Below, piece after piece: positions 1 to 59,728 of a DNA stretch of 59,728 nt; the stretch's first letter is position 1; each line of letters begins with the position of its first letter. The notes below the pieces were generated by a model. The model was not told where the DNA came from and searched no databases. It worked only from the letters and a program-made list of their open reading frames with translations. The position numbers were made by a program, and so were the translations under genes. Origin of the DNA: Candidatus Levilactobacillus faecigallinarum (lineage in GTDB: Bacteria; Bacillota; Bacilli; Lactobacillales; Lactobacillaceae); the NCBI GenBank assembly GCA_019113985.1, contig DXGJ01000016.1:1-59728 (forward strand). The letters run 5' to 3'.

Positions 1-167
1 TTGTAGCTCATCGATTGTTGTTACATTTTTAAAGCGAATTGACTTCGCAAATATTGCTTTGGGTTTGAACCTAATGTTCAAACCGCCCTACACATATTTG
101 GTTTGTCGAAACAATGTTCAGTTTTCAAAGGTCTACCAAGTTGTTTTCTTTCGTTAACAGCTTAATC
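1..167 (-). other. rRNA operon leader (5' untranscribed-to-16S segment), operon continues left of window
   Basis: Read on the minus strand, this segment follows two perfect housekeeping promoters and contains the CTTTGAAAACTGAACA stretch (plus-strand 114-129) that is typical of Firmicutes rRNA leaders and spacers. Two hairpins follow: an inverted repeat at 62-84 (GGTTTGAAC arms) and a smaller one at 34-48 (GCGAA arms). There is no coding frame. The 16S gene itself is not in the window, so the assignment rests on the leader sequence and promoter strength. Confidence 0.72.
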
Positions 168-196
168 ATCATATCATCTTACTGATGTGATGTCAA
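168..196 (-). promoter_or_regulatory. rRNA promoter, proximal (consensus)
   Basis: Minus-strand -35 TTGACA (191-196) and -10 TATGAT (168-173) are separated by exactly 17 bp. It is the promoter nearest the rRNA leader. Confidence 0.8.
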
Positions 197-257
197 CAAG
201 AAGTTTGATTTAACAACGTTTCTCGTTGATAGCCAATCGCTAAGCGACAGCTTATTT

Positions 258-287
258 AATATATCATTTAATTGCCACGCTTGTCAA
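258..287 (-). promoter_or_regulatory. rRNA promoter, middle
   Basis: Minus-strand -35 TTGACA (282-287) and -10 TATATT (258-263), spacer 18 bp, in an AT-rich context. It stands in tandem with the proximal promoter 91 bp downstream, the usual arrangement for growth-rate-controlled rRNA operons. Confidence 0.72.
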
Positions 288-346
288 CAACTAATTTCAA
301 TCGTTTGAATTGGTCTAGTTGGTGATGCGCCGTGACAACGTATATA

Positions 347-375
347 AGAATACCAACCACGAGCGTCCACGTCAA
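347..375 (-). promoter_or_regulatory. possible third, distal rRNA promoter
   Basis: Minus-strand TTGACG (370-375) and TATTCT (347-352) with a 17-bp spacer. It has the same orientation as the two rRNA promoters and no other gene lies between. The stretch from here to the tyrS terminator (376-504) shows nothing else recognisable. Confidence 0.5.
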
Positions 376-504
376 CTAAAAACATGAAATTAAACACACC
401 TTTTTTCAAAGACAAATCATCTTCATGAAACCAATGTTAATGTTACGGATTGGCCGTGTGTTCCCTCCTAAAATCAATTCCGCTGTTCGCTTTTATTTTG
501 ACGC

Positions 505-543
505 TAAAAAAGCCCAGCTAACAAATTTCGTCAGCTGAGCTTT
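505..543 (-). terminator. terminator of tyrS
   Basis: Minus-strand hairpin with AAAGCTCAGCT / AGCTGGGCTTT arms followed by a T run, 12 bp past the tyrS stop codon. Confidence 0.85.
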
Positions 544-555
544 CATTTTTAATCA

Positions 556-1815
556 TTAATCCGCAACTCGGGCCAAGAAATAACGCTTCTTCCCCCGACG
601 AACAATGACGAACTTACCATCGAACGCGCTAGTTGGGTCAATTTCAGCGGCCGGATCGGTCACTTTTTCACCGTTGATGCGAATCGCACCATTGGTCACA
701 TCTTCACGCGCTTGCCGCCGTGAAGATTCGATTTTGGTAGTGTCAACTAGCCACTCAACCAGCCCCTGCTTGGCACTGGTAACCGTCACGGATGGCATAT
801 TCTTAAACCCCTGTTCAATTTCACTAGCCGTCAAATCTGCAACATCTCCAGAGAACAATGCCTTGGTGATGTGTTGGGCTTCAACAACGGCCTGCTTACC
901 ATGAACGAATTCCGTTACCTCTTCAGCCAACCGGGTCTGGGCTTCCCGCTTCTCAGGATGCGTCGCCACGGCGTCAGCCAAGGTCTGAATCTGGTCTTGG
1001 CTTAAGAACGTAAAGTACTTCAGGAATTTGACCACGTCACGGTCATCCGTGTTGATCCAGAATTGATAGAACTCGTAAGGTGACGTCTTTTCTGGGTCGA
1101 GCCAGACGTTCCCGCCTTCGGACTTCCCGAACTTGGTCCCATCAGCCTTCAACAATAGGGGAATCGTTAAGCCGTAAACCTTCGCGTCCGAGCCTTCTTG
1201 CCGGTGAATCAGGTCGATACCGGACGTGATGTTCCCCCACTGGTCAGCGCCACCAATCTGTAACTGGACGTCTTCGTGCTTGTAGAGGTGTAAGAAATCG
1301 ATTGATTGGAGAATCTGGTACGTGAACTCGGTGTAAGAGATACCGACTTCCAACCGCGATGCAACGATTTCCTTGTTCAACATGGTATTGACGTTAAACA
1401 GCTTCCCGTAATCGCGTAAGAAGTCTAATAGGCTCAGCTTAGACAGCCAGTCGTAGTTGTTCACAATCTTAAAGCTGCCATCTTGGCCAAAGAGGTGTTC
1501 CATCTGGGCCGTCAAACAGTCCTGGTTGTGCCGTACTTGGTCCATGGTCTGTAAGACCCGTTCGGCCTTCTTCCCAGATGGGTCCCCAATCGAACCCGTT
1601 GCCCCACCAATCACAATGTATGGCCGATGACCCGCCAACTGGAACCGTTTGAGAATCATGAACGGAATCAAATGACCAATGTGCATCGAGTCCCCCGTGG
1701 GGTCGATACCGGCGTACAGACCTACCGCCTTTTCGTTGACGAGGTCGGCCAAGCCCGCTTCGTCAGTTTGTTGATTAATGGCACCGCGCCACTTCAGTTC
1801 ATCAATAATCGACAT
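556..1815 (-). CDS. tyrS: tyrosyl-tRNA synthetase
   Basis: Charges tRNA-Tyr with tyrosine using ATP, in the cytoplasm. The 419-aa protein has the class I HIGH motif at about residues 45-48 (MHIGHL), the KFGKS form of the KMSKS loop around residue 230, and a C-terminal S4-type RNA-binding domain in the last 70 residues, as in TyrS-type enzymes. I chose the ATG at 1815 (MSIIDEL), preceded by AGGAGG at 1823-1828. The frame stays open upstream to 1980, but that part is the T-box leader. The gene is monocistronic, with its own T-box and terminator, so expression should rise when uncharged tRNA-Tyr accumulates. Confidence 0.96.
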   Translation of the reverse strand: MSIIDELKWRGAINQQTDEAGLADLVNEKAVGLYAGIDPTGDSMHIGHLIPFMILKRFQLAGHRPYIVIGGATGSIGDPSGKKAERVLQTMDQVRHNQDCLTAQMEHLFGQDGSFKIVNNYDWLSKLSLLDFLRDYGKLFNVNTMLNKEIVASRLEVGISYTEFTYQILQSIDFLHLYKHEDVQLQIGGADQWGNITSGIDLIHRQEGSDAKVYGLTIPLLLKADGTKFGKSEGGNVWLDPEKTSPYEFYQFWINTDDRDVVKFLKYFTFLSQDQIQTLADAVATHPEKREAQTRLAEEVTEFVHGKQAVVEAQHITKALFSGDVADLTASEIEQGFKNMPSVTVTSAKQGLVEWLVDTTKIESSRRQAREDVTNGAIRINGEKVTDPAAEIDPTSAFDGKFVIVRRGKKRYFLARVAD

Positions 1816-1829
1816 GTCTATTCCTCCTA

Positions 1830-2062
1830 AAATATAAACAAAAAAGTCCCCAATGGCCAAAGCCATCAGGGACGAATTAAAAATCCGCGTTACCACCCAA
1901 GTTGTTGTCGCAAGACAACCTCTCGTCATCGTTAACGGAATGACCCGCCAATCACTTGGCCGCTCCTCAGCGTAATTCATGTTATCGGACGTTCCAATTC
2001 ACAGCACCATTGGATCTCTTGACCGTTGCCGAGCACACTACTCAACTGATTCTTCGCTTATG
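1830..2062 (-). promoter_or_regulatory. Tyr-specific T-box leader of tyrS
   Basis: The conserved T-box core TGGGTGGTAACGCG lies on the minus strand (plus 1887-1900). It is followed by an intrinsic terminator hairpin at 1839-1874 (CGTCCCTGATGGC / GCCATTGGGGAC arms, then T6). A stem I-like region with the AGAGA-type motif lies upstream at about 2005-2020. A TAC triplet at 1972-1974 is a plausible tyrosine specifier codon. By established T-box mechanism, uncharged tRNA-Tyr pairing at the specifier and T-box would favour the antiterminator. The exact specifier position is inferred. Confidence 0.9.
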
Positions 2063-2068
2063 CCCTTG

Positions 2069-2097
2069 ATGATACCGGCAGACCGGTCAAAAGTCAA
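2069..2097 (-). promoter_or_regulatory. promoter of the tyrS T-box transcript
   Basis: Minus-strand TTGACT (2092-2097) and TATCAT (2069-2074) with a 17-bp spacer, immediately upstream of the T-box leader. Confidence 0.65.
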
Positions 2098-2104
2098 TGC
2101 TGGT

Positions 2105-3487
2105 TTAGAAGAACTCGGCAATGCTGGTCCAAACAATCTGAATGTTCAGGATGGTTAGGACGATGGTACTGATCCAGGCCAGGTAGGTAATCCACTTTTT
2201 GTTCACGTACTCCTCACCCATAATCTTCTTCGAGGACGTGAAAATCGTCAGCGGAATCATCGAGAACGGCAGGGCAATCGACAAGAAGACCTGGGAATTG
2301 ACCAATAATCGATCCAAGGCCAACTCACTCCCCCCGTAGATGATTGTACAAATAATGACCGGGGCCACCGAGAGTAACCGGGTAACCAGGCGCCGGACCC
2401 AAATCGGAATCTTCAGGTTGATAAACCCTTCCATAATGACCTGTCCGGTCAGGGTTCCCGTTATCGTCGAATTCTGGCCCGAAGCCAAGAGCGCGACGGC
2501 AAACAGGGTCGATAGGAACGGTGACGCCACGGCTCCCGCCAGCTTATTATCTTGTAAGGCGCTGTAAAGTTGACCAAAAGTCCCCAGTTGGTCGGCGTTT
2601 TTCCCAAAGAACAGGGCAGCACCCAAAAGTAACAGGAGGCAGTTAATGACGAACGCACCTATCAACTGAATATTGGAGTCCCAGGTGGTGAATTTCACAG
2701 CTCGGCGCATTTCGGCCGGATCGTTTCGGTCAAACTTTCGGGTCTGCGCAATCGACGAATGCAAGTACAAGTTATGCGGCATCACTGTGGCCCCCACAAT
2801 TCCCAAGGCCATGGTCAACTGACCGGGATGGAGAATCTGCGCTTGGGGCACAAAGTTAGCCACGGCCTGGCCCATGTTAGGTTGCGCAATAATGACCTCG
2901 TAAGCGAAGACCACCAGAATCACCGCAATCAAACAGATGACAATGGCTTCGATCTTTCGGAAACCTAATTTCGTCAGTAATAATAGAAGTAAGACGTCAA
3001 AAACCGTTAGGGCGACCCCGATAATCAACGGAATCCCGAATAACAATTGGAGGGCAATGGCGCCCCCAATCACTTCGGCAATATCCGTGGCCATAATCGC
3101 CAACTCGGTCACAATCCAGAGTACGAACCCGATACGTTTAGTGGTGTGGGCCCGCGTTGCCTGGGCCAAGTCCATTTGCGTCACAATGCCCAGTTTAGCC
3201 GCCATGTATTGCAACAACATCGCAATCAAACTGGAAATCAAGATCACCGACATTAAGAGGTACCCGTACTGTGCACCCCCACCAATTGACGTTACCCAGT
3301 TTCCTGGATCCATGTACCCCACCGCGACCAAGGCCCCCGGACCTGAGAAAGCAATCAGGTTTTTCCAAAACCCCTTTTCTTTGGGTATCGTCACCGTCGC
3401 GTTAATTTCTTCTAGCGATGGTCCGTTTGCGTAGCTGGTCAAGCCCCCCGACTTTTCCAGCGTGCTTTTTGACACGTTATCTGTCAT
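2105..3487 (-). CDS. mntH: Nramp family divalent metal (Mn2+/H+) symporter
   Basis: Proton-coupled uptake of manganese and possibly other divalent metals across the cytoplasmic membrane. The 460-aa protein has the Nramp metal-binding signature DPGNW at about residues 60-64 in the first membrane segment and the [10 protein letters not shown] signature around residue 240, with about eleven hydrophobic segments. I took the ATG at 3487 (MTDNVSK), preceded by GGGGAGTGG; a longer open frame to 3625 runs through the promoter. Lactobacilli accumulate high Mn2+ and often carry several MntH paralogues. No metal riboswitch is visible upstream. Confidence 0.92.
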
Positions 3488-3520
3488 CTTTTCCACTCCC
3501 CTATTTCCTAATGTTTCATC

Positions 3521-3548
3521 ATTATACCGGAGAGTTCTACCCTGTAAA
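3521..3548 (-). promoter_or_regulatory. mntH promoter
   Basis: Minus-strand TTTACA (3543-3548), 16-bp spacer, TATAAT (3521-3526), 33 bp upstream of the chosen start. It lies inside the longer open frame and so supports the shorter MntH. Confidence 0.72.
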
Positions 3549-3752
3549 TGCCTTTTTACCGGCGTTTCACAGGCTTTTTTGATTGCCCCATCAAGCACTT
3601 TTTCGTCAAAGACCGGTCCCACCACGTTAACACCGTTTTCGCGTTTATTATCCTATTAATATTGGGGCCATTCGGGGGTCAAAACACGAAATATCTCTTC
3701 GAAAATTGGGTTTTATCCGTGTGCTCCTCCTCTGCTAGGCAACCTTATCATT

Positions 3753-3778
3753 AAAAAAGGCCGGCGCCTTCGCCGACC
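3753..3778 (-). terminator. terminator of the MarR-type gene
   Basis: Minus-strand GGTCGGCG / CGCCGGCC stem with an AAGG loop, followed by six T. Confidence 0.8.
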
Positions 3779-3795
3779 AATCTTACATCTCAGTC

Positions 3796-4164
3796 TCATT
3801 CAGCCGCCGCCTGGAGGTCCCGCAGTGTCTGCCGTAGCGTCGCCGGTAGCTGGTGCTGGATAACCTGTAACTGTGCCTGCCCCCTAGCCGTCAACGCTAG
3901 GTACCGGCGTCGGCGATCATCATCTGCCACATGCTGGCTTAGATATCCCCGGCGGCACAGACTGACCACCAAGTTAGAGGTTCGCGTGGCCGAAAATCCC
4001 AGCTTATCCGCGACTTGGGCCACCGACAAATGCTCGACTGCAACGTATCCCAGCAGCTGACACTGTGGCAGATTAAGCGTCAAGCTGGCCAGCGGCTGAT
4101 TGTAGCAGTGCGTAATCATCTCATAAATCGCCATCAGCTTGTTCAAATCATCCTGCTCTGCCAT
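3796..4164 (-). CDS. MarR family transcriptional regulator
   Basis: A 122-aa winged-helix DNA-binding protein. Helix-turn-helix at about residues 45-75 (VAVEHLSVAQVADKLG then SATRTSNLVVSLCRRGYL), followed by a wing with DDDRRRRYLALT, the D-R-R pattern characteristic of MarR proteins. The start is the ATG at 4164 (MAEQDDL), with GGAGTG 9 nt upstream. It stands alone between two oppositely spaced units, so its target cannot be inferred from context. It could regulate the adjacent mntH or itself. Confidence 0.85.
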   Translation of the reverse strand: MAEQDDLNKLMAIYEMITHCYNQPLASLTLNLPQCQLLGYVAVEHLSVAQVADKLGFSATRTSNLVVSLCRRGYLSQHVADDDRRRRYLALTARGQAQLQVIQHQLPATLRQTLRDLQAAAE

Positions 4165-4292
4165 CGTCTTCACTCCAATATCTTCAAAAATTAATGGCCA
4201 ATTCATGTCAGCCCATAGCGGCGTGCCATTGCACTTTATGAATCCGCTTACATTATAGTATACTACGTCGCTGACGATGGCGTAGTCCGAAC

Positions 4293-5759
4293 TTAGTCGG
4301 CGTGTTGAAAATCTAACGCAAACAAGGACAAATCGTGGTGGCGCAAAGTCCGAATCAGGCGATCAAGGTTCTCACCGTATTCCAACTCCTTAATCCAGTG
4401 GAACGTCTCCAGGTGGTTTTCGCTGGCAAACGCTGCTGCTAACTCGTCGGTGCCGTACATGACAATGTAGTTCGACCGTTTCTGGGGGTCGATTACCATC
4501 TGGTCACACAAAATTTGCAGGTGAACCACCCCACCCAGCAACCGGTTAAAGACGTCCGTGGTCACCCCGACCATGTCGTAGGAGACCAGAATCTCAACTT
4601 TCGCCGCCGTCAGGTTCAACCCGTTAGTGTATTTACTCAGGTAGTTCTGGACCAGCCGAAGATCACTACTGTTGATAATCTGTGGATACAAGCGGGCCAT
4701 GCTGTTCGCCAACGAAGCCGCTGCCGCCGTAGATGTGTCAGTCGCCCGGTAGAGCGTGGTAATTTCCGGTCGCAATAACGGATCCACCCGGAATAGCAAC
4801 ATGAATTGACACAGGGAAAACAACCAGTTGGCGAACCAGTTGTCCCCCGTCGCATAGTCGGCAAGTTCCACCACACCAGGCGCCAACTCATAATCTGGCA
4901 AACGCTGTTGCAGGCCGTGGAAAAGCCGTTTCAGACTATTCGGTTGAAGTGACCGCACGAAATACGGCGAACTGGTCATCAGATAGTCCAGCGTCGCCAG
5001 TTCCGTTAGGACGGCCTTGGGCGAATCGCCCAATTGTTGCTGGAAGTGCCGTGCCAACGCTCGTAAGTCCGTTAAATGAGCTAACGGTAACCGGAGCGGG
5101 GCGTACCGGTGATCCTGCGAAAGCCGCAACAAACAAATCGTCAGTAACATCTCCCGGTGTTCCGCCAATCCCGGTGAGTCACAGTAAAGTTGGCTCCCCG
5201 TGTAGGTGGTCCGAATCGCCGTGGCCAGTGGTCGATACGCCTGTGGAACGGGCGGTAACTCCGTTAAAGTGGTCATGGTCGTCGTAAATATCGTCAAATA
5301 TAGTAGCTGAATCAACGCCTCGTTACCCACTATCTGCAAAGGATTCGTAGTCAACTCAAGTTGATACTGGGCTAATTGTTCACGCATCGGCCGCATCCGC
5401 CGGTTGAACGTTGACAGGCTAATTCCGTGGGCGTCACAAACATCCTGGGCCCGTTGCTCGGGATGCGTCAACGTCGTCAGGATGGCTTGATACGGAATGC
5501 TGTTGATGTACAGCCAGTGCCGGTATTCATCCGGCGTGACCGTGGTCTCCAACGCATCCTTGGTTAATTCCGTCGCCGGTGCCAACTTCAAAAGATCGGC
5601 CCGGAGATTCAACAAAACGTGGTATGCTTGCGAGTAGCTCTCCGTCGTACTCGTGGCAAAGTCCGCTAAGTTAAAATGGCCCCCTTGGTCATTAATAAAC
5701 GTTAGCAAACGAATCTTACGCGTCGCTTTCGACGTTAGCATCGCATCATCAATCTTCAC
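4293..5759 (-). CDS. Mga/PRD-like helix-turn-helix transcriptional regulator
   Basis: A 488-aa cytoplasmic regulator. The N-terminal half has two helix-turn-helix-like segments, one near residues 15-60 and one near 105-140 (QDVCDAHGISLSTFNRRM). The middle is helical, and the C-terminal part after about residue 390 looks like an EIIB-type fold. This matches the architecture of Mga/AtxA-like regulators, which in other Firmicutes respond to PTS phosphorylation. I chose the GTG at 5759 (VKIDDAM) because GGGGGA precedes it by 9 nt; the frame is open 23 codons further. No PTS gene lies nearby. A family-level call only. Confidence 0.7.
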   Translation of the reverse strand: MKIDDAMLTSKATRKIRLLTFINDQGGHFNLADFATSTTESYSQAYHVLLNLRADLLKLAPATELTKDALETTVTPDEYRHWLYINSIPYQAILTTLTHPEQRAQDVCDAHGISLSTFNRRMRPMREQLAQYQLELTTNPLQIVGNEALIQLLYLTIFTTTMTTLTELPPVPQAYRPLATAIRTTYTGSQLYCDSPGLAEHREMLLTICLLRLSQDHRYAPLRLPLAHLTDLRALARHFQQQLGDSPKAVLTELATLDYLMTSSPYFVRSLQPNSLKRLFHGLQQRLPDYELAPGVVELADYATGDNWFANWLFSLCQFMLLFRVDPLLRPEITTLYRATDTSTAAAASLANSMARLYPQIINSSDLRLVQNYLSKYTNGLNLTAAKVEILVSYDMVGVTTDVFNRLLGGVVHLQILCDQMVIDPQKRSNYIVMYGTDELAAAFASENHLETFHWIKELEYGENLDRLIRTLRHHDLSLFALDFQHAD

Positions 5760-5812
5760 ACTGCTCACTCCCCCATGATCATGTGCGGTCCTCATCAACG
5801 ATAATAAGTAAC

Positions 5813-5839
5813 AGCCCCCGGCCACCAAGACCGAGGGCT
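5813..5839 (-). terminator. hairpin between the small unknown gene and the Mga-like gene
   Basis: Inverted repeat AGCCCTCGG / CCGGGGGCT on the minus strand (5813-5821 with 5831-5839). It has only a weak T tract, so it may be an attenuating or processing hairpin rather than a full terminator. Confidence 0.5.
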
Positions 5840-5862
5840 GACACGGTGTTCACTCACCCAAA

Positions 5863-6105
5863 CTAGGCAACATCGGTGACGACCGCATGTTGAACATCAA
5901 GCGCCGTCAGCGTTTCCTTTAAAATAATTCGGGGATCATCGTACCGAACGGCTGGCAACACGCTACTCAGGTAATTGCCCGTTAACCGTCCAGAAACGAT
6001 TTCTGGCGCGATGCGAACCTGACGACCATCCGCCAACGTTAGCGTCACGTGCTTACCGGCGACTAACTGTTCGATTAATGGTAAAGTTTCAACTTTTTGA
6101 CCCAT
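5863..6105 (-). CDS. small protein of unknown function (80 aa)
   Basis: I do not recognise this protein. It is soluble-looking, acid/base balanced, with no signal peptide or membrane segment, and begins MGQKVETLPL. A good Shine-Dalgarno (AGGAGGGTG) lies 7 nt before the ATG. The N-terminal half looks beta-rich (GKHVTLTLADGRQVRI). It lies 103 bp upstream of the Mga-like regulator on the same strand with a hairpin between, so co-transcription is possible. The RBS and sensible composition argue for a real gene. Confidence 0.6.
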   Translation of the reverse strand: MGQKVETLPLIEQLVAGKHVTLTLADGRQVRIAPEIVSGRLTGNYLSSVLPAVRYDDPRIILKETLTALDVQHAVVTDVA

Positions 6106-6335
6106 TCAATCACCCTCCTATGCGTTTTTCCATCCTTATTTTACCACGTCGGCACACTTCCGACGCATCGGGTCACTCGGCAACGTACCCACCAATAAAA
6201 TGGTTACGCCGCAAAAGTTTATGTTTTCCTTATGATTCAAACCAGGGCTATTTCGGAAAACGCTATCCATGCTATGCTCTGTTCCAGACTGGTTAATGTT
6301 ATCGATATTTAAGAACAGGGGAGAGAGAACATACC

Positions 6336-7562
6336 ATGTGGCTCAGTAATTTGAATACTTTTTTTGTCATCGGCTACCCAATCTTTGTGTCGGTCATCTG
6401 GATTACGGGTAGTTTGTTTTTTGGCCTTTTTCGCCGCCACCAACGGCAACGCCGGGTGACGCTGACCGCTGAAACGGCGCCGTTGGTCTCCATCTTGGTC
6501 CCAGCACACAACGAAAGCGACACCTTGGAAACGGCAGTCGCCTCCTTGGCCAACCTGAACTATCCCAACTATGAAGTCATCTTGATCGACGACCATAGTA
6601 CGGATACCACCCGTGACCTTATGGCCCAGCTCAAAACGCAATGGGCGTCACAGTTGACCATGACCACGCTTTCCCTTCCTGTGAATCAAGGGAAAGCGAA
6701 CGCCCTCAACCAGGGGTATCAGGTGGCCCAGGGGGACTTCATCATGGCCATCGACGCCGATTCCTTACTGGCACCCGACGCGGTCGACCAGCTGATTACC
6801 ACCCTGATTGAACGTCCCGACTACGGTGCCGTCACCGGCAAGCCGGTGGTGCGAAACCGTACGAGTCTGCTAGGTCGCTTACAGCTGCTGGAGTACGTGG
6901 CCGTGATCGACCTGATCAAGAAGGCACAGTCCTACTTAACGGGGAGCATCACCACGGTCTCTGGTGTACTGGTCGCCTTTCGCCGGGAAGCATTAGACGA
7001 TGTTCATGGCTGGAATCCCGCCGTCATGACCGAAGACATCGACATCACCTGGCGGATGTACCGCAGTCACTGGAAAGTCGCCTACGAACCACAGGCCATC
7101 TGCTGGATTTTGGTTCCCGAACACCTTCAAGGATTGTTGAAACAACGTCAACGCTGGGCCCGGGGAGGCCTCGAGGTGTTGATTACCAACTTTCGGGGGC
7201 TGTTCACCGCACCATTGGGCCAACGCTGGTTACTCCTGGAATCCGTTGTCAGCAACGTTTGGGCGCTACTGACCGCCTTCGGAATGCTAGCGTACCTATT
7301 CCAATTAGTGTTCCTACACGCATTATCATTAGACGGGAACCTGTTAGTCTTAATGTTCGTCCTAAACGGCATCCAGTTCACCTTGGGTTTCCTGGCTTCT
7401 CAGCAAACCGCACAACTGGCCGGACCCGAGCTACTGCTGGTGCCCGTTTACGTCTTGTACTACTGGCTCATCAACCTGGTGAGTTGCCTGATGGCCATTG
7501 GCTCTTACCTGGTCAACCCGCAACGCACCGGAACTTGGCGGAGTCCAGATCGGGGGTTATAG
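6336..7562 (+). CDS. pgaC: PgaC/IcaA-like processive beta-glycosyltransferase (poly-GlcNAc-type polysaccharide synthase)
   Basis: A membrane glycosyltransferase (GT2) that would polymerise a beta-linked sugar, most likely N-acetylglucosamine from UDP-GlcNAc, and extrude it. In 408 aa: N-terminal membrane segment (7-29), VSILVPAHNES (about 50-60), DDHS (about 84-87), DAD (138-140), TEDID (about 230) and the processivity motif QRQRW (269-273), then three or four C-terminal membrane segments. The start ATG at 6336 has a purine-rich SD (CAGGGGAGAG). It is first in a three-gene operon: the next gene starts 4 nt after its stop and the third overlaps. The set matches icaA-icaD-icaB or pgaC-pgaD-pgaB. 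Other GT2 products such as cellulose or hyaluronan are less likely given the adjacent deacetylase. Confidence 0.85.
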   Translation: MWLSNLNTFFVIGYPIFVSVIWITGSLFFGLFRRHQRQRRVTLTAETAPLVSILVPAHNESDTLETAVASLANLNYPNYEVILIDDHSTDTTRDLMAQLKTQWASQLTMTTLSLPVNQGKANALNQGYQVAQGDFIMAIDADSLLAPDAVDQLITTLIERPDYGAVTGKPVVRNRTSLLGRLQLLEYVAVIDLIKKAQSYLTGSITTVSGVLVAFRREALDDVHGWNPAVMTEDIDITWRMYRSHWKVAYEPQAICWILVPEHLQGLLKQRQRWARGGLEVLITNFRGLFTAPLGQRWLLLESVVSNVWALLTAFGMLAYLFQLVFLHALSLDGNLLVLMFVLNGIQFTLGFLASQQTAQLAGPELLLVPVYVLYYWLINLVSCLMAIGSYLVNPQRTGTWRSPDRGL

Positions 7563-7566
7563 AAAC

Positions 7567-7869
7567 ATGGAGAAGAGAGAGGACAAGTTTTCACCAATTA
7601 TCCGACGGGACACCACCTGGCGGAGCCGAGGGACCCGGGGAGTCATCTTGGTCGTTTTATGGGGATTCATCGCACTAGTCGTGTTGGCCAACCTGGGCTT
7701 CGGCTTGGGCTGGTACAGTGATTCCCTGGTGAGTCTGTACCTATTGTTTAACCTGAAGGTCCACGGGGACAGCCAGCTTCTACTATTCATCGGTATTCTG
7801 GCCGTTCTGACACCCATCTTCTGTGGGTGGCGCTGGTACCGTCTGAGTCAGAAAGGCGGCCACCGATGA
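7567..7869 (+). CDS. PgaD/IcaD-like small membrane protein
   Basis: A 100-aa protein with two long membrane segments (about 27-50 and 68-90) between basic ends. Size, topology and position directly after a PgaC-like synthase match PgaD/IcaD, the small partner that stimulates the synthase in poly-GlcNAc systems. Sequence identity to that family cannot be judged by eye. I chose the ATG at 7567 (MEKREDK), 4 nt after the synthase stop; the frame extends back into the synthase gene. Its stop overlaps the next start (ATGA at 7866-7869), indicating translational coupling. Confidence 0.65.
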   Translation: MEKREDKFSPIIRRDTTWRSRGTRGVILVVLWGFIALVVLANLGFGLGWYSDSLVSLYLLFNLKVHGDSQLLLFIGILAVLTPIFCGWRWYRLSQKGGHR

Positions 7870-8753
7870 GCCGCCGGCTACGACGGGGCCTGCTGATTGG
7901 GATCCTGGTGGTCATCATCTTCGGGATTGGCTGGAACGTCCACCAACAGGCGGTCAAGCAGACCGCCCAGAAGGAAAGTTACGCCCTACCACCCCGCTAT
8001 GAAAAGATGCAAAACGGCATCATGGTCCTGTGCTATCACCGCATCCTTGGGAACGACTGGTCCACCCAATTGATTCGCGACCTGTCACCGAACTCCCAGT
8101 TGCACGAGTTTAACGTGCCGGCCAATCAATTTGCACAACAGATGGCCTACCTGCACAAGCACCGGGTCAAGGTCATCCGGGCCGACACTATGTCCCGGAT
8201 GGTTAAATCCGGCAAACCGATTCACGGCAAGTACGCCGTCTTGAGCTTCGACGACATCGATCGGACCGTCCTGGACCACGCCGTCCCCGTGATGAACAAG
8301 TACAAGTTCCCCTTCACCGCCTTCATTATTACGGGGAACACTGGGGACTACCGAGAAGGGACCCAGTTGGCGACCTGGTCGCAAATCAACCGGGCTCGCC
8401 AGACCACCAATGGTCGGATGACGCTGGGACTTCACACGCACAATCTGCATCACCTGAACGCCCACATGCAACCGGTCTTCATGCAACCACACTATTCTGG
8501 GAAATTTAGACGTGATTTTGCCCTTTCCAACCGGGAACTGACCAAGCACACCGGCTACCATGCCGATTCGTTTGCCTTTCCCTACGGTTCCGGAACCGAC
8601 GCCATCAATGGTTTCCTAGCTCAGCAGCGGCTGGCCTGGGTCGCCACGCTGGACACCGGTATCGTGACCGATACGACGAACCTAAACGAAACGCCGCGGG
8701 TAATCGTCAACCATGAGAGTTGGCCGTCCATTGCCCATTGGTTTAAAAATTAA
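7866..8753 (+). CDS. membrane-anchored polysaccharide deacetylase (PgaB/IcaB-like, NodB domain)
   Basis: Predicted to remove acetyl groups from the exported polymer at the outer face of the membrane. 295 aa: basic N-terminus and one membrane segment (8-24), then a NodB-type domain with CYHRI (about 57-61), the metal-binding pair in SFDDID (about 122-127) and the histidine motif HTHNLHH (about 189-195), and FPYGSG later. The Asp-Asp plus His-x-x-x-His layout is the metal site of carbohydrate esterase family 4. It overlaps the preceding gene by 4 nt. FDDID replaces the more common FDDG. Confidence 0.82.
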   Translation: MSRRLRRGLLIGILVVIIFGIGWNVHQQAVKQTAQKESYALPPRYEKMQNGIMVLCYHRILGNDWSTQLIRDLSPNSQLHEFNVPANQFAQQMAYLHKHRVKVIRADTMSRMVKSGKPIHGKYAVLSFDDIDRTVLDHAVPVMNKYKFPFTAFIITGNTGDYREGTQLATWSQINRARQTTNGRMTLGLHTHNLHHLNAHMQPVFMQPHYSGKFRRDFALSNRELTKHTGYHADSFAFPYGSGTDAINGFLAQQRLAWVATLDTGIVTDTTNLNETPRVIVNHESWPSIAHWFKN

Positions 8754-8761
8754 GTCATCGC

Positions 8762-8808
8762 AAAAAAGCGTGCTTCGCCACCGCAAGGTTGGGCGAAGCA
8801 CGCTTTTT
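8762..8808. terminator. bidirectional terminator between the pga operon and the NCS1 permease gene
   Basis: Long stem with AAAAAGCGTGCTTCGC / GCGAAGCACGCTTTTT arms; T runs are available on both strands. The two flanking units converge here. 8810-8978 holds only a small hairpin (GCACGG arms near 8894-8909) and no gene I can see. Confidence 0.9.
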
Positions 8809-8978
8809 CTGATTTCCGTATCATCCTCAGGCAACATCCTTTGGTTTGGTTGCGACCGCTAGGACTCCGCCGCCGTCACCGGTCACCATCCCCAAGCACG
8901 GTGCGTTGCCGTGCCTGGTATGCCTAACCGTTACCGTCGAACGGGCCACTACCGGGAGTGACGAGACGTTTGTGTACC

Positions 8979-10388
8979 TTACGCTTTGGCCGATACTGCC
9001 TGCGAACGTGTGAAGTGCATCCCCAGCCAGTAAATGACGGCCGTGATGGTCATCGCGATGAAGGTGGCGCCGACCGTGGTCGACACCAGCGCAACCTGCT
9101 TCAAACTCCAGTAAGCCACGACTCCTAGCAACCAGCTCGCTACGGCGATCCAGTTGACCCCGTGACTGTACCAGTAGGCGCCCTTGACCTTGGTGAACTC
9201 ACTCAGATGATACTGCTTCCCCTTCAAGAAGAAGTAGTCCACCAGGAAGATGGCAATTTCCGGCCCCAGGAACATCCCGATTCCGTTCAAGAAGGTCTCG
9301 AACACATCGAGGAAGCTATCCAGGTAGACCGGGATAAAAGTCACTGCGGTGGCAGCCAGGGTCACAATCCAGAGGCTGACGTTCAACGACAATTTATGGA
9401 CCATGTTGGTCAGCGCCGAGCCGGCCGACATCAAGTTGACCGCGTTGGCCGTGGTACTGGTCAAGACGATGACCAGTAAGGCCAGCACGCCCAACCCAAG
9501 CTTAGCGGCCACGGTACTAGGGTCGGAGTTGTTCGGGTCGAAGTGGTTCAGCGTAACCGCCGTTCCAATCGTCGCGAACAGCCCGATGAAGGCGAACCAG
9601 AACAGGCCGAAGTTGGCACCGAAGAAGGACGCCGTAGTGGCCGCCGACTTCTTGGCCGTGAACCGGCTAAAGTCCGACGCCGCCGTGACCCAAGCCAGGT
9701 TAAAGGCGGCCAGAGTATCGGCCGCGACCCCGGAGGTCATCCGTAGGGCGTGGGGCGGTTGCCAGCTCACGATGTCGTGGAAGGAGACCGTGCGGAAGAC
9801 TACCACGGATTCCCACAGCACGAAGATTACCACCAGGATGATGCCGATGCGTTCAATCAGACGAACCGACCGTTCGCCCATGGAAATACTCAATAAATGC
9901 AACACACTCATAATCAGAATCCCGACGATCAGTCCGAAGGTTCCCCCGGGCTTTCCGTAGAGTGGCCAGCCGAATAACTCGCCAAAAATGTAGCTAATGG
10001 AGGTCGCCGCGATAAACGTGTTGACCGCAGCCCACCCGATGAACTGCACGACGTTGATGATCGACGAGATAAAACTCCCCCGCAGACCAAATGACGCGCG
10101 CGTCAGGGCCATCGCCGGTAACCCGGTCCGGTAGCCCATGTAACTCGCCGCTGCTAATAAGAGGTACGAAATGACACCAACGATAATCAAGGTCGTCGAG
10201 GCGGTCACCAGCCCGCAGGCGGCGATTACCCCACCGATATACCAAGTTCCGTTATTCGCGTTTGCCCCAATCCACGTCGCAAACAGATCCCAATTCGACA
10301 TCCGCCGGTTCTCCCGGGGAATCGACTCGACGTGTCCAAACGTTGCTGACGCCTCTCTGTGCGCCGTCGTTTTAACCTCTTGTGCCAT
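8979..10388 (-). CDS. NCS1 family nucleobase:cation symporter (cytosine/pyrimidine permease-like)
   Basis: A 469-aa transporter with about twelve membrane segments. The conserved first segment region reads NWDLFATWIGANANNGTW, typical of NCS1 (CodB/Fur-like) permeases that import nucleobases with a cation. It sits 30 bp downstream of a deoxyribosyltransferase gene, under a PyrR-type attenuator, so a pyrimidine base such as cytosine or uracil is the likeliest substrate. Substrate cannot be read from sequence alone; other NCS1 members move purines, allantoin or hydantoins. Confidence 0.85.
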   Translation of the reverse strand: MAQEVKTTAHREASATFGHVESIPRENRRMSNWDLFATWIGANANNGTWYIGGVIAACGLVTASTTLIIVGVISYLLLAAASYMGYRTGLPAMALTRASFGLRGSFISSIINVVQFIGWAAVNTFIAATSISYIFGELFGWPLYGKPGGTFGLIVGILIMSVLHLLSISMGERSVRLIERIGIILVVIFVLWESVVVFRTVSFHDIVSWQPPHALRMTSGVAADTLAAFNLAWVTAASDFSRFTAKKSAATTASFFGANFGLFWFAFIGLFATIGTAVTLNHFDPNNSDPSTVAAKLGLGVLALLVIVLTSTTANAVNLMSAGSALTNMVHKLSLNVSLWIVTLAATAVTFIPVYLDSFLDVFETFLNGIGMFLGPEIAIFLVDYFFLKGKQYHLSEFTKVKGAYWYSHGVNWIAVASWLLGVVAYWSLKQVALVSTTVGATFIAMTITAVIYWLGMHFTRSQAVSAKA

Positions 10389-10418
10389 GCTCGCTCACCT
10401 TTCTTTTGTGGTTACTTC

Positions 10419-10859
10419 CTACAGAATCTCCCCAACAAAATCGCCCTTCGGCATGGTGGTAAAGTCATACGTCGCAAAATCCTCAGCTTGCTTGGTGTAG
10501 TAGTGCAGGCTTTCGGTGATCATTAAGTTGACCGCTTCTGGCTTCTCTTGTAAGGCCAAGATTGGCAGGTTACGCATGGTGGCAACCCCCAGCTCGTAGG
10601 CCGTCCCGGAATCCAGATTCTTGGCTTCGAAGTCCAACACGGTGACAATCACGTCAGCCGCGGCGATTTGGTCCATGTCGCGGTGGAAGATTTCGGTCGC
10701 CCACGCCTTGGTGAACTGTTCGGCCTGCGCGTCTTGGTGCAGCCGTGGTGAGTAAAAGTCTTTGACGGTTGGGTTGGCGCTGAGCGCTTGTTCCAGCCGG
10801 GTCACCCGGTCGACTTGTTCGGGACTAAAGAACGGACTTGCAACGTAGATTTGTGCCAT
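10419..10859 (-). CDS. nucleoside 2-deoxyribosyltransferase
   Basis: Transfers the 2-deoxyribosyl group between bases, a salvage reaction characteristic of lactobacilli. 146 aa, close to the usual about 155. The N-terminal MAQIYVASPFFS is the family's nucleotide-binding start, D76 lies in VTVLDF, and the nucleophilic glutamate is E89 in DSGTAYELG. The ATG at 10859 has GGAGGA 9 nt upstream; the open frame extends 11 codons further into the leader. The PyrR-type leader suggests repression when UMP/UTP is plentiful. Confidence 0.93.
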   Translation of the reverse strand: MAQIYVASPFFSPEQVDRVTRLEQALSANPTVKDFYSPRLHQDAQAEQFTKAWATEIFHRDMDQIAAADVIVTVLDFEAKNLDSGTAYELGVATMRNLPILALQEKPEAVNLMITESLHYYTKQAEDFATYDFTTMPKGDFVGEIL

Positions 10860-11022
10860 GAAAAAATTCCTCCAACTCGTTTTTTCAACCACACGGCCAT
10901 GAAAAAAGCGGCCGAATTCCGTGAGAATGTCGGCCGCTAGTCGCTAGAAAAACTCCAGCGTCCACCGCACCCTTCTTAGCCTCACGGGACTAATTTAAAA
11001 GGACTATTTGGTTGTTAGAACG
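10860..11022 (-). promoter_or_regulatory. PyrR-type attenuator leader
   Basis: On the minus strand, the conserved PyrR anti-antiterminator loop AGTCCCGTGAGGCTAAGAAG (within plus 10966-10992) matches the ARUCCnGnGAGGYU consensus. It is followed by an intrinsic terminator at 10902-10938 (GCGGCCGA / TCGGCCGC stem and six T). By known mechanism, PyrR bound with UMP stabilises the first hairpin and lets the terminator form, shutting off the deoxyribosyltransferase and permease genes. Confidence 0.85.
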
Positions 11023-11023
11023 T

Positions 11024-11052
11024 ATTATACGGACTGAAATTTCGTTCGTCAA
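11024..11052 (-). promoter_or_regulatory. promoter of the pyrimidine salvage operon
   Basis: Minus-strand TTGACG (11047-11052), 17-bp spacer, TATAAT (11024-11029), just upstream of the PyrR leader. Confidence 0.85.
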
Positions 11053-11132
11053 TGCCGTTTTTTTCGGTAGCGTTTTCGTTAAACGTTTGACTCCCCGGAT
11101 GGCGGGGATAGGATAATTTTCGGCCTTACTGG

Positions 11133-11161
11133 TTGTTCGGCCCCGACTGGCTTGCTACACT
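11133..11161 (+). promoter_or_regulatory. promoter of the PH-domain gene pair
   Basis: TTGTTC (11133-11138), 17-bp spacer, TACACT (11156-11161), 32 bp before the start codon of the first gene. Moderate match. Confidence 0.5.
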
Positions 11162-11193
11162 AGACATATCCCTGGAGAGGAGTTTTTACCTTT

Positions 11194-11670
11194 ATGCAAA
11201 CCAATACCCATCAGTTACCCCCGCGCATCAAGCGCATCTGGGGCTATAGCGCCCTAGGTAGTATCGTGGCCCTCCTAGTGATCACCGGGCTCCTGTGGCT
11301 CGCCCACCTATACTGGCACTGGACCGTCTGGCTAGCCGTTTTCGGCGGCATCCTGACGGTCATCGAACCGGTCATTGAATTCGGCCTGATACCCTACCGC
11401 TACCGGTTCACGCGTTACCAAATCACCCCAACGGCCGTGGAAATGCAATCCGGTTGGCTGTTCAAGAAACGCGTTGCCATCCCGATTGCCCGGGTCCAAA
11501 ACGTCACCCTAAACGCCGGACCGTTGCTTCAATGGCAAAAGTTGACCCAGGTCACCGTCGCGACCGCGGCCACCAGCCACACCATCGAGGGGCTCGAGCT
11601 CACGGTGGCGGAGGCCCTGCGTGACCAAATCATGCGGCTGGCCCAGGAGGCGCGCCATGACCCAGCCTAA
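11194..11670 (+). CDS. YdbS-like bacterial PH-domain (bPH2) membrane protein
   Basis: 158 aa with two adjacent N-terminal membrane segments (about 22-42 and 46-66) followed by one bacterial PH domain. The PH part shows the usual strands: YRYRFTRYQITPTAVEMQSG, then a segment ending IARVQNVTL and a helix at the end. Pairs of bPH2 proteins (YdbS/YdbT in Bacillus) are co-encoded and implicated in envelope stress or resistance to some antimicrobials. Their molecular role is not firmly known. The next gene overlaps by 14 nt. Confidence 0.82.
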   Translation: MQTNTHQLPPRIKRIWGYSALGSIVALLVITGLLWLAHLYWHWTVWLAVFGGILTVIEPVIEFGLIPYRYRFTRYQITPTAVEMQSGWLFKKRVAIPIARVQNVTLNAGPLLQWQKLTQVTVATAATSHTIEGLELTVAEALRDQIMRLAQEARHDPA

Positions 11671-13132
11671 GCATACCCATCCGTTAGGCTACGTCGACCA
11701 CACTGCCAAGCAGCTGAAAGACTACTGGTTTTTAATCATCCTAGTGGTCTGGCAGTGGGCCAGCCTCTCGCCGCTACTCCGGACCGGTGCCGTGCTGGTG
11801 GTCCTAGTCTGGCTGCTCATCTGGCCGTTATTGCAATGGTTCAGCGTGACCTACTTAATCACCCCGACCGCCATCGTGGTCCACTCGGGGATCTTCGTTC
11901 GACATCACCGGCATATTCCTTACGCCCGCCTACAAACGGTCCAACGCAAGCAGTGGTTCTACCTGCGGCCCTTCCACCTGGAGACGCTTCAGATTGAAAC
12001 CGCCAGTCACCAGGACGGCGAACCCGAAGTCAAACTCCGTGCGGTCCCGACCACGGTCGCCGATACCATCGAAGATTACCGACAGGCCGCGCAATTGGGT
12101 CCGCAACCGGCCCCAACGACCGCGGCGGCTGAACCCGTACCAGCAACACCGTCCGAAACGGTCGCCGTACCGGACGGCCCCGTTGAACACAGTTACGTCA
12201 TCGACCATCACGCGTTATCGCTGTTCGCTCTGACCAGCACCGGGGTCATCCCCCTACTGGTCGCCCTACTCTGGCTCTATGGCAAGCTACCACATAAGCT
12301 GACCGATTCGCTGATCGACGACGCGGCCCACTTCGCGTTGCCCCTCATCGTTGGTGGTGTGGTCCTGGTCCTGCTAGTAGCCTGGATCATCGCCTACCTC
12401 TGGGTCCTGATCCGCTACTACCGTTTTACCCTGACCAGTACCAGCGACCACCTGCAGATTGCCAAGGGTTTCTTCCAACGCAACACCATCTCGGCGCCGC
12501 TGGACCGGGTCCAGGCCGTGCGCTGTAAGCAAAACATTCTCCGACAGTGGCTCCACATCCAGACCATCCAGGTTCTGTTGGCCTCCAAAGCGGCAACCGG
12601 TGATAATGACCACGACCTGGTCATCCTCCCGGCGATTGACCAACAGGCCCTGTACCCCACGTTGCACCCGTTCATCGATTGGGTGCCCGCGAGTGCTCCG
12701 ACACTGACCGACCTGAAGGTCACGCCGTGGGGCCGCTGGCTGCTCTGCCGCAACGCCGTTTTGTTCGTGGCTTTGCCAGTTCTGTTGCTATGCCTGTTCC
12801 TGCGTCCCTGGGGGCTCCTCAGCCTGTTGCTCCTGCCCATCGCCATTTTACAGGGGCTATTCGCCGGCCATAACACCGGCGGCACTCGGCTGAACGACCA
12901 GCTGCTAGTCCTACAGACTGGCCACTTCTGGACTCGCGAAACCTTTTTCGTTCCCCGCGACCAGATTCAGTCGATGAAACTCACCTGGTCCGTTTGGTTG
13001 CCCAAGCACAACCTGGCGCACCTCGCCGTTAACGTCCGCCACGGCAACCACAATCAGGAAATCGAGCTCCGTTACATCCCCGCCGACCAAGCCCAAGCGC
13101 TCTACGCGTGGTACCTGGCATCGGCACGATAA
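11657..13132 (+). CDS. YdbT-like multi-PH-domain membrane protein
   Basis: 491 aa. It has three repeating units of paired membrane segments followed by a bPH2 domain: around 20-60 then a PH region with IPYARLQTVQR, around 190-260 then PLDRVQAVRCKQ, and around 370-420 then VPRDQIQSMKL. This is the YdbT layout. The ATG at 11657 (MTQPKHT) overlaps the end of the YdbS-like gene by 14 nt, so the two are translationally coupled. A linker rich in A, P and T sits near residues 145-180. Function probably parallels the partner at the membrane. Confidence 0.83.
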   Translation: MTQPKHTHPLGYVDHTAKQLKDYWFLIILVVWQWASLSPLLRTGAVLVVLVWLLIWPLLQWFSVTYLITPTAIVVHSGIFVRHHRHIPYARLQTVQRKQWFYLRPFHLETLQIETASHQDGEPEVKLRAVPTTVADTIEDYRQAAQLGPQPAPTTAAAEPVPATPSETVAVPDGPVEHSYVIDHHALSLFALTSTGVIPLLVALLWLYGKLPHKLTDSLIDDAAHFALPLIVGGVVLVLLVAWIIAYLWVLIRYYRFTLTSTSDHLQIAKGFFQRNTISAPLDRVQAVRCKQNILRQWLHIQTIQVLLASKAATGDNDHDLVILPAIDQQALYPTLHPFIDWVPASAPTLTDLKVTPWGRWLLCRNAVLFVALPVLLLCLFLRPWGLLSLLLLPIAILQGLFAGHNTGGTRLNDQLLVLQTGHFWTRETFFVPRDQIQSMKLTWSVWLPKHNLAHLAVNVRHGNHNQEIELRYIPADQAQALYAWYLASAR

Positions 13133-13169
13133 AAAGACAGGTTCTCGTTTGAGGAGAACCTGTCTTTTT
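13132..13169 (+). terminator. terminator of the PH-domain operon
   Basis: AAAAAGACAGGTTCTC / GAGAACCTGTCTTTTT stem, starting at the ydbT-like stop codon. Confidence 0.9.
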
Positions 13170-13209
13170 GTCGTTGATGTCCGCTCTGCTCCGCCGATAT
13201 CGCTGGTTG

Positions 13210-13375
13210 TTACTGGCCGCTCCGTTCCGCCGGTACCGTGGCACCGTAGTGGGCACGACTCCGAAGCTACACGAAGCCCACGTGCATCTCCGGAGCTCGG
13301 CCTTGGTGTAACCCAGCTGAGAAACGCTGGCTAACACCAACGACACCACGGTGCCACAAACCGGCTCCACTGCGC
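13210..13375 (-). repeat. structured three-way-junction repeat, copy A
   Basis: Minus-strand copy of the dispersed element. The closing stem GGCACCGTGGTG / CACTACGGTGCC is extended by GCCGGT / ACCGGC. Hairpin P2 has TTGGTGT...ACACCAA arms and hairpin P3 has CTCCGGAG / CTTCGGAG and GCACG / CGTGT arms. Linkers TCG, GGCCGAG and TCGTGCC are intact. It begins 40 bp after the YdbT-like terminator. No open frame uses it sensibly. Confidence 0.8.
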
Positions 13376-13654
13376 TGATGTTGTGGGTAATTGCTATGTA
13401 TATTTCGTGCATGATACATCAATTGCTTGCCGTCTATGGATAATTGCTCATGACATGATTTCGTCAATTATTCAAAATTTCTGATAGCTGTCAGAGTTTC
13501 AGTAATCATCTGTTCTGCAAAGATAGTGGCATCGCGCTTCTATGTGACCAATTATCAGCTAGGCTAACCAGTATATCAATTATTGGCAATGCTCGACTGG
13601 AACGTGGTAGTAACCAGCTAAAGGACTTTCGTAAGCAGTTTTCGCAATCATAGC

Positions 13655-13800
13655 GGCGCGGAGCCGACTTTGGCACCGTGGTGAAATTGTTGTAAAGCGA
13701 CATTCTTGGTCGCTTTACAACAAGGCCGAGTTCTCGAGACAAGTGGGCTACTTGGCTTGAGAATCGTGCCCACTACGGTGCCAATACTCGGCACCACCAA
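13655..13800 (+). repeat. structured three-way-junction repeat, copy B (diverged)
   Basis: Closing stem 13672-13683 with 13771-13782. P2 is a perfect 15-bp stem, 13687-13701 with 13709-13723, of different sequence from the other copies. Linker GGCCGAG is 13724-13730. P3 is 13731-13744 with 13750-13763; linker TCGTGCC is 13764-13770. The first linker is AAA rather than TCG. It is oriented opposite to copy A, 280 bp away, and followed 47 bp later by a strong terminator palindrome. Confidence 0.8.
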
Positions 13801-13846
13801 CGACAAATAGTATTCCTGACACCGACTAATGATGATGCACCAACGC

Positions 13847-13878
13847 AAAAAAGCCAACGGCATGCCGTTGGCTTTTTT
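13847..13878. terminator. perfect palindromic terminator downstream of repeat copy B
   Basis: A fully symmetric 32-bp element: A-run, AGCCAACGG arm, CATG centre, mirrored arm and T-run. It can terminate on both strands. No protein gene ends here, so it would serve a transcript crossing repeat copy B. Confidence 0.75.
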
Positions 13879-14006
13879 GTTGTCCCAGTAACGTTCCCCA
13901 ACGTTGCTGAGCTCCCCTTGAAACGTCCCCAGTTCCCCGCTGTGACGCTTCTGTGTGATGCAAAATTATCTCTACTCTTTAGCCGATTTACGTGTGAATC
14001 CCCCCA

Positions 14007-14033
14007 GGCCGCCGCACTGTGGGCGACCTTTTT
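14007..14033 (+). terminator. orphan plus-strand terminator-like hairpin
   Basis: GGCCGCC / GGGCGACC stem with a short loop, followed by TTTTT. Flanking 13880-14127 has no gene I can support. It does not serve the leftward ABC operon, whose T run would be on the other strand. Confidence 0.45.
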
Positions 14034-14127
14034 ACGGCTAACGCTCGCAGTCGTTAACCTTTATCTAAGATAGTAGCACCAATTCTCACTAGCGCTGTTA
14101 AAGAAAAGGTAAAGCTAGTTTCAACGA

Positions 14128-15054
14128 TTAGCTCTCATGACGTCGGTGCCATGTCCCCGTAAGGGGTGGCCGCCAGAGCCACCAGTACCCGAAGACCGTG
14201 GTGATGATAAACGTGACCACAGCCGGCTCCAGGTCGGTCGCATTCACCGTGAACAGTGCGGTCATGTAGACCACAAACACGATGTACACGGGAGTCCGCA
14301 GCGCCGGGAACATCAGGTATTCGCCAACGTGTTCCAGCGTCACCCGGTCATAGAGGTAGGCCCCCCAGACCAACAAAATCACGGTGACGGTTAACCAGAG
14401 GCCCACCGACAACCATTCTAATTGACTGGTTGTCCATTTAGCCAATAGTCCCTGAACAAAAGTGGCGACCCCAATCAGTGAAATCGTGAAGCCCCCCAAG
14501 GTCACCAGAAGCGACCAAGTCTGCCCCAGAATCAACGCAGCGAACCACGCGATGGCAAAGAAGCCCCAGGACATGGCCAGGTTGACCACCCAAGTAGTGA
14601 TGAATCCCGGCCAAGCGAAGTTAAACGTCATCCTGGCCGGAATGTTCAGCCAGTAAACGCCATACTGGGCGGCCATGGTCAGCACCGTAATCACCAGCAG
14701 GCCACCAAACGCCAGGGCCAATTTGGTCCAGTAAATCGTGTGTCGGCGATACCCACTGGCAAAGAGAAACTGATCGAAGTTCTCGCGCCGGTCTTGGTAG
14801 ACCAACACGATGCCCACCAGCCAATAGATGAAAACCACCCAGTAGGTGTAAAAAGAAACGCTGTACCGGGGGTCGTTATAAACCTGCCACTTGGTGATGT
14901 CCGCCGTAAAGAAGTCACTGGTGGTCATCAAAGCCTGCCAGTTGGTCGAATTCAAGATGGCCAACCCCACGCCGATAACCACGGACAAGACCAGTAGCGC
15001 CCAGAAACGGGTCCGGTAGCGCCGCCAGAGTAAACGGTTTAAGCTTTGCGTCAT
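14128..15054 (-). CDS. ABC transporter membrane protein (second permease of YtrA-regulated operon)
   Basis: 308 aa with an N-terminal MTQSLNRLLWRRYRTRFW followed by about seven hydrophobic segments and a large loop after the first one, the pattern of ABC-2 type permeases. It is clearly a paralogue of the preceding gene's product (shared LLWR.Y start, WVVFIYWLVG / LWFIYWLTG and PVYIVFVVYMT / PVYVVFVTYMT). AAAGGGG lies upstream of the ATG at 15054. It is the last gene of the GntR-ATPase-permease-permease operon. The substrate is unknown; in related operons roles in cell-wall antibiotic response are described. Confidence 0.8.
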   Translation of the reverse strand: MTQSLNRLLWRRYRTRFWALLVLSVVIGVGLAILNSTNWQALMTTSDFFTADITKWQVYNDPRYSVSFYTYWVVFIYWLVGIVLVYQDRRENFDQFLFASGYRRHTIYWTKLALAFGGLLVITVLTMAAQYGVYWLNIPARMTFNFAWPGFITTWVVNLAMSWGFFAIAWFAALILGQTWSLLVTLGGFTISLIGVATFVQGLLAKWTTSQLEWLSVGLWLTVTVILLVWGAYLYDRVTLEHVGEYLMFPALRTPVYIVFVVYMTALFTVNATDLEPAVVTFIITTVFGYWWLWRPPLTGTWHRRHES

Positions 15055-15105
15055 TTACTTCCCCCCCTTTACCGTGACGTGGCGCCGATGCCGACGATCC
15101 ATGAT

Positions 15106-16005
15106 TTACGGCCACCACAGCCAGCAATAGCCAAAGGCCGCCGAAATAATCGCAACGGACAGCGTTGGAATCAGGTACTCACCATTGCCAGCGAACAGGA
15201 AGGTCATGTACGTCACGAAGACCACGTAAACCGGTACGCGGAGGCCGGGGAACATTAAGTACTTCCCGTTGTTCTCCAGTGGCAGCCGGTTATAGAGCCA
15301 GGCACCCCAGAGAAGCAGGACCACAACGCCCGCCGTCCACACGCCGATGGTCAGCCAGTTGCGAACACTCATCGATAAGTCGTATTTCAGCGTCTGGGTG
15401 GAAATAAAGCCACCAACGCCAATCAGCGAGAAGGTGAAACCCGCTGCCGTGACCAGCAACGGCCCGGTTTGCCCAATAATCAGTGAGGCGAACCAGGTGA
15501 TAGCAAAGGCGCCTAAACTTGTCGCTAGGCCCATCGCCCAGCTGGTCAGGAGTCCCGGCCAGGCCAGGTTGATGACCACCTGTGAATCGAGTTTGAGCCA
15601 GTAGATACCGAAGTGAATCAGCGACGTCAGCACCGTCAGTGCTAGCAACGTGCCGACACCGATTAGGAGCTTGTGCCAATAAATCGCACTGCGCCGGTAA
15701 CCACTGGTAAAGAGAAACTGATTAAAGTTATCCTTGAGGTCTGACTGCATCAGCAATACCCCGGTCAACCAGTAGATGAACCACAGGCCGTTGGAGTAGA
15801 GCGCCAACGTGCCGTAACCGGCGCCACTCGAGTAAACCTCCCACTTGGTAATCTGATTTGAGAAGAGGTTGGTCCCGGGCTTAACACTCCAGCTTCCGGT
15901 ATCCGACAGGGCTAGGAACAACACCGCCAGTAACGCAATTGCCGAGATGGCCGTCAGCCGTTTGCCATAGTGCCGCCAAAGAAGTCGGGTTAAATTTTTA
16001 TTCAT
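15106..16005 (-). CDS. ABC transporter membrane protein (first permease of YtrA-regulated operon)
   Basis: 299 aa, about seven membrane segments with an extracytoplasmic loop after the first, beginning MNKNLTRLLWRHYGKR. It is a paralogue of the downstream permease, so the pair probably arose by tandem duplication and forms a heterodimeric membrane domain. It begins 13 nt after the ATPase gene's stop. The stop-to-start gap to the next permease is about 50 bp. Confidence 0.8.
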   Translation of the reverse strand: MNKNLTRLLWRHYGKRLTAISAIALLAVLFLALSDTGSWSVKPGTNLFSNQITKWEVYSSGAGYGTLALYSNGLWFIYWLTGVLLMQSDLKDNFNQFLFTSGYRRSAIYWHKLLIGVGTLLALTVLTSLIHFGIYWLKLDSQVVINLAWPGLLTSWAMGLATSLGAFAITWFASLIIGQTGPLLVTAAGFTFSLIGVGGFISTQTLKYDLSMSVRNWLTIGVWTAGVVVLLLWGAWLYNRLPLENNGKYLMFPGLRVPVYVVFVTYMTFLFAGNGEYLIPTLSVAIISAAFGYCWLWWP

Positions 16006-16018
16006 GTTTACCGTCCCC

Positions 16019-16909
16019 CTACTTCATCATTTGGTAGCCGGTGTCCGTCGCCAGGTTGGCCCGGAACAAGTCCTCCAGCGTCAACGGTAGCTCCTCGAAC
16101 AGGACCGGCTGTAACGCCCGTAACTGCTGGTCGAGGTCGGCCGTGTAGTCCGGAAAGACCACGACCAGAACCCGACCGGAGACCCGAATCAACTGACTAT
16201 TATCCTTAAGTAAGGCCGGAATCTGCTTGTCCTTAAAGACCAGTTGAACCTTTTTAGCCTTGGCCCGGACGTCTTCCAGATTGTAATCGTGAGCTAACCG
16301 GCTGTCCTTCAACAGCAGGACTCGGTCACTCAACCCGTCCAGTTCGTTCAGGTCATGGGACGAAATCAGGAAACCTTTAGTCTGGTCGGCCACCTCGTCG
16401 ATCACCATGCTGGCGATGTTCTCCCGGACGATGACGTCCAAGCCATCAAACGGTTCATCCAAGATAATGTAGGTCGCGTTAGACGTTAGCGCCAGAATCA
16501 CGTTGACCAGCGCCCGCATCCCCTTGGAGAGCCGGCGATATTGGTCCTGGGGGTCCAACTTAAAGTGGGCCAACAGGTCGCGGTACCGTTGCTGGTCAAA
16601 GCCCGTGTAAACCAGGCTGTAGAAGTCGGGCAACTCGCGCAAGCGGTAGTTGCCTAGAAAGTTGTACTGGGTGTCGATGAAGAAGAGCTGCCGTTGGTAG
16701 AGCGGCTCCCGTACCAGATCGTGATCGTCGATGGTCACACGCCCACTTTCGGGCAAGTACTGGCGACTCATGGTCCGAAATAACGTGGTTTTACCGACGC
16801 CATTTCGACCGACCAGCCCCATGATTTCCCCGGGTTGCCAGTCAAAACTAATGTCTTCAATGATGGCGCGATGGTCGATGGTTTTACTCAATTTGCTGAC
16901 ACGTAACAT
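16019..16909 (-). CDS. ABC transporter ATP-binding protein (YtrB-like)
   Basis: 296-aa ATPase. Walker A GRNGVGKTT at about residues 34-42, a shortened signature LSKGMRAL around 128-135, Walker B with catalytic Glu in YIILDEPFDGLD around 152-163, and the switch His in SSHD. A C-terminal extension of about 80 residues follows the ABC domain, as in YtrB/BcrA-type exporters. Its ATG abuts the GntR gene's stop (16909/16910). It would energise the two downstream permeases. Confidence 0.88.
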   Translation of the reverse strand: MLRVSKLSKTIDHRAIIEDISFDWQPGEIMGLVGRNGVGKTTLFRTMSRQYLPESGRVTIDDHDLVREPLYQRQLFFIDTQYNFLGNYRLRELPDFYSLVYTGFDQQRYRDLLAHFKLDPQDQYRRLSKGMRALVNVILALTSNATYIILDEPFDGLDVIVRENIASMVIDEVADQTKGFLISSHDLNELDGLSDRVLLLKDSRLAHDYNLEDVRAKAKKVQLVFKDKQIPALLKDNSQLIRVSGRVLVVVFPDYTADLDQQLRALQPVLFEELPLTLEDLFRANLATDTGYQMMK

Positions 16910-17281
16910 CTAATCAGCCTCCTCATATGCCGTTTTAATCCACCCAATGACCTCGTCGGCCGGAACGCCTAGGTAGCGAATCTCGGTCAACAACGTCTTC
17001 AGGCGCTGCTTGGTTGCGATAATCTGGGTCGTGTTGTCGGTCTCTTGGTCCGACTCCCGCACGTAGGTTCCCTTGCCGTGAACCGTCATGATGACTTGCT
17101 GGGTCTCTAATTGCTTGTAGGCCTTGCTCACCGTGTTCGGGTTCAACTGCTCTTGCCGGGCCATGTCCCGGACGGACGGCAGGCGATCGCCCGGTTGTAA
17201 GATGCCACGGACAATCTGCTGCTTGACCTTTAAGACCAGCTGCTCATAGTAGGGCAGGCTGGATCTGTCATTCACTTGCAC
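16910..17281 (-). CDS. GntR family regulator, YtrA subfamily
   Basis: 123 aa. N-terminal winged helix: PYYEQLVLKVKQQI, then the recognition region LPSVRDMARQEQLNPNTVSKAYKQLE and a wing GKGTYV at about residues 60-70. The short helical C-terminal tail marks the YtrA subfamily. I chose the GTG at 17281 (VQVNDRS), with GGGG 8 nt upstream. The frame is open to 17437, but that stretch contains the promoter and operator. It probably represses its own operon, and is the first gene with the ABC genes following directly. Confidence 0.85.
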   Translation of the reverse strand: MQVNDRSSLPYYEQLVLKVKQQIVRGILQPGDRLPSVRDMARQEQLNPNTVSKAYKQLETQQVIMTVHGKGTYVRESDQETDNTTQIIATKQRLKTLLTEIRYLGVPADEVIGWIKTAYEEAD

Positions 17282-17331
17282 GTCCTTCACCCCTTTTGTT
17301 CTATGTCCCATTCTCGTGCGACGTGTTCTGC

Positions 17332-17376
17332 GTGTACTATTATACACAGTACACTCAAAAATACAATAGGCGTTAA
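17332..17376 (-). promoter_or_regulatory. promoter with overlapping GntR operator
   Basis: Minus-strand -10 TATAAT lies inside a 23-bp inverted repeat (17332-17354) with perfect 7-bp arms GTGTACT / AGTACAC. A TTGTAT -35 hexamer sits 16 bp upstream. A repressor bound here would cover the -10 element, consistent with autorepression by the YtrA-type protein. Confidence 0.78.
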
Positions 17377-17436
17377 TACTCATGGTACCAAGCACGTATC
17401 TCTGAACACTGTGCCCCCAGATTTTCCGTTGCCCCA

Positions 17437-18627
17437 TTAACGTGTCTCCAGAGTGTCATCTTCTGGTAGCCGGACACGCAAGAGGCACACCATTGCCGCT
17501 AAGGTAACCATGGCCCCCAAGATAAAAACGTTCGCCAGCTGAATCCGACTGGCCAAAACCCCACCCAATAAAGTCCCAACCGGCAATGACAGGTTCGTGC
17601 TGGCCAACATGGCCCCGTTAACGCGTCCGAGAAGCCTGCTAGGCGTCTGTTGCTGAATTAATGTGTAAATGGAAACGTTCAGAAAACCGGCTGCCAGACC
17701 AATCGCCAGTATCATACTGAGGGTCCCAACGAGATTTCGGCTAATTGCCAAGACTAATGTCGCTAAGCCCATCATGGTTAACGCACCGACCAAGCGTCGT
17801 TTCAGCGACCAGGCCACCAGGTTGACCAAAATATTTCCCAGAATGACCCCAACAATCAAAAACATCTGCATGAAACTATACATCACTGCGGGGGCGTGAA
17901 GAATGCCGCGAACCCACACCACATCTAACCCCATGACGGGGCCCAACGTCAGATTTACTAGCAGCGCTAGCCCCACGACCACACGAAGAACTGGCTGGTG
18001 TACCAGATACCGAAGTCCCGCCGACCAACGGCCGACCGACCGGGCTTTGACAGATCGGGTTTCCTGGCCGCTCAACCGATAGCTAACGATTGCAACACAC
18101 AGCCCGGAAATCACGAAGCTAACACTGTTAATCACCAGAAACCCCGTTAAGGAAACGCTGGTCACTAAAACACCCCCTAGCAACATACCGGCCATCTCCA
18201 TCAGCATCCCCACGCCCTGATTCAGACTGGTTGCCCGTCGTAGCTGATTTTCCTGAACTAACCGTGGAATCAGGGCCATCTCAGCGGGCCCAAAAAACGT
18301 TCCCAAGAGCCGCGTCGAAAAGGTCACGGTGACTAGTCCAACTAGCGTCAAAGCCGTCCGTGAAAACAGGAGTGCCCCACCCAACATGCACCCTGCCTGC
18401 AGACCATCGATCAGCAGCATGATTTTGGTCTTCGCATACTTATCCGCTAAGAATCCCGTCAGGACCTCCAGAACGACCAGTCCGTTAAAAACTGCCGACA
18501 CGCCGCCAATTACGACCGTGTTACGCGTCAACCGGTAAAGTGTCCACATGATGGCAATATCAAACAAATTACTTCCTAATTGGGAAGCCGCTTCGCCACC
18601 GACCAAGATATAAAAGTTCGTTTTCAT
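17437..18627 (-). CDS. MFS transporter
   Basis: 396-aa major facilitator with about twelve membrane segments and MFS features such as LADKYAKTKIMLLIDG after the second segment (motif A position). It resembles the MefA/enterobactin-exporter-like branch (long hydrophobic runs, GGVLVTSVSLTGF around residue 150). I took the ATG at 18627 (MKTNFYI), with AAAGGAGAGGGG upstream. It is divergent from an Rgg-type regulator gene 98 bp away, which is the natural candidate for its control. The exported substrate cannot be inferred. Confidence 0.82.
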   Translation of the reverse strand: MKTNFYILVGGEAASQLGSNLFDIAIMWTLYRLTRNTVVIGGVSAVFNGLVVLEVLTGFLADKYAKTKIMLLIDGLQAGCMLGGALLFSRTALTLVGLVTVTFSTRLLGTFFGPAEMALIPRLVQENQLRRATSLNQGVGMLMEMAGMLLGGVLVTSVSLTGFLVINSVSFVISGLCVAIVSYRLSGQETRSVKARSVGRWSAGLRYLVHQPVLRVVVGLALLVNLTLGPVMGLDVVWVRGILHAPAVMYSFMQMFLIVGVILGNILVNLVAWSLKRRLVGALTMMGLATLVLAISRNLVGTLSMILAIGLAAGFLNVSIYTLIQQQTPSRLLGRVNGAMLASTNLSLPVGTLLGGVLASRIQLANVFILGAMVTLAAMVCLLRVRLPEDDTLETR

Positions 18628-18725
18628 CGTTAGAATCCCCTCTCCTTTGAATTGGGGAAATCCTAACATGTGGTGTATCATCGGTTTATCAAATTCAACT
18701 ATCAAAGAATTTTGGAGATGAGCGC

Positions 18726-19583
18726 ATGTTATCAACTGGCGAAACACTTAGACAGATTCGACAATCTAAGGGGCTCACACTAAAGGAAGTGGCGTCTGAC
18801 CAGCTCTCGGTTGCCTTCCTGTCCAAGGTCGAACGTGGGGACTCCGACATCTCGTTGGGCCGCTTCGAGAATTTACTGGAGCGGTTACGTACCACCTACG
18901 ACAAATTTTCCTTTATCAAACACAACCTGACACTTTCACCGCAAATCACCTTCTGGCGGCAAGTCGCCACGTTCGTCCGTTCCCATAACGTCTATGGCCT
19001 ACAACGACTTTATACGGCCGAAAAGGACTTAGCCGCTAATTCACAATCGCCACATTTCCACAATATGATAATTCTTCACTGTCACCTGTGTCGGCTACAA
19101 AGCCGCCAACTCCCCGTGGCTGAAGTCAAAGTCCTCCACGATTTTTTGTTTACCATTGATTCCTGGGGTGGTTACGAACTTGGAGTCTTCACCCACGCCA
19201 TGTTCCTTTTTCCGACGGACGAACTGCAAACCCTCACCCAAACCGCGTTGAAGAAATCGCAAGTCTACTTAGATTTACCAGGCTACCACGATTTACTTGC
19301 CACTTTATTGGGCAACGCGCTTGCCCAGTTGCTCACTCACCACCAATGGGCCGCCGCCCAACGAATCAGTGTCCAGGCGCAACACTTAATTGATTTTGAA
19401 GATCTCTCGACCGAAAAGAGTCAGATCCTGCTACTCACGGCCTGGCTAAATCAGCAACACGCGACTGGGGCCATCACCGTACCACCTGAAACCGTCATCC
19501 AGGCTTGTTACGATTTGGCGGCACCTAACTGGTCGAACACACTGTACGAACAGCTAACTACCCTTAACCATTCCCACGCCTAA
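18726..19583 (+). CDS. Rgg/GadR/MutR family transcriptional regulator
   Basis: 285 aa. N-terminal XRE-type helix-turn-helix (LRQIRQSKGLTLKEVAS...FLSKVERGDSDISL, residues 8-45), followed by an all-helical TPR-like region to the end. That is the Rgg layout, where the C-terminal domain often senses a short hydrophobic peptide. The ATG at 18726 follows TTTGGAGATG. I looked for a small peptide gene in the 98-bp divergent gap and see none. The obvious target is the divergent MFS gene. Confidence 0.82.
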   Translation: MLSTGETLRQIRQSKGLTLKEVASDQLSVAFLSKVERGDSDISLGRFENLLERLRTTYDKFSFIKHNLTLSPQITFWRQVATFVRSHNVYGLQRLYTAEKDLAANSQSPHFHNMIILHCHLCRLQSRQLPVAEVKVLHDFLFTIDSWGGYELGVFTHAMFLFPTDELQTLTQTALKKSQVYLDLPGYHDLLATLLGNALAQLLTHHQWAAAQRISVQAQHLIDFEDLSTEKSQILLLTAWLNQQHATGAITVPPETVIQACYDLAAPNWSNTLYEQLTTLNHSHA

Positions 19584-19621
19584 AAAGCGTTCCGGCCACA
19601 ATGAAGGTCGAAACGCTTTTT
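19582..19621. terminator. bidirectional terminator between the Rgg-type and EamA-type genes
   Basis: AAAAAGCGTT / AACGCTTTTT outer arms with an imperfect inner stem. The two genes converge here. Confidence 0.82.
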
Positions 19622-19631
19622 GGTAGTTTTT

Positions 19632-20507
19632 TTATTGCCGGGCCGAGACCACTAACCCGCCAATCGTCAGGAGAATTCCCAGGATGACCAACGGTGTAAT
19701 GGGTTCGTGGAGAATCAGCCAGGCTGTGACCACGGTCACCACTGGTACCAGGTAGATGTAGATGCTGGTCTTGACGGTTCCCAGGTGCTTAACCGCGTAA
19801 GCCCAACTCAGGAAACACAGGGCCGAGGCACCCAGTCCCAGGAACAGGAAGTTCACCAGGTTGTCGCCCTGCATGATTTTACCCAGGTCGACCTGCCCGT
19901 GGGTCGCAAAAAAGACCGGCAGGATAAAGATGATTCCGTAAATAAAGGTCCGGCGGGTCACCTGAACCGGGTTATAGCCCAGCGTGTTCATGTAACTGAC
20001 CACGTAGGAGTACAGCGCCCAGATCAACGCCGCCAGTAGGGCCAAGAGGTCCCCGGCGATGTTAACGTGGACCCCACTGCCGTTCAACGAAATCAGCGAG
20101 ATGCCGACCATCGAGCAGAGAAACCCCAGTAAGAACTGCCGGGTCAGCTTTTGCCGGCCCAGTGCCGCCGCAATCAGCGCGATGAACAGGGGCGACGTCG
20201 AGACGATCACCCCGATGTTTGAGGCGTAGGTGAAGGTCAGCGCGACGTTTTCAAACAGGTAGTACAGGCAGATACCCAGCAGCCCCGCCGCGGCAAACGC
20301 CCCTTCAACCTTCCAGCTGGTGAACTTAAAGAACTTGGGGTAAATCACGAACAGGCCGACCAGCCCGATAACGAACCGAATCAGCAAGATTTCCAGCGGT
20401 GCAAAGTCGGTCAACAGGACCTTAGTGGAGATGTAGGTGATGCCCCACAGGAAAATCGTTAGGAGCGCGACAAAGTGGCCCCGTAATTGGCGTTCTGGTT
20501 GTTGCAT
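19632..20507 (-). CDS. EamA/DMT family transporter
   Basis: 291 aa with ten predicted membrane segments arranged as two EamA repeats (about 10-140 and 155-288). Characteristic WGITYISTKVLL lies near the N-terminus and LGTVKTSIYIYLVPVVT near residue 240. Members export amino acids or metabolites. The ATG at 20507 follows AGAAGGGA. It is monocistronic with a terminator at each side. Confidence 0.85.
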   Translation of the reverse strand: MQQPERQLRGHFVALLTIFLWGITYISTKVLLTDFAPLEILLIRFVIGLVGLFVIYPKFFKFTSWKVEGAFAAAGLLGICLYYLFENVALTFTYASNIGVIVSTSPLFIALIAAALGRQKLTRQFLLGFLCSMVGISLISLNGSGVHVNIAGDLLALLAALIWALYSYVVSYMNTLGYNPVQVTRRTFIYGIIFILPVFFATHGQVDLGKIMQGDNLVNFLFLGLGASALCFLSWAYAVKHLGTVKTSIYIYLVPVVTVVTAWLILHEPITPLVILGILLTIGGLVVSARQ

Positions 20508-20591
20508 AGTTACAAATCCCTTCTCTAATAAACTCTCTCATGCGCGGCGCTGTGCCCAACGCCGGGTGAAACGGTTGGTTCAATGGGGGCA

Positions 20592-20646
20592 AAAGGTGGG
20601 GCAACCGGCCAACGCAGCTAGCTGCATTGACTGGTGTCCCACCCTT
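20592..20646 (-). terminator. terminator of the DUF975 gene
   Basis: Minus-strand two-part hairpin: outer GGTGGG / CCCCACC and inner GTCAATGCAGC / GCTGCGTTGGC with a bulge between, followed by TTTT. Weak T run but a strong stem. Confidence 0.62.
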
Positions 20647-20672
20647 TTAAGGCCCTTTAGTCGTCTGGTTAC

Positions 20673-21419
20673 TTAGTCGATAGACACGTGACTGTCATCA
20701 TCGTCAGCTGGTTCGTCGTCCGCGTCATCCCCGCGCGGCGTGTGGTGCATCACCACCAGCTGGTTGTAGAACTTAGCCCGCGACATGTCGTAATATGGCA
20801 TCACGAACAGACCCGGTAGCCCCATGAGCAAGCCACTCAACATGAACCACAGGATGAAACTCAGGTCCATCACGAACAGGAAGCCCTTACTGCCGTCCAT
20901 CATTTCCCGTGACTGGGTGATGGCTTCCAGCGCGCCAATGGGGTGGCCCTGATCGAAGGCATCCCGGTAGATGTAAAACGCTTGGGAGTAGGCGTAACCT
21001 TTGATGATGCCGGGGATCACCAGGAGCAGGCTCCACAACGCCACGAAAATGGCGGTCAGGATACTAATGAACAACCAGCCCAGGAAGTACTGACCCTTTT
21101 CAAATAACTTGAAGGACCGCTGCACGGGTTCCGTGTACCCCTCGACAACGCCCCGGTCGATATCGATCATGGTCAGCTGCGCGCCGGCCCGAAGTATCCC
21201 CGCCACAAACGTAAAGATCATGGTAAAGGACAGGGTCATTGTGACCGGGTTGTTATTTAGAAACGCCTCTTGGAAGCGCACAATGTTGCGGCTACTGATC
21301 TCGCCGCCAATCCAGCTCAGTGCCAGCCAAAGAATGGATAAGAGCAAATAAAATGAGAAATGATCAAGAATCTGGGCTTTGGCGCCCGCCTTGATATTGA
21401 TACGGTCTGTTGATGTCAT
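20673..21419 (-). CDS. DUF975 family integral membrane protein
   Basis: 248 aa, about five or six membrane segments. The family hallmark is the central VIPGIIKGYAYSQAFYIYRD (about residues 133-152), followed by AITQSREMMDGSKGFLF and DLSFILWF. The tail is very acidic (DDADDEPADDDD). The role of this family is not established. It is a single gene with AAAAGGGG before the ATG. Divergent from the arylsulfotransferase-like gene. Confidence 0.85.
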   Translation of the reverse strand: MTSTDRINIKAGAKAQILDHFSFYLLLSILWLALSWIGGEISSRNIVRFQEAFLNNNPVTMTLSFTMIFTFVAGILRAGAQLTMIDIDRGVVEGYTEPVQRSFKLFEKGQYFLGWLFISILTAIFVALWSLLLVIPGIIKGYAYSQAFYIYRDAFDQGHPIGALEAITQSREMMDGSKGFLFVMDLSFILWFMLSGLLMGLPGLFVMPYYDMSRAKFYNQLVVMHHTPRGDDADDEPADDDDSHVSID

Positions 21420-21563
21420 TGGGGTTCCCCTTTTCCCGCGGCCCTCACCGCGTCTTCCGATTACCTCTAGTATACCGTTTTTTCACGAGAAACAGGAGAC
21501 CTTTTTTTGACGGTCGACCCCTTGATACCATTGAGGTTAGGGCCGATTCGGCCTTGGAAGCGC

Positions 21564-21592
21564 TTGTCACTTTTTGTGAAACTTGCTAGAAT
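21564..21592 (+). promoter_or_regulatory. promoter of the arylsulfotransferase-like gene
   Basis: TTGTCA (21564-21569), 17-bp spacer, TAGAAT (21587-21592), 53 bp before the start codon. Confidence 0.72.
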
Positions 21593-21645
21593 GAGACGAG
21601 TGTTTAAAATAATACCGATGTAAACTATCTTAGGGAGTGCTCTAC

Positions 21646-23370
21646 ATGTCAAAGAAATTCTGGCGCATTACTGGCCTGGTCCTCCTGGTGGCCCTAGTCG
21701 CGGGCGGCGCCACGGCCTACCATGAACGTCATCTGATTCGGCGTTACCTGCTGGTCCACCAGCACTACGTCAAAAAGGACATTCTGTCTACCAACCAAAT
21801 CAAGTTGAACTTGCGGCCGGCGGTGTCGACCAAAAACACCACGGCGACCAACCAGCTGACAGCGGGGTATCAAAAGACGCTGAAACGCCTGTCGAACGGC
21901 CCACAACACGCCAAGGTCATCGTGAACCCCTACAAGACCTCGCCATTGTCCGGCTTGATTCTGGTCAAGACGGCTCAGGCGACCAAGGTGCAGCTGACGG
22001 TCCACGGTGACCGGCCTGCCACCACGATTCGCCAGACCGTCGCCGGCTACCACACCCAACATAGCGTGGGCGTGTTGGGCCTGTATGCCAACCGCAGCAA
22101 TCGGGTCACCCTGAAGTTCACGACCAAAAACGGTCAGGTCAGCCGCTACACCTATCGGCTGAAGACCACTAAGCTGCCGCACGGCATTGGGACCAACACC
22201 CTCAAGACCAGCAAGCCCAAGCAGATGGCCCTGGGGCAGGGGAATACCAAGTTGACCTTCGCCGTCAGCAGTCAGGGCTACACCTATGGGTTAGACGCCC
22301 GCGGGAAGGTCCGCTGGGTCAGCACCACCAAAATTTCCCACATCTTCAAGGAACTCGCCAACCATCACCTGTTAACGCTGACCAAGATCAGCGACAGCGA
22401 GCACAAGTACAACGCGCTGCGAGAGACCGACTTTTACGGTCGCGTTTACCAACAGGTCAACTTCAGTGGCCTCTTTCCGACCCGCAAGGACAGCAGCAAG
22501 CTCGAGACCAACTCGGTGATTCACCACGACGCCATCGAGCTGCCCAACCACAACTTGTTACTGACGGTCGACGATGGGAGCAAGAAGTTCGTCGAGGATA
22601 CCATGATCGAGCTCAACTGGAAGACTGGTAAGATTCAGAAGGTCATTGACCTCAAGCGGATTCTACCGAAGTCAGCCTACCAAGAGTACACCGGCACCCA
22701 CCGCCCCGACGGTAAGATCGACTGGTTCCACCAGAACTCGATGGTCTACGATAAAAAGCGTGACGAGCTCATCGTTTCCGGCCGAAACCAGGATATGATC
22801 TTCGCCATCAACTACAAGACCACTAAGCTCAAGTGGATTCTGGCCGCACCGGAAAAGCTGCCGAAGAGCTACCAGAAGTATCTGTTGACGCCGACTAACA
22901 AGAACTACCGCTACAACGGTGGCCAACACGCGGTCAAGTTGATCAACCAGTCACAGCACCAAGGCGACACGATTGAACTGGAATTCTACGACAACAACGT
23001 CCCGGTCACCCGGGGTAAGACCAAGCAATCCAGGAAGTGGTCGGCGGGTGAGATTGTCACGATCAACCAACGTAAGAAGACCGTGACCAAGACCTGGGAA
23101 TTCGGCCAACGCCTGGGCGAACGCAACTTCACCAACATCGTCGGCAGTAGCTACGCCGTTGGCAAAGGCAACACCTTGATTGGCTTTGGGTACGCCGATT
23201 GGGGCAAACGCAGCGAGTTCGTCGAGGTCAACCGCAAGACCAAGCAAATCGTCTTTGACGTCGACCGAACGGCCTTCGCACACGGCGATTGGAGCTACCG
23301 GGCCCAGCGGATGTCATTATATCCTGCGGGGAACGACGCCCTGAAGCTCGAAAAGATTTCAACCAAATAA
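21646..23370 (+). CDS. arylsulfate sulfotransferase-like protein (AssT family), membrane-anchored
   Basis: 574 aa. N-terminal signal or anchor (residues 6-26), a beta-rich N-terminal domain, then a propeller-like region. Family features: QGYTYGLDARGKVRW, IELPNHNLLLTVDDG, then DWFHQNSMVYD and SGRNQDMIFAINYKT, and GGQHAVKL before the end. The conserved histidines in WFHQNS and GGQHA are where AssT places its sulfo-acceptor His. Such enzymes move a sulfuryl group between phenolic compounds outside the cell without PAPS. The start ATG at 21646 has GGGAG upstream; the frame begins 9 nt earlier. Many lysines and threonines near the N-terminus suggest a wall-exposed segment. Confidence 0.82.
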   Translation: MSKKFWRITGLVLLVALVAGGATAYHERHLIRRYLLVHQHYVKKDILSTNQIKLNLRPAVSTKNTTATNQLTAGYQKTLKRLSNGPQHAKVIVNPYKTSPLSGLILVKTAQATKVQLTVHGDRPATTIRQTVAGYHTQHSVGVLGLYANRSNRVTLKFTTKNGQVSRYTYRLKTTKLPHGIGTNTLKTSKPKQMALGQGNTKLTFAVSSQGYTYGLDARGKVRWVSTTKISHIFKELANHHLLTLTKISDSEHKYNALRETDFYGRVYQQVNFSGLFPTRKDSSKLETNSVIHHDAIELPNHNLLLTVDDGSKKFVEDTMIELNWKTGKIQKVIDLKRILPKSAYQEYTGTHRPDGKIDWFHQNSMVYDKKRDELIVSGRNQDMIFAINYKTTKLKWILAAPEKLPKSYQKYLLTPTNKNYRYNGGQHAVKLINQSQHQGDTIELEFYDNNVPVTRGKTKQSRKWSAGEIVTINQRKKTVTKTWEFGQRLGERNFTNIVGSSYAVGKGNTLIGFGYADWGKRSEFVEVNRKTKQIVFDVDRTAFAHGDWSYRAQRMSLYPAGNDALKLEKISTK

Positions 23371-23375
23371 CCCAT

Positions 23376-23416
23376 GAAACGCGTCCGGGACCCAATCGTC
23401 TCGCACGCGTTTTTTA
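23376..23416 (+). terminator. terminator of the arylsulfotransferase-like gene
   Basis: AAACGCGT / ACGCGTTTTTT arms with an inner GGAC/GTCT stem. Confidence 0.8.
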
Positions 23417-23438
23417 TCGCTCACGCTTCTGTCAACGC

Positions 23439-23609
23439 CTAGGCCCAGTCGGCATAGGCGTGAGCAATTTTATGGCCCCTGATAAAATCATACCGGTCCC
23501 CCGACTGGTAACCGCGCATCACGCGGTAAAAATTTCCCTTAAGTTTACGGGAAACCAGCTTCATGCCCCTGATGGTACTTGCCACCTGGGCCTGCACTGA
23601 CTGGGCCAT
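23439..23609 (-). CDS. possible small basic protein (56 aa), unrecognised
   Basis: An open frame beginning MAQSVQAQVASTIRG and ending HAYADWA. It is rich in Lys, Arg and Tyr, with a centre reading KLKGNFYRVMRGYQSGDRYD, a composition typical of real protein rather than noise. A strong Shine-Dalgarno (GGGGAGG) lies upstream, but best placed for a different ATG 16 nt earlier in another frame, which ends after 26 codons. Either initiation is inefficient, or there is a one-base frameshift. I do not recognise the family. Confidence 0.4.
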   Translation of the reverse strand: MAQSVQAQVASTIRGMKLVSRKLKGNFYRVMRGYQSGDRYDFIRGHKIAHAYADWA

Positions 23610-23714
23610 GGGCGCTAAAATCCATGGTGATTTCCTCCCCGAAAGATTAGTTCTGCCATCAGCATAGGCGTCCGCTAGTCAGAAAGACAGCCGGACTACT
23701 TAACAATAAAATAG

Positions 23715-23749
23715 TAAAATGGCATCACCATTTAGGTGATGCCATTGTT
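23715..23749 (-). terminator. terminator of the 73-aa membrane protein gene
   Basis: Minus-strand AATGGCATCACC / GGTGATGCCATT stem with a five-base loop, followed by TTTA. It lies immediately after the stop codon at 23752. Confidence 0.78.
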
Positions 23750-23751
23750 CG

Positions 23752-23973
23752 TTAATTGCTACTACTGCTTTGACTCGGCATCCCGCTGGGTTTACCGCTA
23801 GGACGCTTGCCACTCATCCCACTGGGGCCCTTTTTCATCTGTTGCGTTTGCGCTGCCTTGGCCTGCTGTTGCCCCAGCATGTAGCCGGTCCCACCGCCCC
23901 CGGCGAAGAGGAGAATTCCGGCTAATAGGAGCACCAGCCAACGTTTAGGTCCTTTGGTCTGACCTGATTGCAT
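23752..23973 (-). CDS. small single-pass membrane protein with Gly/Lys/Ser tail
   Basis: 73 aa: short basic start (MQSGQTKGPKRW), one membrane segment with a GGGG stretch (about residues 13-32), then a Gln/Lys-rich stalk and an extracellular-looking tail of KRPSGKPSGMPS repeats ending in serines. I do not recognise the function. The ATG at 23973 has AAAGGA at a good distance; a TTG three codons earlier is the alternative. Promoter not identified. Confidence 0.68.
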   Translation of the reverse strand: MQSGQTKGPKRWLVLLLAGILLFAGGGGTGYMLGQQQAKAAQTQQMKKGPSGMSGKRPSGKPSGMPSQSSSSN

Positions 23974-24057
23974 GGTTATCAATCCTTTCTATCTTATCAA
24001 CAGTAGGCCCAGTATAGCGCGGCTGGCTTAACGTTGCCCTAAGCGCTGATAAGTTGC

Positions 24058-24086
24058 TTGCAATCCGCCACGTTTTTTCGTAATAT
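24058..24086 (+). promoter_or_regulatory. promoter of the nucleoside hydrolase gene
   Basis: TTGCAA (24058-24063), 17-bp spacer, TAATAT (24081-24086), 58 bp before the start. Confidence 0.65.
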
Positions 24087-24144
24087 AAGAACTATCAACA
24101 ACGGAATTTCAATAAATGTTCGTTATAAGAGGAGAGAATAATCC

Positions 24145-25083
24145 ATGCGTAATGTCTATTTCAACCACGACGGTGGCGTCGATGACCTGGTATCCCTGCT
24201 GTTACTGCTCCAGATGAAGGACGTCCACCTGACGGGCGTTGGTGTGATGGGGGCCGACTCCTACCTGGAACCCGCCGTCTCCGCCAGCCGTAAGATTATC
24301 GACCGCTTCGGTCACGGGGCTTCGCTCGACGTTGCGGCCTCGGATGCGACGACCGCCCACCCCTTTCCCAAGGAATGGCGGATGGACGCCTTTAGCGTCG
24401 ACGCCCTGCCCCTCCTAAACGAAAGTGGCACCATCACCACGCCCCTCGCTCCTAAGCCGGCCTACTTAGACTTGATCGATAAGGTGCAGACCACCGATGG
24501 TCCAACCACCCTGGTCATGACCGGCCCATTGAGTGACCTGGCCAAGGCCTTGGAAACCGACCCCACGATTACAGAAAAGATCGACCAGCTCTACTGGATG
24601 GGCGGCACCTTCAACGACCGCGGTAACGTCGCCGAGCCCGAACAGGACGGCACCGTCGAATGGAACGCCTACTGGGACCCCCAGGCCGTCAAGACCGTCT
24701 GGGACAGCGACATCGCCATTCAGATGGTGGGCCTCGAAAGTACCCATCAAGTGCCCCTAACCCCGGCTATCCGGCAACATTGGGCCACACTACGACAACA
24801 TCCCGCCCTCGACTTTATCGGCCAGGGATACGCCTTGGTGCCACCGCTGGAACACTTTGAAACCAACTCGACCTACTTCTTGTGGGATGTCCTGACCACG
24901 GTCGCCAGCGACGACCCGACGATTGTGACCACCCGTGACGTGACTGGTGACGTCCTGACCACCGGCCCCAGCCAAGGTCGGACCTTCGAGACGCCTAACG
25001 GCCGGCCATTGACCCTAGTCACCCAGGTCGACCATGACGCCTTCTTCCAGCGCATCGACGACCTAGCCATCCTGGCCGACTGA
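24145..25083 (+). CDS. inosine-uridine type nucleoside hydrolase
   Basis: Hydrolyses the N-glycosidic bond of nucleosides to ribose and base. 312 aa, the usual family length. The N-terminal Ca2+-binding aspartate cluster appears as HDGGVDDLVSLL (residues 8-19, versus the common DTDPGxDDA). VMTGPLSDLA around residue 132 and EWNAYWDP around residue 172 match the family's TGPLTNLA and EFN..DPEA motifs. The ATG at 24145 has AAGAGGAGAG upstream. HDGG in place of DTDPG is a variant of subgroup members. It is a single gene, with a terminator downstream. Confidence 0.88.
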   Translation: MRNVYFNHDGGVDDLVSLLLLLQMKDVHLTGVGVMGADSYLEPAVSASRKIIDRFGHGASLDVAASDATTAHPFPKEWRMDAFSVDALPLLNESGTITTPLAPKPAYLDLIDKVQTTDGPTTLVMTGPLSDLAKALETDPTITEKIDQLYWMGGTFNDRGNVAEPEQDGTVEWNAYWDPQAVKTVWDSDIAIQMVGLESTHQVPLTPAIRQHWATLRQHPALDFIGQGYALVPPLEHFETNSTYFLWDVLTTVASDDPTIVTTRDVTGDVLTTGPSQGRTFETPNGRPLTLVTQVDHDAFFQRIDDLAILAD

Positions 25084-25163
25084 CCAATACCGTTAATCGC
25101 CAGTGTTTCCATCGTTCTGTAATTGGCTTGCTCACTCAGCCAACTCATAACCGTCATCCCTGG

Positions 25164-25196
25164 GGACCCCGCCGCTTCACTGGTGGGGTCCTTTTT
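25164..25196 (+). terminator. terminator of the nucleoside hydrolase gene
   Basis: GGACCCCGCC / GGTGGGGTCC stem followed by five T. Confidence 0.8.
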
Positions 25197-25428
25197 AGCG
25201 ATTGTTACGCAGTAATTGATGTGAATGTTATAACAATAAGACGACTTTTAATTGCCACCAAGGCGTCCTGTCATCCGTTAGCCACTAACTGTATATTGTC
25301 TTTTCAAGCCCTTACGGTACTTTTCCAGTCAGCGAAAGCCACTGTAATTATGCGGGTATTACGGGCACATCAGCCTTTGGAACTTTTCAAGTTCACCGTT
25401 TATATATCATGATGCTCCTTAACTATTT
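25197..25428. other. gene-free AT-rich stretch
   Basis: I see no coding frame with an RBS, no repeat copy and no convincing promoter. It ends at the possible 41-aa frame on the minus strand. Confidence 0.5.
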
Positions 25429-25554
25429 CTAGAATAACCCTTGTATTTTTAAAGAAAGTGGTTTACAATTCATTGTGAAGTTAATAACAAGTAACCTTTT
25501 AACTTCGTTTAACTCGTAAATTTCCCATCGCCCCGTCGATGGTTCGGCTCCCAT
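25429..25554 (-). CDS. possible 41-aa peptide or gene remnant
   Basis: Frame begins MGAEPSTGRWEIYELNEVKR and ends KIQGLF. AGGAAG lies 8 nt before the ATG. Composition is plausible for the N-terminus of a longer protein, but the frame stops after 41 codons in AT-rich DNA. On the opposite strand, 25521-25556 looks superficially like the T-arm end of a tRNA, which could mark an old integration site. I give neither reading much weight. Confidence 0.28.
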   Translation of the reverse strand: MGAEPSTGRWEIYELNEVKRLLVINFTMNCKPLSLKIQGLF

Positions 25555-25586
25555 TAGCGTATTTCTTCCTAACCACAACGAATCCC

Positions 25587-25614
25587 AAGGTCTGCTTGCC
25601 TTGGGTTTTTGTTT
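25587..25614 (+). terminator. small terminator-like hairpin, plus strand
   Basis: CCCAAGG / CCTTGGG stem with a TCTGCTTG loop, followed by TTTTTG. No plus-strand gene ends just before it. Confidence 0.5.
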
Positions 25615-25623
25615 GCACCAAAA

Positions 25624-25657
25624 AGGCGTGACCCACCAGCTTGGGATCACGCCTTAC
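25624..25657 (-). terminator. terminator of the ABC-F gene
   Basis: Minus-strand AAGGCGTGA / TCACGCCTTTTT stem, 10 bp past the stop codon. Confidence 0.85.
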
Positions 25658-25665
25658 TTTGTACG

Positions 25666-27303
25666 TTATTCGGTTACGGTCGCGTACAGCGCCTGAACTT
25701 GCGCTTGCGCCTCGTCGTGTGCCAGGTATTCATCATAGGTGGTGTCTGCCCGGTCCACGATACCGTTCGGTCCAACTTCGATGATGCGGTTAGCAATCGT
25801 CTGAATGAACTCGTGGTCATGGGATGTGAACAGCATGCTGCCCTTGAAGGCCACCAGGCTGTCGTTCAGTGCGGTGATGGATTCCAGGTCCAAGTGGTTG
25901 GTCGGGTCATCCAATAGCAGAACGTTGGCCTTGCTCAACATCATCTTGGAGAGCATTGCCCGGACCTTTTCGCCCCCGGACAGCACGTCGACCTGCCGTA
26001 ACACGTCTTCACCAGAGAAGAGCATCTTCCCTAAGAAGCCGCGCAGGAAGGTGTTGTCGCTCTCTTCCTTAGGTGCGAACTGGCGTAACCAGTCGACCAG
26101 TGGCATGTTGTTGCCCTCGAAGAACTCATTAACGTTCTTGGGCAGGTAGGTCGTACTGGTGGTCTGGCCCCAGGTCACCGTTCCAGCATCGGGCTCGAGG
26201 TTGCCCCCGAGAATCTGCATCAGGATGGTGGTGGTCAGGTCATTGCGACTGATAAACGCCGTCTTCTCACCTGGCCGCAACGTGAAGGTCACGTCATCGA
26301 ACAATTTCACGCCATCTACGGAATGCGTTAGGTGCTCTACCCGAACCAGGTCGTTCCCAAGCTCGCGTTCCGGCGTGAAGCTGATGTAAGGGTACTTACG
26401 GGACGACGGCTTGATGTCGTCCAACGTGATTTTCTCCAATTGCTTCTTCCGCGACGTGGCCTGCTTGGACTTGGACGCGTTGGCACTGAACCGGGCCACG
26501 AATTCCTGGAGTTGCTTGATCTGGTCGGCCTTCTTGGCGTTGGCGTTAGCCTTCAATTGGGCAGCCAACTGACTGGATTCCAACCAGAAGTCGTAGTTCC
26601 CAACGAACAGTGTAATCTTGTTGAAGTCCACGTCACAGATGTGCGTGCAGACCTGGTTCAAGAAGTGCCGGTCATGGGAAACCACGATGACCGTGTTCTC
26701 GTAGTCGGCCAGGAAGTTTTCCAGCCAACTGATGGATTGCACGTCCAACCCGTTGGTCGGTTCGTCCAGAATCAGGACGTCGGGATGACCGAACAGGGCC
26801 TGTCCTAAGAGAACCTTCACCTTTTGGGGTTCGGTCAGTTCGCTCATCTGACTGTTGTGTAGCTCTTCACCGATGCCTAAACCTTGCAGGAGTTGGCTGG
26901 CTTCGCTTTCAGCTTCCCAACCGCCCATTTCGCCGAACTCACCTTCAAGTTCGGCGGCGCGAATCCCATCTTCATCGCTGAAATCGGGCTTCAGGTAAAT
27001 CGCGTTCTTCTCGGTCATGATATCGTGGAGCTGTTTGTGCCCCCGAATGACCGTGTCCAAGACGACCTCGTCTTCAAAAGCAAAGTGATCTTGGTTCAGG
27101 CTTGACAGCCGTTCGTTCGGGCCTAAGCTAACCGAACCGGTCGTGGGCTGTAGACGACCTTCAATAATCTTGAGAAGTGTGGACTTCCCGGCACCATTGG
27201 CACCAATCACCCCGTAACAGTTACCGGGCGTAAACTTCAAGTTGACATCACTGTAGAGCTTCCGACCGGAAAACTGCATACTGACATTCGAAACGGTTAG
27301 CAT
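25666..27303 (-). CDS. ABC-F family ribosome-associated ATPase (YkpA/YbiT-like) with asymmetric ATP sites
   Basis: 545-aa soluble protein with two ABC domains joined by a charged linker (about 240-310), the ABC-F layout; family members act at the ribosomal E site. NBD1: Walker A GANGAGKS (34-41), signature degenerate as LTEPQ (156-160), Walker B with catalytic E181. NBD2: the Walker A position reads ISRNDLTTT (351-359) with no GxxGxGK, signature LSGGE intact (441-445), Walker B LLLDDP with Asp466 in place of Glu. So one composite site looks intact and the other degenerate. ATG at 27303 with GGAGGG upstream; the frame is open 14 codons further. Confidence 0.88.
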   Translation of the reverse strand: MLTVSNVSMQFSGRKLYSDVNLKFTPGNCYGVIGANGAGKSTLLKIIEGRLQPTTGSVSLGPNERLSSLNQDHFAFEDEVVLDTVIRGHKQLHDIMTEKNAIYLKPDFSDEDGIRAAELEGEFGEMGGWEAESEASQLLQGLGIGEELHNSQMSELTEPQKVKVLLGQALFGHPDVLILDEPTNGLDVQSISWLENFLADYENTVIVVSHDRHFLNQVCTHICDVDFNKITLFVGNYDFWLESSQLAAQLKANANAKKADQIKQLQEFVARFSANASKSKQATSRKKQLEKITLDDIKPSSRKYPYISFTPERELGNDLVRVEHLTHSVDGVKLFDDVTFTLRPGEKTAFISRNDLTTTILMQILGGNLEPDAGTVTWGQTTSTTYLPKNVNEFFEGNNMPLVDWLRQFAPKEESDNTFLRGFLGKMLFSGEDVLRQVDVLSGGEKVRAMLSKMMLSKANVLLLDDPTNHLDLESITALNDSLVAFKGSMLFTSHDHEFIQTIANRIIEVGPNGIVDRADTTYDEYLAHDEAQAQVQALYATVTE

Positions 27304-27333
27304 AGAACGATCCCTCCATGGATGAATTTTCAC

Positions 27334-27376
27334 AGAAAAAACCAACGCGACGTTTGCGCGTCCACGCTGGCTTTTT
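27334..27376 (-). terminator. terminator of the AraC-type gene
   Basis: Minus-strand CCAGCG...CGTTGG outer pairs with an inner CGCG/CGCG stem, followed by six T. Confidence 0.72.
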
Positions 27377-27444
27377 GCTTCGCTGTGGTTAATGTTGCGT
27401 TAGTTTACCATAAAAACCGACCATAAGCAACGGCCGCCCCTTGA

Positions 27445-28305
27445 CTACGACCAAACTTGCCGGGCGGCGTAGCGCTCCCGGTAGGTCTTGGGCGTCAATT
27501 GGTAATGCTGCTTGAAGGTCACGAAAAAGTTTTTTTCGGTTCGAAAACCGGTCTTTCGCGCAATCGTTTGAATCGATTCTTGAGTGGTCAACAGCCGTTC
27601 AGCCGCCCGCTCCAGCCGCACCTGCCCCAGGTAGGCCTTGGGCGAAGTTCCCAGATAGGCCTTGAAGTAACGGGAAAAGTAAACGCTCGAATAGTTGAGC
27701 TTTGCCGCTAACGCCGCAATCGACACGGGGTCCGCGTAATGTTCCTGGAGTTCATTGACCGCCTCACGCAACGGCTGGGGCAGCGGCAACTGGTCGTTGA
27801 CCAACTGGCCTTTGACCGTCAAACGCTTGATCAGTTCGCCGACCAGCTGGTATTCGGCCCCCAGACTGATCAGGTAAGTGGCCCGGTCCATGGTGGGGTC
27901 GATGGCGTTATCCACCAGCGTTTGAATCGCGACATGCAGGTCGTGGTACGGCGGCGTATTCAAGTCTAGATCCAGTGGTCCCCAAACCGGAAGTTGTTCC
28001 TGGTCGACCACGGTGCGCAACCAGACCCCCGGCAGGAGGAACGTGATGATTTGATTATCCTGGTCCAGAATGGTTTCAAAACTATGAACGACCTCGGAAT
28101 TGATAATGTACAGGTGATGGGTCTCCAGTTGGTACGTTGAACTGCCAATGTGACCGATCCCGGGGTGTCCGCGATACACGTAAGAGAGTTCCACGGCCTG
28201 ATGCCAATGGGGCAACACGGCTTTGGGCCCACCCGTCCCGTGGGAGATAAGTTGCAGGGGAAGTTCCCTGCCGAAGTTTAAACGTTCATGGTATGGGCGT
28301 GGCAT
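27445..28305 (-). CDS. AraC family transcriptional regulator with cupin sensor domain
   Basis: 286 aa. An N-terminal cupin-like ligand domain (HWHQAVELSYVYRG at about 33-46), then the two AraC helix-turn-helix units in the last 100 residues: SIAALAAKLNYSSVYFSRYFKAYLGTSPKAYL and SIQTIARKTGFRTEKNFFVTFKQHYQLTPKTYRE. This resembles regulators of sugar utilisation. No sugar gene lies next to it, so the target is not evident. Confidence 0.87.
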   Translation of the reverse strand: MPRPYHERLNFGRELPLQLISHGTGGPKAVLPHWHQAVELSYVYRGHPGIGHIGSSTYQLETHHLYIINSEVVHSFETILDQDNQIITFLLPGVWLRTVVDQEQLPVWGPLDLDLNTPPYHDLHVAIQTLVDNAIDPTMDRATYLISLGAEYQLVGELIKRLTVKGQLVNDQLPLPQPLREAVNELQEHYADPVSIAALAAKLNYSSVYFSRYFKAYLGTSPKAYLGQVRLERAAERLLTTQESIQTIARKTGFRTEKNFFVTFKQHYQLTPKTYRERYAARQVWS

Positions 28306-28446
28306 GCCGGTTCCCTCATTTCTACTGGTGATTCATTCCAGTGATTTTCTTCTTTGATGTAAGCGCATAGATGCTTGTTGTTAATAGTATAACGCGATTA
28401 GCCATCAGGTGGTTAATTTTAGTAAGGCGTTGATTAAATTATGGGA

Positions 28447-28475
28447 TTATATAACTGTGACAGAACGACTATACT
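28447..28475 (+). promoter_or_regulatory. candidate promoter of an orphan transcript
   Basis: TTATAT (28447-28452), 17-bp spacer, TATACT (28470-28475), in an AT-rich stretch. The -35 is a weak match. No annotated gene follows on this strand before the terminator at 28793. Confidence 0.45.
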
Positions 28476-28824
28476 GTAACATGAATAAAGGATACGAGCA
28501 GAAGCGTGCGTTCCACATTTGGAAAAAAGCCGACTTCACTCACCAATATTCTGGACAGTGACGTGCTACTGGGGAGTGCCACGGTCACTGTTCACGTCAC
28601 CGCCGGTGCAAGCTGCCCGGATGGCTGACCAAATTGTGCTGACCAAACACCAGTGCTAACGATGTTCGGGGGAACACCGATAGCTTTTAATCCTTTCCAA
28701 CGACTTTATTTCGTCACTGGGTGAATCTGCTTGGGGGAGTACATTCACCTTGCCTTAAGACTTCTAGCAACATGGTCATCGGCTTTGGGGGGATCCGCTA
28801 GTATGCATGGCTAGCGGATTTTTT
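28476..28824 (+). ncRNA. possible orphan transcript (small RNA or short-peptide mRNA), about 340 nt
   Basis: Bounded by the candidate promoter at 28447-28475 and a strong terminator at 28793-28824, with flanking genes both on the minus strand. It contains a 40-codon frame from a GTG at 28506 to 28628 (VRSTFGKKPTSL...), with AAAGGA 16 nt upstream, and a 26-codon frame from ATG 28481. Neither resembles a known protein. It could equally be a decayed gene. Confidence 0.35.
28793..28824 (+). terminator. strong intrinsic terminator of the orphan unit
   Basis: ATCCGCTAG / CTAGCGGAT perfect 9-bp stem, nine-base loop, then T6. On the other strand the stem is followed by C, so it works rightward only. 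Confidence 0.85.
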
Positions 28825-28867
28825 GTGTCTGATTCCACTCGGAACAATGCCATCTATCGCAAATTAA

Positions 28868-28903
28868 AAGGGCATCCGCAAACAAAATTAGCGGACGCCC
28901 TTT
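28868..28903 (-). terminator. terminator of the MFS drug-efflux-like gene
   Basis: Minus-strand AAAGGGCGTCCGC / GCGGATGCCCTTTT stem, 9 bp past the stop. Confidence 0.85.
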
Positions 28904-28911
28904 ATCTTCTT

Positions 28912-30105
28912 CTATTCTGCGGTACGTGATGCTGCTTTCGGTTGCTTCAATAGGAAGGCCATGATGAAGGAAATCACCAGGAAGACCGACACCACTAAGT
29001 ACGGGTAATGGGTGTTCATATCCAGTAACATCCCCGACATGATAGGCCCCACAATGTTCCCGATACTGGTCAATGACATGTTCAACCCGTTGATCAAGCC
29101 TTGGTTGGCCTCGCTGGCCTTGGTCAGTAACGTAGTAATGGCCGGCCGCAAAAGGTCGAACGCCGTAAAAATCACCAGCGTGGCGATGATGACCGCCAGC
29201 TTACCGTGGGCCTGCGTGATCCAAATCGTGCAGACGGCGGCCAGGAAAAAACAAGTCCGAATCAAGCGGGTCTCCCCGAAACGCCGAACCAAGCCGTCGA
29301 ACAACGCGACCTGGAAGAACAGGGAAATCAACCCGTTGAGCGTCAGGACCAGCGCGATGTTGCTCAGACTGAAGTTAAAGACCTCGTTGACGTAGATACT
29401 GTAGATGCTTTCGAAGCCTTGCAGGCCAAACGAAGACACCAAAATCATGGTGAATAGGATGATGATGGGCACCGTCCAGAACGCCCGAGTCATCGGGTGG
29501 GCGGTTGGCTCAGCGACAACTGGGGCGTCATCGGCCGCCTCATCGTGTTCCGCATCATTCGGCAATAGCGTAATCAGCACGATGGCGCTCAAGAGGCCCA
29601 GCGCGCCGGCGACCCAAAACGGCGTCTTGTAGCTGATGCCGGCCAGGATGCCCCCAATACCGGGTCCCAGAATCAAGCCACCACTGAAGGCAGCGGAGAG
29701 CCAGCCAATCACCCGCGCCCGTTGTTGGCGGGTGGTGATATCGGCGGCCAAGGCCATGGCGGTCGGGACCACCATCGCGGCGGACAGTCCGCCGATGACC
29801 CGTGAGATGTTAAAGACCACTAACTGGTTGGTTAGCGCGAACAACACTTCGGAAGCCATGTAGAGGAACAGTCCCACCGTCAAAACGGGTTTCCGTCCAA
29901 TCTTATCGGAGACTCGCCCGATGATGGGCGAAGCCACGAACTGGGCCAACGCGAACAAGGCGTTCATGATCCCCATATCCGTCGCCGTCAGGTGCAGTTC
30001 ATTCTTGATGAACGGCATCACCGGGATCACTAAACTAATCCCTAAACATACCAGAAATTCACTAAAGATTAAGATGAAAATAGCCCGTTTCGTTTTTCTC
30101 GTCAC
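28912..30105 (-). CDS. MFS multidrug efflux-type transporter
   Basis: 397 aa, twelve membrane segments. Motif A reads GRVSDKIGRKP (about 63-73) and the antiporter motif C reads GLILGPGIGGILAG (about 142-155). This places it in the proton-coupled drug exporters of the TetA/NorA/LmrP type. The start is GTG at 30105, with GGGGTG upstream. No dedicated regulator adjoins it. Substrates unknown. Confidence 0.85.
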   Translation of the reverse strand: MTRKTKRAIFILIFSEFLVCLGISLVIPVMPFIKNELHLTATDMGIMNALFALAQFVASPIIGRVSDKIGRKPVLTVGLFLYMASEVLFALTNQLVVFNISRVIGGLSAAMVVPTAMALAADITTRQQRARVIGWLSAAFSGGLILGPGIGGILAGISYKTPFWVAGALGLLSAIVLITLLPNDAEHDEAADDAPVVAEPTAHPMTRAFWTVPIIILFTMILVSSFGLQGFESIYSIYVNEVFNFSLSNIALVLTLNGLISLFFQVALFDGLVRRFGETRLIRTCFFLAAVCTIWITQAHGKLAVIIATLVIFTAFDLLRPAITTLLTKASEANQGLINGLNMSLTSIGNIVGPIMSGMLLDMNTHYPYLVVSVFLVISFIMAFLLKQPKAASRTAE

Positions 30106-30148
30106 GTGGCTTCACCCCTTTTCGTAGATTTTTTACAACAATGTTTCT

Positions 30149-30177
30149 ATTCTACAGGGGTTGTTATTAATTGTCTA
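30149..30177 (-). promoter_or_regulatory. promoter of the MFS drug-efflux-like gene
   Basis: Minus-strand TAGACA (30172-30177), 17-bp spacer, TAGAAT (30149-30154), 44 bp upstream of the start. Confidence 0.65.
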
Positions 30178-30376
30178 ATATTCGGCTTATTAAAAGTGCG
30201 TACGTTCTCCTTTATCTCACAGTTAGCTCAAAAGTAGTGGCCTAAATAACATATCCCATTTGGGCATTCGCCAAGGCCCCATCCACTAACCTATCAGAAC
30301 ACCTTTCCTCAAAAACTGGCTGGCAAAATTCAGGGATTCTATCTTTAATATTAATCACTCTGTAAGCCGTGAGGGC

Positions 30377-30513
30377 GGCCCAGGGGAGTCTCAGGTGTGT
30401 CGTTTGGGTTAGTCGGGGGGAACTTCCCGACTTAGCCAAAGGCCGAGCTTGAAGACTCGCGGGGTTGGCGAGGCTTCAAGTCGTGCCCACGCCGGTCCAG
30501 CCTCTCCTGGGCC
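30377..30513 (+). repeat. structured three-way-junction repeat, copy F (most diverged stems)
   Basis: The closing stem has a different sequence from the other copies: 30377-30391 pairs with 30499-30513, and 30392-30399 with 30488-30495. TCG linker at 30400-30402. P2 is 30403-30417 with 30426-30440. GGCCGAG linker at 30441-30447. P3 is 30448-30460 with 30468-30480. TCGTGCC linker at 30481-30487. It lies just past the 3' end of the LysR gene (minus strand), in the opposite sense. Confidence 0.75.
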
Positions 30514-30542
30514 AACCGGTAGGCGGGGCGGCAATCCCCGCA

Positions 30543-31421
30543 CTACCCCCGCAACTTCTGCGCCAAGTCCTGATAATCGGCGGCGAAGAAGCTGTCGCGG
30601 AGGTAGACCAGGTCCAGGTCGTGTTCCAACTGACCGGCCGGCAACGGCAGCTCCTTGACCAGGCCCGCGTGTAACTCGCTGGCAACCACCGAGCGGTACA
30701 CGAAGCTGACGCCGACGTTGGCCAAGACCAGCTGACGAATCGCCGCGGGGTGGTTGACCGTGACCAGCTGGGCAAAGTCCGCCAGGGTCACGTTGGCCGC
30801 CTGCGCCAGGTGTAAGAGGATGTCGCGGCTCCCCGACCCCAACTCCCGGATAATCAGCGGGTACTGGGTCAGGTCGGCCCAACTCAGGGTCGTCTTCCGG
30901 GCCAAGGGGTGGTCCGCCGCCACGATACCCACGAAGGGCTCGTGCCGAATCACCTGGTAGCCGTACGCACGTTTATCAAAGTTTCCTTCAATCAATGCGA
31001 AGTCACTCTTCCCGGTCTGGAGCGCGTGGAGAGCCGTCTGGGTATTGGTAATGCGACAGTTGATCTCGTGGTAGCGGTCCTGTTGCTGGAGCACCCGAAC
31101 CAGCTGCGGCGCTAAGAATTCACTCAGCGATAGCGTGGTACTGAAGCTGATCCGCCGGTGTTGCGCCGGTTGACGTAGGTCACGCAATAATTTTTGGGAT
31201 TGGGCCTGGGTCCGCTGGATGAACGCCGCCAACTGGTGACCGGCCGGCGTGATGGTCAGGTAAGGCCGCTGGTAATGCACCAGGGGCACACCGACCTGGT
31301 CTTCTAAGCTGTGAATCTGTTGGGAAACGGCCGGTTGGGTGATAAACAATTGCTCGGCCGTGCGGGTGTAGGACTTGGTCGCCACCAGGACTAAAAAGGT
31401 TTGATACCGTTGATCGAACAT
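30543..31421 (-). CDS. LysR family transcriptional regulator (CysL/YeiE-like)
   Basis: 292 aa. N-terminal winged helix (TFLVLVATKSYTRTAEQLFITQPAVSQQIHSLE, residues 8-41) and a periplasmic-binding-like effector domain from about residue 90. Divergent from a YeiH-type membrane protein gene 113 bp away. A LysR/YeiH pair in this arrangement is common in bacteria, and the regulator is expected to control the transporter and itself. The C-terminal domain is GC-richer than surrounding genes. Confidence 0.88.
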   Translation of the reverse strand: MFDQRYQTFLVLVATKSYTRTAEQLFITQPAVSQQIHSLEDQVGVPLVHYQRPYLTITPAGHQLAAFIQRTQAQSQKLLRDLRQPAQHRRISFSTTLSLSEFLAPQLVRVLQQQDRYHEINCRITNTQTALHALQTGKSDFALIEGNFDKRAYGYQVIRHEPFVGIVAADHPLARKTTLSWADLTQYPLIIRELGSGSRDILLHLAQAANVTLADFAQLVTVNHPAAIRQLVLANVGVSFVYRSVVASELHAGLVKELPLPAGQLEHDLDLVYLRDSFFAADYQDLAQKLRG

Positions 31422-31434
31422 GAAAGCACCTCAT

Positions 31435-31534
31435 CATAAGCTGGATTTATGGAAACATCACGGATAACAATTTTATTTTATAATACCACTCCGGTAGACT
31501 AAGGGTATTCATTCGAGAAGGAGAACTTGCCATT
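31435..31534. promoter_or_regulatory. LysR/YeiH divergent control region
   Basis: Contains ATAA-N7-TTAT (31436-31450), a T-N11-A type LysR-box candidate, and a TATAAT (31479-31484) suitable as -10 for the rightward gene, without a good -35, as expected for an activated promoter. Confidence 0.45.
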
Positions 31535-32566
31535 ATGTTAGAAATTCGAACGACCTTAGCCTCCCGCCCGTTCTGGGGCGCCGCCGTCATCACGCTGATC
31601 TGTGCCGTCGCTGGTAGCGAATTGGCCCAACTGCCCTACCTCAACTTAGTCGGAGCCTTAGTCCTGGCCCTACTCCTGGGGATGGCCTGCCAAGTCCGGC
31701 CACAGATCGTCACGCCCAACCTGGCCGGCGTCGGCTTTATCTCCAACAAGTTCCTACGCCTGGGCATCATCCTCTTGGGCTTTAAGCTGAACCTGATTCA
31801 GCTGGCGAGTGCCGGGGTCAAGACCATTACCCTGGCCGCCGTCATCGTAACCGGGATGGTCCTGCTGACCTACAACCTAAGCCGTAAGATGGGTGTCGAC
31901 AAGGACTTGGCTATCCTGACCGCCACCGGGACCAGCATCTGTGGGGCCGCCGCCATCATGGGCGTTTCACCGCAGATCAAGGTACCGGTCGAAAAAGAAG
32001 CCGAACAACGGGAAAATGAAGTCTTGGCCGTGGCCATCGTCGCCATCCTGGGAACGGTCTTCACCCTGATTGAAATCGGTCTGAAGCCGCTCCTCCACCT
32101 GACCGCCGTGCAGTTCGGGGTCTTGACCGGGGGCTCGCTCCACGAAATCGCCCACGCGGTCGCCGCCGGAAGCGCCGGCGGTCCAGTCAGTCTGGACACC
32201 GCCATCATCACCAAGCTCTCACGGGTCCTATTATTGGCCCCCGCTGCCGTAATCATTGGCCTGTGGTACCAGAAGTCAACGCCCCAAGCCAACACCGGGG
32301 CCAACGCCAAGTTACCGATTCCCTGGTTCATGGCCGGCTTTATCCTGACCAGCCTGATTGGGACCTTCATCCCCTTGGGTAGCGCCGCCATCGCCGGGTT
32401 GGTCAAGTTAGCCTACATCTTCTTGGGGATGGCCATGGCCGCCCTGGGCATGAGCGTCAACTTTAAAGTCATCGCCCACCGCGGTGCCAAGCCCTTCCTG
32501 GCCGCCAGCATCGCGTCGGTCATCCTGATGGGTGGTGTCACGGTCGCCAGCAAGCTGTTCTTCTAA
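31535..32566 (+). CDS. YeiH/UPF0324 family putative sulfate exporter
   Basis: 343 aa, about ten membrane segments. Family landmarks include LLGMACQVRP, LRLGIILLGFKL, the conserved GTSICGAAAIMGVSP (about 128-142) and LHEIAHAVAAG (about 205). This family is often called a putative sulfate exporter and is linked by context to CysL-type regulators; transport activity is not well proven. The ATG at 31535 has GAGAAGGAG upstream. Divergent LysR gene supports co-regulation. Confidence 0.88.
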   Translation: MLEIRTTLASRPFWGAAVITLICAVAGSELAQLPYLNLVGALVLALLLGMACQVRPQIVTPNLAGVGFISNKFLRLGIILLGFKLNLIQLASAGVKTITLAAVIVTGMVLLTYNLSRKMGVDKDLAILTATGTSICGAAAIMGVSPQIKVPVEKEAEQRENEVLAVAIVAILGTVFTLIEIGLKPLLHLTAVQFGVLTGGSLHEIAHAVAAGSAGGPVSLDTAIITKLSRVLLLAPAAVIIGLWYQKSTPQANTGANAKLPIPWFMAGFILTSLIGTFIPLGSAAIAGLVKLAYIFLGMAMAALGMSVNFKVIAHRGAKPFLAASIASVILMGGVTVASKLFF

Positions 32567-32578
32567 AAACAAGTGTCA

Positions 32579-32619
32579 AAAAAGACCGCAAACTTGTCAA
32601 AAAGTTTGCGGCCTTTTTT
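32579..32619 (+). terminator. terminator of the YeiH-type gene
   Basis: AAAAAAGACCGCAAACTT / AAGTTTGCGGCCTTTTTT stem. Confidence 0.88.
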
Positions 32620-32656
32620 CGTAACTAGGATTCAGATACCCTCATAATCCGAAAGC

Positions 32657-33043
32657 GTGGTGACCCTTCTGCACAATCCTAAGTTTGAATCTTTCATTCG
32701 GCCAAACGGGCATAACGAATTTACAGAGTTCTTAAAAACTCTACCCCAGAAAGACCAAGAAAAAGTTTTGGTGGTTATCCAGCAAATCGAAAGGGAAGGA
32801 CTGGTCACTGCGCAACGTCTACAGTGGGTCAAAAAAATTGAAGACAACCTCTTTGAAATCCGTGCGAAATTAGGGCACAATATCCAGAGAGTCTTCTATT
32901 TTCACTTTTCCGGATCACGCTACATCATTACCCATGGTTTTAGCAAAAAAACAGCTAAGACCCCGCAACGCGAGATCCGTCACGCCGAACAACTTCGTTC
33001 AGAATTCTATGGAGGAACCAAATATGGCTACCATCAAGTTTGA
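32657..33043 (+). CDS. RelE/HigB-type toxin (phage Gp49-like)
   Basis: 128 aa, basic. The core FIRPNGHNEFTEFLKTLP at about 15-32 and IRAKLGHNIQRVFYFHFSGSRYIITHGFSKKTAKTP at about 66-101 match the HigB/Gp49 branch of the RelE superfamily, mRNA interferases. It precedes and overlaps an XRE antitoxin gene by 20 nt, the toxin-first order of HigBA. The only starts are tandem GTG codons at 32657/32660, 10 nt after an in-frame stop, and I see no Shine-Dalgarno. Weak initiation would keep toxin low. Confidence 0.85.
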   Translation: MVTLLHNPKFESFIRPNGHNEFTEFLKTLPQKDQEKVLVVIQQIEREGLVTAQRLQWVKKIEDNLFEIRAKLGHNIQRVFYFHFSGSRYIITHGFSKKTAKTPQREIRHAEQLRSEFYGGTKYGYHQV

Positions 33044-33305
33044 CGATTACCTTAACGAGAAACTCAAAGATACCGATTTCCGTGCTGGCTACCTCGCAGA
33101 AAGCGCCAAGTTAGAGAGTGCCGTCGCCCTTTTTAAGGCCCGTGAGGCTGCGGGAATCACGCAACAGGCATTGGCCGACCGCGCAGCATTGCCCGTCACA
33201 ATGGTTGAAGCCGTTGAAGCCGGCGACAACACGGACTTTGAGACAATGTCTAAACTCGCCTTCGCCTTGAACAAAAAACTAACTGTTCGTTTTGACGAAC
33301 CCTAA
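33024..33305 (+). CDS. XRE family antitoxin (HigA-like)
   Basis: 93 aa with a helix-turn-helix at about 45-75 (ITQQALADRAALPVTMVEAVEAGDN...). The N-terminal part (MATIKFDDYLNEKLKD) and RAGYLAESAKLESAVALFKAREAAG form the toxin-binding region usual for this type. The ATG at 33024 has GGAGGA 7 nt upstream, much stronger than the toxin's signal. It should neutralise the toxin and repress the pair. Confidence 0.88.
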   Translation: MATIKFDDYLNEKLKDTDFRAGYLAESAKLESAVALFKAREAAGITQQALADRAALPVTMVEAVEAGDNTDFETMSKLAFALNKKLTVRFDEP

Positions 33306-33315
33306 CCGCCGCCTA

Positions 33316-33361
33316 AAAAAGGACGTAGCTGATGGATTTTCCATCGGTTGCGTCCTTTTGC
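33316..33361. terminator. terminator between the HigBA-like pair and the DUF3278-like operon
   Basis: AAAAGGACG / CGTCCTTTT outer stem with an inner GATGG/CCATC hairpin, usable on both strands. The two operons converge here. Confidence 0.8.
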
Positions 33362-33362
33362 G

Positions 33363-33857
33363 TTAATCGATCTTCCGACACCGGTTCCGCAACGTGGTGT
33401 AGCGGTCATAACCCGTCAACAGCGCCAAGACACTGCCGGCCAGGACCATGGTCCCCATAAATTCGTGGTCGCTACCCCAGGCGTAGCCCGCCACCAAAAT
33501 CGCACCACAGAACAGGCCATATCCGGTACTGCGCCACTTAGCCCGTCGGAGGTATCGCGCATACCCGGCCGCGGTCACGTCCACGCGTCGCAGGTCCAGC
33601 TTGCGGACCGCGCGATTGATGATGATACAAACCGTTAGCAGCACAACCCCGTTTAACAAAATCGCCATCGTGAGGATGCCGCCCGCTTCAAAAAAGTTGG
33701 TGGCCAGTAAGAGGCCCACCTCCTGCATGACCAGATAAACCAGTAACCCCAGGCCAAGCCGGCTCCCCAATTGCTTCAACTGGGCCAAGCGGTACTCATC
33801 CAGCACGCCCGCAATGTCAAATAGCTTCCGCATACTCTTTATGTATAAATTCGTCAA
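33363..33857 (-). CDS. DUF3278-like membrane protein, paralogue 5
   Basis: 164 aa, four membrane segments. The N-terminal family motif reads LFDIAGVLDEYRLAQLKQLG (residues 12-31), aligned with the GVEGVIDEYKLAKLNQIG motif of its neighbours. Conserved loop YARYLRRAKWRSTGYGL follows the second segment pair. I take the TTG at 33857 as start because GGGGAGA precedes it closely; the first ATG is nine codons in and has no RBS. Last gene of the XRE-led operon. Function unknown. Confidence 0.75.
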   Translation of the reverse strand: MTNLYIKSMRKLFDIAGVLDEYRLAQLKQLGSRLGLGLLVYLVMQEVGLLLATNFFEAGGILTMAILLNGVVLLTVCIIINRAVRKLDLRRVDVTAAGYARYLRRAKWRSTGYGLFCGAILVAGYAWGSDHEFMGTMVLAGSVLALLTGYDRYTTLRNRCRKID

Positions 33858-33868
33858 AATTTTCTCCC

Positions 33869-34375
33869 CTATGCCTTAATTCGTAAGTGTCGTCGTTGGT
33901 CCAGGTAACGGCCACCGCCAAGGGCCACGCCCGCAACGATGCTGAGCCAGTAGGTTTCCCCGTCCAATAACGTTGCCACCTGTCCCAGGCCCCCGCCCAG
34001 CCAATTACCAACCAGGCGCAGAGCAATTAAAAGCAACATAACCGTAATGCCCAGGACCACCGCTGCGTGCCGTTCGTACCTTAATCGGGGCCGATACTGG
34101 GCCCGCGTGACCGTTTCGACGTTGAGCCCTTCGCGGGAAACCGCCCAATCGCTCAGCACCGCAAGACCGCCGCAAACGATTAGGGTCAGCCACCCCGCTA
34201 ACCGGTTGGGCAGCAACCACCAGCCAAGTGCCACGACCAGTAGGCCACCGGCTACTCCCAGCAACGTTCGCTGCTCAATTTGCACCGCTAACCGCCGTTT
34301 CTGCGGGGTCAACGGTCCCCGAATTCCCCAAATGTGACGTAAGCATGTTTCATTCAAAGGTTGCCCCTTACTCAT
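33869..34375 (-). CDS. DUF3278-like membrane protein, paralogue 4 (divergent)
   Basis: 168 aa, four membrane segments, beginning MSKGQPLNETCLRHIWGIRGP. The usual DEY motif is replaced by LTPQKRRL, so this is the most diverged member. The LNVETVTRAQYRPRLRYERHAA loop corresponds to the conserved Y..QLRR.K loop of its neighbours. Its ATG overlaps the stop of the previous gene (34368-34375), indicating translational coupling. Confidence 0.72.
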   Translation of the reverse strand: MSKGQPLNETCLRHIWGIRGPLTPQKRRLAVQIEQRTLLGVAGGLLVVALGWWLLPNRLAGWLTLIVCGGLAVLSDWAVSREGLNVETVTRAQYRPRLRYERHAAVVLGITVMLLLIALRLVGNWLGGGLGQVATLLDGETYWLSIVAGVALGGGRYLDQRRHLRIKA

Positions 34376-34898
34376 TTAATGACTCCTCTCGCATTTCGCG
34401 TTTGGTTCGGGCCAGTGCCTCCTCAACACGGGCCCGGCGACCGAAGTACACAGCGTACCACACGATGGCCCCAATCGCCAAGCTCACCGCCAAATCTGGT
34501 AGCGTCACCAGCTGTTGTGTGACCGACGTGCCGTTGCCCACCAGGGTCAGCAGGCCCACCCAGGTCCCCTCGAACAGCGAGGCGTGTCGAACCCGCCGGA
34601 GCGTCGCTGGATACGTAGCCGAGGTGACCTCCAAGGTGGTCATCTCCAAGCGATTGGCGCGGTTCCGCAGGTGGCCCAAGGCCAGGGTGACCACCAGAGT
34701 ATTGCTGGCAATCACCCCATACAGGATGCCGCTTGCCGGCAGACCAACCCACAGCAGGGTCATCGCCATCAGAACCGATAGGAGCAGATACGCCAACACT
34801 AAGGCGCCGGTCCGCATCCCCAGGCGGTTCACCGTTTGTTCCCGGTACTCATCCATGACGCCGTTGATACCATACAGCCACCGAACTAAATTATCCAT
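34368..34898 (-). CDS. DUF3278-like membrane protein, paralogue 3
   Basis: 176 aa, four membrane segments. Family motif WLYGINGVMDEYREQTVNRLG near the N-terminus; loop LEVTSATYPATLRRVRHASL. The ATG at 34898 has GGGGGT upstream; the frame is open 16 codons further into the preceding gene. Charged C-terminal tail (RTKREMREESLNE). Confidence 0.75.
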   Translation of the reverse strand: MDNLVRWLYGINGVMDEYREQTVNRLGMRTGALVLAYLLLSVLMAMTLLWVGLPASGILYGVIASNTLVVTLALGHLRNRANRLEMTTLEVTSATYPATLRRVRHASLFEGTWVGLLTLVGNGTSVTQQLVTLPDLAVSLAIGAIVWYAVYFGRRARVEEALARTKREMREESLNE

Positions 34899-34909
34899 GT
34901 CATGACCCC

Positions 34910-35434
34910 CTACTGGTCTCGAAAAAGTTTCCGTCGTTGTTGCCAATAATTGATGCCGGCGACCAAGGCCCCACCAACCACCGGAACGACCCCGTTACGA
35001 ATCACATCAAAGTCCGTCACGATGGCCTGTGGCCCGCCGTCTAGCCAATTCATGACGGCCGTCCACAGCCACATCGCGAACACGAAATAGATAAACTGCC
35101 AAATCGCACGGTGCTTAAGACGACGCAATTGCTGGTCGTAGTCCACAGCATCCAGAACGTCCGTATTCAATCCCATCCGTGAGGCGCGCCATTGGCCGTA
35201 ATTCAGCAGCAAGGGTAGCACGATGGCATTGATGACAACTATGACCAAAAAACCGTCTGTTGGTGAAATCTTCCAAACAACCAACAACATCGCCACCGTT
35301 GCCAGCATCTCAAGCGGCACTAAAATCAGTAGCAGTTGACTATTGATCTTCTCAACTTGCGCCAACCGGTATTCGTCCAGCACGCCCGTCAGCTGGTACA
35401 TCCGTCGTAATTGCCAAATATAGAATTTCTCCAT
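34910..35434 (-). CDS. DUF3278-like membrane protein, paralogue 2
   Basis: 174 aa, four membrane segments. Motif MYQLTGVLDEYRLAQVEKI at residues 12-30; loop VDYDQQLRRLKHRAIWQF. The ATG at 35434 follows GGGGAGG. Gap of 18 bp from the previous gene, 11 bp to the next. Confidence 0.78.
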   Translation of the reverse strand: MEKFYIWQLRRMYQLTGVLDEYRLAQVEKINSQLLLILVPLEMLATVAMLLVVWKISPTDGFLVIVVINAIVLPLLLNYGQWRASRMGLNTDVLDAVDYDQQLRRLKHRAIWQFIYFVFAMWLWTAVMNWLDGGPQAIVTDFDVIRNGVVPVVGGALVAGINYWQQRRKLFRDQ

Positions 35435-35452
35435 GATGCCAACCTCCCCAGG

Positions 35453-35971
35453 TTATCGTTGTTGTACCCGTTTTTTCAAATAGGCATACCGCCCTAGTCC
35501 CGTGAAAAGCCCCACGATGACCATGTACACGTAACTTTTCCAATCCATCAGCATCGCAACCACGGTGTCCCCCCGGAACCACCAGAGTAACACCGAAAAC
35601 ACCAGATAGAGCACACCCGTATACAGGCCCAAACCCAAGGCCCGCCAGCGCAAGCGTCGTAGCTGACCGGGATAGTCCGTGCGGTCGATATCAATCTGGT
35701 CGAAGTGCAACCGCTGGACCGCGTGGCCCATGGCCACCCCAACGCCCAACAACACCAGGGCATTGACCACCAAAAAGCTTACCAGCACCGTTCGTAACGG
35801 CCAGGCCAACGCGCCAAATAACACCCCAATCTCCGCTAACGACGTGTAGACCACTAAAAACAAAAAGGCGTTATTGCCAATCTGATTCAGCTTGGCCAGC
35901 TTGTACTCGTCGATCACACCCTCGACCCCGTAGGTCCAGCGCAACAGGCGCAAATAAAGATTATGTTTCAC
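35453..35971 (-). CDS. DUF3278-like membrane protein, paralogue 1
   Basis: 172 aa, four membrane segments. Motif WTYGVEGVIDEYKLAKLNQIG at about residues 11-31 is the clearest of the five; loop TDYPGQLRRLRWRALGLGL. I chose the GTG at 35971 (VKHNLYL), with GGAGG 8 nt upstream, inside the XRE gene's end; the open frame extends further back. First membrane gene after the regulator. Confidence 0.78.
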   Translation of the reverse strand: MKHNLYLRLLRWTYGVEGVIDEYKLAKLNQIGNNAFLFLVVYTSLAEIGVLFGALAWPLRTVLVSFLVVNALVLLGVGVAMGHAVQRLHFDQIDIDRTDYPGQLRRLRWRALGLGLYTGVLYLVFSVLLWWFRGDTVVAMLMDWKSYVYMVIVGLFTGLGRYAYLKKRVQQR

Positions 35972-35973
35972 CA

Positions 35974-36162
35974 CTAGTCCTCCCAAAACAACGTATTCAA
36001 ATCCGTCCCCAGCGCCCGGGCAATGCCGATACACAGCTTAAGCGTAGGATTATACTTCCCGTTTTCGATTAAATTAATGGTCTGCCGGGCAACCCCCACG
36101 GCCGTCGCGAGTTTCAACTGCGAGAGCCCCTGTTGCAGACGATATTCCTTGACCCGATTCAC
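35974..36162 (-). CDS. XRE family transcriptional regulator (small, single-domain)
   Basis: 62 aa consisting of one Cro/CI helix-turn-helix (EYRLQQGLSQLKLATAVGVARQTINLIENGKYNPTL) and a short tail ending LFWED. I chose the GTG at 36162, with GGAGGGG 4 nt upstream. Regulators of this size next to small DUF membrane proteins are common in Firmicutes. Two matching palindromes around its promoter are probably its own operators. Confidence 0.85.
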   Translation of the reverse strand: MNRVKEYRLQQGLSQLKLATAVGVARQTINLIENGKYNPTLKLCIGIARALGTDLNTLFWED

Positions 36163-36180
36163 GGCGCCCCTCCGTTCTGA

Positions 36181-36245
36181 TGTCATGTATAGATGACACT
36201 TTAAGGATACCCACCTCGGCGAACTCTGTCAACTATATATGACAC
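36181..36245 (-). promoter_or_regulatory. promoter with twin XRE operators
   Basis: Minus-strand TTGACA (36227-36232), 17-bp spacer, TATCCT (36204-36209). Two 19-bp near-palindromes flank it: TGTCATGTATAGATGACAC (36181-36199) and TGTCAACTATATATGACAC (36227-36245, covering the -35). They share TGTCA...ATGACAC arms at equal spacing. Confidence 0.82.
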
Positions 36246-36255
36246 AATTGGTCAT

Positions 36256-36292
36256 AAAAAAGTCGTTACCCGGAGTGGCGTAACGGCTTTTG
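36256..36292 (-). terminator. terminator-like hairpin of unclear ownership upstream of the XRE operon
   Basis: AAAAGCCGTTAC / GTAACGACTTTTTT stem on the minus strand, just past the multicopper oxidase stop, so most likely its terminator. Confidence 0.85.
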
Positions 36293-36313
36293 ACTACTTT
36301 TATTTAGGTAAGG

Positions 36314-37852
36314 TTACATCTTCATGCCCATCTTTTCGTAGGAACTCATCCCCGCCAGATGAAGGTCCTTGACGTCAATACCGCGCTCCTGGGCGACGGC
36401 CTTCATCAGGGTGTCCATGTCCATCAGCTTGTAGGCCTTGTTGGGTTCCTCCGGCGTGTAGGCCTGAATCTGGGCCATCATGCCACCGTCTTCGTGTTCG
36501 ATGATGTGGCAGTGGTACATGAAGACACCGGGCTTGTCGAACCAGACCTTGATGCGGACAGTTTCGCCCGGGTTGACCCCGACCGTGTCCTTGAAGCCGT
36601 GTTCGTTGGGATAAACTGGCTTGCCGTTCCGCGACAGGACCAAGAACTGAGTCCCGTGCATGTGGAACGGGTGGACCATCCCACCGTCCATGTCATTGGT
36701 GTTGGTGACGTCCCAAAGTTCAACGTTGCCGACCTTTTGCCGGGCGTCGATTCGTTGCATCTCGAACTTCCTGCCGTCGATCATGACCTGTTCGTCCATC
36801 CCGGACATCACGACCTTGCGGATTGGCGTATCGGGCGTCACGTCTGGATTCGGGATATCAACCAGGTGCTCGGGCAGGGTCACGTCGTCCCGTTGATACT
36901 CGTGGACCCGGAACCGTACCAGCGGCACATCGTCGCTGTAAAGGGTCACGGTCTCACCCGGTTTGACGCTGCCGAAGTCCACAATGACCTCGGCGCGTTC
37001 CGCACAGGTCAACATCAGGTGGGTAAAGGTCACGGGTGCCGGCATCACGCCGCCATCGGAGGCTACCTGGGTGAAGGGCAGGTCGTTGCTAAAGTGCAAC
37101 CGCCACTCCCGCCGGTTAGCGCCGTCCAAAATCCGTAAACGGACCCGCTGGGTGGTGACGTCAAAGTACGGATTGATGGTCCCGTTGATCATCGGTGTCG
37201 GTCCCTGGACCCCATCCGGATCGTAATCAGCGTTGTAGTCCCACTGGTTATCCTCGTGGAAACGCCGGTCCTGTAGGACTAACGGGATGTCGTCGACCCC
37301 GTAGTTCCGGGGGAACGGTAACTGGGCTTCCTGGTCGTCGGTGACTAACACCATGCCGGCCAGGCCGTGCCAGACCTGTTCGGCCGTGGATGGACACGGA
37401 TGCGCGTGGAGCCAGAGGGTCGCGGCGGGCTGGTCGACCTTGAAGTCGATGTGCCGCGTCTGTCCCGGATAAACCGGGGCGTGGCAACCGCCATCGGTGT
37501 ACGGCCCGGGAACGTTTAACCCGTGCCAGTGGAACGTGGTCAGTTCCGGCAAGCTATTCTTGAGGTCGATGTGCATGGTCTTGCCCTTGGCAAAGACCAC
37601 GGTTTGGCCCAGCAGCGTGGTGTTGTAGCCCCAGGTCTTGGTCTTCTTACCGGGTAAGAGTTGGGTCTCCCCGGCCTGGGCCTCGACCGTGTAGTAAGTA
37701 TCGGTCGCGGTCTCCTTGTCCGGCTTTAACAGCGGCGGGATCCGCAGGGCCGTTTGCGGCACCTGGGGTTCCTCCAGCGGCACGTAGCCGCCATCGTGGG
37801 TGTTAAACGCTGGTTCGTCAAAAAAATAATCGGTATAAGTTGGTTTGGTCAT
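36314..37852 (-). CDS. multicopper oxidase
   Basis: 512-aa laccase-like oxidase with three cupredoxin domains, oxidising phenols, metals or similar substrates with reduction of O2 to water. Copper motifs: HWHGLNVPG (about 110), WLHAHPCPSTAEQVWHGLAG (about 148), HPFHMHG (about 403) and HCHIIEHEDGGMM (about 453) with the axial Met. No signal peptide is visible, so it would be cytoplasmic. ATG at 37852; a TTG eight codons earlier is possible. Such enzymes are reported in lactobacilli that degrade amines. Confidence 0.9.
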   Translation of the reverse strand: MTKPTYTDYFFDEPAFNTHDGGYVPLEEPQVPQTALRIPPLLKPDKETATDTYYTVEAQAGETQLLPGKKTKTWGYNTTLLGQTVVFAKGKTMHIDLKNSLPELTTFHWHGLNVPGPYTDGGCHAPVYPGQTRHIDFKVDQPAATLWLHAHPCPSTAEQVWHGLAGMVLVTDDQEAQLPFPRNYGVDDIPLVLQDRRFHEDNQWDYNADYDPDGVQGPTPMINGTINPYFDVTTQRVRLRILDGANRREWRLHFSNDLPFTQVASDGGVMPAPVTFTHLMLTCAERAEVIVDFGSVKPGETVTLYSDDVPLVRFRVHEYQRDDVTLPEHLVDIPNPDVTPDTPIRKVVMSGMDEQVMIDGRKFEMQRIDARQKVGNVELWDVTNTNDMDGGMVHPFHMHGTQFLVLSRNGKPVYPNEHGFKDTVGVNPGETVRIKVWFDKPGVFMYHCHIIEHEDGGMMAQIQAYTPEEPNKAYKLMDMDTLMKAVAQERGIDVKDLHLAGMSSYEKMGMKM

Positions 37853-37933
37853 AACTAAAAGACGCCCCTTCCTCAAATTAGATGACTACTGGTACCCCTT
37901 CATGATACCGCAAAAAAGTGAGGACCACCCAAC

Positions 37934-37962
37934 TAAAAAATCGTCGCACGCGGCGACGATTC
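37934..37962 (-). terminator. terminator of the LPQTN surface-protein gene
   Basis: Minus-strand AATCGTCGC / GCGACGATT stem with a T6 run, between the surface protein and the oxidase gene. Confidence 0.85.
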
Positions 37963-37980
37963 CTTAAGTCTCTGATTGTA

Positions 37981-39372
37981 TTAGTTGTGGAAACGAACCA
38001 CACCCACCGTAACCAGACCAGCTAAAAGCGCTGCTCCAGTAATCGGTGCCCAGTTACGTTGCTCGTTGGTCTGGGGCAACTTGCCGCGGGTCGTATGCCG
38101 GGCCTTCGCGTGACTGACCAGTGCAGCTGGCTTGGCCGCCTGATGCTTGACCGTGGCGTGCTTAGTCGCCGTCTTGGTCGTATCCTTGGCCTTGGCTGGC
38201 GTCTTGCTAGGCTTTTGCTTGTTCGCTTGGGCCTCTTCCTCGGCCTCACGTTCAGCTTCTTCCTCCGGCGTTTCGGTACCACCATCAGTATCCACGTCCG
38301 GCGTGCCATCGGGGTCTAGGTCACCGTTAACGTCGGGCTCTACATTGATATCATCTTCATCGTCCTTACCTTCGTTGTTCTCATCAACGTCGGTATCACC
38401 GTTATTTCCAGCGTTCCCGTTACCACTCCCCTCGTTCTTGCTGGTCGTGGAGACCTTGCCGCTGGCGTTATCCAGGTTGGGCCCACCGTTGGTTCCGGCG
38501 CCCCATTTCATCTGGGCGTCGTTAGTGAAGACATAGCCGTCATCGATCACGGACGTATCCGTAATCTTGGTGGTGTAGTCGATGACCACCATCTGCTCAA
38601 CAGGCTTCTTGAACTTCAAGTTAAAGCCACTGTCGCTATAAGTAACCGTATAGTCGTCGGCCGATACTGGCGTGTTTTCCCGGATGTAGGTGCCCCCGAC
38701 AATATCGTCGACCCAGTAGGCTTCGGAAACCTTGACGGGTGGAACCATAGTTTGCTTGGGGCCAATCGTATCAGCGATTTCCAAGTTCTTCATAGTCAAG
38801 TTTTGCCGGTTGACCACTACCGACCACTTAATGGTGTTGTCGTCTTGAATCGTGCCTTTCTTGGTCATGTTGTCCAGGTCCGGTTCGATGTTGATTTGAT
38901 CCGTGATGTTGTTCGGGAAATTGACCGGCTGCTCGCCAAATTTTTTATCGTTGTACTTGGTGGCAATCTTCAAGTCCAGCACCTTATCGGTCAACCCCTC
39001 GGCCTTTTCGTTTAAGGTAACCTCAATCGTGTTGCCACCCTTGGCGACGGTTGCCGTCCCAATCACGGTCTTGCCATCGGGACCGGTCACGTTAAACGTA
39101 TCGGACTTGGATGACTTTAAATTATCGGGCAACGGAATTGAAATCACGTCACCACTATGTAAAGGCGTATCGCCAAACTCTAAGTGATATTCTACGTTGA
39201 TGGTCGAATTGACCTTAAAGTTCGGGCCGTTGAGCACCTTCGCGCTGGTCACGTAGGAGCTCCCATCAATGGTCGCAGCCTGGGCCGTAACCTGCTGCTG
39301 GCCCAGAAATACCATGGCGACCATGCTAACCAGCATGATGAGCCATTTGATTACTGAACGATTATTCTTCAA
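37981..39372 (-). CDS. LPXTG-anchored adhesin-like surface protein
   Basis: 463 aa exported by Sec and attached to peptidoglycan by sortase. Signal peptide (about 1-33), then two Ig-like/collagen-adhesin-type beta domains (about 35-170 and 175-295, e.g. HSGDVISIPLPDNLK and TIKWSVVVNRQNLTMKN, the latter a usual fibrinogen/collagen-binding pattern). Next an acidic stalk (DGDTDVDENNEGKDDEDD), a Lys/Thr-rich wall segment and LPQTN at 432 with a hydrophobic tail. Ligand unknown. Confidence 0.86.
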   Translation of the reverse strand: MKNNRSVIKWLIMLVSMVAMVFLGQQQVTAQAATIDGSSYVTSAKVLNGPNFKVNSTINVEYHLEFGDTPLHSGDVISIPLPDNLKSSKSDTFNVTGPDGKTVIGTATVAKGGNTIEVTLNEKAEGLTDKVLDLKIATKYNDKKFGEQPVNFPNNITDQINIEPDLDNMTKKGTIQDDNTIKWSVVVNRQNLTMKNLEIADTIGPKQTMVPPVKVSEAYWVDDIVGGTYIRENTPVSADDYTVTYSDSGFNLKFKKPVEQMVVIDYTTKITDTSVIDDGYVFTNDAQMKWGAGTNGGPNLDNASGKVSTTSKNEGSGNGNAGNNGDTDVDENNEGKDDEDDINVEPDVNGDLDPDGTPDVDTDGGTETPEEEAEREAEEEAQANKQKPSKTPAKAKDTTKTATKHATVKHQAAKPAALVSHAKARHTTRGKLPQTNEQRNWAPITGAALLAGLVTVGVVRFHN

Positions 39373-39471
39373 AATGATCCCCTCCTGAAACTTGTTCTCG
39401 TCCTAAAGTATACGCGCCATTCACTGGGGGTTCCAGCTGATTTAAGCAATCGCTCTCAAAACTTGCCAGCA

Positions 39472-39510
39472 AAAAGGCCGGTCACGCCGCTAAAGCGTGT
39501 AACCGGCCGA
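39472..39510 (-). terminator. terminator of the HesB-like gene
   Basis: Minus-strand GGCCGGT / ACCGGCC arms followed by five T. Confidence 0.8.
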
Positions 39511-39524
39511 TTGTCACCCACCAT

Positions 39525-39929
39525 CTAGCAGATGCGGGTGCCCAACGTTTGCATTTCCTTCTTTAAATCGAGCTTAGACTTCTCTTCGGCGGTGTAGGTC
39601 ACCAGACCCACCGCACTGTCCAACATCCCGCTGTCATCGTGGAGCGCCAGCTGGTTGTGGGCCCGGTCCAAGACCAGTCCGTTACCCAAGTAGATGGCGT
39701 CATCCTTGCTGGTAAACAGCTGGTAACCGTCTGCGTTGTCGAGGGGCACCTGGTAGGCCGGGTCAGGCTCGGTCAGTGCCACGACTTGGAACTTGTTCCC
39801 AATGGCACAGGAGCCGCCCAAGGTCGAATAACGGTTGGACCCGTCGTCGGTGGTCAACAACAGAATTCCCGTGGTGTCCACGTGCGCTTCCAGGTAAGCC
39901 TTAGCGTCGTCTTTGATTTTGATTTGCAT
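39525..39929 (-). CDS. HesB/YqkB-like iron-sulfur cluster biosynthesis family protein
   Basis: 134 aa. It starts MQIKIKDDAKAYLEAH, followed by ILLLTTDDGSNRYSTLGGSCAIGNKF and a C-terminal Cys. Single cysteines at GGSC and RIC rather than the three of classic A-type scaffolds place it in the YqkB-like subgroup of lactobacilli, whose role is uncertain. ATG at 39929 follows GAGAGGG; the frame extends 12 codons upstream. Confidence 0.75.
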   Translation of the reverse strand: MQIKIKDDAKAYLEAHVDTTGILLLTTDDGSNRYSTLGGSCAIGNKFQVVALTEPDPAYQVPLDNADGYQLFTSKDDAIYLGNGLVLDRAHNQLALHDDSGMLDSAVGLVTYTAEEKSKLDLKKEMQTLGTRIC

Positions 39930-40031
39930 AAGCAATGCCCTCTCTTTCTCAAAACACATTCGCAATTAAATTGCGTACAATTATTTTATACGCCTTTCCC
40001 CGGTTCTTGTAAAGCAAAGCGCTCACCTACT

Positions 40032-40072
40032 AAAAAATCGGTGCGACCCCCGACGGGCCTGCACCGATTTTT
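40032..40072. terminator. bidirectional terminator downstream of the GntR gene
   Basis: AAAAAATCGGTGC / GCACCGATTTTT stem with a long GC loop. It ends the leftward GntR/ABC operon. Confidence 0.85.
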
Positions 40073-40114
40073 CAAAATTTGACGTTGATATTGCGGAAAT
40101 AGCTCTGTGACGGA

Positions 40115-40483
40115 CTAATTGGCGTAGGCTCGCCGAATCAACACGACGACCTCGTCTTCAGAAAGGTTCAGTTTCTGGGCCTCGTCGGTGAAGCGGCTGA
40201 CGTAGCGCTCGTAAAACTCGGCCCGGCGCTTCTCGCGAATCATCGTCGCTGCCTCGGCTGTGACGAACATCCCGACCCCGCGGCGTTTCGCAATCATCCC
40301 CGCGTCTACCAACCGGTTCATCCCCTTGAGGACGGTCGCCGGATTGATGTGGAACTGCTTGGAGACCTCCGTGGTGGAAGGCACTTGCTCGCCCGCCTGA
40401 TAGACCCCCGTGAAGATGGCTTCTTCGACCTGCTCGGCCACTTGTAAATAGATGGGTTCTGGACTATCAAAATTAAATCTCAT
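40115..40483 (-). CDS. GntR family regulator (YtrA-like)
   Basis: 122 aa. Winged helix with PIYLQVAEQVEEAIFTGVYQAGEQVPSTTEVSKQFHINPATVLKGMNRL (residues 10-58), a wing RRGVGMFV and a short helical tail. It is the last gene of the operon after the BceA/BceB-like ABC pair. A GTTAxTTAC-type operator over the promoter of the ATPase gene is its likely target. The Shine-Dalgarno is weak. Confidence 0.85.
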   Translation of the reverse strand: MRFNFDSPEPIYLQVAEQVEEAIFTGVYQAGEQVPSTTEVSKQFHINPATVLKGMNRLVDAGMIAKRRGVGMFVTAEAATMIREKRRAEFYERYVSRFTDEAQKLNLSEDEVVVLIRRAYAN

Positions 40484-40514
40484 TTCGCTATCTCACATTC
40501 TTCTTGAACTCGTC

Positions 40515-42338
40515 TTAGTCCTGCAAGGTTTCGCTCGGCATGACCAGGTTCAGGTACAGCCCCAGCGTGATCAGGTAATAAACCACGTACAGGCCAATGA
40601 AAATCAGGAAGGTGCTCCCAATACCCAGGTACGGGCTCATTGGGGCACCCATCAGGGGTTTAAACATCTGTAACCCGAACAAGACGTCTACGATTCCCAT
40701 GATACCAGGAATTGCGAATAAAATCCCGATTTCTTTTGCCAGACCCCCACGCATCAACGACCGGCGCACGCCAATCTTGTTGAGCATCGCGTACCGCCGC
40801 AGGTCGCCAGGAGCACCGGATAGAATCTTGAACATCAGGCATGACGCCAACATGGCCAGGAAGGCGATCCCCAGGAAGTACCCGATGAACTCAAGGCCCC
40901 CGAAGATACCATTCATCATCTCGAAGGCTTCGTAAGTCCCAACGGTTACCGCCCCGCTCTCCGCCGCGGGAAATCGCTTCTGTTCACTCTGGTCGAGCTG
41001 CTTCAGAACCTTCAGGTCATCGCTCATATGCTTGACCCGGACCGTGGTAACCGTGTACGTCCGCCCCTTCAGTTGATCAAAGGCCTTGGCCGAAACAATC
41101 TTCGGTTGCGCAAAGTCACCTAACTTATTAGGATTCAACACGATAAAGTCGAGCATCGTGGCGCCACCCTTTTTGAATTTCGCCAAGGACTCCGTGTAGA
41201 AGGTTGGTTTGCCACCGGTTTTCTGGGTGGGCTTGGCCATTTCAAAGGGTTGGGCCTTTAACTCGGCCGCGTTGTAGTACGTAGTCTTACCCACGACTTT
41301 CTGGGTGTAGGTGGCCTGATGCGCCACGTTTAACTGCTTCATCAGTGATTTCTGGTGGGCGTTGGCGTTGTGCACAGCCACACTGTAGCTCCCCAGGGAG
41401 TCGGCGGTCATCGGCATCTGCCGGTGGTACCCGGACCCCACGGTGATGGCACCCAAGGCCATGGCGAAGAGTAACGACACGATGGTCAGCATCCGCGTGT
41501 AGTCGTGAACCCGGAAATTCAGTTGGCCGAGTAAGAACCCGTTCAGGTGCTTCTTGGCCCAAGCCGTCTTGCGCAGGCCCCGGATGATGGCCAGGACCGT
41601 CGCGTGGAACAAGAAATAGGTCCCAAGCGTGATGGTCACTAAGGCGATTGGAATGGCAACTACTTCGAGTTGTTCAATTGCTGCTAAGGCCCAATAACCG
41701 ATGGCCAACAAGATAATCCCCGTGACACCGGCGATAAATTGCCGCCCGGGGCGGACCTTGGGCTGGTTGGCCTCTTGGTCGGCGTGCAGGAGCTTTTGGA
41801 CCGTGGTCCGCATCAGGCGCGTCAGGTTAAACAACGACGCCAGAATAAACAACCCGATGTACAGAACCGCCGTGAAGATGATGGCGGGAACGTACAAGGA
41901 GGTCAGGTGACTCAGGTGCAGGCCCAACTGGTCGAGCAGGAAGCCTACCAGGAACTTACTGGCAAAAATCCCCAAAACAATCCCGATGACCGTCGCTACG
42001 GATCCTAAGATCAGCGTTTCTAAGAAGACCAATTCCCCGACGCGCTTACGCTTAGCCCCCAGCATCATGAACAGCCCGTAGTCGTGCTGGCGCATGCTGA
42101 GCAGAAACGAGTTGGCGTACATGATATAAACAATCGTGATTAGGGCCAATAACACCGCCCCAAACCCGAAGACAACAGTTGCCGACTTGACGACCGCGTT
42201 GGCCTTGATGAAGGCCTGGTTGGTCGCCAGGTTGGCGAACATGTAAAAGATGGCTGCGGACATGGTCAATCCCGCGAGAAGGACCAGGTAATCGCGCCGC
42301 CGGTTTTTAATCCCGGCTAAAGCTAATTTCGTTAACAT
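40515..42338 (-). CDS. FtsX-type ABC transporter permease (BceB-like)
   Basis: 607 aa, about ten membrane segments with a large extracellular domain between segments seven and eight (about 290-480), the BceB pattern. Start MLTKLALAGIKNRRRDYLVLLAG; FtsX signature FMMLGAKRKRVGELVFLETL around residue 90. Such permeases sense or export cell-wall-active peptides, usually with a two-component system; here the regulator is GntR instead. It follows the ATPase gene by 14 bp. Confidence 0.86.
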   Translation of the reverse strand: MLTKLALAGIKNRRRDYLVLLAGLTMSAAIFYMFANLATNQAFIKANAVVKSATVVFGFGAVLLALITIVYIMYANSFLLSMRQHDYGLFMMLGAKRKRVGELVFLETLILGSVATVIGIVLGIFASKFLVGFLLDQLGLHLSHLTSLYVPAIIFTAVLYIGLFILASLFNLTRLMRTTVQKLLHADQEANQPKVRPGRQFIAGVTGIILLAIGYWALAAIEQLEVVAIPIALVTITLGTYFLFHATVLAIIRGLRKTAWAKKHLNGFLLGQLNFRVHDYTRMLTIVSLLFAMALGAITVGSGYHRQMPMTADSLGSYSVAVHNANAHQKSLMKQLNVAHQATYTQKVVGKTTYYNAAELKAQPFEMAKPTQKTGGKPTFYTESLAKFKKGGATMLDFIVLNPNKLGDFAQPKIVSAKAFDQLKGRTYTVTTVRVKHMSDDLKVLKQLDQSEQKRFPAAESGAVTVGTYEAFEMMNGIFGGLEFIGYFLGIAFLAMLASCLMFKILSGAPGDLRRYAMLNKIGVRRSLMRGGLAKEIGILFAIPGIMGIVDVLFGLQMFKPLMGAPMSPYLGIGSTFLIFIGLYVVYYLITLGLYLNLVMPSETLQD

Positions 42339-42352
42339 CTGCCACGGCCCCC

Positions 42353-43108
42353 CTATTCGCTAAACGTGCCCAATTCGGTCAAAATCTGTTGGTAAAAGTC
42401 CTTTCGGTCCAACTCGCCGCGTTTCAACTCGGACCCAATCTGCCCGTCCTTGATGAACAGGATGCGTTGGCAGAAGCTGGCGGAGAATGGATCGTGGGTC
42501 ACCAGCAACACGGACATATGTTGTTCGCGGTTGATGGTGGTCAGCAGGTCTAATAGCTCGCGGGCGCTGGTTGAATCCAGGGCACCGGTGGGTTCGTCAC
42601 CCATCAGGATTGACGGCTTGTGGACGATGGCCCGGGCAGCGGCGACCCGTTGCTTTTGACCCCCGGATAATTCGTTGGGGTACTTCTTTAAGAGGTCGCT
42701 GATGGACAGGGTCTCGGCCACGGTGTGGATGGCCTGGTCCATGATTTTGGAAGAGGTCCCCTTCAAGGCCAGTGGCAGGCCGATGTTTTCTTCGGCAGTT
42801 AGGCTTTCTAGCAAGTTAAAATCCTGGAAGATGAACCCGACTTCTTGGGCCCGGAAGTCGGCCAGTTGGTTGCCGCGCATCTTGGTCACGTCATGACCGT
42901 TAACGATGACGTCGCCGTTAGTCGGTGTGTCCAGCGTGGACAACATGTTCAACAGCGTGGTCTTCCCCGACCCCGACGCCCCCATGATGCCGACGAATTC
43001 ACCCGCGGCGACCGAGAAGTTCAGGCCCTTCAGCGCCGTGTACTGGCGTTCGTTAGCCTTCCCGTACGTTTTTTCCAAGTTGTGGACATCAACAACTGCA
43101 TTACTCAT
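42353..43108 (-). CDS. ABC transporter ATP-binding protein (BceA/MacB-like)
   Basis: 251 aa. Walker A GASGSGKTT (about 43-51), Q-loop FIFQDFNLL, signature LSGGQKQRVAAARA (about 144-157), Walker B ILMGDEPTGALDS and switch His in VTHD. Typical partner of an FtsX-type permease (downstream). First gene of the operon; start ATG follows GGGGGAA. Confidence 0.9.
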   Translation of the reverse strand: MSNAVVDVHNLEKTYGKANERQYTALKGLNFSVAAGEFVGIMGASGSGKTTLLNMLSTLDTPTNGDVIVNGHDVTKMRGNQLADFRAQEVGFIFQDFNLLESLTAEENIGLPLALKGTSSKIMDQAIHTVAETLSISDLLKKYPNELSGGQKQRVAAARAIVHKPSILMGDEPTGALDSTSARELLDLLTTINREQHMSVLLVTHDPFSASFCQRILFIKDGQIGSELKRGELDRKDFYQQILTELGTFSE

Positions 43109-43138
43109 GGTTAAATTCCCCCGTTTGTTAGTTCATTG

Positions 43139-43186
43139 GTTAGTTACTTGTGTAATTAACTATAACGGTTCTTGGGGAAAAGTCAA
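43139..43186 (-). promoter_or_regulatory. promoter with GntR operator, ABC/GntR operon
   Basis: Minus-strand TTGACT (43181-43186), 16-bp spacer, TATAGT (43159-43164). Immediately downstream lies the near-perfect inverted repeat GTTAATTAC-ACAA-GTAACTAAC (43139-43160), fitting a GntR dimer. Confidence 0.82.
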
Positions 43187-43229
43187 CCTTAAATTCAAAA
43201 TCTGTTTTTAGACGAGGCTGGCAGCTGTG

Positions 43230-43395
43230 GCCGTTGTTGCCAGCTCCGTTCCGCCGGCACCGTGGCTCCGTAGTGGGCACGACTAGGAAGCCTCGAAGAT
43301 CACGAGTCTCCCTAGCTCGACCTTGGTCTAAGCTGAGTAACCCCCTCAGCTAAGACCAACGACACCACGGTGCCACAAACCGGCTCCACTGCGCT
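43230..43395 (-). repeat. structured three-way-junction repeat, copy C
   Basis: Minus-strand copy. Linkers are TCG, GGTCGAG (one change) and TCGTGCC. P2 arms TTGGTCTTAGCTGAG / CTCAGCTTAGACCAA; P3 arms CTAGGGAGACTCG / CGAGGCTTCCTAG. Closing stem carries GGAGCC in place of GGTGCC on one side. It lies upstream of the ABC operon promoter in the same sense as those genes. Confidence 0.8.
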
Positions 43396-43985
43396 AACTC
43401 TTGAGAAGCTGGCAACTAAGCGAATAAGCTAAACTGCTTCATTCAGTTACAGAATCTGTTATTGGTCATCATGGTTACCTATTCAAAGAATCTGAATTGG
43501 GGGCATTCATCCTCGCTCAAGCAGAATTCACCGCATCTCCCGCAAATCAAAAAGGTTAGTTAAATACTCATACGAATCGGAAAACATACTATACCAATTT
43601 TTACTCATGTTAGGCTCAATCAATGCAGTTATATCGTGGCATTCAAGCCCTTAGCGCCAACCGATGATGCCAACGAATTACTTGTGACATCCACCGAAAC
43701 TGCCTACCATAGTTGGTGGAATTTCTACCATAACAAAAACAATACCGGTACTACTTTTACCAAAAACTAATGCAATCACGTAGCCAGAATAATGCGTTTA
43801 GGAACGCCAGTATGGCTGTCTACGCACAACGGTATTGTGGTATCAATGTCGTGAAATCATTAGCAACGGCCAATATTGACGCAAGCATTACCGCCGTTTA
43901 TTGCCAGCATCGTGGTTGCCACTAATAACAAACAATGCCAACACCACAACACCCACACAGTATCGCCGCCAGAACCACCAACATA
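43396..43985. other. gene-free AT-rich stretch between repeat copies C and D
   Basis: No gene with an RBS. A frame open at about 43755-43922 (plus) has no start codon with RBS and resembles nothing known. The DNA is less GC-rich than its surroundings, suggesting decayed sequence. Confidence 0.5.
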
Positions 43986-44150
43986 GCGTAACGGAGCCGG
44001 TTTGTGGCACCGTGGTGTCGTTGGTGTTAGCCGGTGTTCCTCAGCCGGGTTACACCAAGGCCGAGCTCTGGAGACCCGCGACTTTGCGGGGCTTCAGAGT
44101 CGTGCCCACTACGGTGCCACGGTGCCGGCGCAGTGAAGCGAGCAACAACG
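43986..44150 (+). repeat. structured three-way-junction repeat, copy D
   Basis: All linkers intact. P2 TTGGTGTTAGCCGG / CCGGGTTACACCAA; P3 CTCTGGAGACCCGC / GCGGGGCTTCAGAG. Preceded by a CGCCGCCAGAACCACCA segment also found before copy E. Confidence 0.85.
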
Positions 44151-44243
44151 ACTAACATCACCAGTTTCATCGTAGCCTGTAACAACAATCGTTGCCAATC
44201 ACACCACACCCAACGCCACATCGCCGCCAGAATCACCACCATC

Positions 44244-44410
44244 AGCGCAACGGAGCCGGTTTGTGGCACCGTGGTGTCGTTGGTGTTAGCCGGTGTTTCT
44301 TAGCCGGGTTACACCAAGGCCGAGCTCCGGAGACCCGTGGGCTTTACGGGGCTTCGGAGTCGTGCCCACTACGGTGCCGCGGTACCGGCGCGGTGAAGCG
44401 GGCAACAACG
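44244..44410 (+). repeat. structured three-way-junction repeat, copy E
   Basis: All linkers intact. P3 CTCCGGAGACCCGT / ACGGGGCTTCGGAG. Arranged as a tandem duplicate of copy D with a unit of about 258 bp, including the CGCCGCCAGAATCACCA flank. Upstream of the aldo/keto reductase gene and in the same sense. Confidence 0.85.
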
Positions 44411-44512
44411 CCCTCAGCAGCTAGTTTCATGAATCATATTATTAGTAGCACCACACAGTAAGCGGTAAACTTATCATGTATGAACCGAATTTAGGAAAGA
44501 AGGAATTTTGGG

Positions 44513-45466
44513 ATGAAACAACTCAACTTAGGTGGCACCAACTGGCAAGCATCCGCCGTCGCATTGGGTATTATGCGAATGGCCGGACTGTCCGTGGACG
44601 ACGCCGCAAAGTCACTGGAGGCCGCTCACGAGGCGGGCATCACCTACATTGATTCCGCCGACATTTACGGGGATGGGGAATCCGAGCGCAAGTTCAAGGA
44701 TGCCCTGGCCGCTTCCAGCCTGTCACGCGACGACTTTTACATCCAATCCAAGGGTGGCATCGTCCTCGACCCCGCCCGGAGTCACGATGGTCTGGTCTTC
44801 GGCAAGCGCTACGACTTCTCCAAGCAACACTTGGTTGATGCCGTTGATGGCATCCTGTCTCGGATGGGCATTGACTACCTCGACGCCTTCCTGCTTCACC
44901 GGCCGGATCCCCTGATGGAGCCCGAAGAAGTCGCCGACGCCTTCAACACCCTGCAACGCGCGGGTAAAGTCCGTCATTTCGGGGTTTCCAACTTCAACGT
45001 TCAACAGTACCTCCTGATTCAAGATGCCGTTGACCAGAAGTTGATGTTTAACCAACTCCAGTTCAGCGCCGCCCACACCGGCATGATTGACGCCGGCATG
45101 CACGTCAACATGGACGACAAGTGGTCCATCGATCACGATAGTGGCATCTTAGAATTCTCCCGGCGCAACCACGTCACGATTCAAGCCTGGTCACCCTTCC
45201 AGTACGGTCTCTTCGCCGGTATGTTCATCAACGACCCGAAGTACCAGGACCTAAACGACCAACTCCAAAAGTTAGCCGACAAGTACGGGGTCTCCAAGAA
45301 CGGTATTGCCATCGCCTGGATTCTCCGTCACCCAGCCAACATCCAGGTCCTGCTGGGTACCATGAACCCTAAGCACATCGCGGATAGTGCCGCGGGCGCC
45401 GACGTTCAGTTGACCAAGCAGGAATGGTACGACATCTACCTGTCTGCCGGTAACATCCTGCCTTAA
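44513..45466 (+). CDS. aldo/keto reductase (YdhF-like)
   Basis: 317 aa, NADPH-dependent reductase with the AKR barrel. Catalytic tetrad visible as D in DSADIYG (about 48), Y in the same motif, K in QSKGG (about 80) and H in LLHRPD (about 123). Sequence GVSNFNVQQY and cofactor-binding LLGTMNPKH near the end agree with the YdhF branch. ATG at 44513 follows AGGAAAGAAGGAA. Substrate not determinable. Confidence 0.9.
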   Translation: MKQLNLGGTNWQASAVALGIMRMAGLSVDDAAKSLEAAHEAGITYIDSADIYGDGESERKFKDALAASSLSRDDFYIQSKGGIVLDPARSHDGLVFGKRYDFSKQHLVDAVDGILSRMGIDYLDAFLLHRPDPLMEPEEVADAFNTLQRAGKVRHFGVSNFNVQQYLLIQDAVDQKLMFNQLQFSAAHTGMIDAGMHVNMDDKWSIDHDSGILEFSRRNHVTIQAWSPFQYGLFAGMFINDPKYQDLNDQLQKLADKYGVSKNGIAIAWILRHPANIQVLLGTMNPKHIADSAAGADVQLTKQEWYDIYLSAGNILP

Positions 45467-45483
45467 GCTTACCCATAAACGAC

Positions 45484-45526
45484 AAACAGACACGCAACGG
45501 TTTATCCCGTACGTGTCTGTTTTTTT
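45484..45526 (+). terminator. terminator of the aldo/keto reductase gene
   Basis: AAACAGACACG / CGTGTCTGTTT stem, then T run. Confidence 0.85.
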
Positions 45527-45529
45527 GCG

Positions 45530-46543
45530 CTAATCATCCGTAGATTTCACGTGCAACGTAACGGTCGCCCCGCGCAACACCTGACTCACATCCTGGCCGC
45601 CGAACCCCGCACCAACCCTAGTCCCGACGGTGTAGCCCACCGGCAGGCCCGCGTAGGCGCTTAAAGCCCCCAGGTCCATCCCCGGCAGGCCACGGCCCTT
45701 ATTGTTCGCCACGTAAGGCACCACCAGGGTCTTGAGTGGTTGGGCCGCGTCCGCCGCCATCACCTTGACCGTGATGCCCTTGGCCGGCTTCACGGCTGAC
45801 AGGCGACGCAACGCACTGGCCTGAACGTAGCCGTCATAAGCCTCGTCGGCCCCGGTCAGACTCACAATGTGCAGCCACCGGGTGCCCTCACGGGTCAGGG
45901 TCACCGCACTGGTCACGATGTAGGTCGCGTGGGCCTGGGCAATGACCGGCGTGTTGGCCGTACTTTTGACCCCCAGTGACCGGACCCAGGTCGGCCCAGC
46001 GAACGGTGACCGGCCGCCCGGCGCGTAATCCGTCGGCGTCTTGAAGCGGTAGAATCCGGTGGCCTCTTCCGACGTTAACTTCGCTGGTTTACTCAGGAAA
46101 AAGGCCGTTACACCACCCGCGGGCTGGCCGTCCTCACGGTAAATCAGGCCCCGACTGCTATCGGTAATCTTCCCCGCATAGATCCACCCACTGATGGTGT
46201 GATCCTGGGTGCGGACCCGATAATAGACGGTGCCGTGATTCATGCGGGTCTCCTGGCAAAACATGAACGTTTGCTGGCTCTTAGTGCTGGCGTTAAGCTT
46301 TAACAACTGACGCTTATGCCGCACCACCTTGGCACCCGGTAAATCCCCCGGTTTGTTATACAACGCATAGGTCCCCGTAAAGTTCACGAACAAGCCCTCG
46401 CCGTTGGGATGATTTGGACCCCGCTGGACGATTTTCGTGCCCGCACTCGCCTGGGCCGGTTGCCCGAGATCAGCAACTCCCCAGCTCCCCAAGACCAGGG
46501 CCGCACCCAGCAGTAGACCATCTTTCCAGTGTGTTAACAACAT
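45530..46543 (-). CDS. secreted protein with SH3-like/GW-like repeats, function unknown
   Basis: 337 aa. Signal peptide about 1-33 ending in AQASA. Two segments resemble SH3b/GW repeats: TISGWIYAGKI (about 115) and EAYDGYVQASALRR (about 243), with adjacent YYRVRTQ and RWLHIVSL. It lacks an LPXTG or membrane anchor, so it would be loosely wall-bound or secreted. GGGAGGG precedes the ATG at 46543. Confidence 0.65.
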   Translation of the reverse strand: MLLTHWKDGLLLGAALVLGSWGVADLGQPAQASAGTKIVQRGPNHPNGEGLFVNFTGTYALYNKPGDLPGAKVVRHKRQLLKLNASTKSQQTFMFCQETRMNHGTVYYRVRTQDHTISGWIYAGKITDSSRGLIYREDGQPAGGVTAFFLSKPAKLTSEEATGFYRFKTPTDYAPGGRSPFAGPTWVRSLGVKSTANTPVIAQAHATYIVTSAVTLTREGTRWLHIVSLTGADEAYDGYVQASALRRLSAVKPAKGITVKVMAADAAQPLKTLVVPYVANNKGRGLPGMDLGALSAYAGLPVGYTVGTRVGAGFGGQDVSQVLRGATVTLHVKSTDD

Positions 46544-46690
46544 ACTATCCCTCCCATTCTCCGACCATTGTAGGGCCTACCAAGACCGCCACTCCCATCC
46601 CCATCTTCGTTGACTTGCTCACCTAATTTTTGGGGTTATTTGCGTTCCACACACACGGTCACGACCCGCTAAAACTTTTTCAAAAACCCC

Positions 46691-46718
46691 TTGCCCTTTT
46701 GCCGGTTGGTGGTATTAT
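46691..46718 (+). promoter_or_regulatory. promoter of the 92-aa membrane protein gene
   Basis: TTGCCC (46691-46696), 16-bp spacer, TATTAT (46713-46718). A perfect hairpin GCGAGT-GATT-ACTCGC (46735-46750) follows in the 5' leader, 25 bp before the start. Confidence 0.55.
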
Positions 46719-46775
46719 AAAGGTGTTCGAAAAGGCGAGTGATTACTCGCTCGACAAAGAAAGGGGATTTTCAAA

Positions 46776-47054
46776 ATGTTCACGACGACTTTTTGGATTT
46801 TAGCCATTTGGTTAATCGTCAACGGTGTTTGGACCTGCTTCGCCACGCACAACCAGAACCTAATGAAGTGGTTCGGTTGGATCAACGTGATTGCCATCAT
46901 TTGGGGCTTCTGGGCCTTTTACGGCGCCACCAGTGTTGCGGCCCTGTCCGGCTGGTTCGCGACGGTCAACTGGGTCAACGTGGTCTTGGCGATTATCCAG
47001 TTCTACCTGGGTTACAAGGGACTGCAATCCCACAACGCCGCCCAGCAGCATTAG
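46776..47054 (+). CDS. small membrane protein, three segments, unknown function
   Basis: 92 aa, three hydrophobic segments (about 5-20, 33-50 and 63-80) with a Trp-rich first half (WILAIWLIVNGVW). I do not recognise a family. Clear RBS AAAGGGG. Single gene with its own terminator. Confidence 0.72.
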   Translation: MFTTTFWILAIWLIVNGVWTCFATHNQNLMKWFGWINVIAIIWGFWAFYGATSVAALSGWFATVNWVNVVLAIIQFYLGYKGLQSHNAAQQH

Positions 47055-47102
47055 TTTTAGCCCCCTATGCATCGCCCTCAACCTCACCTTAATAACACAC
47101 CT

Positions 47103-47136
47103 AAAACGGGTAACGTCAAATTGGCGTTACCCGTTT
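47103..47136. terminator. terminator after the 92-aa membrane protein gene
   Basis: AAAACGGGTAACG / CGTTACCCGTTTT perfect stem. Confidence 0.88.
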
Positions 47137-47189
47137 TAGTCGATTTCGCTTAGAATAGACCTAAGCACGTTTGATAAAGGAGTTTTCCC

Positions 47190-47840
47190 ATGCCAAATAA
47201 AAAAGTCCTCGATGAATTTCCCGCGGCGGTCAACGCCACCAAGGAACTGACCGAAAAACAAAAAGCCGTTCTGATTACCAGCATCCAACTGTTTGCTAAA
47301 CAGGGCTACGCCAACACCAGCACTCACCAGATTGCCGTGGCCGCCCATCAATCCGAGGGCACCATGTTCAAACATTTCAAATCCAAAGCCAACATCCTCA
47401 AAATCGCGCTGGAACCCATCATTCAACGGGTCATCCCCGACGTTCTGGCGGAACTCCAGCAGGAGACCCTCAAGCAACCCATGGACAACCTGCATGACTT
47501 CCTCGCCTTCTTCGTCCGCAACCGGATGGCCTTCGCCGATGAGAACCAGGACGCCATCAAGGTCTTCTTGAGCGAATTGCTCTACAACCAGGACTTGCGG
47601 GCGGAATTCCTGACGACCGCACCGGAGAACTTCGTGAACACCTTCCGAACCGTGATTGCCGATTTTCAGCAGCGCGGCCTCATGGTTGATTGGCCCTTCC
47701 CCATCATCTTCCGCCACATCATCTCGGTCCTTACAGGTTACGTGGTCGACCGCTACATTCTGTTCCCCAACCGTGACTGGGACGATGACCAGCAGGCGAC
47801 CTACCTGATTGCGGAACTCGAAAAAGTCCTCAGTGCCTAA
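47190..47840 (+). CDS. TetR family transcriptional regulator
   Basis: 216 aa. Helix-turn-helix TSIQLFAKQGYANTSTHQIAVAAHQSEGTMFKHFKSKANIL (about 30-70), then helical ligand domain. Ahead of an HxlR regulator gene on the same strand (44 bp), perhaps co-transcribed. AAAGGAG precedes the ATG. Confidence 0.87.
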   Translation: MPNKKVLDEFPAAVNATKELTEKQKAVLITSIQLFAKQGYANTSTHQIAVAAHQSEGTMFKHFKSKANILKIALEPIIQRVIPDVLAELQQETLKQPMDNLHDFLAFFVRNRMAFADENQDAIKVFLSELLYNQDLRAEFLTTAPENFVNTFRTVIADFQQRGLMVDWPFPIIFRHIISVLTGYVVDRYILFPNRDWDDDQQATYLIAELEKVLSA

Positions 47841-47884
47841 CCACGTGCTATACTTGAAATAAATTCGTTTAAGGAGGTCCCACG

Positions 47885-48259
47885 ATGCCCGAAAAAACTT
47901 ATCATATCGGCGTAGAAGCCACGATGGACGTCATCGGCGGCAAATGGAAGACCGTGATTCTCTGCCATCTCCGTCACCAGACCATGCGGACCGGCGAACT
48001 GGCCCGCGCCATTCCCCAAATCTCGCAGAAGATGTTAACGCAACAGCTCCGTGAACTCGAGGGCGACAACATCATCGTCCGTCACGTCTACAAGGAAGTT
48101 CCCCCGCGGGTCGAGTACAGCCTATCGACCTATGGCGAATCACTGGTCCAGATTCTCCACGAACTCTGCGTCTGGGGTGAAGAGAACGTCGACCGGCGGC
48201 GGTCCGAGGGTGAAAACGTCCATATCTTGTCCCGCGACGACGTGCCCACTAACGCCTAA
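47885..48259 (+). CDS. HxlR family transcriptional regulator
   Basis: 124 aa winged helix with the HxlR hallmark IGGKWKTVILCHL (about 17-29) and LRELEGDNIIVRHVYKEVPPRVEYSLSTYG. Cysteines at about positions 27 and 93 could sense oxidants or electrophiles, as in YodB-type members. AAGGAGG lies 7 nt before the ATG. It precedes the DyP peroxidase gene, separated by a PerR-like box. Confidence 0.87.
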   Translation: MPEKTYHIGVEATMDVIGGKWKTVILCHLRHQTMRTGELARAIPQISQKMLTQQLRELEGDNIIVRHVYKEVPPRVEYSLSTYGESLVQILHELCVWGEENVDRRRSEGENVHILSRDDVPTNA

Positions 48260-48284
48260 TTGATCAACTGATTAATCTTTTTAT

Positions 48285-48332
48285 TTAGAATGATTCTAAT
48301 TAATTGACTATCCCCGTCGGTTTCGGTAGGCT
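48285..48332 (+). promoter_or_regulatory. DyP promoter with PerR/Fur-like palindrome
   Basis: TTAGAATGATTCTAA (48285-48299) is a perfect 7-1-7 palindrome, matching the PerR consensus TTATAATnATTATAA except for one symmetric pair. It directly precedes TTGACT (48304-48309), 17-bp spacer and TAGGCT (48327-48332). Confidence 0.75.
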
Positions 48333-48366
48333 GAAAGTAGCTTAATCAAACTGGAGGGGATTTTTC

Positions 48367-49323
48367 ATGTCAATCAATCCAAGTCGCGCCCAGGACGTCT
48401 GGAAAGATGCTGGGGAACACGTTCAATTCACCGTTTTAGGGTTAAAACGCGAGGACCCCGAGCACGACCGCGAAGTCTTTCAAGAATTCGCCGACCGCTC
48501 CCAGGCCATCGTGCGTTCACTGAAGATCCGTGACGCCAAGCCGGCGACCGGGTCACAGCTAAAGGTCTCCATCGGGATCAGTAACGCCGCGTGGGACTAC
48601 CTCTTCCCGAACGCGCCTAAACCGGCCGAACTCGAGACCTACACCGACCTCAAGGGCGACACCTACAGCATGCCCGCGACCCCGGGGGACCTCTTCCTCC
48701 ACATCCGGGCTAGTGACGCTGCCGTGGTCTACGAGGCCCAGACCCAGTTCAACCGGGTCCTGGGGCCCATCACCACGGTCCTCGACGAGACCCAGGGCTT
48801 TCGGTACTTCGAAGGCCGGGCCATCATCGGCTTCATTGATGGCACCGAGGCCCCGGCCATCGAGGACGCTGCGGACTACGCACTGGTCGGCGACGAGGAT
48901 CCGACGTTCGAGAACGGTTCCTACGCCTTTGCCCAGAAGTGGCAACACGACATGCCAGTCTGGAACCACCTGAAGACTGAGGACCAGGAAAAGGCCGTGG
49001 GCCGCGAGAAGTTCAGCGACTACGAGCTTGAGGACGCCGACAAGTTCAAGAACGCCCATAACGTGGCTTCGAAATTTGTCGAGGACGGCGTGGAACAGAA
49101 GATTGTGCGGATGAACGTGCCTTACTCCGCCCCCGCTTCCGGCAACACCGGGACCTACTTCATTGGCTACGCCCGGCACTGGAAGGTCACCAAAGGCATG
49201 CTCGAGAACATGTTGGCCCAAAACGACTACCTGTTGACCTTCTCCAAGATTCTCACCGGTCAGCTCTTCTTCATCCCATCCCGTGACCTCTTAGCGGAGA
49301 TGGCCGAAGGCGACTTTCACTAA
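48367..49323 (+). CDS. DyP-type heme peroxidase
   Basis: 318 aa. The family motif GFIDGTEAP (about 157-165) supplies the distal Asp. The proximal heme His is in KNAHNVASK (about 225-232), with the Arg of KIVRMNVPYS beyond it. Oxidises dyes, phenols or other donors with H2O2, cytoplasmic (no signal). ATG at 48367 with GGAGGGG upstream. The PerR-like box argues for peroxide- or metal-responsive control. Confidence 0.92.
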   Translation: MSINPSRAQDVWKDAGEHVQFTVLGLKREDPEHDREVFQEFADRSQAIVRSLKIRDAKPATGSQLKVSIGISNAAWDYLFPNAPKPAELETYTDLKGDTYSMPATPGDLFLHIRASDAAVVYEAQTQFNRVLGPITTVLDETQGFRYFEGRAIIGFIDGTEAPAIEDAADYALVGDEDPTFENGSYAFAQKWQHDMPVWNHLKTEDQEKAVGREKFSDYELEDADKFKNAHNVASKFVEDGVEQKIVRMNVPYSAPASGNTGTYFIGYARHWKVTKGMLENMLAQNDYLLTFSKILTGQLFFIPSRDLLAEMAEGDFH

Positions 49324-49339
49324 ACTTACACGTCATAAA

Positions 49340-49375
49340 TAACGGCTCCGGGACGCTTGTCTCGGTGCCGTTTTT
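49340..49375 (+). terminator. terminator of the DyP gene
   Basis: AACGGC / GCCGTTTTT outer arms, CCGGGAC / GTCTCGG inner. Confidence 0.83.
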
Positions 49376-49429
49376 CTACGCCCATCTAAAAAACGGGCGA
49401 CGACCAGTTTGGCCGCCGTCCGCGTAATT

Positions 49430-49867
49430 TTAGAGTGATTCACGTTGTTTTTCCCGAGTCCAGATTTCGGTAATCAAGTCAGCTAAGCTAATTTGAGCCA
49501 TCTGATTTTCTGCCGCCCGTTGAACCTGCGAGTAGGCTCCCCGTAGCGTTTCCTGGATGTTACCACCCACGATGCATTGCGGGTTAGTCTTGTCATCAAT
49601 GTGTAACAGATTGCCGTCTTCTTCGACAGCGCGATAAATGTCGAGTAACGAAATCGTGGCCGGCTCCCGGGTCAATCGGGGCTGCGCCGTTCCCTGCTGG
49701 GTGGTCAACAAGTCGGCCCGCCGCAGCGCACTCATCAACCGTCGGACCAACGCCGGGTTCGACTCGACGCTGGCCGCAATAGCTGTACTGGATAGGTCAC
49801 TGTCGTGGTAGATGTCCACGTATGCTAAGATATGAACTGCATCGCTTAGGCGGTGTGAATAGCGCAT
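49430..49867 (-). CDS. Rrf2 family transcriptional regulator
   Basis: 145 aa. Winged helix with LSSTAIAASVESNPALVRRLMSALRRADLL (about 25-55). A single Cys in PQCIVGGN at about 98 in place of the three-Cys Fe-S cluster of IscR, so thiol or Fe-independent sensing is likely. It follows the NmrA-like reductase by 22 bp and is probably co-transcribed with it and controls it. GAGGTGG precedes the ATG. Confidence 0.85.
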   Translation of the reverse strand: MRYSHRLSDAVHILAYVDIYHDSDLSSTAIAASVESNPALVRRLMSALRRADLLTTQQGTAQPRLTREPATISLLDIYRAVEEDGNLLHIDDKTNPQCIVGGNIQETLRGAYSQVQRAAENQMAQISLADLITEIWTREKQRESL

Positions 49868-49888
49868 TAACGCCACCTCCGTTTCTGT

Positions 49889-50758
49889 CTACCCATTATC
49901 ACCCTGGGCCAGGGTCGCCGTCAAGAAGGCCGGCAGGGTCTGCGCTGGCCGCCCCATGATGGTGCGATAGTCGTTGGTGACCGTCGCCAATAGGCCCATG
50001 GCGCCACCCGCGTACATCGACGCCAACATATGACCCTCGTTGCCTTGATTATACAGCTCGGCAAACTTGTCGAGGGTCACGGGTCGATAACCAATCTGGG
50101 CGTCGGCGACCTGGCTCAAGACCTGCGCCAGCTCCGGCATGGTGTAGGAACGCTCCTGGGTCAGGGTGTAACTGGTCTGCTGCCACAAGGTCGGCGTCAC
50201 GGCCACCTTGGCAAACGCCGCGGCACTCTCGGCTAAACTAATGAAGCTTAATGCCGCGTCGCCCATGGGGTAGATGACGTTCTTCCGTTCAATCAGTTCG
50301 GGCAGGTACGGCACCAGCGGGTCGGCGTAGAGGGCGTTGCGCAGAATCGTATAAGATAGCCGACTCTCCGCCAGGCGCCGCGGCAAATACCCATAAAAAG
50401 CGGACAGCGCGAAGGGGTTATTGGCTTGGTCGGCGATGAAGCCCATCGCCAGGAAGTGTCCCACGTGTGCGGCTTCAGCAGCCTGAATCACGTTTTCCAG
50501 CTCACTGACCCGGCTAAAACTGTCGTGACTCTTGCTCGGGATGTAGATGACCACGTCGGCCCCCTGCAAGACTGCTTTTACGGACGCGACGTCGTGATAG
50601 TCCAACCCCAGGACCGTCATCCCCTGCTGGACAAAAGCCGCGGCCTTCGCGGGGGTGTGAACGCCCAATGTGATAGTCTCTGGTGCCGTTAACTGCGCTA
50701 ATTCGTGGACGACTTGCTGGCCTAAATGGCCGGTCGCACCGGTAATGACATATTTCAT
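49889..50758 (-). CDS. NmrA/QorB-like NAD(P)H-binding reductase
   Basis: 289 aa atypical short-chain dehydrogenase. Rossmann motif TGATGHLG at 7-14, then a domain like the QorB quinone reductase of E. coli (SKSHDSFSRVSELENVIQAA at about 80-100, ILRNALYAD at about 138). Lacks the YxxxK pair at the usual site. Upstream of the Rrf2 gene in one operon. Likely removes quinones or other electrophiles. Confidence 0.83.
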   Translation of the reverse strand: MKYVITGATGHLGQQVVHELAQLTAPETITLGVHTPAKAAAFVQQGMTVLGLDYHDVASVKAVLQGADVVIYIPSKSHDSFSRVSELENVIQAAEAAHVGHFLAMGFIADQANNPFALSAFYGYLPRRLAESRLSYTILRNALYADPLVPYLPELIERKNVIYPMGDAALSFISLAESAAAFAKVAVTPTLWQQTSYTLTQERSYTMPELAQVLSQVADAQIGYRPVTLDKFAELYNQGNEGHMLASMYAGGAMGLLATVTNDYRTIMGRPAQTLPAFLTATLAQGDNG

Positions 50759-50811
50759 AAATTAAAAACTCCCTTCGCGTGAGCGGCCTGTTACTTTTAT
50801 AATTACATTTA

Positions 50812-50851
50812 ATGTTATCTGCATTGTTACATGATTTCCGTTCAATGTCAA
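50812..50851 (-). promoter_or_regulatory. promoter and possible Rrf2 operator of the reductase operon
   Basis: Minus-strand TTGACA (50846-50851) with a TAACAA-type -10 at 50824-50829 (16-bp spacer). This overlaps the inverted-repeat-like ATGTTA-N9-TTACAT (50812-50832), a plausible Rrf2 site. Confidence 0.5.
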
Positions 50852-50910
50852 TCATTTCAAATAACTAACGATTTATCCGCAAATTAACCGCTTTCGTTTC
50901 TGAAAACAGG

Positions 50911-50916
50911 TATAAT
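50911..50916 (+). promoter_or_regulatory. -10 element of the SDR gene
   Basis: TATAAT on the plus strand, 31 bp before the start codon; I see no good -35 hexamer at standard spacing. Confidence 0.4.
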
Positions 50917-50946
50917 GATGGTGAATATATTAAGGGAGTGATTTAT

Positions 50947-51708
50947 ATGGGGCAATTAACCGCTAAAGTCGCCATCGTTACGGGTGCCGGGTCTGGTATG
51001 GGTCGGTCGATGGCCGAGCTCTTCGCCAAGGAGGGCGCCAAGGTCGTCGCGGCCGACGTCAACCTGGACCGCCTGACCGAGACCGTCAAGGCCATCACCG
51101 ATGCCGGCAACCAGGCTGTGGCCGTGCCAACCGACGTGACCAACGAGACCCAGGTCAAGGCCATGGTCCAGGCTGCCGTGGACAACTTCGGCCAGTTGGA
51201 CATTCTGGTCAACAACGCCGGAATCATGGATAACATGTCGCCCGTGGGGACACTGACCACCGAGTTGTGGGACAAGGTCATGACCGTCAACACCACCAGT
51301 GTGATGATCGCCACGCGAGAGGCTTTACGCCTGTTCACCAAGCAGAAGCATGGTGTCATCTTGAACATCGCGTCGGTCGGCGGAATTGCCGGTGGCCGAG
51401 CCGGGGCCGCCTATACCGCTTCCAAGCATGCTGTGGTCGGGTTGACCAAGAATACGGCCTTCATGTATGAGAATCAGGGGATTCGGACCAACGCCATCGC
51501 GCCAGGCGGCATCAATACCAATATCGCTGATTCGATGGGCGACATCAACCACGAGGGGCTGACCCGTCAGAGTATCGGGATGCCACTCTCACCGAAACCG
51601 GGCTCGGGTGACGAAATCGCCCAGACCGCCCTCTTCCTGGTCTCCGATGCCGCGAGTTACGTCAACGGGGTCATCGTCCCGGTTGATGGCGGCTGGACCA
51701 GTTACTAG
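50947..51708 (+). CDS. short-chain dehydrogenase/reductase
   Basis: 253 aa classical SDR: TGAGSGMG (about 12-19), NNAG (about 87-90), catalytic S in NIASVGG (about 140) and YTASK (about 153-157). C-terminal VDGGWTS is typical. It could reduce a sugar or 3-oxo group, substrate unknown. I chose the ATG at 50947 with GGGAG upstream. Divergent from the Rrf2/reductase operon, which suggests shared control. Confidence 0.9.
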   Translation: MGQLTAKVAIVTGAGSGMGRSMAELFAKEGAKVVAADVNLDRLTETVKAITDAGNQAVAVPTDVTNETQVKAMVQAAVDNFGQLDILVNNAGIMDNMSPVGTLTTELWDKVMTVNTTSVMIATREALRLFTKQKHGVILNIASVGGIAGGRAGAAYTASKHAVVGLTKNTAFMYENQGIRTNAIAPGGINTNIADSMGDINHEGLTRQSIGMPLSPKPGSGDEIAQTALFLVSDAASYVNGVIVPVDGGWTSY

Positions 51709-51725
51709 ATTGACCAAACAACCCC

Positions 51726-51757
51726 AAAAGCGCTCCGCAACTGCGGAACGCTTTTTC
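51726..51757 (+). terminator. terminator of the SDR gene
   Basis: AAAAGCGCTCCGC / GCGGAACGCTTTTT stem. Confidence 0.85.
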
Positions 51758-51765
51758 TTTACATC

Positions 51766-51803
51766 AAAAACGGGCAGCCCCCGCTTAACCAGGACTGTCC
51801 GTT
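51766..51803 (-). terminator. terminator of the LPQTS surface-protein gene
   Basis: Minus-strand AACGGACAGTCC / GGGCTGCCCGTTTTT stem. Confidence 0.75.
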
Positions 51804-51837
51804 ATATGTTCTAAATTCAATTAAAGCCTATTGACGA

Positions 51838-53994
51838 CTAGTTCTCACGTTTCCGCCGGAGCAACCAGCCACCCAGTGTGGTGCCAGCCAGGGCAAGTCC
51901 CAGAATCTGGGCCCAGCCGCTGTGGGCTTCACTGGTCTGTGGCAGACCGGCGCCGTTACCGTAACCTAAGGCCTTCAGAATCTGGGTCCGAATGGCTTGG
52001 AGTTGGGTTACCAGGTAACTGTCATGGTTGGCTTGTGCCTGTGCGATGGCGGCGTCAATTTTCTCTAACAGGGCTTCCTTTTCGGCAACCGTGTTGGCCT
52101 CTTCGAAGTCCTCTTCGTACTCGTCGATGATTTCATCGTCGGCGTGTTGGTGCTCGTAGGAGCCTTCGTCCGGACCCTCCTCGTCTAACTCTTCGGCGGG
52201 TTCTTCGGTCTCTTCACCGGGTTCCTCAGTCGTTGGTTCTTCGGTGTTTGGTTCTTCAGGGTTAACCGGCACTTCTGGGGTCACCGTTCCGGGATTCTCA
52301 ACGCCAGGCAATTCAACGCTTGGGTTCTCAATGTCTGATTTCTGAATGTCGCCCGGTTCCTCGGGGTCAATCGGAATAATCGGCACTTCTGGCGTGACCG
52401 TGCCAGGATTTTCGATACCAGGAAGCTCGACGTTGATGCCGGGAAGAGTTTGAGGTAATTCGATTTCAGGTTTGTCCGGGTTAGGCTTATCTTGTAAGTC
52501 CCACCGGTGGCTTTCACCCTTAATAATGACCTTATCTGCAACCAAATTACCGTCAAAATTATGGTTAACTGTAACTGTGGCCGATGGTGCTAACAAGCTT
52601 CCCTGGAAAGTATTATTAAATTCAATTGTTCCAGTATGCTGTAGGTCATCCTTCGTACTATCAAAGAAATTCCATAACAAATGATTATCACCAAAGTACT
52701 CCGTTTCGTGATTTTCACGATCAGTTCCATCACTGTACTTAATTTTAATTTGAGAATTAACCTTATAATCTTCCTGACCATCAGTATCAACATTAATCAG
52801 GACAGTCGTCCCATCCTCATCTGGCGATAAACCAATGATCTGTAAAGGCGTGTCTACATTTAAAACATCAGCGGACAGATTAATCACAATCCGACCATCA
52901 GGACCAGGTGTCATATTCGTGACATCAATGACCCGATTATTCCGGTCTGGGAAACTTGCTGCGGTGTAATCTGCTACTGGCTTTTTATTAGCAATTTCTC
53001 GGTTCGTATTTTTAAGTTTGGCAAACTCTTCTTCAAAGTCTATGTAAACATTGCCATTTTTATCTTGATAAACTTCATTAGAAGTCAGTTTATCGAGGAG
53101 AATTCCATCCACGCTTGGTCGACTAGAATCGCTAACATCAACGACTAAATCTTCACCAAAGATTACCTTATTGTCACGTGTATCCTGCTTATTTACAAAA
53201 GAACTGTTAGCCATGTTATCCATATCTTGGATATACGAAATATCCTTATCGAGCAATGCTTCAATGATATTTGTCCCAAAGTTAACGTTACCGTGTAACA
53301 TGCCCACCGCAACGTTACCGTTCGTATGGGCATTCAAGGTCGCTTCATTCGCAAAGATATGGAAGTAGGATGAATAGCCCAAAATGTTGTTGATTTCTGC
53401 ATCAGGAAAATCGGCTGAAACATGACCACCATCCTGAACTGCATCATTCGTAACCCGAGTAGAGGCGGCCACGGCACTAGCTGGACTAATCTGTTGATTC
53501 TGATTCGTCGTCGCGTCTTGCTTGGCATCATTGACCGTCTTGTCAGCGTCCGTTAACGACAAGCTTTCAGAATCCGCAGTAACGCCAGATTTCGCCGTAT
53601 TCTGGTCTTCTGACTCATTCTTCTGCGTATTTGAATCCGCGTCCTCTTCACCAGACTGTTGTTGGTCCTGCGTATCGTTCTGGGCTGCTTCATCCGACTT
53701 GTCCTGGTTCTGTGTATCTTGTTGCTGATTAGTGTCCTCAGCATTCGACCCTTGCGTCTGCGTGCCATCAGCGTCCTTGGTCCCAGCAACGTCACTAGAA
53801 CTGTCACTAGTCACATCACTCGACGACCCGTCAGATACGACCTGACCGCTTGCCGCATTGCTTTCGGCCAACGAGGCGTTGGCATCGGCGTGGGCAACGG
53901 TTGCGCTACCACCCATGGCCAAGACTAATGCGCAAGCAAAAACCCACTTGCGACCGCTCTTATACATCTTAAAATGCGTTTGCTTAGTTTCCAT
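51838..53994 (-). CDS. large LPXTG surface protein with a choice-of-anchor/adhesive (pAdhesive_15-like) domain
   Basis: 718 aa. KxYKxGKxW-type signal (FKMYKSGRKWVFA, about 8-20), a long Ser/Asp/Gln-rich region (about 40-175), then a globular domain (about 195-505) with features of the choice-of-anchor A/putative adhesin fold: NGNVAVGMLHGNVNFGT, LLWNFFDS, GSLLAPSATVTV, DGNLVADKVIIKGESHRW. Next a Pro/Glu-rich stalk with repeats of LPGxENPGTVTPEVP, and LPQTS at 684 with membrane tail. Adhesion role by analogy. Confidence 0.87.
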   Translation of the reverse strand: METKQTHFKMYKSGRKWVFACALVLAMGGSATVAHADANASLAESNAASGQVVSDGSSSDVTSDSSSDVAGTKDADGTQTQGSNAEDTNQQQDTQNQDKSDEAAQNDTQDQQQSGEEDADSNTQKNESEDQNTAKSGVTADSESLSLTDADKTVNDAKQDATTNQNQQISPASAVAASTRVTNDAVQDGGHVSADFPDAEINNILGYSSYFHIFANEATLNAHTNGNVAVGMLHGNVNFGTNIIEALLDKDISYIQDMDNMANSSFVNKQDTRDNKVIFGEDLVVDVSDSSRPSVDGILLDKLTSNEVYQDKNGNVYIDFEEEFAKLKNTNREIANKKPVADYTAASFPDRNNRVIDVTNMTPGPDGRIVINLSADVLNVDTPLQIIGLSPDEDGTTVLINVDTDGQEDYKVNSQIKIKYSDGTDRENHETEYFGDNHLLWNFFDSTKDDLQHTGTIEFNNTFQGSLLAPSATVTVNHNFDGNLVADKVIIKGESHRWDLQDKPNPDKPEIELPQTLPGINVELPGIENPGTVTPEVPIIPIDPEEPGDIQKSDIENPSVELPGVENPGTVTPEVPVNPEEPNTEEPTTEEPGEETEEPAEELDEEGPDEGSYEHQHADDEIIDEYEEDFEEANTVAEKEALLEKIDAAIAQAQANHDSYLVTQLQAIRTQILKALGYGNGAGLPQTSEAHSGWAQILGLALAGTTLGGWLLRRKREN

Positions 53995-54369
53995 ACTGAT
54001 TTATCCCTACCTTCCTCAATATAGCTCACTCCCCCATTTTCGTCCTCCCACCGGCAACATTCAACATCAATTACGAAATAATTTGAAAATAGAACTACTT
54101 ATCTCATCATCTATATTCACAAGGAATTGTCACACCTCATGGTAGCACCGGTTGGGCACGGTTTAATTGTGTTTTCCACTCGTGAAATCCCCATCCCCCC
54201 AATTTGCCGGATGTGTTGCCCCATCAAAGTCCGTGAGAAATTATAAATTATCGGTGGAATCCTCAATGGCCTTTCCCGTCACTGCCGGGTATATTAGGGG
54301 TAATTACTAGTCATCAGCTGCTATTGTAAGCGCTATATATCATAAATAACCTATTTTGGAGGGATTGGC
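53995..54369. other. divergent control region of the LPQTS gene and the arabinofuranosidase gene
   Basis: No coding frame or repeat copy. A cre-like site lies near its right end (below). I cannot assign promoters with confidence; a TATATT sits at 54288-54293. Confidence 0.45.
54325..54338 (+). promoter_or_regulatory. cre-like catabolite-repression site
   Basis: TGTAAGCGCTATAT resembles the CcpA consensus TGWAANCGNTNWCA (imperfect right half), 32 bp upstream of the arabinofuranosidase start, fitting carbon catabolite repression. Confidence 0.5.
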
Positions 54370-55878
54370 ATGCAAGGATCTACGAAAATCAAGCCACAGG
54401 ACGTGGTCGCGCCCATCGACCGACGGTTATACGGGTCATTCATCGAACAACTCGGACGGGCCGTTTACACCGGCGTTTATCAACCCGGTCATCCCAGCGC
54501 CGACGAAGACGGGTTCCGGACCGACGTCATCCAGGCTGTCAAGGAGCTCAACGTGCCCCTGATTCGCTACCCCGGCGGGAACTTCCTGTCGCAGTACCAA
54601 TGGGAAGACGGTATCGGACCCAAAGATCAACGGCCCGTGCGGCTCGACCTAGCCTGGCGGGAACTCGAAACCAATCAGTTCGGCCTCCACGAATTTATGA
54701 AGTGGGCGGACAAAGTCAACGCCGTACCAAACATGGCGGTCAACTTAGGGACCCGTGGGATTCAGGAAGCCGCCGAGCTGGTCGAATACTGTAACTTCCC
54801 GAAAGGCACCTACCTGAGTGACCTTCGGCGTCAGAACGGTGCCGAAGAACCATTTGCCATCAAGACCTGGTGTCTGGGCAACGAAATGGATGGCCCGTGG
54901 GAAATCGGCGCCAAGACTGCCGAGGAGTATGCACACTTGGCCAACGAAACGGCCAAGGCCATGCGCCGCGTCGACGATTCCCTGGAGCTGGTCGCTTGCG
55001 GGAGTTCATCCATGGACAACCCAACCTTCGGCCAATGGGAAGAGACCGTGCTGGACGAATGCTACGACAACGTCGACTACCTGTCCCTTCACCGCTACTA
55101 CGGTTATTACAACGACGATGACCCGACCGAACTCGACAACTTCTTGGGCAAAAACCTGGACCTCGACGCCTTCATCAAGGGCGTAGTCGCCATGTGTGAC
55201 GCGGTCAAGGCCCGGAAACGTTCGACCAAGACCATCAACTTGTCGTTTGACGAATGGAACGTATGGTACCACTCCAACGATGCCGACACCAAGGTCACGC
55301 CGTGGCAGGTCGGCCCGCATTTGCTGGAAGACGTCTATAATTTTGAAGACGCGTTGTTAGTCGGTAGCCTCCTGATGACCCTGTTGCGCAACGCCGACCG
55401 GGTCAAAATCGCCTGCTTGGCCCAACTGGTCAACGTGATTGCGCCCATCATGACGGACAATGACGGTGGCGTCTGGAAGCAGTCCATCTTCTACCCGTTC
55501 ATGCAGGTCGCCAACAACGGCCGCGGCAAGGTCCTGGTCGACCACAGTCAGTCACCGACATACGACTCCCGCGAGTTCAAGGACATCCCGTACCTGGATA
55601 CGGTCACGACTTACGACGAAGAAACGCAGACCATAACCGTCTTCGCCGAAAATAAACACCAGACTGAGGCGTTGGACTTCGACATGGACCTGACCGACTT
55701 CACCGTCAATCACCTGATTGAAGCGACCCAGTTCGCGGGTTACGGCGTCAAGGATGATAATCGCGATGGTCACATGGCGTTGCGGCCCCTGGACACGGTG
55801 ACCGTTAACGGCAGTCACGCGACGGCCAAGCTCGCGCCACTCTCCTGGAACATGTTACGGTTCAGCATTAAAGCCTAA
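54370..55878 (+). CDS. abfA: GH51 alpha-L-arabinofuranosidase
   Basis: Releases terminal arabinose from arabinoxylan or arabino-oligosaccharides. 502 aa, near the usual 500. Acid/base Glu in CLGNEMDGPW (about 176) and nucleophile Glu in SFDEWNVWY (about 297). Opening IDRRLYGSFIEQLGRAVYTG and LIRYPGGNF follow family convention. No signal peptide, so it works on imported oligosaccharides. ATG at 54370 with GGAGGG upstream. No transporter or arabinose genes beside it. Confidence 0.94.
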   Translation: MQGSTKIKPQDVVAPIDRRLYGSFIEQLGRAVYTGVYQPGHPSADEDGFRTDVIQAVKELNVPLIRYPGGNFLSQYQWEDGIGPKDQRPVRLDLAWRELETNQFGLHEFMKWADKVNAVPNMAVNLGTRGIQEAAELVEYCNFPKGTYLSDLRRQNGAEEPFAIKTWCLGNEMDGPWEIGAKTAEEYAHLANETAKAMRRVDDSLELVACGSSSMDNPTFGQWEETVLDECYDNVDYLSLHRYYGYYNDDDPTELDNFLGKNLDLDAFIKGVVAMCDAVKARKRSTKTINLSFDEWNVWYHSNDADTKVTPWQVGPHLLEDVYNFEDALLVGSLLMTLLRNADRVKIACLAQLVNVIAPIMTDNDGGVWKQSIFYPFMQVANNGRGKVLVDHSQSPTYDSREFKDIPYLDTVTTYDEETQTITVFAENKHQTEALDFDMDLTDFTVNHLIEATQFAGYGVKDDNRDGHMALRPLDTVTVNGSHATAKLAPLSWNMLRFSIKA

Positions 55879-55882
55879 GCTA

Positions 55883-55915
55883 AAGGCCCCTCACTCTGAC
55901 GAGTGAGGGGCCTTT
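55883..55915 (+). terminator. terminator of the arabinofuranosidase gene
   Basis: AAAGGCCCCTCACTC / GAGTGAGGGGCCTTT perfect 15-bp stem with TGAC loop. Confidence 0.9.
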
Positions 55916-55926
55916 ACTTGTTACCC

Positions 55927-55969
55927 GGTTCCCTAAAAAGCGGTAGGCATCGCTTCGTTACAGGGAACC
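55927..55969 (-). terminator. hairpin at the end of the LRR-MucBP gene
   Basis: GGTTCCCT / AGGGAACC arms enclose an inner AGCG/CGCT hairpin. No T tract follows on the minus strand (GGG), so termination strength is unclear. Confidence 0.4.
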
Positions 55970-55973
55970 AACA

Positions 55974-58550
55974 TTAGTCTTCGTGACGTTGCCGGCGCCG
56001 CTTAAGCCAGCCAAAACCGAGGAGGCTCACCAATAGGGTCAAACTTCCCAAGATGATGCCCTGTTGTCCCCGTTCCTCACCGGTCTGTGGTAATGTGCCG
56101 GTTGGTGCAGGAGTGGCTGGTGACGCTACTGCACTCGTAGCTGGTCCCACCGAAATGCCTTCAGCCGGGTGATCCGACTCAGTCGCAGAACCGCTTGCCA
56201 GCGTTTGTGCAACTGGTGCATCAGCCTGTCCGCTCGTCGTCACACCGCTACCGACTGATTGACTTGGTTTACTAGGTTCTTCAGGCTTGTTAGGCTTGTT
56301 AGGCTTGTTGGGTTTGTTCGGCGTAACTACGATTACATCCCCATTTGGGCCATCGTCAGTATTCCCCGTCCCCGGGGTCGTCACCGTACTACCATTGTTG
56401 TTCCCATTACCTGGATTCGTTGGGCCACCACCGTTGTTTCCATTACCTGGGGTCGTCGCACCACCACTGTTGTTTCCATCACCTGGGGTCGTCGCACCAC
56501 CACTGTTGTTTCCATCACCTGGAGTCGTTGCGCCACCGCCGTTATTCCCATCACCTGGGGTCGTCGCACCACCACCGTTGTTTCCATCACCCGGGGTCGT
56601 CGCACCACCACCGTTACCATCGCCAGAACCCGTATCGTTTGAATCCTGCTCGTAAACATACGTAAAGTCCTGCGGTTTATCCGTAAACTTACCGGATTCC
56701 TTATCCGGCTTGTTCACTAGTGTGTAACCCGGTACCTTTACCGCTTCCGTCGTAAAGTCGTCGTCCACGTTCCCCGTAAGCACCTTATCTGGTGCTACGG
56801 TCGTACCATCCGCCGTTTGGTAGTGAACGGTTACCGAAGCCCCCTCCGTGACGTCCTTTTCGTAAACGTACGTAAAATCCTGCGGCTTATCCGTAAACTT
56901 ACCGGATTCCTTATCCGGCTTGCTGACTAACGTGTAACCTGGCACTTTGGCCGCTTCCGTCGTAAAGTCGTCGCCCACCAATCCATCGACCACCTTATCA
57001 GGCGCCACCGTGGTACCGTCCGCTGTTTGATAATGGACGGTTACTGGCGCACCTTCATCTGCGAAGTCATAAGATTGGACTACTGTAAAGGTTGGCGCAC
57101 CACCTTCTGCGCCATATTGACCGACCATATAATACATATCTTCCAATGGATCAATTTGCAGGTCTCCTGCACCAGTCGGTCCCGCGTGTTGGGGTACCAG
57201 ATTGGTGTAGTTCAGGCCACCGTGACCATCAGAAACGCTATCGCCCCCAATTACATACACATGGTAGATGGTTTTGTTCGTATGGATGTCAAACCCCCAG
57301 GGAACCAACGCGGTCTTGCCTTTGGCAGTCAACTGAACGACCGTCCCATCCAAAAGTGTTGCCGCCACCTGCATGTGGGCCGAATTTTGTCCCTTCTGAA
57401 TCTGCTTCTTCGGTAACGCAATGAATTGTCCGACGTAACTGTAGTCCCCGTATTCCATGGTTCCCTGCAAATAGGATAAGGGTGAAAAATCGAGGATTGC
57501 GTTGTAGGCCAAGTTCAGACTCTTCAAGTGGGACTTGTTCTGCAACGGCGTAACATCCTTGATTCGGTTATGTTGTAGCCAAACGTCCTCCAACAGGTTC
57601 AGGCCCGCCAATTGCGAAATATCGGTGATATCCCCGTAGACCTGTCCGTTAGCTGGATCCATGTTCAGGCCGGCCTCCAGACGTAGCACCTTCAAATTCT
57701 TGGCATACTGGAGACCCTCTAATGAAAAGTCACGTTTGCCATCGATAAAGGTCTTATTGTTCCCAAAAATCTTTTCAACCAACAACATGTCTTCCTGGGT
57801 AATATCTGCCACACTGTTCCACGTCTTCCCCGAGGCCTGATGATGCTCACTGTTCTGTAGCGCCTTGAGAACCAATTCCTGTAAAACCTTGTTCGGCATC
57901 CAGGTATCGATAGCCGTCTCCGTCTTCTGGTTCGAACGCTTAACCGGATTCGATACCGGCGTCACATTCTTTTTGACCTTACGCGGTTCAGCCTTTAACG
58001 GCTGCATCTCAACAAGTTTTTCCGGTTCCGCCATAACTTGTCCCTGTGGCGTTGCGGTTACTTGCTCTGGAGCCGAAGTTTGAGGCGTTTCCGGATTCTC
58101 TGCTGGCACTTCTAAATTCTCATCTACCGGCTGATTAGGGTTACTGGTGTCGGCTTGCTCGGGCGTCGATTCCGCCATATTCGGTGTTTCATCAGTCGTT
58201 GCTTCATTAGCGGACGTCTTATCATCAAAATCATTATTAGCAGCATTATCCGTAACTATTTGACTATCCGTGACGACTTCAGTTGTTGGTACTTCCTCCG
58301 GTGCTACGACTTCCGTTAGCACTGATTCGTCGGTAACCGGTGTCACTTCTTTATCGTTCGTTAATGTCACGATAGGCGTTGCCGCATCAGCTGGCTGCTC
58401 AGTGACGACAGTCGACTGCGAACTTGCAGCGGTCGGGGTGGTATTATCCGCTTGCGCGGTGGTCATAGCTAAACTCAAAGTCGTCAAGGTTACGGCCGTC
58501 GCACTGGTTAACCACCAGCTTCTCTTAATGATGAATTTCTCAGGATGCAT
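55974..58550 (-). CDS. LPXTG internalin-like adhesin with LRR and MucBP domains
   Basis: 858 aa. Signal peptide (about 1-34), Thr/Glu/Pro-rich segment to about 210, then leucine-rich repeats (about 265-370: LKVLRLEAGLN, ISQLAGLNLLEDVWLQHNRI, LKSLNLAYNAIL). Two MucBP domains follow (VTVHYQTADGTTVAPDKV...FTYVYE, about 525-650), six GGGATTPGDGNN-type repeats, an NKPNKPNKP stretch and LPQTG at 820. ATG at 58550 follows AGGAGG; frame opens 21 codons earlier. Predicted host or mucin binding. Confidence 0.9.
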   Translation of the reverse strand: MHPEKFIIKRSWWLTSATAVTLTTLSLAMTTAQADNTTPTAASSQSTVVTEQPADAATPIVTLTNDKEVTPVTDESVLTEVVAPEEVPTTEVVTDSQIVTDNAANNDFDDKTSANEATTDETPNMAESTPEQADTSNPNQPVDENLEVPAENPETPQTSAPEQVTATPQGQVMAEPEKLVEMQPLKAEPRKVKKNVTPVSNPVKRSNQKTETAIDTWMPNKVLQELVLKALQNSEHHQASGKTWNSVADITQEDMLLVEKIFGNNKTFIDGKRDFSLEGLQYAKNLKVLRLEAGLNMDPANGQVYGDITDISQLAGLNLLEDVWLQHNRIKDVTPLQNKSHLKSLNLAYNAILDFSPLSYLQGTMEYGDYSYVGQFIALPKKQIQKGQNSAHMQVAATLLDGTVVQLTAKGKTALVPWGFDIHTNKTIYHVYVIGGDSVSDGHGGLNYTNLVPQHAGPTGAGDLQIDPLEDMYYMVGQYGAEGGAPTFTVVQSYDFADEGAPVTVHYQTADGTTVAPDKVVDGLVGDDFTTEAAKVPGYTLVSKPDKESGKFTDKPQDFTYVYEKDVTEGASVTVHYQTADGTTVAPDKVLTGNVDDDFTTEAVKVPGYTLVNKPDKESGKFTDKPQDFTYVYEQDSNDTGSGDGNGGGATTPGDGNNGGGATTPGDGNNGGGATTPGDGNNSGGATTPGDGNNSGGATTPGNGNNGGGPTNPGNGNNNGSTVTTPGTGNTDDGPNGDVIVVTPNKPNKPNKPNKPEEPSKPSQSVGSGVTTSGQADAPVAQTLASGSATESDHPAEGISVGPATSAVASPATPAPTGTLPQTGEERGQQGIILGSLTLLVSLLGFGWLKRRRQRHED

Positions 58551-58613
58551 GGGTGTTCCTCCTAAATATAATGATCTGAACTTTCTCAACCAACTGGTCC
58601 ATTGGTCTTTCAA

Positions 58614-58990
58614 GATGGCCCTAGTCTACCAACCACAATCCGAATAGTCCATCACCAAAAATGTTTATAATAAGTTCAAAATGTCCCTTTATGCTCTTTT
58701 TTCTTATCGTTTGCCGCCCAAGCCTGGTCTATTCCAATTATAAGAAATCACATAACTGCGGTATTTATCGCCATTTAGTTGTGTACAATTAACTTGCTCG
58801 ACGACTTTTGTAATGAAATTTATGGTTGCTTTTTCAATTCATTTATCAAACATGTGCCGTCGTGATTTAACTTTCAGCACCTAACTTTGACTTGAAAACT
58901 CGCTCAGGTAACGCTGCACTGTAAAATAAACGTCGAAAAAACCACCGACTCTTGATTGAGTTGGTGGTTTTTGGCGTTTAGGGCGCGGTA
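58614..58990. other. intergenic region between two LPXTG genes
   Basis: AT-rich. Includes the terminator at 58936-58973. I see no coding frame, and no confident promoter for the downstream adhesin. Confidence 0.45.
58936..58973 (-). terminator. terminator of the partial LPQTN gene at the right edge
   Basis: Minus-strand AAAAACCACCAACTC / GAGTCGGTGGTTTTT stem, T run. Confidence 0.85.
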
Positions 58991-59728
58991 TTAGTTGTTA
59001 TGGCGACGTTTCGTCAACCAGCCAAATCCCAAGAGGCTGGTAACAAACATCAGGCCACCGGTAATCAGTCCCTTCTGATTAGCGGCTTCGTTGGTTTGTG
59101 GTAAAGCGTCATAACCGGTATTCGTCGGCGCATTCAGGGGCTCCGGCGCATCGGCAATACTCAGCACCGTGGCCTGACCGGCCGGGGAACTGGTTGGCAT
59201 TACGGGTGCCGTGTTGGCAACCATCGTGTCATGGGCACCAACAGTCGTTAAGTTACCAGTTGACTGAGCCAGATTAGTGCCGTGTGTTGGTTTGGCCGTA
59301 TGGCCCGGTTTACCAGCATTGGTTGGCTTAGTGACTGGTTTGGCCGTCGGTTTACTGGTTGGCGTTTGACCTGGCTTAGCAGGTTGGTCCGACTGCGTAC
59401 TTTGCGTCGTACCGACCGTTGGTTTATCTACGCTAGCATTTTGATCTGGAGTAGACGTGCTACCAGTACCTGGTGTAGTTGGGGTTTCCGGGTTGGGGTT
59501 ATTGCCATTAGTACCAGGTTGATTGTTTCCACCGGCGTTGGGGTCTTTGTCGCCATTTGTTCCTGGTACGGTTGGTGTTTCAGTACTGCCATCCGTTCCT
59601 GGTGCGGTTGGCGTTTCAGTACTGCCATCCGTTCCTGGTGCGGTTGGCGTTTCAGTACTACCATCCGTTCCTGGTGCAGTTGGCGTTTCAGTACTACCAT
59701 CCGTTCCTGGTGCAGTTGGCGTTTCAGT
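58991..59728 (-). CDS. LPXTG surface protein, 3' part (5' end beyond the window)
   Basis: At least 245 residues open to the right window edge. It begins with tandem TETPTAPGTDGS 12-residue (36-bp) repeats (about 59580-59728), then a Gly/Asn-rich segment, Thr/Lys-Pro wall stalk (SKPTAKPVTKPT) and LPQTN at residue 209 counted from the edge, hydrophobic segment and KRRHNN tail. An inner Met at 59224 gives only the last 77 residues and is not the start. Confidence 0.88.
   Translation of the reverse strand, partial: TETPTAPGTDGSTETPTAPGTDGSTETPTAPGTDGSTETPTAPGTDGSTETPTVPGTNGDKDPNAGGNNQPGTNGNNPNPETPTTPGTGSTSTPDQNASVDKPTVGTTQSTQSDQPAKPGQTPTSKPTAKPVTKPTNAGKPGHTAKPTHGTNLAQSTGNLTTVGAHDTMVANTAPVMPTSSPAGQATVLSIADAPEPLNAPTNTGYDALPQTNEAANQKGLITGGLMFVTSLLGFGWLTKRRHNN

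Follow-up and report, generated by a model that had tools for sequence, protein, structure and literature searches.

The window, the whole analysed stretch of 59,728 nt from Candidatus Levilactobacillus faecigallinarum, contains six copies of a structured repeat, here called arms, at three loci: a divergent pair at 13.2–13.8 kb, a single arm at 30.4 kb and a divergent group (−, +, +) at 43.2–44.4 kb. All six are matched at full length by a covariance model (CM) built from 39 copies in the source genome. Because the model includes these six copies, their CM scores would be circular as sole support; independently of the CM, the structure is present in a plain MAFFT alignment, and the CM finds matches in other genera. 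The single common fold that a preliminary description had proposed for the six copies is thereby borne out. The features are:

13167–13178 (+): possible left terminal inverted repeat of unit 1, TTTGTCGTTGAT; 11/12 match to 13796–13807
13204–13376 (−): copy A, arm of unit 1, TCG junction; CM core 13237–13359, 117.3 bits
13377–13644 (no strand): spacer of unit 1; no ORF ≥100 aa wholly within; ORF 13029–13412 (−) overlaps its left edge
13645–13792 (+): copy B, second arm of unit 1, AAA junction, perfect 15-bp P2; CM core 13668–13785, 119.3 bits
13796–13807 (−): possible right terminal inverted repeat of unit 1; pairs with 13167–13178
30365–30525 (+): copy C, solitary arm of another subfamily; CM core 30384–30505, 80.3 bits
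43228–43395 (−): copy D, left arm of unit 3; CM core 43261–43378, 120.2 bits
43396–43984 (no strand): spacer of unit 3; no ORF of 100 aa within
43985–44150 (+): copy E, right arm of unit 3; CM core 44002–44121
44244–44410 (+): copy F, tandem second right arm, 92% identity to E; CM core 44261–44381

The placement of the copies between genes holds relative to recognised neighbour genes; two ORFs that are unlikely to be coding overlap the copies, at 13029–13412 (−) over A and at 30409–30882 (−) over C. Several details of the preliminary description change: P1 reaches further outward than the copy ends it gave, and flanks are common to other copies; all stems differ in the copy at 30377 rather than in that at 44244, which is 92% identical to that at 43986; and the variant GGTCGAG, assigned to copy C, belongs in coordinate order to the copy at 43230.

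Unit 1 has a paralog on contig C64 with 82.7% identity across 13218–13792, the spacer included with the arms, and the region of copy A (13201–13400) shows 83.5% identity to another copy in the source genome. At the places corresponding to the terminal repeats, the C64 paralog carries TTTGTTGTTGATG and CACCAGCGACAAA. The repeats of unit 1 are short and could be a chance match; terminal repeats are only weakly indicated for this unit, and no target duplication was found there. Copy C ends in CCAACCGGTAGGCGG, shares 77–80% identity over ~160 bp with G022-type elements of other species and resembles the elements of genome G022, which are ended by CGCCTTACCGG.

Fold and covariation of the arm

The arm comprises ~110–165 nt, with a CM core of ~120 nt, and its fold is a three-way junction formed by P1, a joint of 3 nt, P2, in which a T·T mismatch is fixed, and P3, which has an A·G mismatch besides its fixed bulged T. 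Of the linkers described initially, the 3-nt TCG/AAA is open as proposed; GGCCGAG and TCGTGCC are instead mostly paired, GGCCGA with TCG-T-GCC around the bulged T, and constitute the foot of P3. The perfect 15-bp P2 of copy B and the AGA opposite GCTT motif in P3 are confirmed.

In the plain MAFFT alignment (A1), two-sided compensatory changes are found in 31 of 46 pairs, and none of 500 shuffles attains any of the five measures. Alignment A2 comprises 149 distinct arms from at least five genera; 42 of the 46 pairs vary on both sides with pairing kept, and 93.4% of cells are paired compared to 37–47% after sliding the partners. The unpaired bases in columns 29, 56, 154 and 167 are fixed at 96–100% while the stems vary freely. 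The basal P2 pairs (columns 24–27) show three to four pair types and zero G·U among 592 cells.

G·U exceeds A·C in A2, both in cells (263 versus 54) and in columns (25 versus 7), which indicates that one strand is probably the folding one; strand-biased mutation should cancel because arms occur on both genome strands. For A1 alone, the column-wise wobble test is unclear (14 versus 7 columns, two mostly-G·U columns included, P 0.19). Covariation, fixed bases and G·U bias together strongly support the selection on structure and on a few fixed bases that had been suggested from the six copies. The wobble bias towards one strand would be compatible with either a functional RNA or a single-stranded DNA (ssDNA) substrate.

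Distribution and arrangement

The incomplete source genome holds 71 CM matches. Within the genus, 33 of 35 genomes have such matches, the source genome counted; within the family, at least 113 of 397 genomes do, representing at least 12 of 40 genera. Copy number rises above one hundred in some genomes, with 131 CM matches in G022 and at least 103 arms in the 99% complete G004. Similar copies sit in unrelated flanks, as seen for nine copies in G100 (88–98% identity over ~200–325 bp) and for twelve units in G022.

Neighbouring arms up to 700 bp apart are divergent in 119 cases, tandem in 13 and convergent in none, and two arms often stand back to back (left −, right +) around a non-coding, mostly AT-richer spacer. 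For G003, the CM detects mostly one arm per unit; a diverged partner motif lies upstream in − orientation at 16 of 27 loci, in + orientation at none, compared to 0 of 54 control segments. We therefore dropped the reading of the G003 arms as lone arms.

Terminal repeats and target duplications

Units of Pediococcus ethanolidurans end in CTAAAGGTTGAAAG, which occurs at 76 sites, 39 forward and 37 reverse, compared to 1 and 0 for a control pattern. The 18 units delimited in this species measure 159–604 bp and hold zero, one or two arms, some of them partial, the arm-bearing units spanning 268–604 bp; those of ~600 bp hold an extra hairpin unrelated to the arms. Exact target duplications of 7–8 bp accompany 11 of the 18 units versus 1 of 306 mismatched flank pairs, and are absent in the other 7. 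Three of five armless units have a target duplication, which shows that an insertion persists without arms and perhaps also moves without them.

The terminal inverted repeats of G022, CGCCTTACCGG..., are found 60 times forward and 67 times reverse (control 0 and 1), and units enclosed by terminal inverted repeats were identified in Pediococcus, in G022 and, for some units, in G003. The terminal repeats vary by genus, with CTAAAGG in Pediococcus, CGCCTTACCG in Levilactobacillus and, by eye, approximately GTNAGTGTNAA in G100. Motifs outside the arm are also shared, namely CTGGAACG, and TGCCGTC in Pediococcus and Companilactobacillus. The units are short, non-coding, dispersed and high in copy number, as miniature inverted-repeat transposable elements (MITEs) are, and those of P. 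ethanolidurans have the form of a classical MITE. One unit in G100 has a target duplication, judged by eye, and none of 16 Levilactobacillus units has a convincing one; therefore, we assign this MITE property to the Pediococcus units only.

Database comparisons and candidate source

The arms have no match in Rfam 15 at gathering scores (whole window and 12 loci), in agreement with the initial remark that they belong to no recognised family; at E values up to 5, the region 43200–44450 yields a single chance-level snoRNA match, in a spacer. Among the matches listed in a literature search that lay mostly outside subscription journals, the arm family is undescribed (excerpts of PMC2267715, PMC8632094 and PMC4133298). 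The element pattern has no match in viral contigs at the level of DNA similarity. A plasmid or phage origin was rejected for copy F, with no blastn match in 72,556 plasmid and 50,697 phage records, as was a plasmid origin for two Pediococcus units, with none in the plasmid records; distant relatives would escape such DNA searches.

In Companilactobacillus halodurans, an ISL3-family transposase relic (PF01610) lies between two arms, enclosed by inverted ends of ~300 bp (L170); a 74-aa piece of this relic matches just 4 of 397 family genomes. ISL3 elements produce an 8-bp target duplication, and the relic between arms at this one locus marks the family as a possible source. However, the ends of intact ISL3 elements in arm-bearing genomes lack arms. 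Those of G272 and G315 are long and have simple 23–25 bp ends, and inside them the CM finds only weak hairpin matches (≤15.9 bits, E ~0.01); with armless ends, they were rejected as the autonomous form. To the left of the G272 element lie an arm (E 3.7e-7) and a possible diverged partner (L233, 528–960). At 17 ISL3 loci of G022, G051 and G052, arms are found only at the relic and beside one of the seven G022 copies (L222). We found no intact autonomous element carrying arms and, in the fragmented assembly of G051, no gene-sized unit between paired ends. The arm-rich G004 has no ISL3 match, and no arm accompanies a distant relative of the relic on a viral contig.

Discussion

The fold, its covariation and wobble bias, the divergent layout, the terminal repeats and duplications in Pediococcus and the dispersal to unrelated sites lead us to consider it likely that the arms belong to a Lactobacillaceae-wide, non-autonomous, MITE-like mobile family that is moved in trans and whose three-way-junction arms are conserved and strand-specific. 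Units would be cut or copied by a DDE-type transposase that acts in trans on the terminal repeats. The source may, with less certainty, have been an ISL3-related transposon, the MITEs representing its two arm-bearing ends after loss of the gene. Arms would be retained since the folded sense strand, as RNA or ssDNA, aids spread or persistence of the element, and copies whose arms no longer fold would leave fewer descendants; arms may also be lost, probably via slippage between short repeats at the arm feet. We advance only tentatively, as a rather doubtful extension, that the arm is a new strand-specific folded RNA or ssDNA intermediate in transposition, targeting or silencing of a DDE transposon, with a fold selected in ~12 genera and with one-armed, two-armed (back-to-back) and probably four-way-junction forms.

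Excerpts of PMC2229807 describe ERIC/IRU, Correia/NEMIS, RPE and YPAL as bacterial MITEs that form long stem-loops of ~100–200 bp with folded transcripts. The present units resemble these elements, as excerpted, in being small, non-coding, dispersed, present in many copies and strongly folding, with terminal inverted repeats and, in Pediococcus, target duplications; they differ in their arms, one or two per unit, which are separate three-way junctions and keep inner bases fixed, in a unit length of ~270–600 bp and in their spread over 12 genera of a single family. CIR elements of Caulobacter/Brucella have two long inverted repeats and a GANTC motif, and the same excerpts list no terminal repeats for them. 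They likewise combine two structured arms with a linker and conserve structure, whereas here each arm forms a three-way junction, and both terminal repeats and target duplications are present in Pediococcus units. Bacterial MITEs would gain a large lactobacillus family with a complex fold, beyond the hairpin, that is kept by compensatory change. With dozens of natural variants per genome, armless controls with duplications and easily grown food bacteria, the purpose of a MITE fold becomes directly testable. The repeats may also affect rearrangement, assembly and annotation of lactobacillus genomes.

Alternatively, the arm could be an independent selfish hairpin module that repeatedly entered unrelated MITEs as mere carriers. 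That one arm core is combined with terminal repeats that differ between Pediococcus, Levilactobacillus and G100 is consistent with such a module, as are the armless units and the additional hairpin of the 600-bp units, but motifs common across genera outside the arm suggest that larger parts descend together, and we regard it as unlikely.

A host-useful cis RNA, with arms acting in neighbour transcripts in mRNA 3′-end protection, RNase III processing or attenuation, would obtain from a divergent pair one sense arm in either direction of transcription. Roles of this kind have been proposed for ERIC and NEMIS (excerpts of PMC2229807), and both the sense-strand wobble bias and a mostly intergenic position agree with it: 90 of 95 units at named loci are free of overlap with ORFs of 100 aa, 18 of these at a locus edge, and 5 overlap. 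Overlap with such ORFs, all of putative coding value, is commoner in G003 (11 of 30) and G100 (2 of 9). Any preference in gene context is, however, unclear, with 42 tandem, 15 divergent and 15 convergent among 72 classified units (raw counts). Of 39 loci in G003 and G100, 13 overlap ORFs and 15 are informative on orientation; at the latter, arms are sense to antisense 9:6 relative to tandem genes. The neighbouring genes are varied and ordinary. As neither gene context nor arm orientation lends support, we rejected a cis-mRNA element, and the cis RNA reading as a whole appears improbable.

The preliminary description had also likened the repeats to RAYT/REP elements, in which case a tyrosine (HUH) transposase would recognise the folded single strand and move arms or arm pairs as with REPINs. 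According to excerpts of PMC3733652, REPs measure 20–40 bp and carry a GTAG or CGTC tag. The comparison stands only as an analogy, in that structured units form inverted pairs, copy number is high and one strand folds. The arms are, however, 110–165 nt long with a core of ~120 nt, and the tetranucleotide at their foot varies, pair 15/174 in A2 being AU in 59, GU in 35, GC in 29, CG in 15, UA in 4 and other in 6 of 148 arms; membership in the REP/REPIN class was therefore rejected. No RAYT was seen near arms, and no transposase, of tyrosine or other type, is among the 25 of 133 Pfam families listed for 98 proteins neighbouring arms. Terminal inverted repeats with 7–8 bp target duplications, as found in Pediococcus, are moreover not known to be products of IS200/IS605-type enzymes, and we consider movement of this type quite improbable.

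Passive preservation of pairing through template-switch correction of palindromes, without selection, predicts the G·U-free variation of basal P2 but is already disfavoured and highly improbable, since correction would remove both the fixed mismatches and bulges and the G·U excess over A·C elsewhere, and fixed unpaired bases amid varying stems argue against copying of this kind.

Arms fold into a conserved three-way junction

The repeat copies of the window belong to a widespread MITE-like family that is unnamed in the literature and databases searched; its arms, ~110–165 nt long, are conserved, probably strand-specific three-way junctions. When 39 copies from the window's genome (G000) are aligned with plain MAFFT, a single three-way junction of 46 pairs accommodates all six window stretches, A–F. 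The stems covary, as the preliminary description had proposed: two-sided compensatory changes occur at 31 of 46 pairs, 96.4% of cells are paired, and 0 of 500 column shuffles reach any of five measures. The parts of the arm are:

P1: long stem, its outer part nearly free in sequence
Joint: 3 nt, TCG or AAA in the window; other species have ACA or AAA
P2: stem with one fixed T·T mismatch; P3 starts directly after it
P3: stem whose foot is GGCCGA paired with TCG-T-GCC around a bulged T

GGCCGAG and TCGTGCC, previously taken for invariant linkers, are therefore not open, since GGCCGA and TCG-T-GCC form the P3 foot, while the AGA/GCTT motif of P3 is indeed kept and contains an A·G mismatch. When 150 arms (149 distinct) were fitted to a covariance model (CM), 25 alignment columns were conserved at ≥95%, including the unpaired columns 29, 56, 154 and 167. 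Read from their sequences, the arms of the genus genome G003 carry an extra hairpin, which suggests a four-way junction.

Covariation and wobble pairs point to the sense strand

In the CM alignment, two-sided changes extend to 42 of 46 pairs (1432 cells observed, 386 in shuffles), and sliding the partners by 1–3 columns lowers pairing from 93% to 37–47%. G·U outnumbers A·C by 263 to 54 cells; by column, G·U is ahead in 25, A·C in 7 and 14 are equal (sign test P 0.002, although wobble and covariation probabilities are not clean, because the sequences are related and this alignment leans to its own model). The MAFFT alignment gives 116 versus 19 cells, or 49 versus 19 without two columns ruled by G·U; by column, with these two included, the count is 14 versus 7 (P 0.19), alone not significant. 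Any bias from replication or transcription should mostly cancel, because arms occupy both genome strands. The folding molecule would thus be the sense strand, as RNA or single-stranded DNA, if not beyond doubt. Unlike much of the fold, the four basal variable P2 pairs (columns 24–27 with 58–61), each with three to four pair types, show 0 G·U in 592 cells.

Family size and spread

The arms had not been recognised as a described family, and Rfam 15 concurs: across the whole window and 12 loci they have no match at gathering thresholds, and a relaxed search of 43200–44450 returned a single chance-level snoRNA match, in a spacer. The CM matches 71 places in G000 (assembly 1.76 Mb, 72% complete), 131 in G022 and 88 in G003. 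In the genus, where at most 103 candidates were scored in each genome, at least one match occurs in 33 of 35 genomes, the window's own included; G021 and G042 have none. Family-wide, at E≤1e-6, at least 113 of 397 genomes and at least 12 of 40 genera are positive, a lower bound, as nine candidates were scored in each genome and filtering was stricter. Using copy F as blastn query, 0 of 16 genomes from the order's other families matched.

A conserved-pattern search of a species-genome collection found at least 101 stretches. The 80 listed lie in Levilactobacillus, Companilactobacillus, Pediococcus, Schleiferilactobacillus, Lacticaseibacillus, one MAG (Lactobacillus sp.) and two records of foreign phyla, Enhygromyxa and Hyphomonas. 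A CM match at E≤1e-4 is present in 76 of these 80 loci and overlaps 77 of 82 pattern places; the match is missing from four loci, namely both foreign records, one C. paralimentarius locus and one P. damnosus locus, the last at a locus edge. Such a distribution makes Levilactobacillus the probable genus of the window.

Neighbouring arms are mostly divergent

Neighbouring CM matches <700 bp apart are divergent (minus, then plus) in 119 cases, convergent in 0 and tandem in 13, counts in which the G022 and L. namurensis records may be one species.

Orientation of neighbouring arms (divergent, convergent, tandem)
G022: 47, 0, 2
G000: 20, 0, 10
G003: 2, 0, 0
Named loci: 50, 0, 1

No neighbour lies within 700 bp for 180 of 436 matches, to which contig and locus edges contribute. 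By CM, 84 of 88 G003 arms appeared lone, a reading we dropped: a diverged partner motif lies upstream in minus orientation in 16 of 27 loci (plus, 0 of 27; controls, 0 of 54 segments), and CGCCTTACCG-like ends flank both sides in 7 of 27. G100 elements seem to have a single arm; nine copies are 88–98% identical over ~200–325 bp and have unrelated flanks. A set of 20 loci drawn from another seven genomes comprises 2 with a divergent second arm and 18 with a single CM match.

Ends and target duplications

Transposon anatomy is evident in Pediococcus ethanolidurans (G051). Its ends, CTAAAGGTTGAAAG and the complement, were found 39 times forward and 37 times reverse (control, 1 and 0), and exact 7–8 bp target duplications flank 11 of 18 units, compared with 1 of 306 mismatched flank pairs; by the same rule, 7 units have none. 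The units comprise five armless ones of 159–184 bp, five of 268–387 bp, five of 509–524 bp and three of 600–604 bp, the last with an additional hairpin. Three of the five armless units retain target duplications, and several unit junctions, judged by eye, lie at TTCCAG or CTGGAA repeats at arm feet, which together fits slippage deletion of arms.

Twelve G022 units, two of them in a duplicated region, can be aligned over their whole length, and beyond CGCCTTACCGG their flanks are mostly unrelated; no convincing target duplication was seen in 16 units. One locus (L063, ~1168–1213) holds a ~45 bp remnant of two joined CGCCTTACCGG ends and no arms. In G100, AGCAAAAAG stands on both sides of one unit (L241), and by eye no other unit there has a flanking duplication; 6 of 9 right ends (L234–L242) finish in GTTGACACTTAC, a putative outward −35-like box. 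The divergent arm pair at 13.2–13.8 kb of the window (copies A and B) has short, possible terminal repeats, no target duplication seen at its ends, and a paralog on contig C64 of G000, 82.7% identical across arms and spacer together. Both paralogous units have a terminator-like hairpin and T run at the left edge (window 13133–13170; L004), and several G022 units seem to carry a similar one; this hairpin may either belong to the element or be a favoured target.

An ISL3-family transposase as candidate

While the fold, its spread, the arrangement and, for Pediococcus, the transposon anatomy are demonstrated, what moves the units and what their arms do we infer rather than observe. At one Companilactobacillus halodurans locus (L170), two divergent arms lie 1,047 bp apart with a broken ISL3-family transposase between them (PF01610, E 5e-5, narrowly above cut-off); two separate pieces of it match, in order, an intact 609-aa relative. 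Arm and spacer, ~300 bp on each side, are inverted, with an extra arm remnant on the right. This locus could represent the autonomous element in decayed form, or else two units between which an ISL3 element inserted. The intact relatives carried by G272 and G315 were rejected as the autonomous form: these are insertion sequences with ends of 23–25 bp that lack arms themselves, with weak hairpin matches only (≤15.9 bits) inside, and the two genomes have 4 and 3 CM matches elsewhere. G004 has no ISL3 match despite at least 103 arms. ISL3 is therefore a lead, not a result. At 528–960 of one G272 locus (L233), an arm (E 3.7e-7) and what may be its diverged partner lie close to an intact long ISL3 element (1010–3007), on its left.

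Gene context

For 95 units in named loci, simple ORF calling, compared with no null model, placed 42 between tandem, 15 between divergent and 15 between convergent genes; 18 lie at a locus edge and 5 overlap ORFs ≥100 aa. Of 39 arms in G003 and G100, 13 overlap ORFs of this size, and the 15 between tandem genes are sense in 9 cases and antisense in 6. Among 98 neighbour proteins scanned for Pfam families (136 found), the commonest families are ordinary, such as tRNA synthetase and permease, and no transposase is in the top 25 of 133; ten window proteins, neighbours of the copies included, are likewise ordinary, one having no family. Varied context, mixed orientation and ordinary neighbours weigh against a cis-acting function in the mRNAs of the host.

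Other features of the window are:

1865–2063, minus: T-box leader, above Rfam cut-off
10901–11006, minus: PyrR binding site, above Rfam cut-off
56380–56631: direct repeats of 36 bp inside an 879-aa ORF (55974–58613, minus), as in a repetitive surface protein
59552–59695: direct repeats of 36 bp
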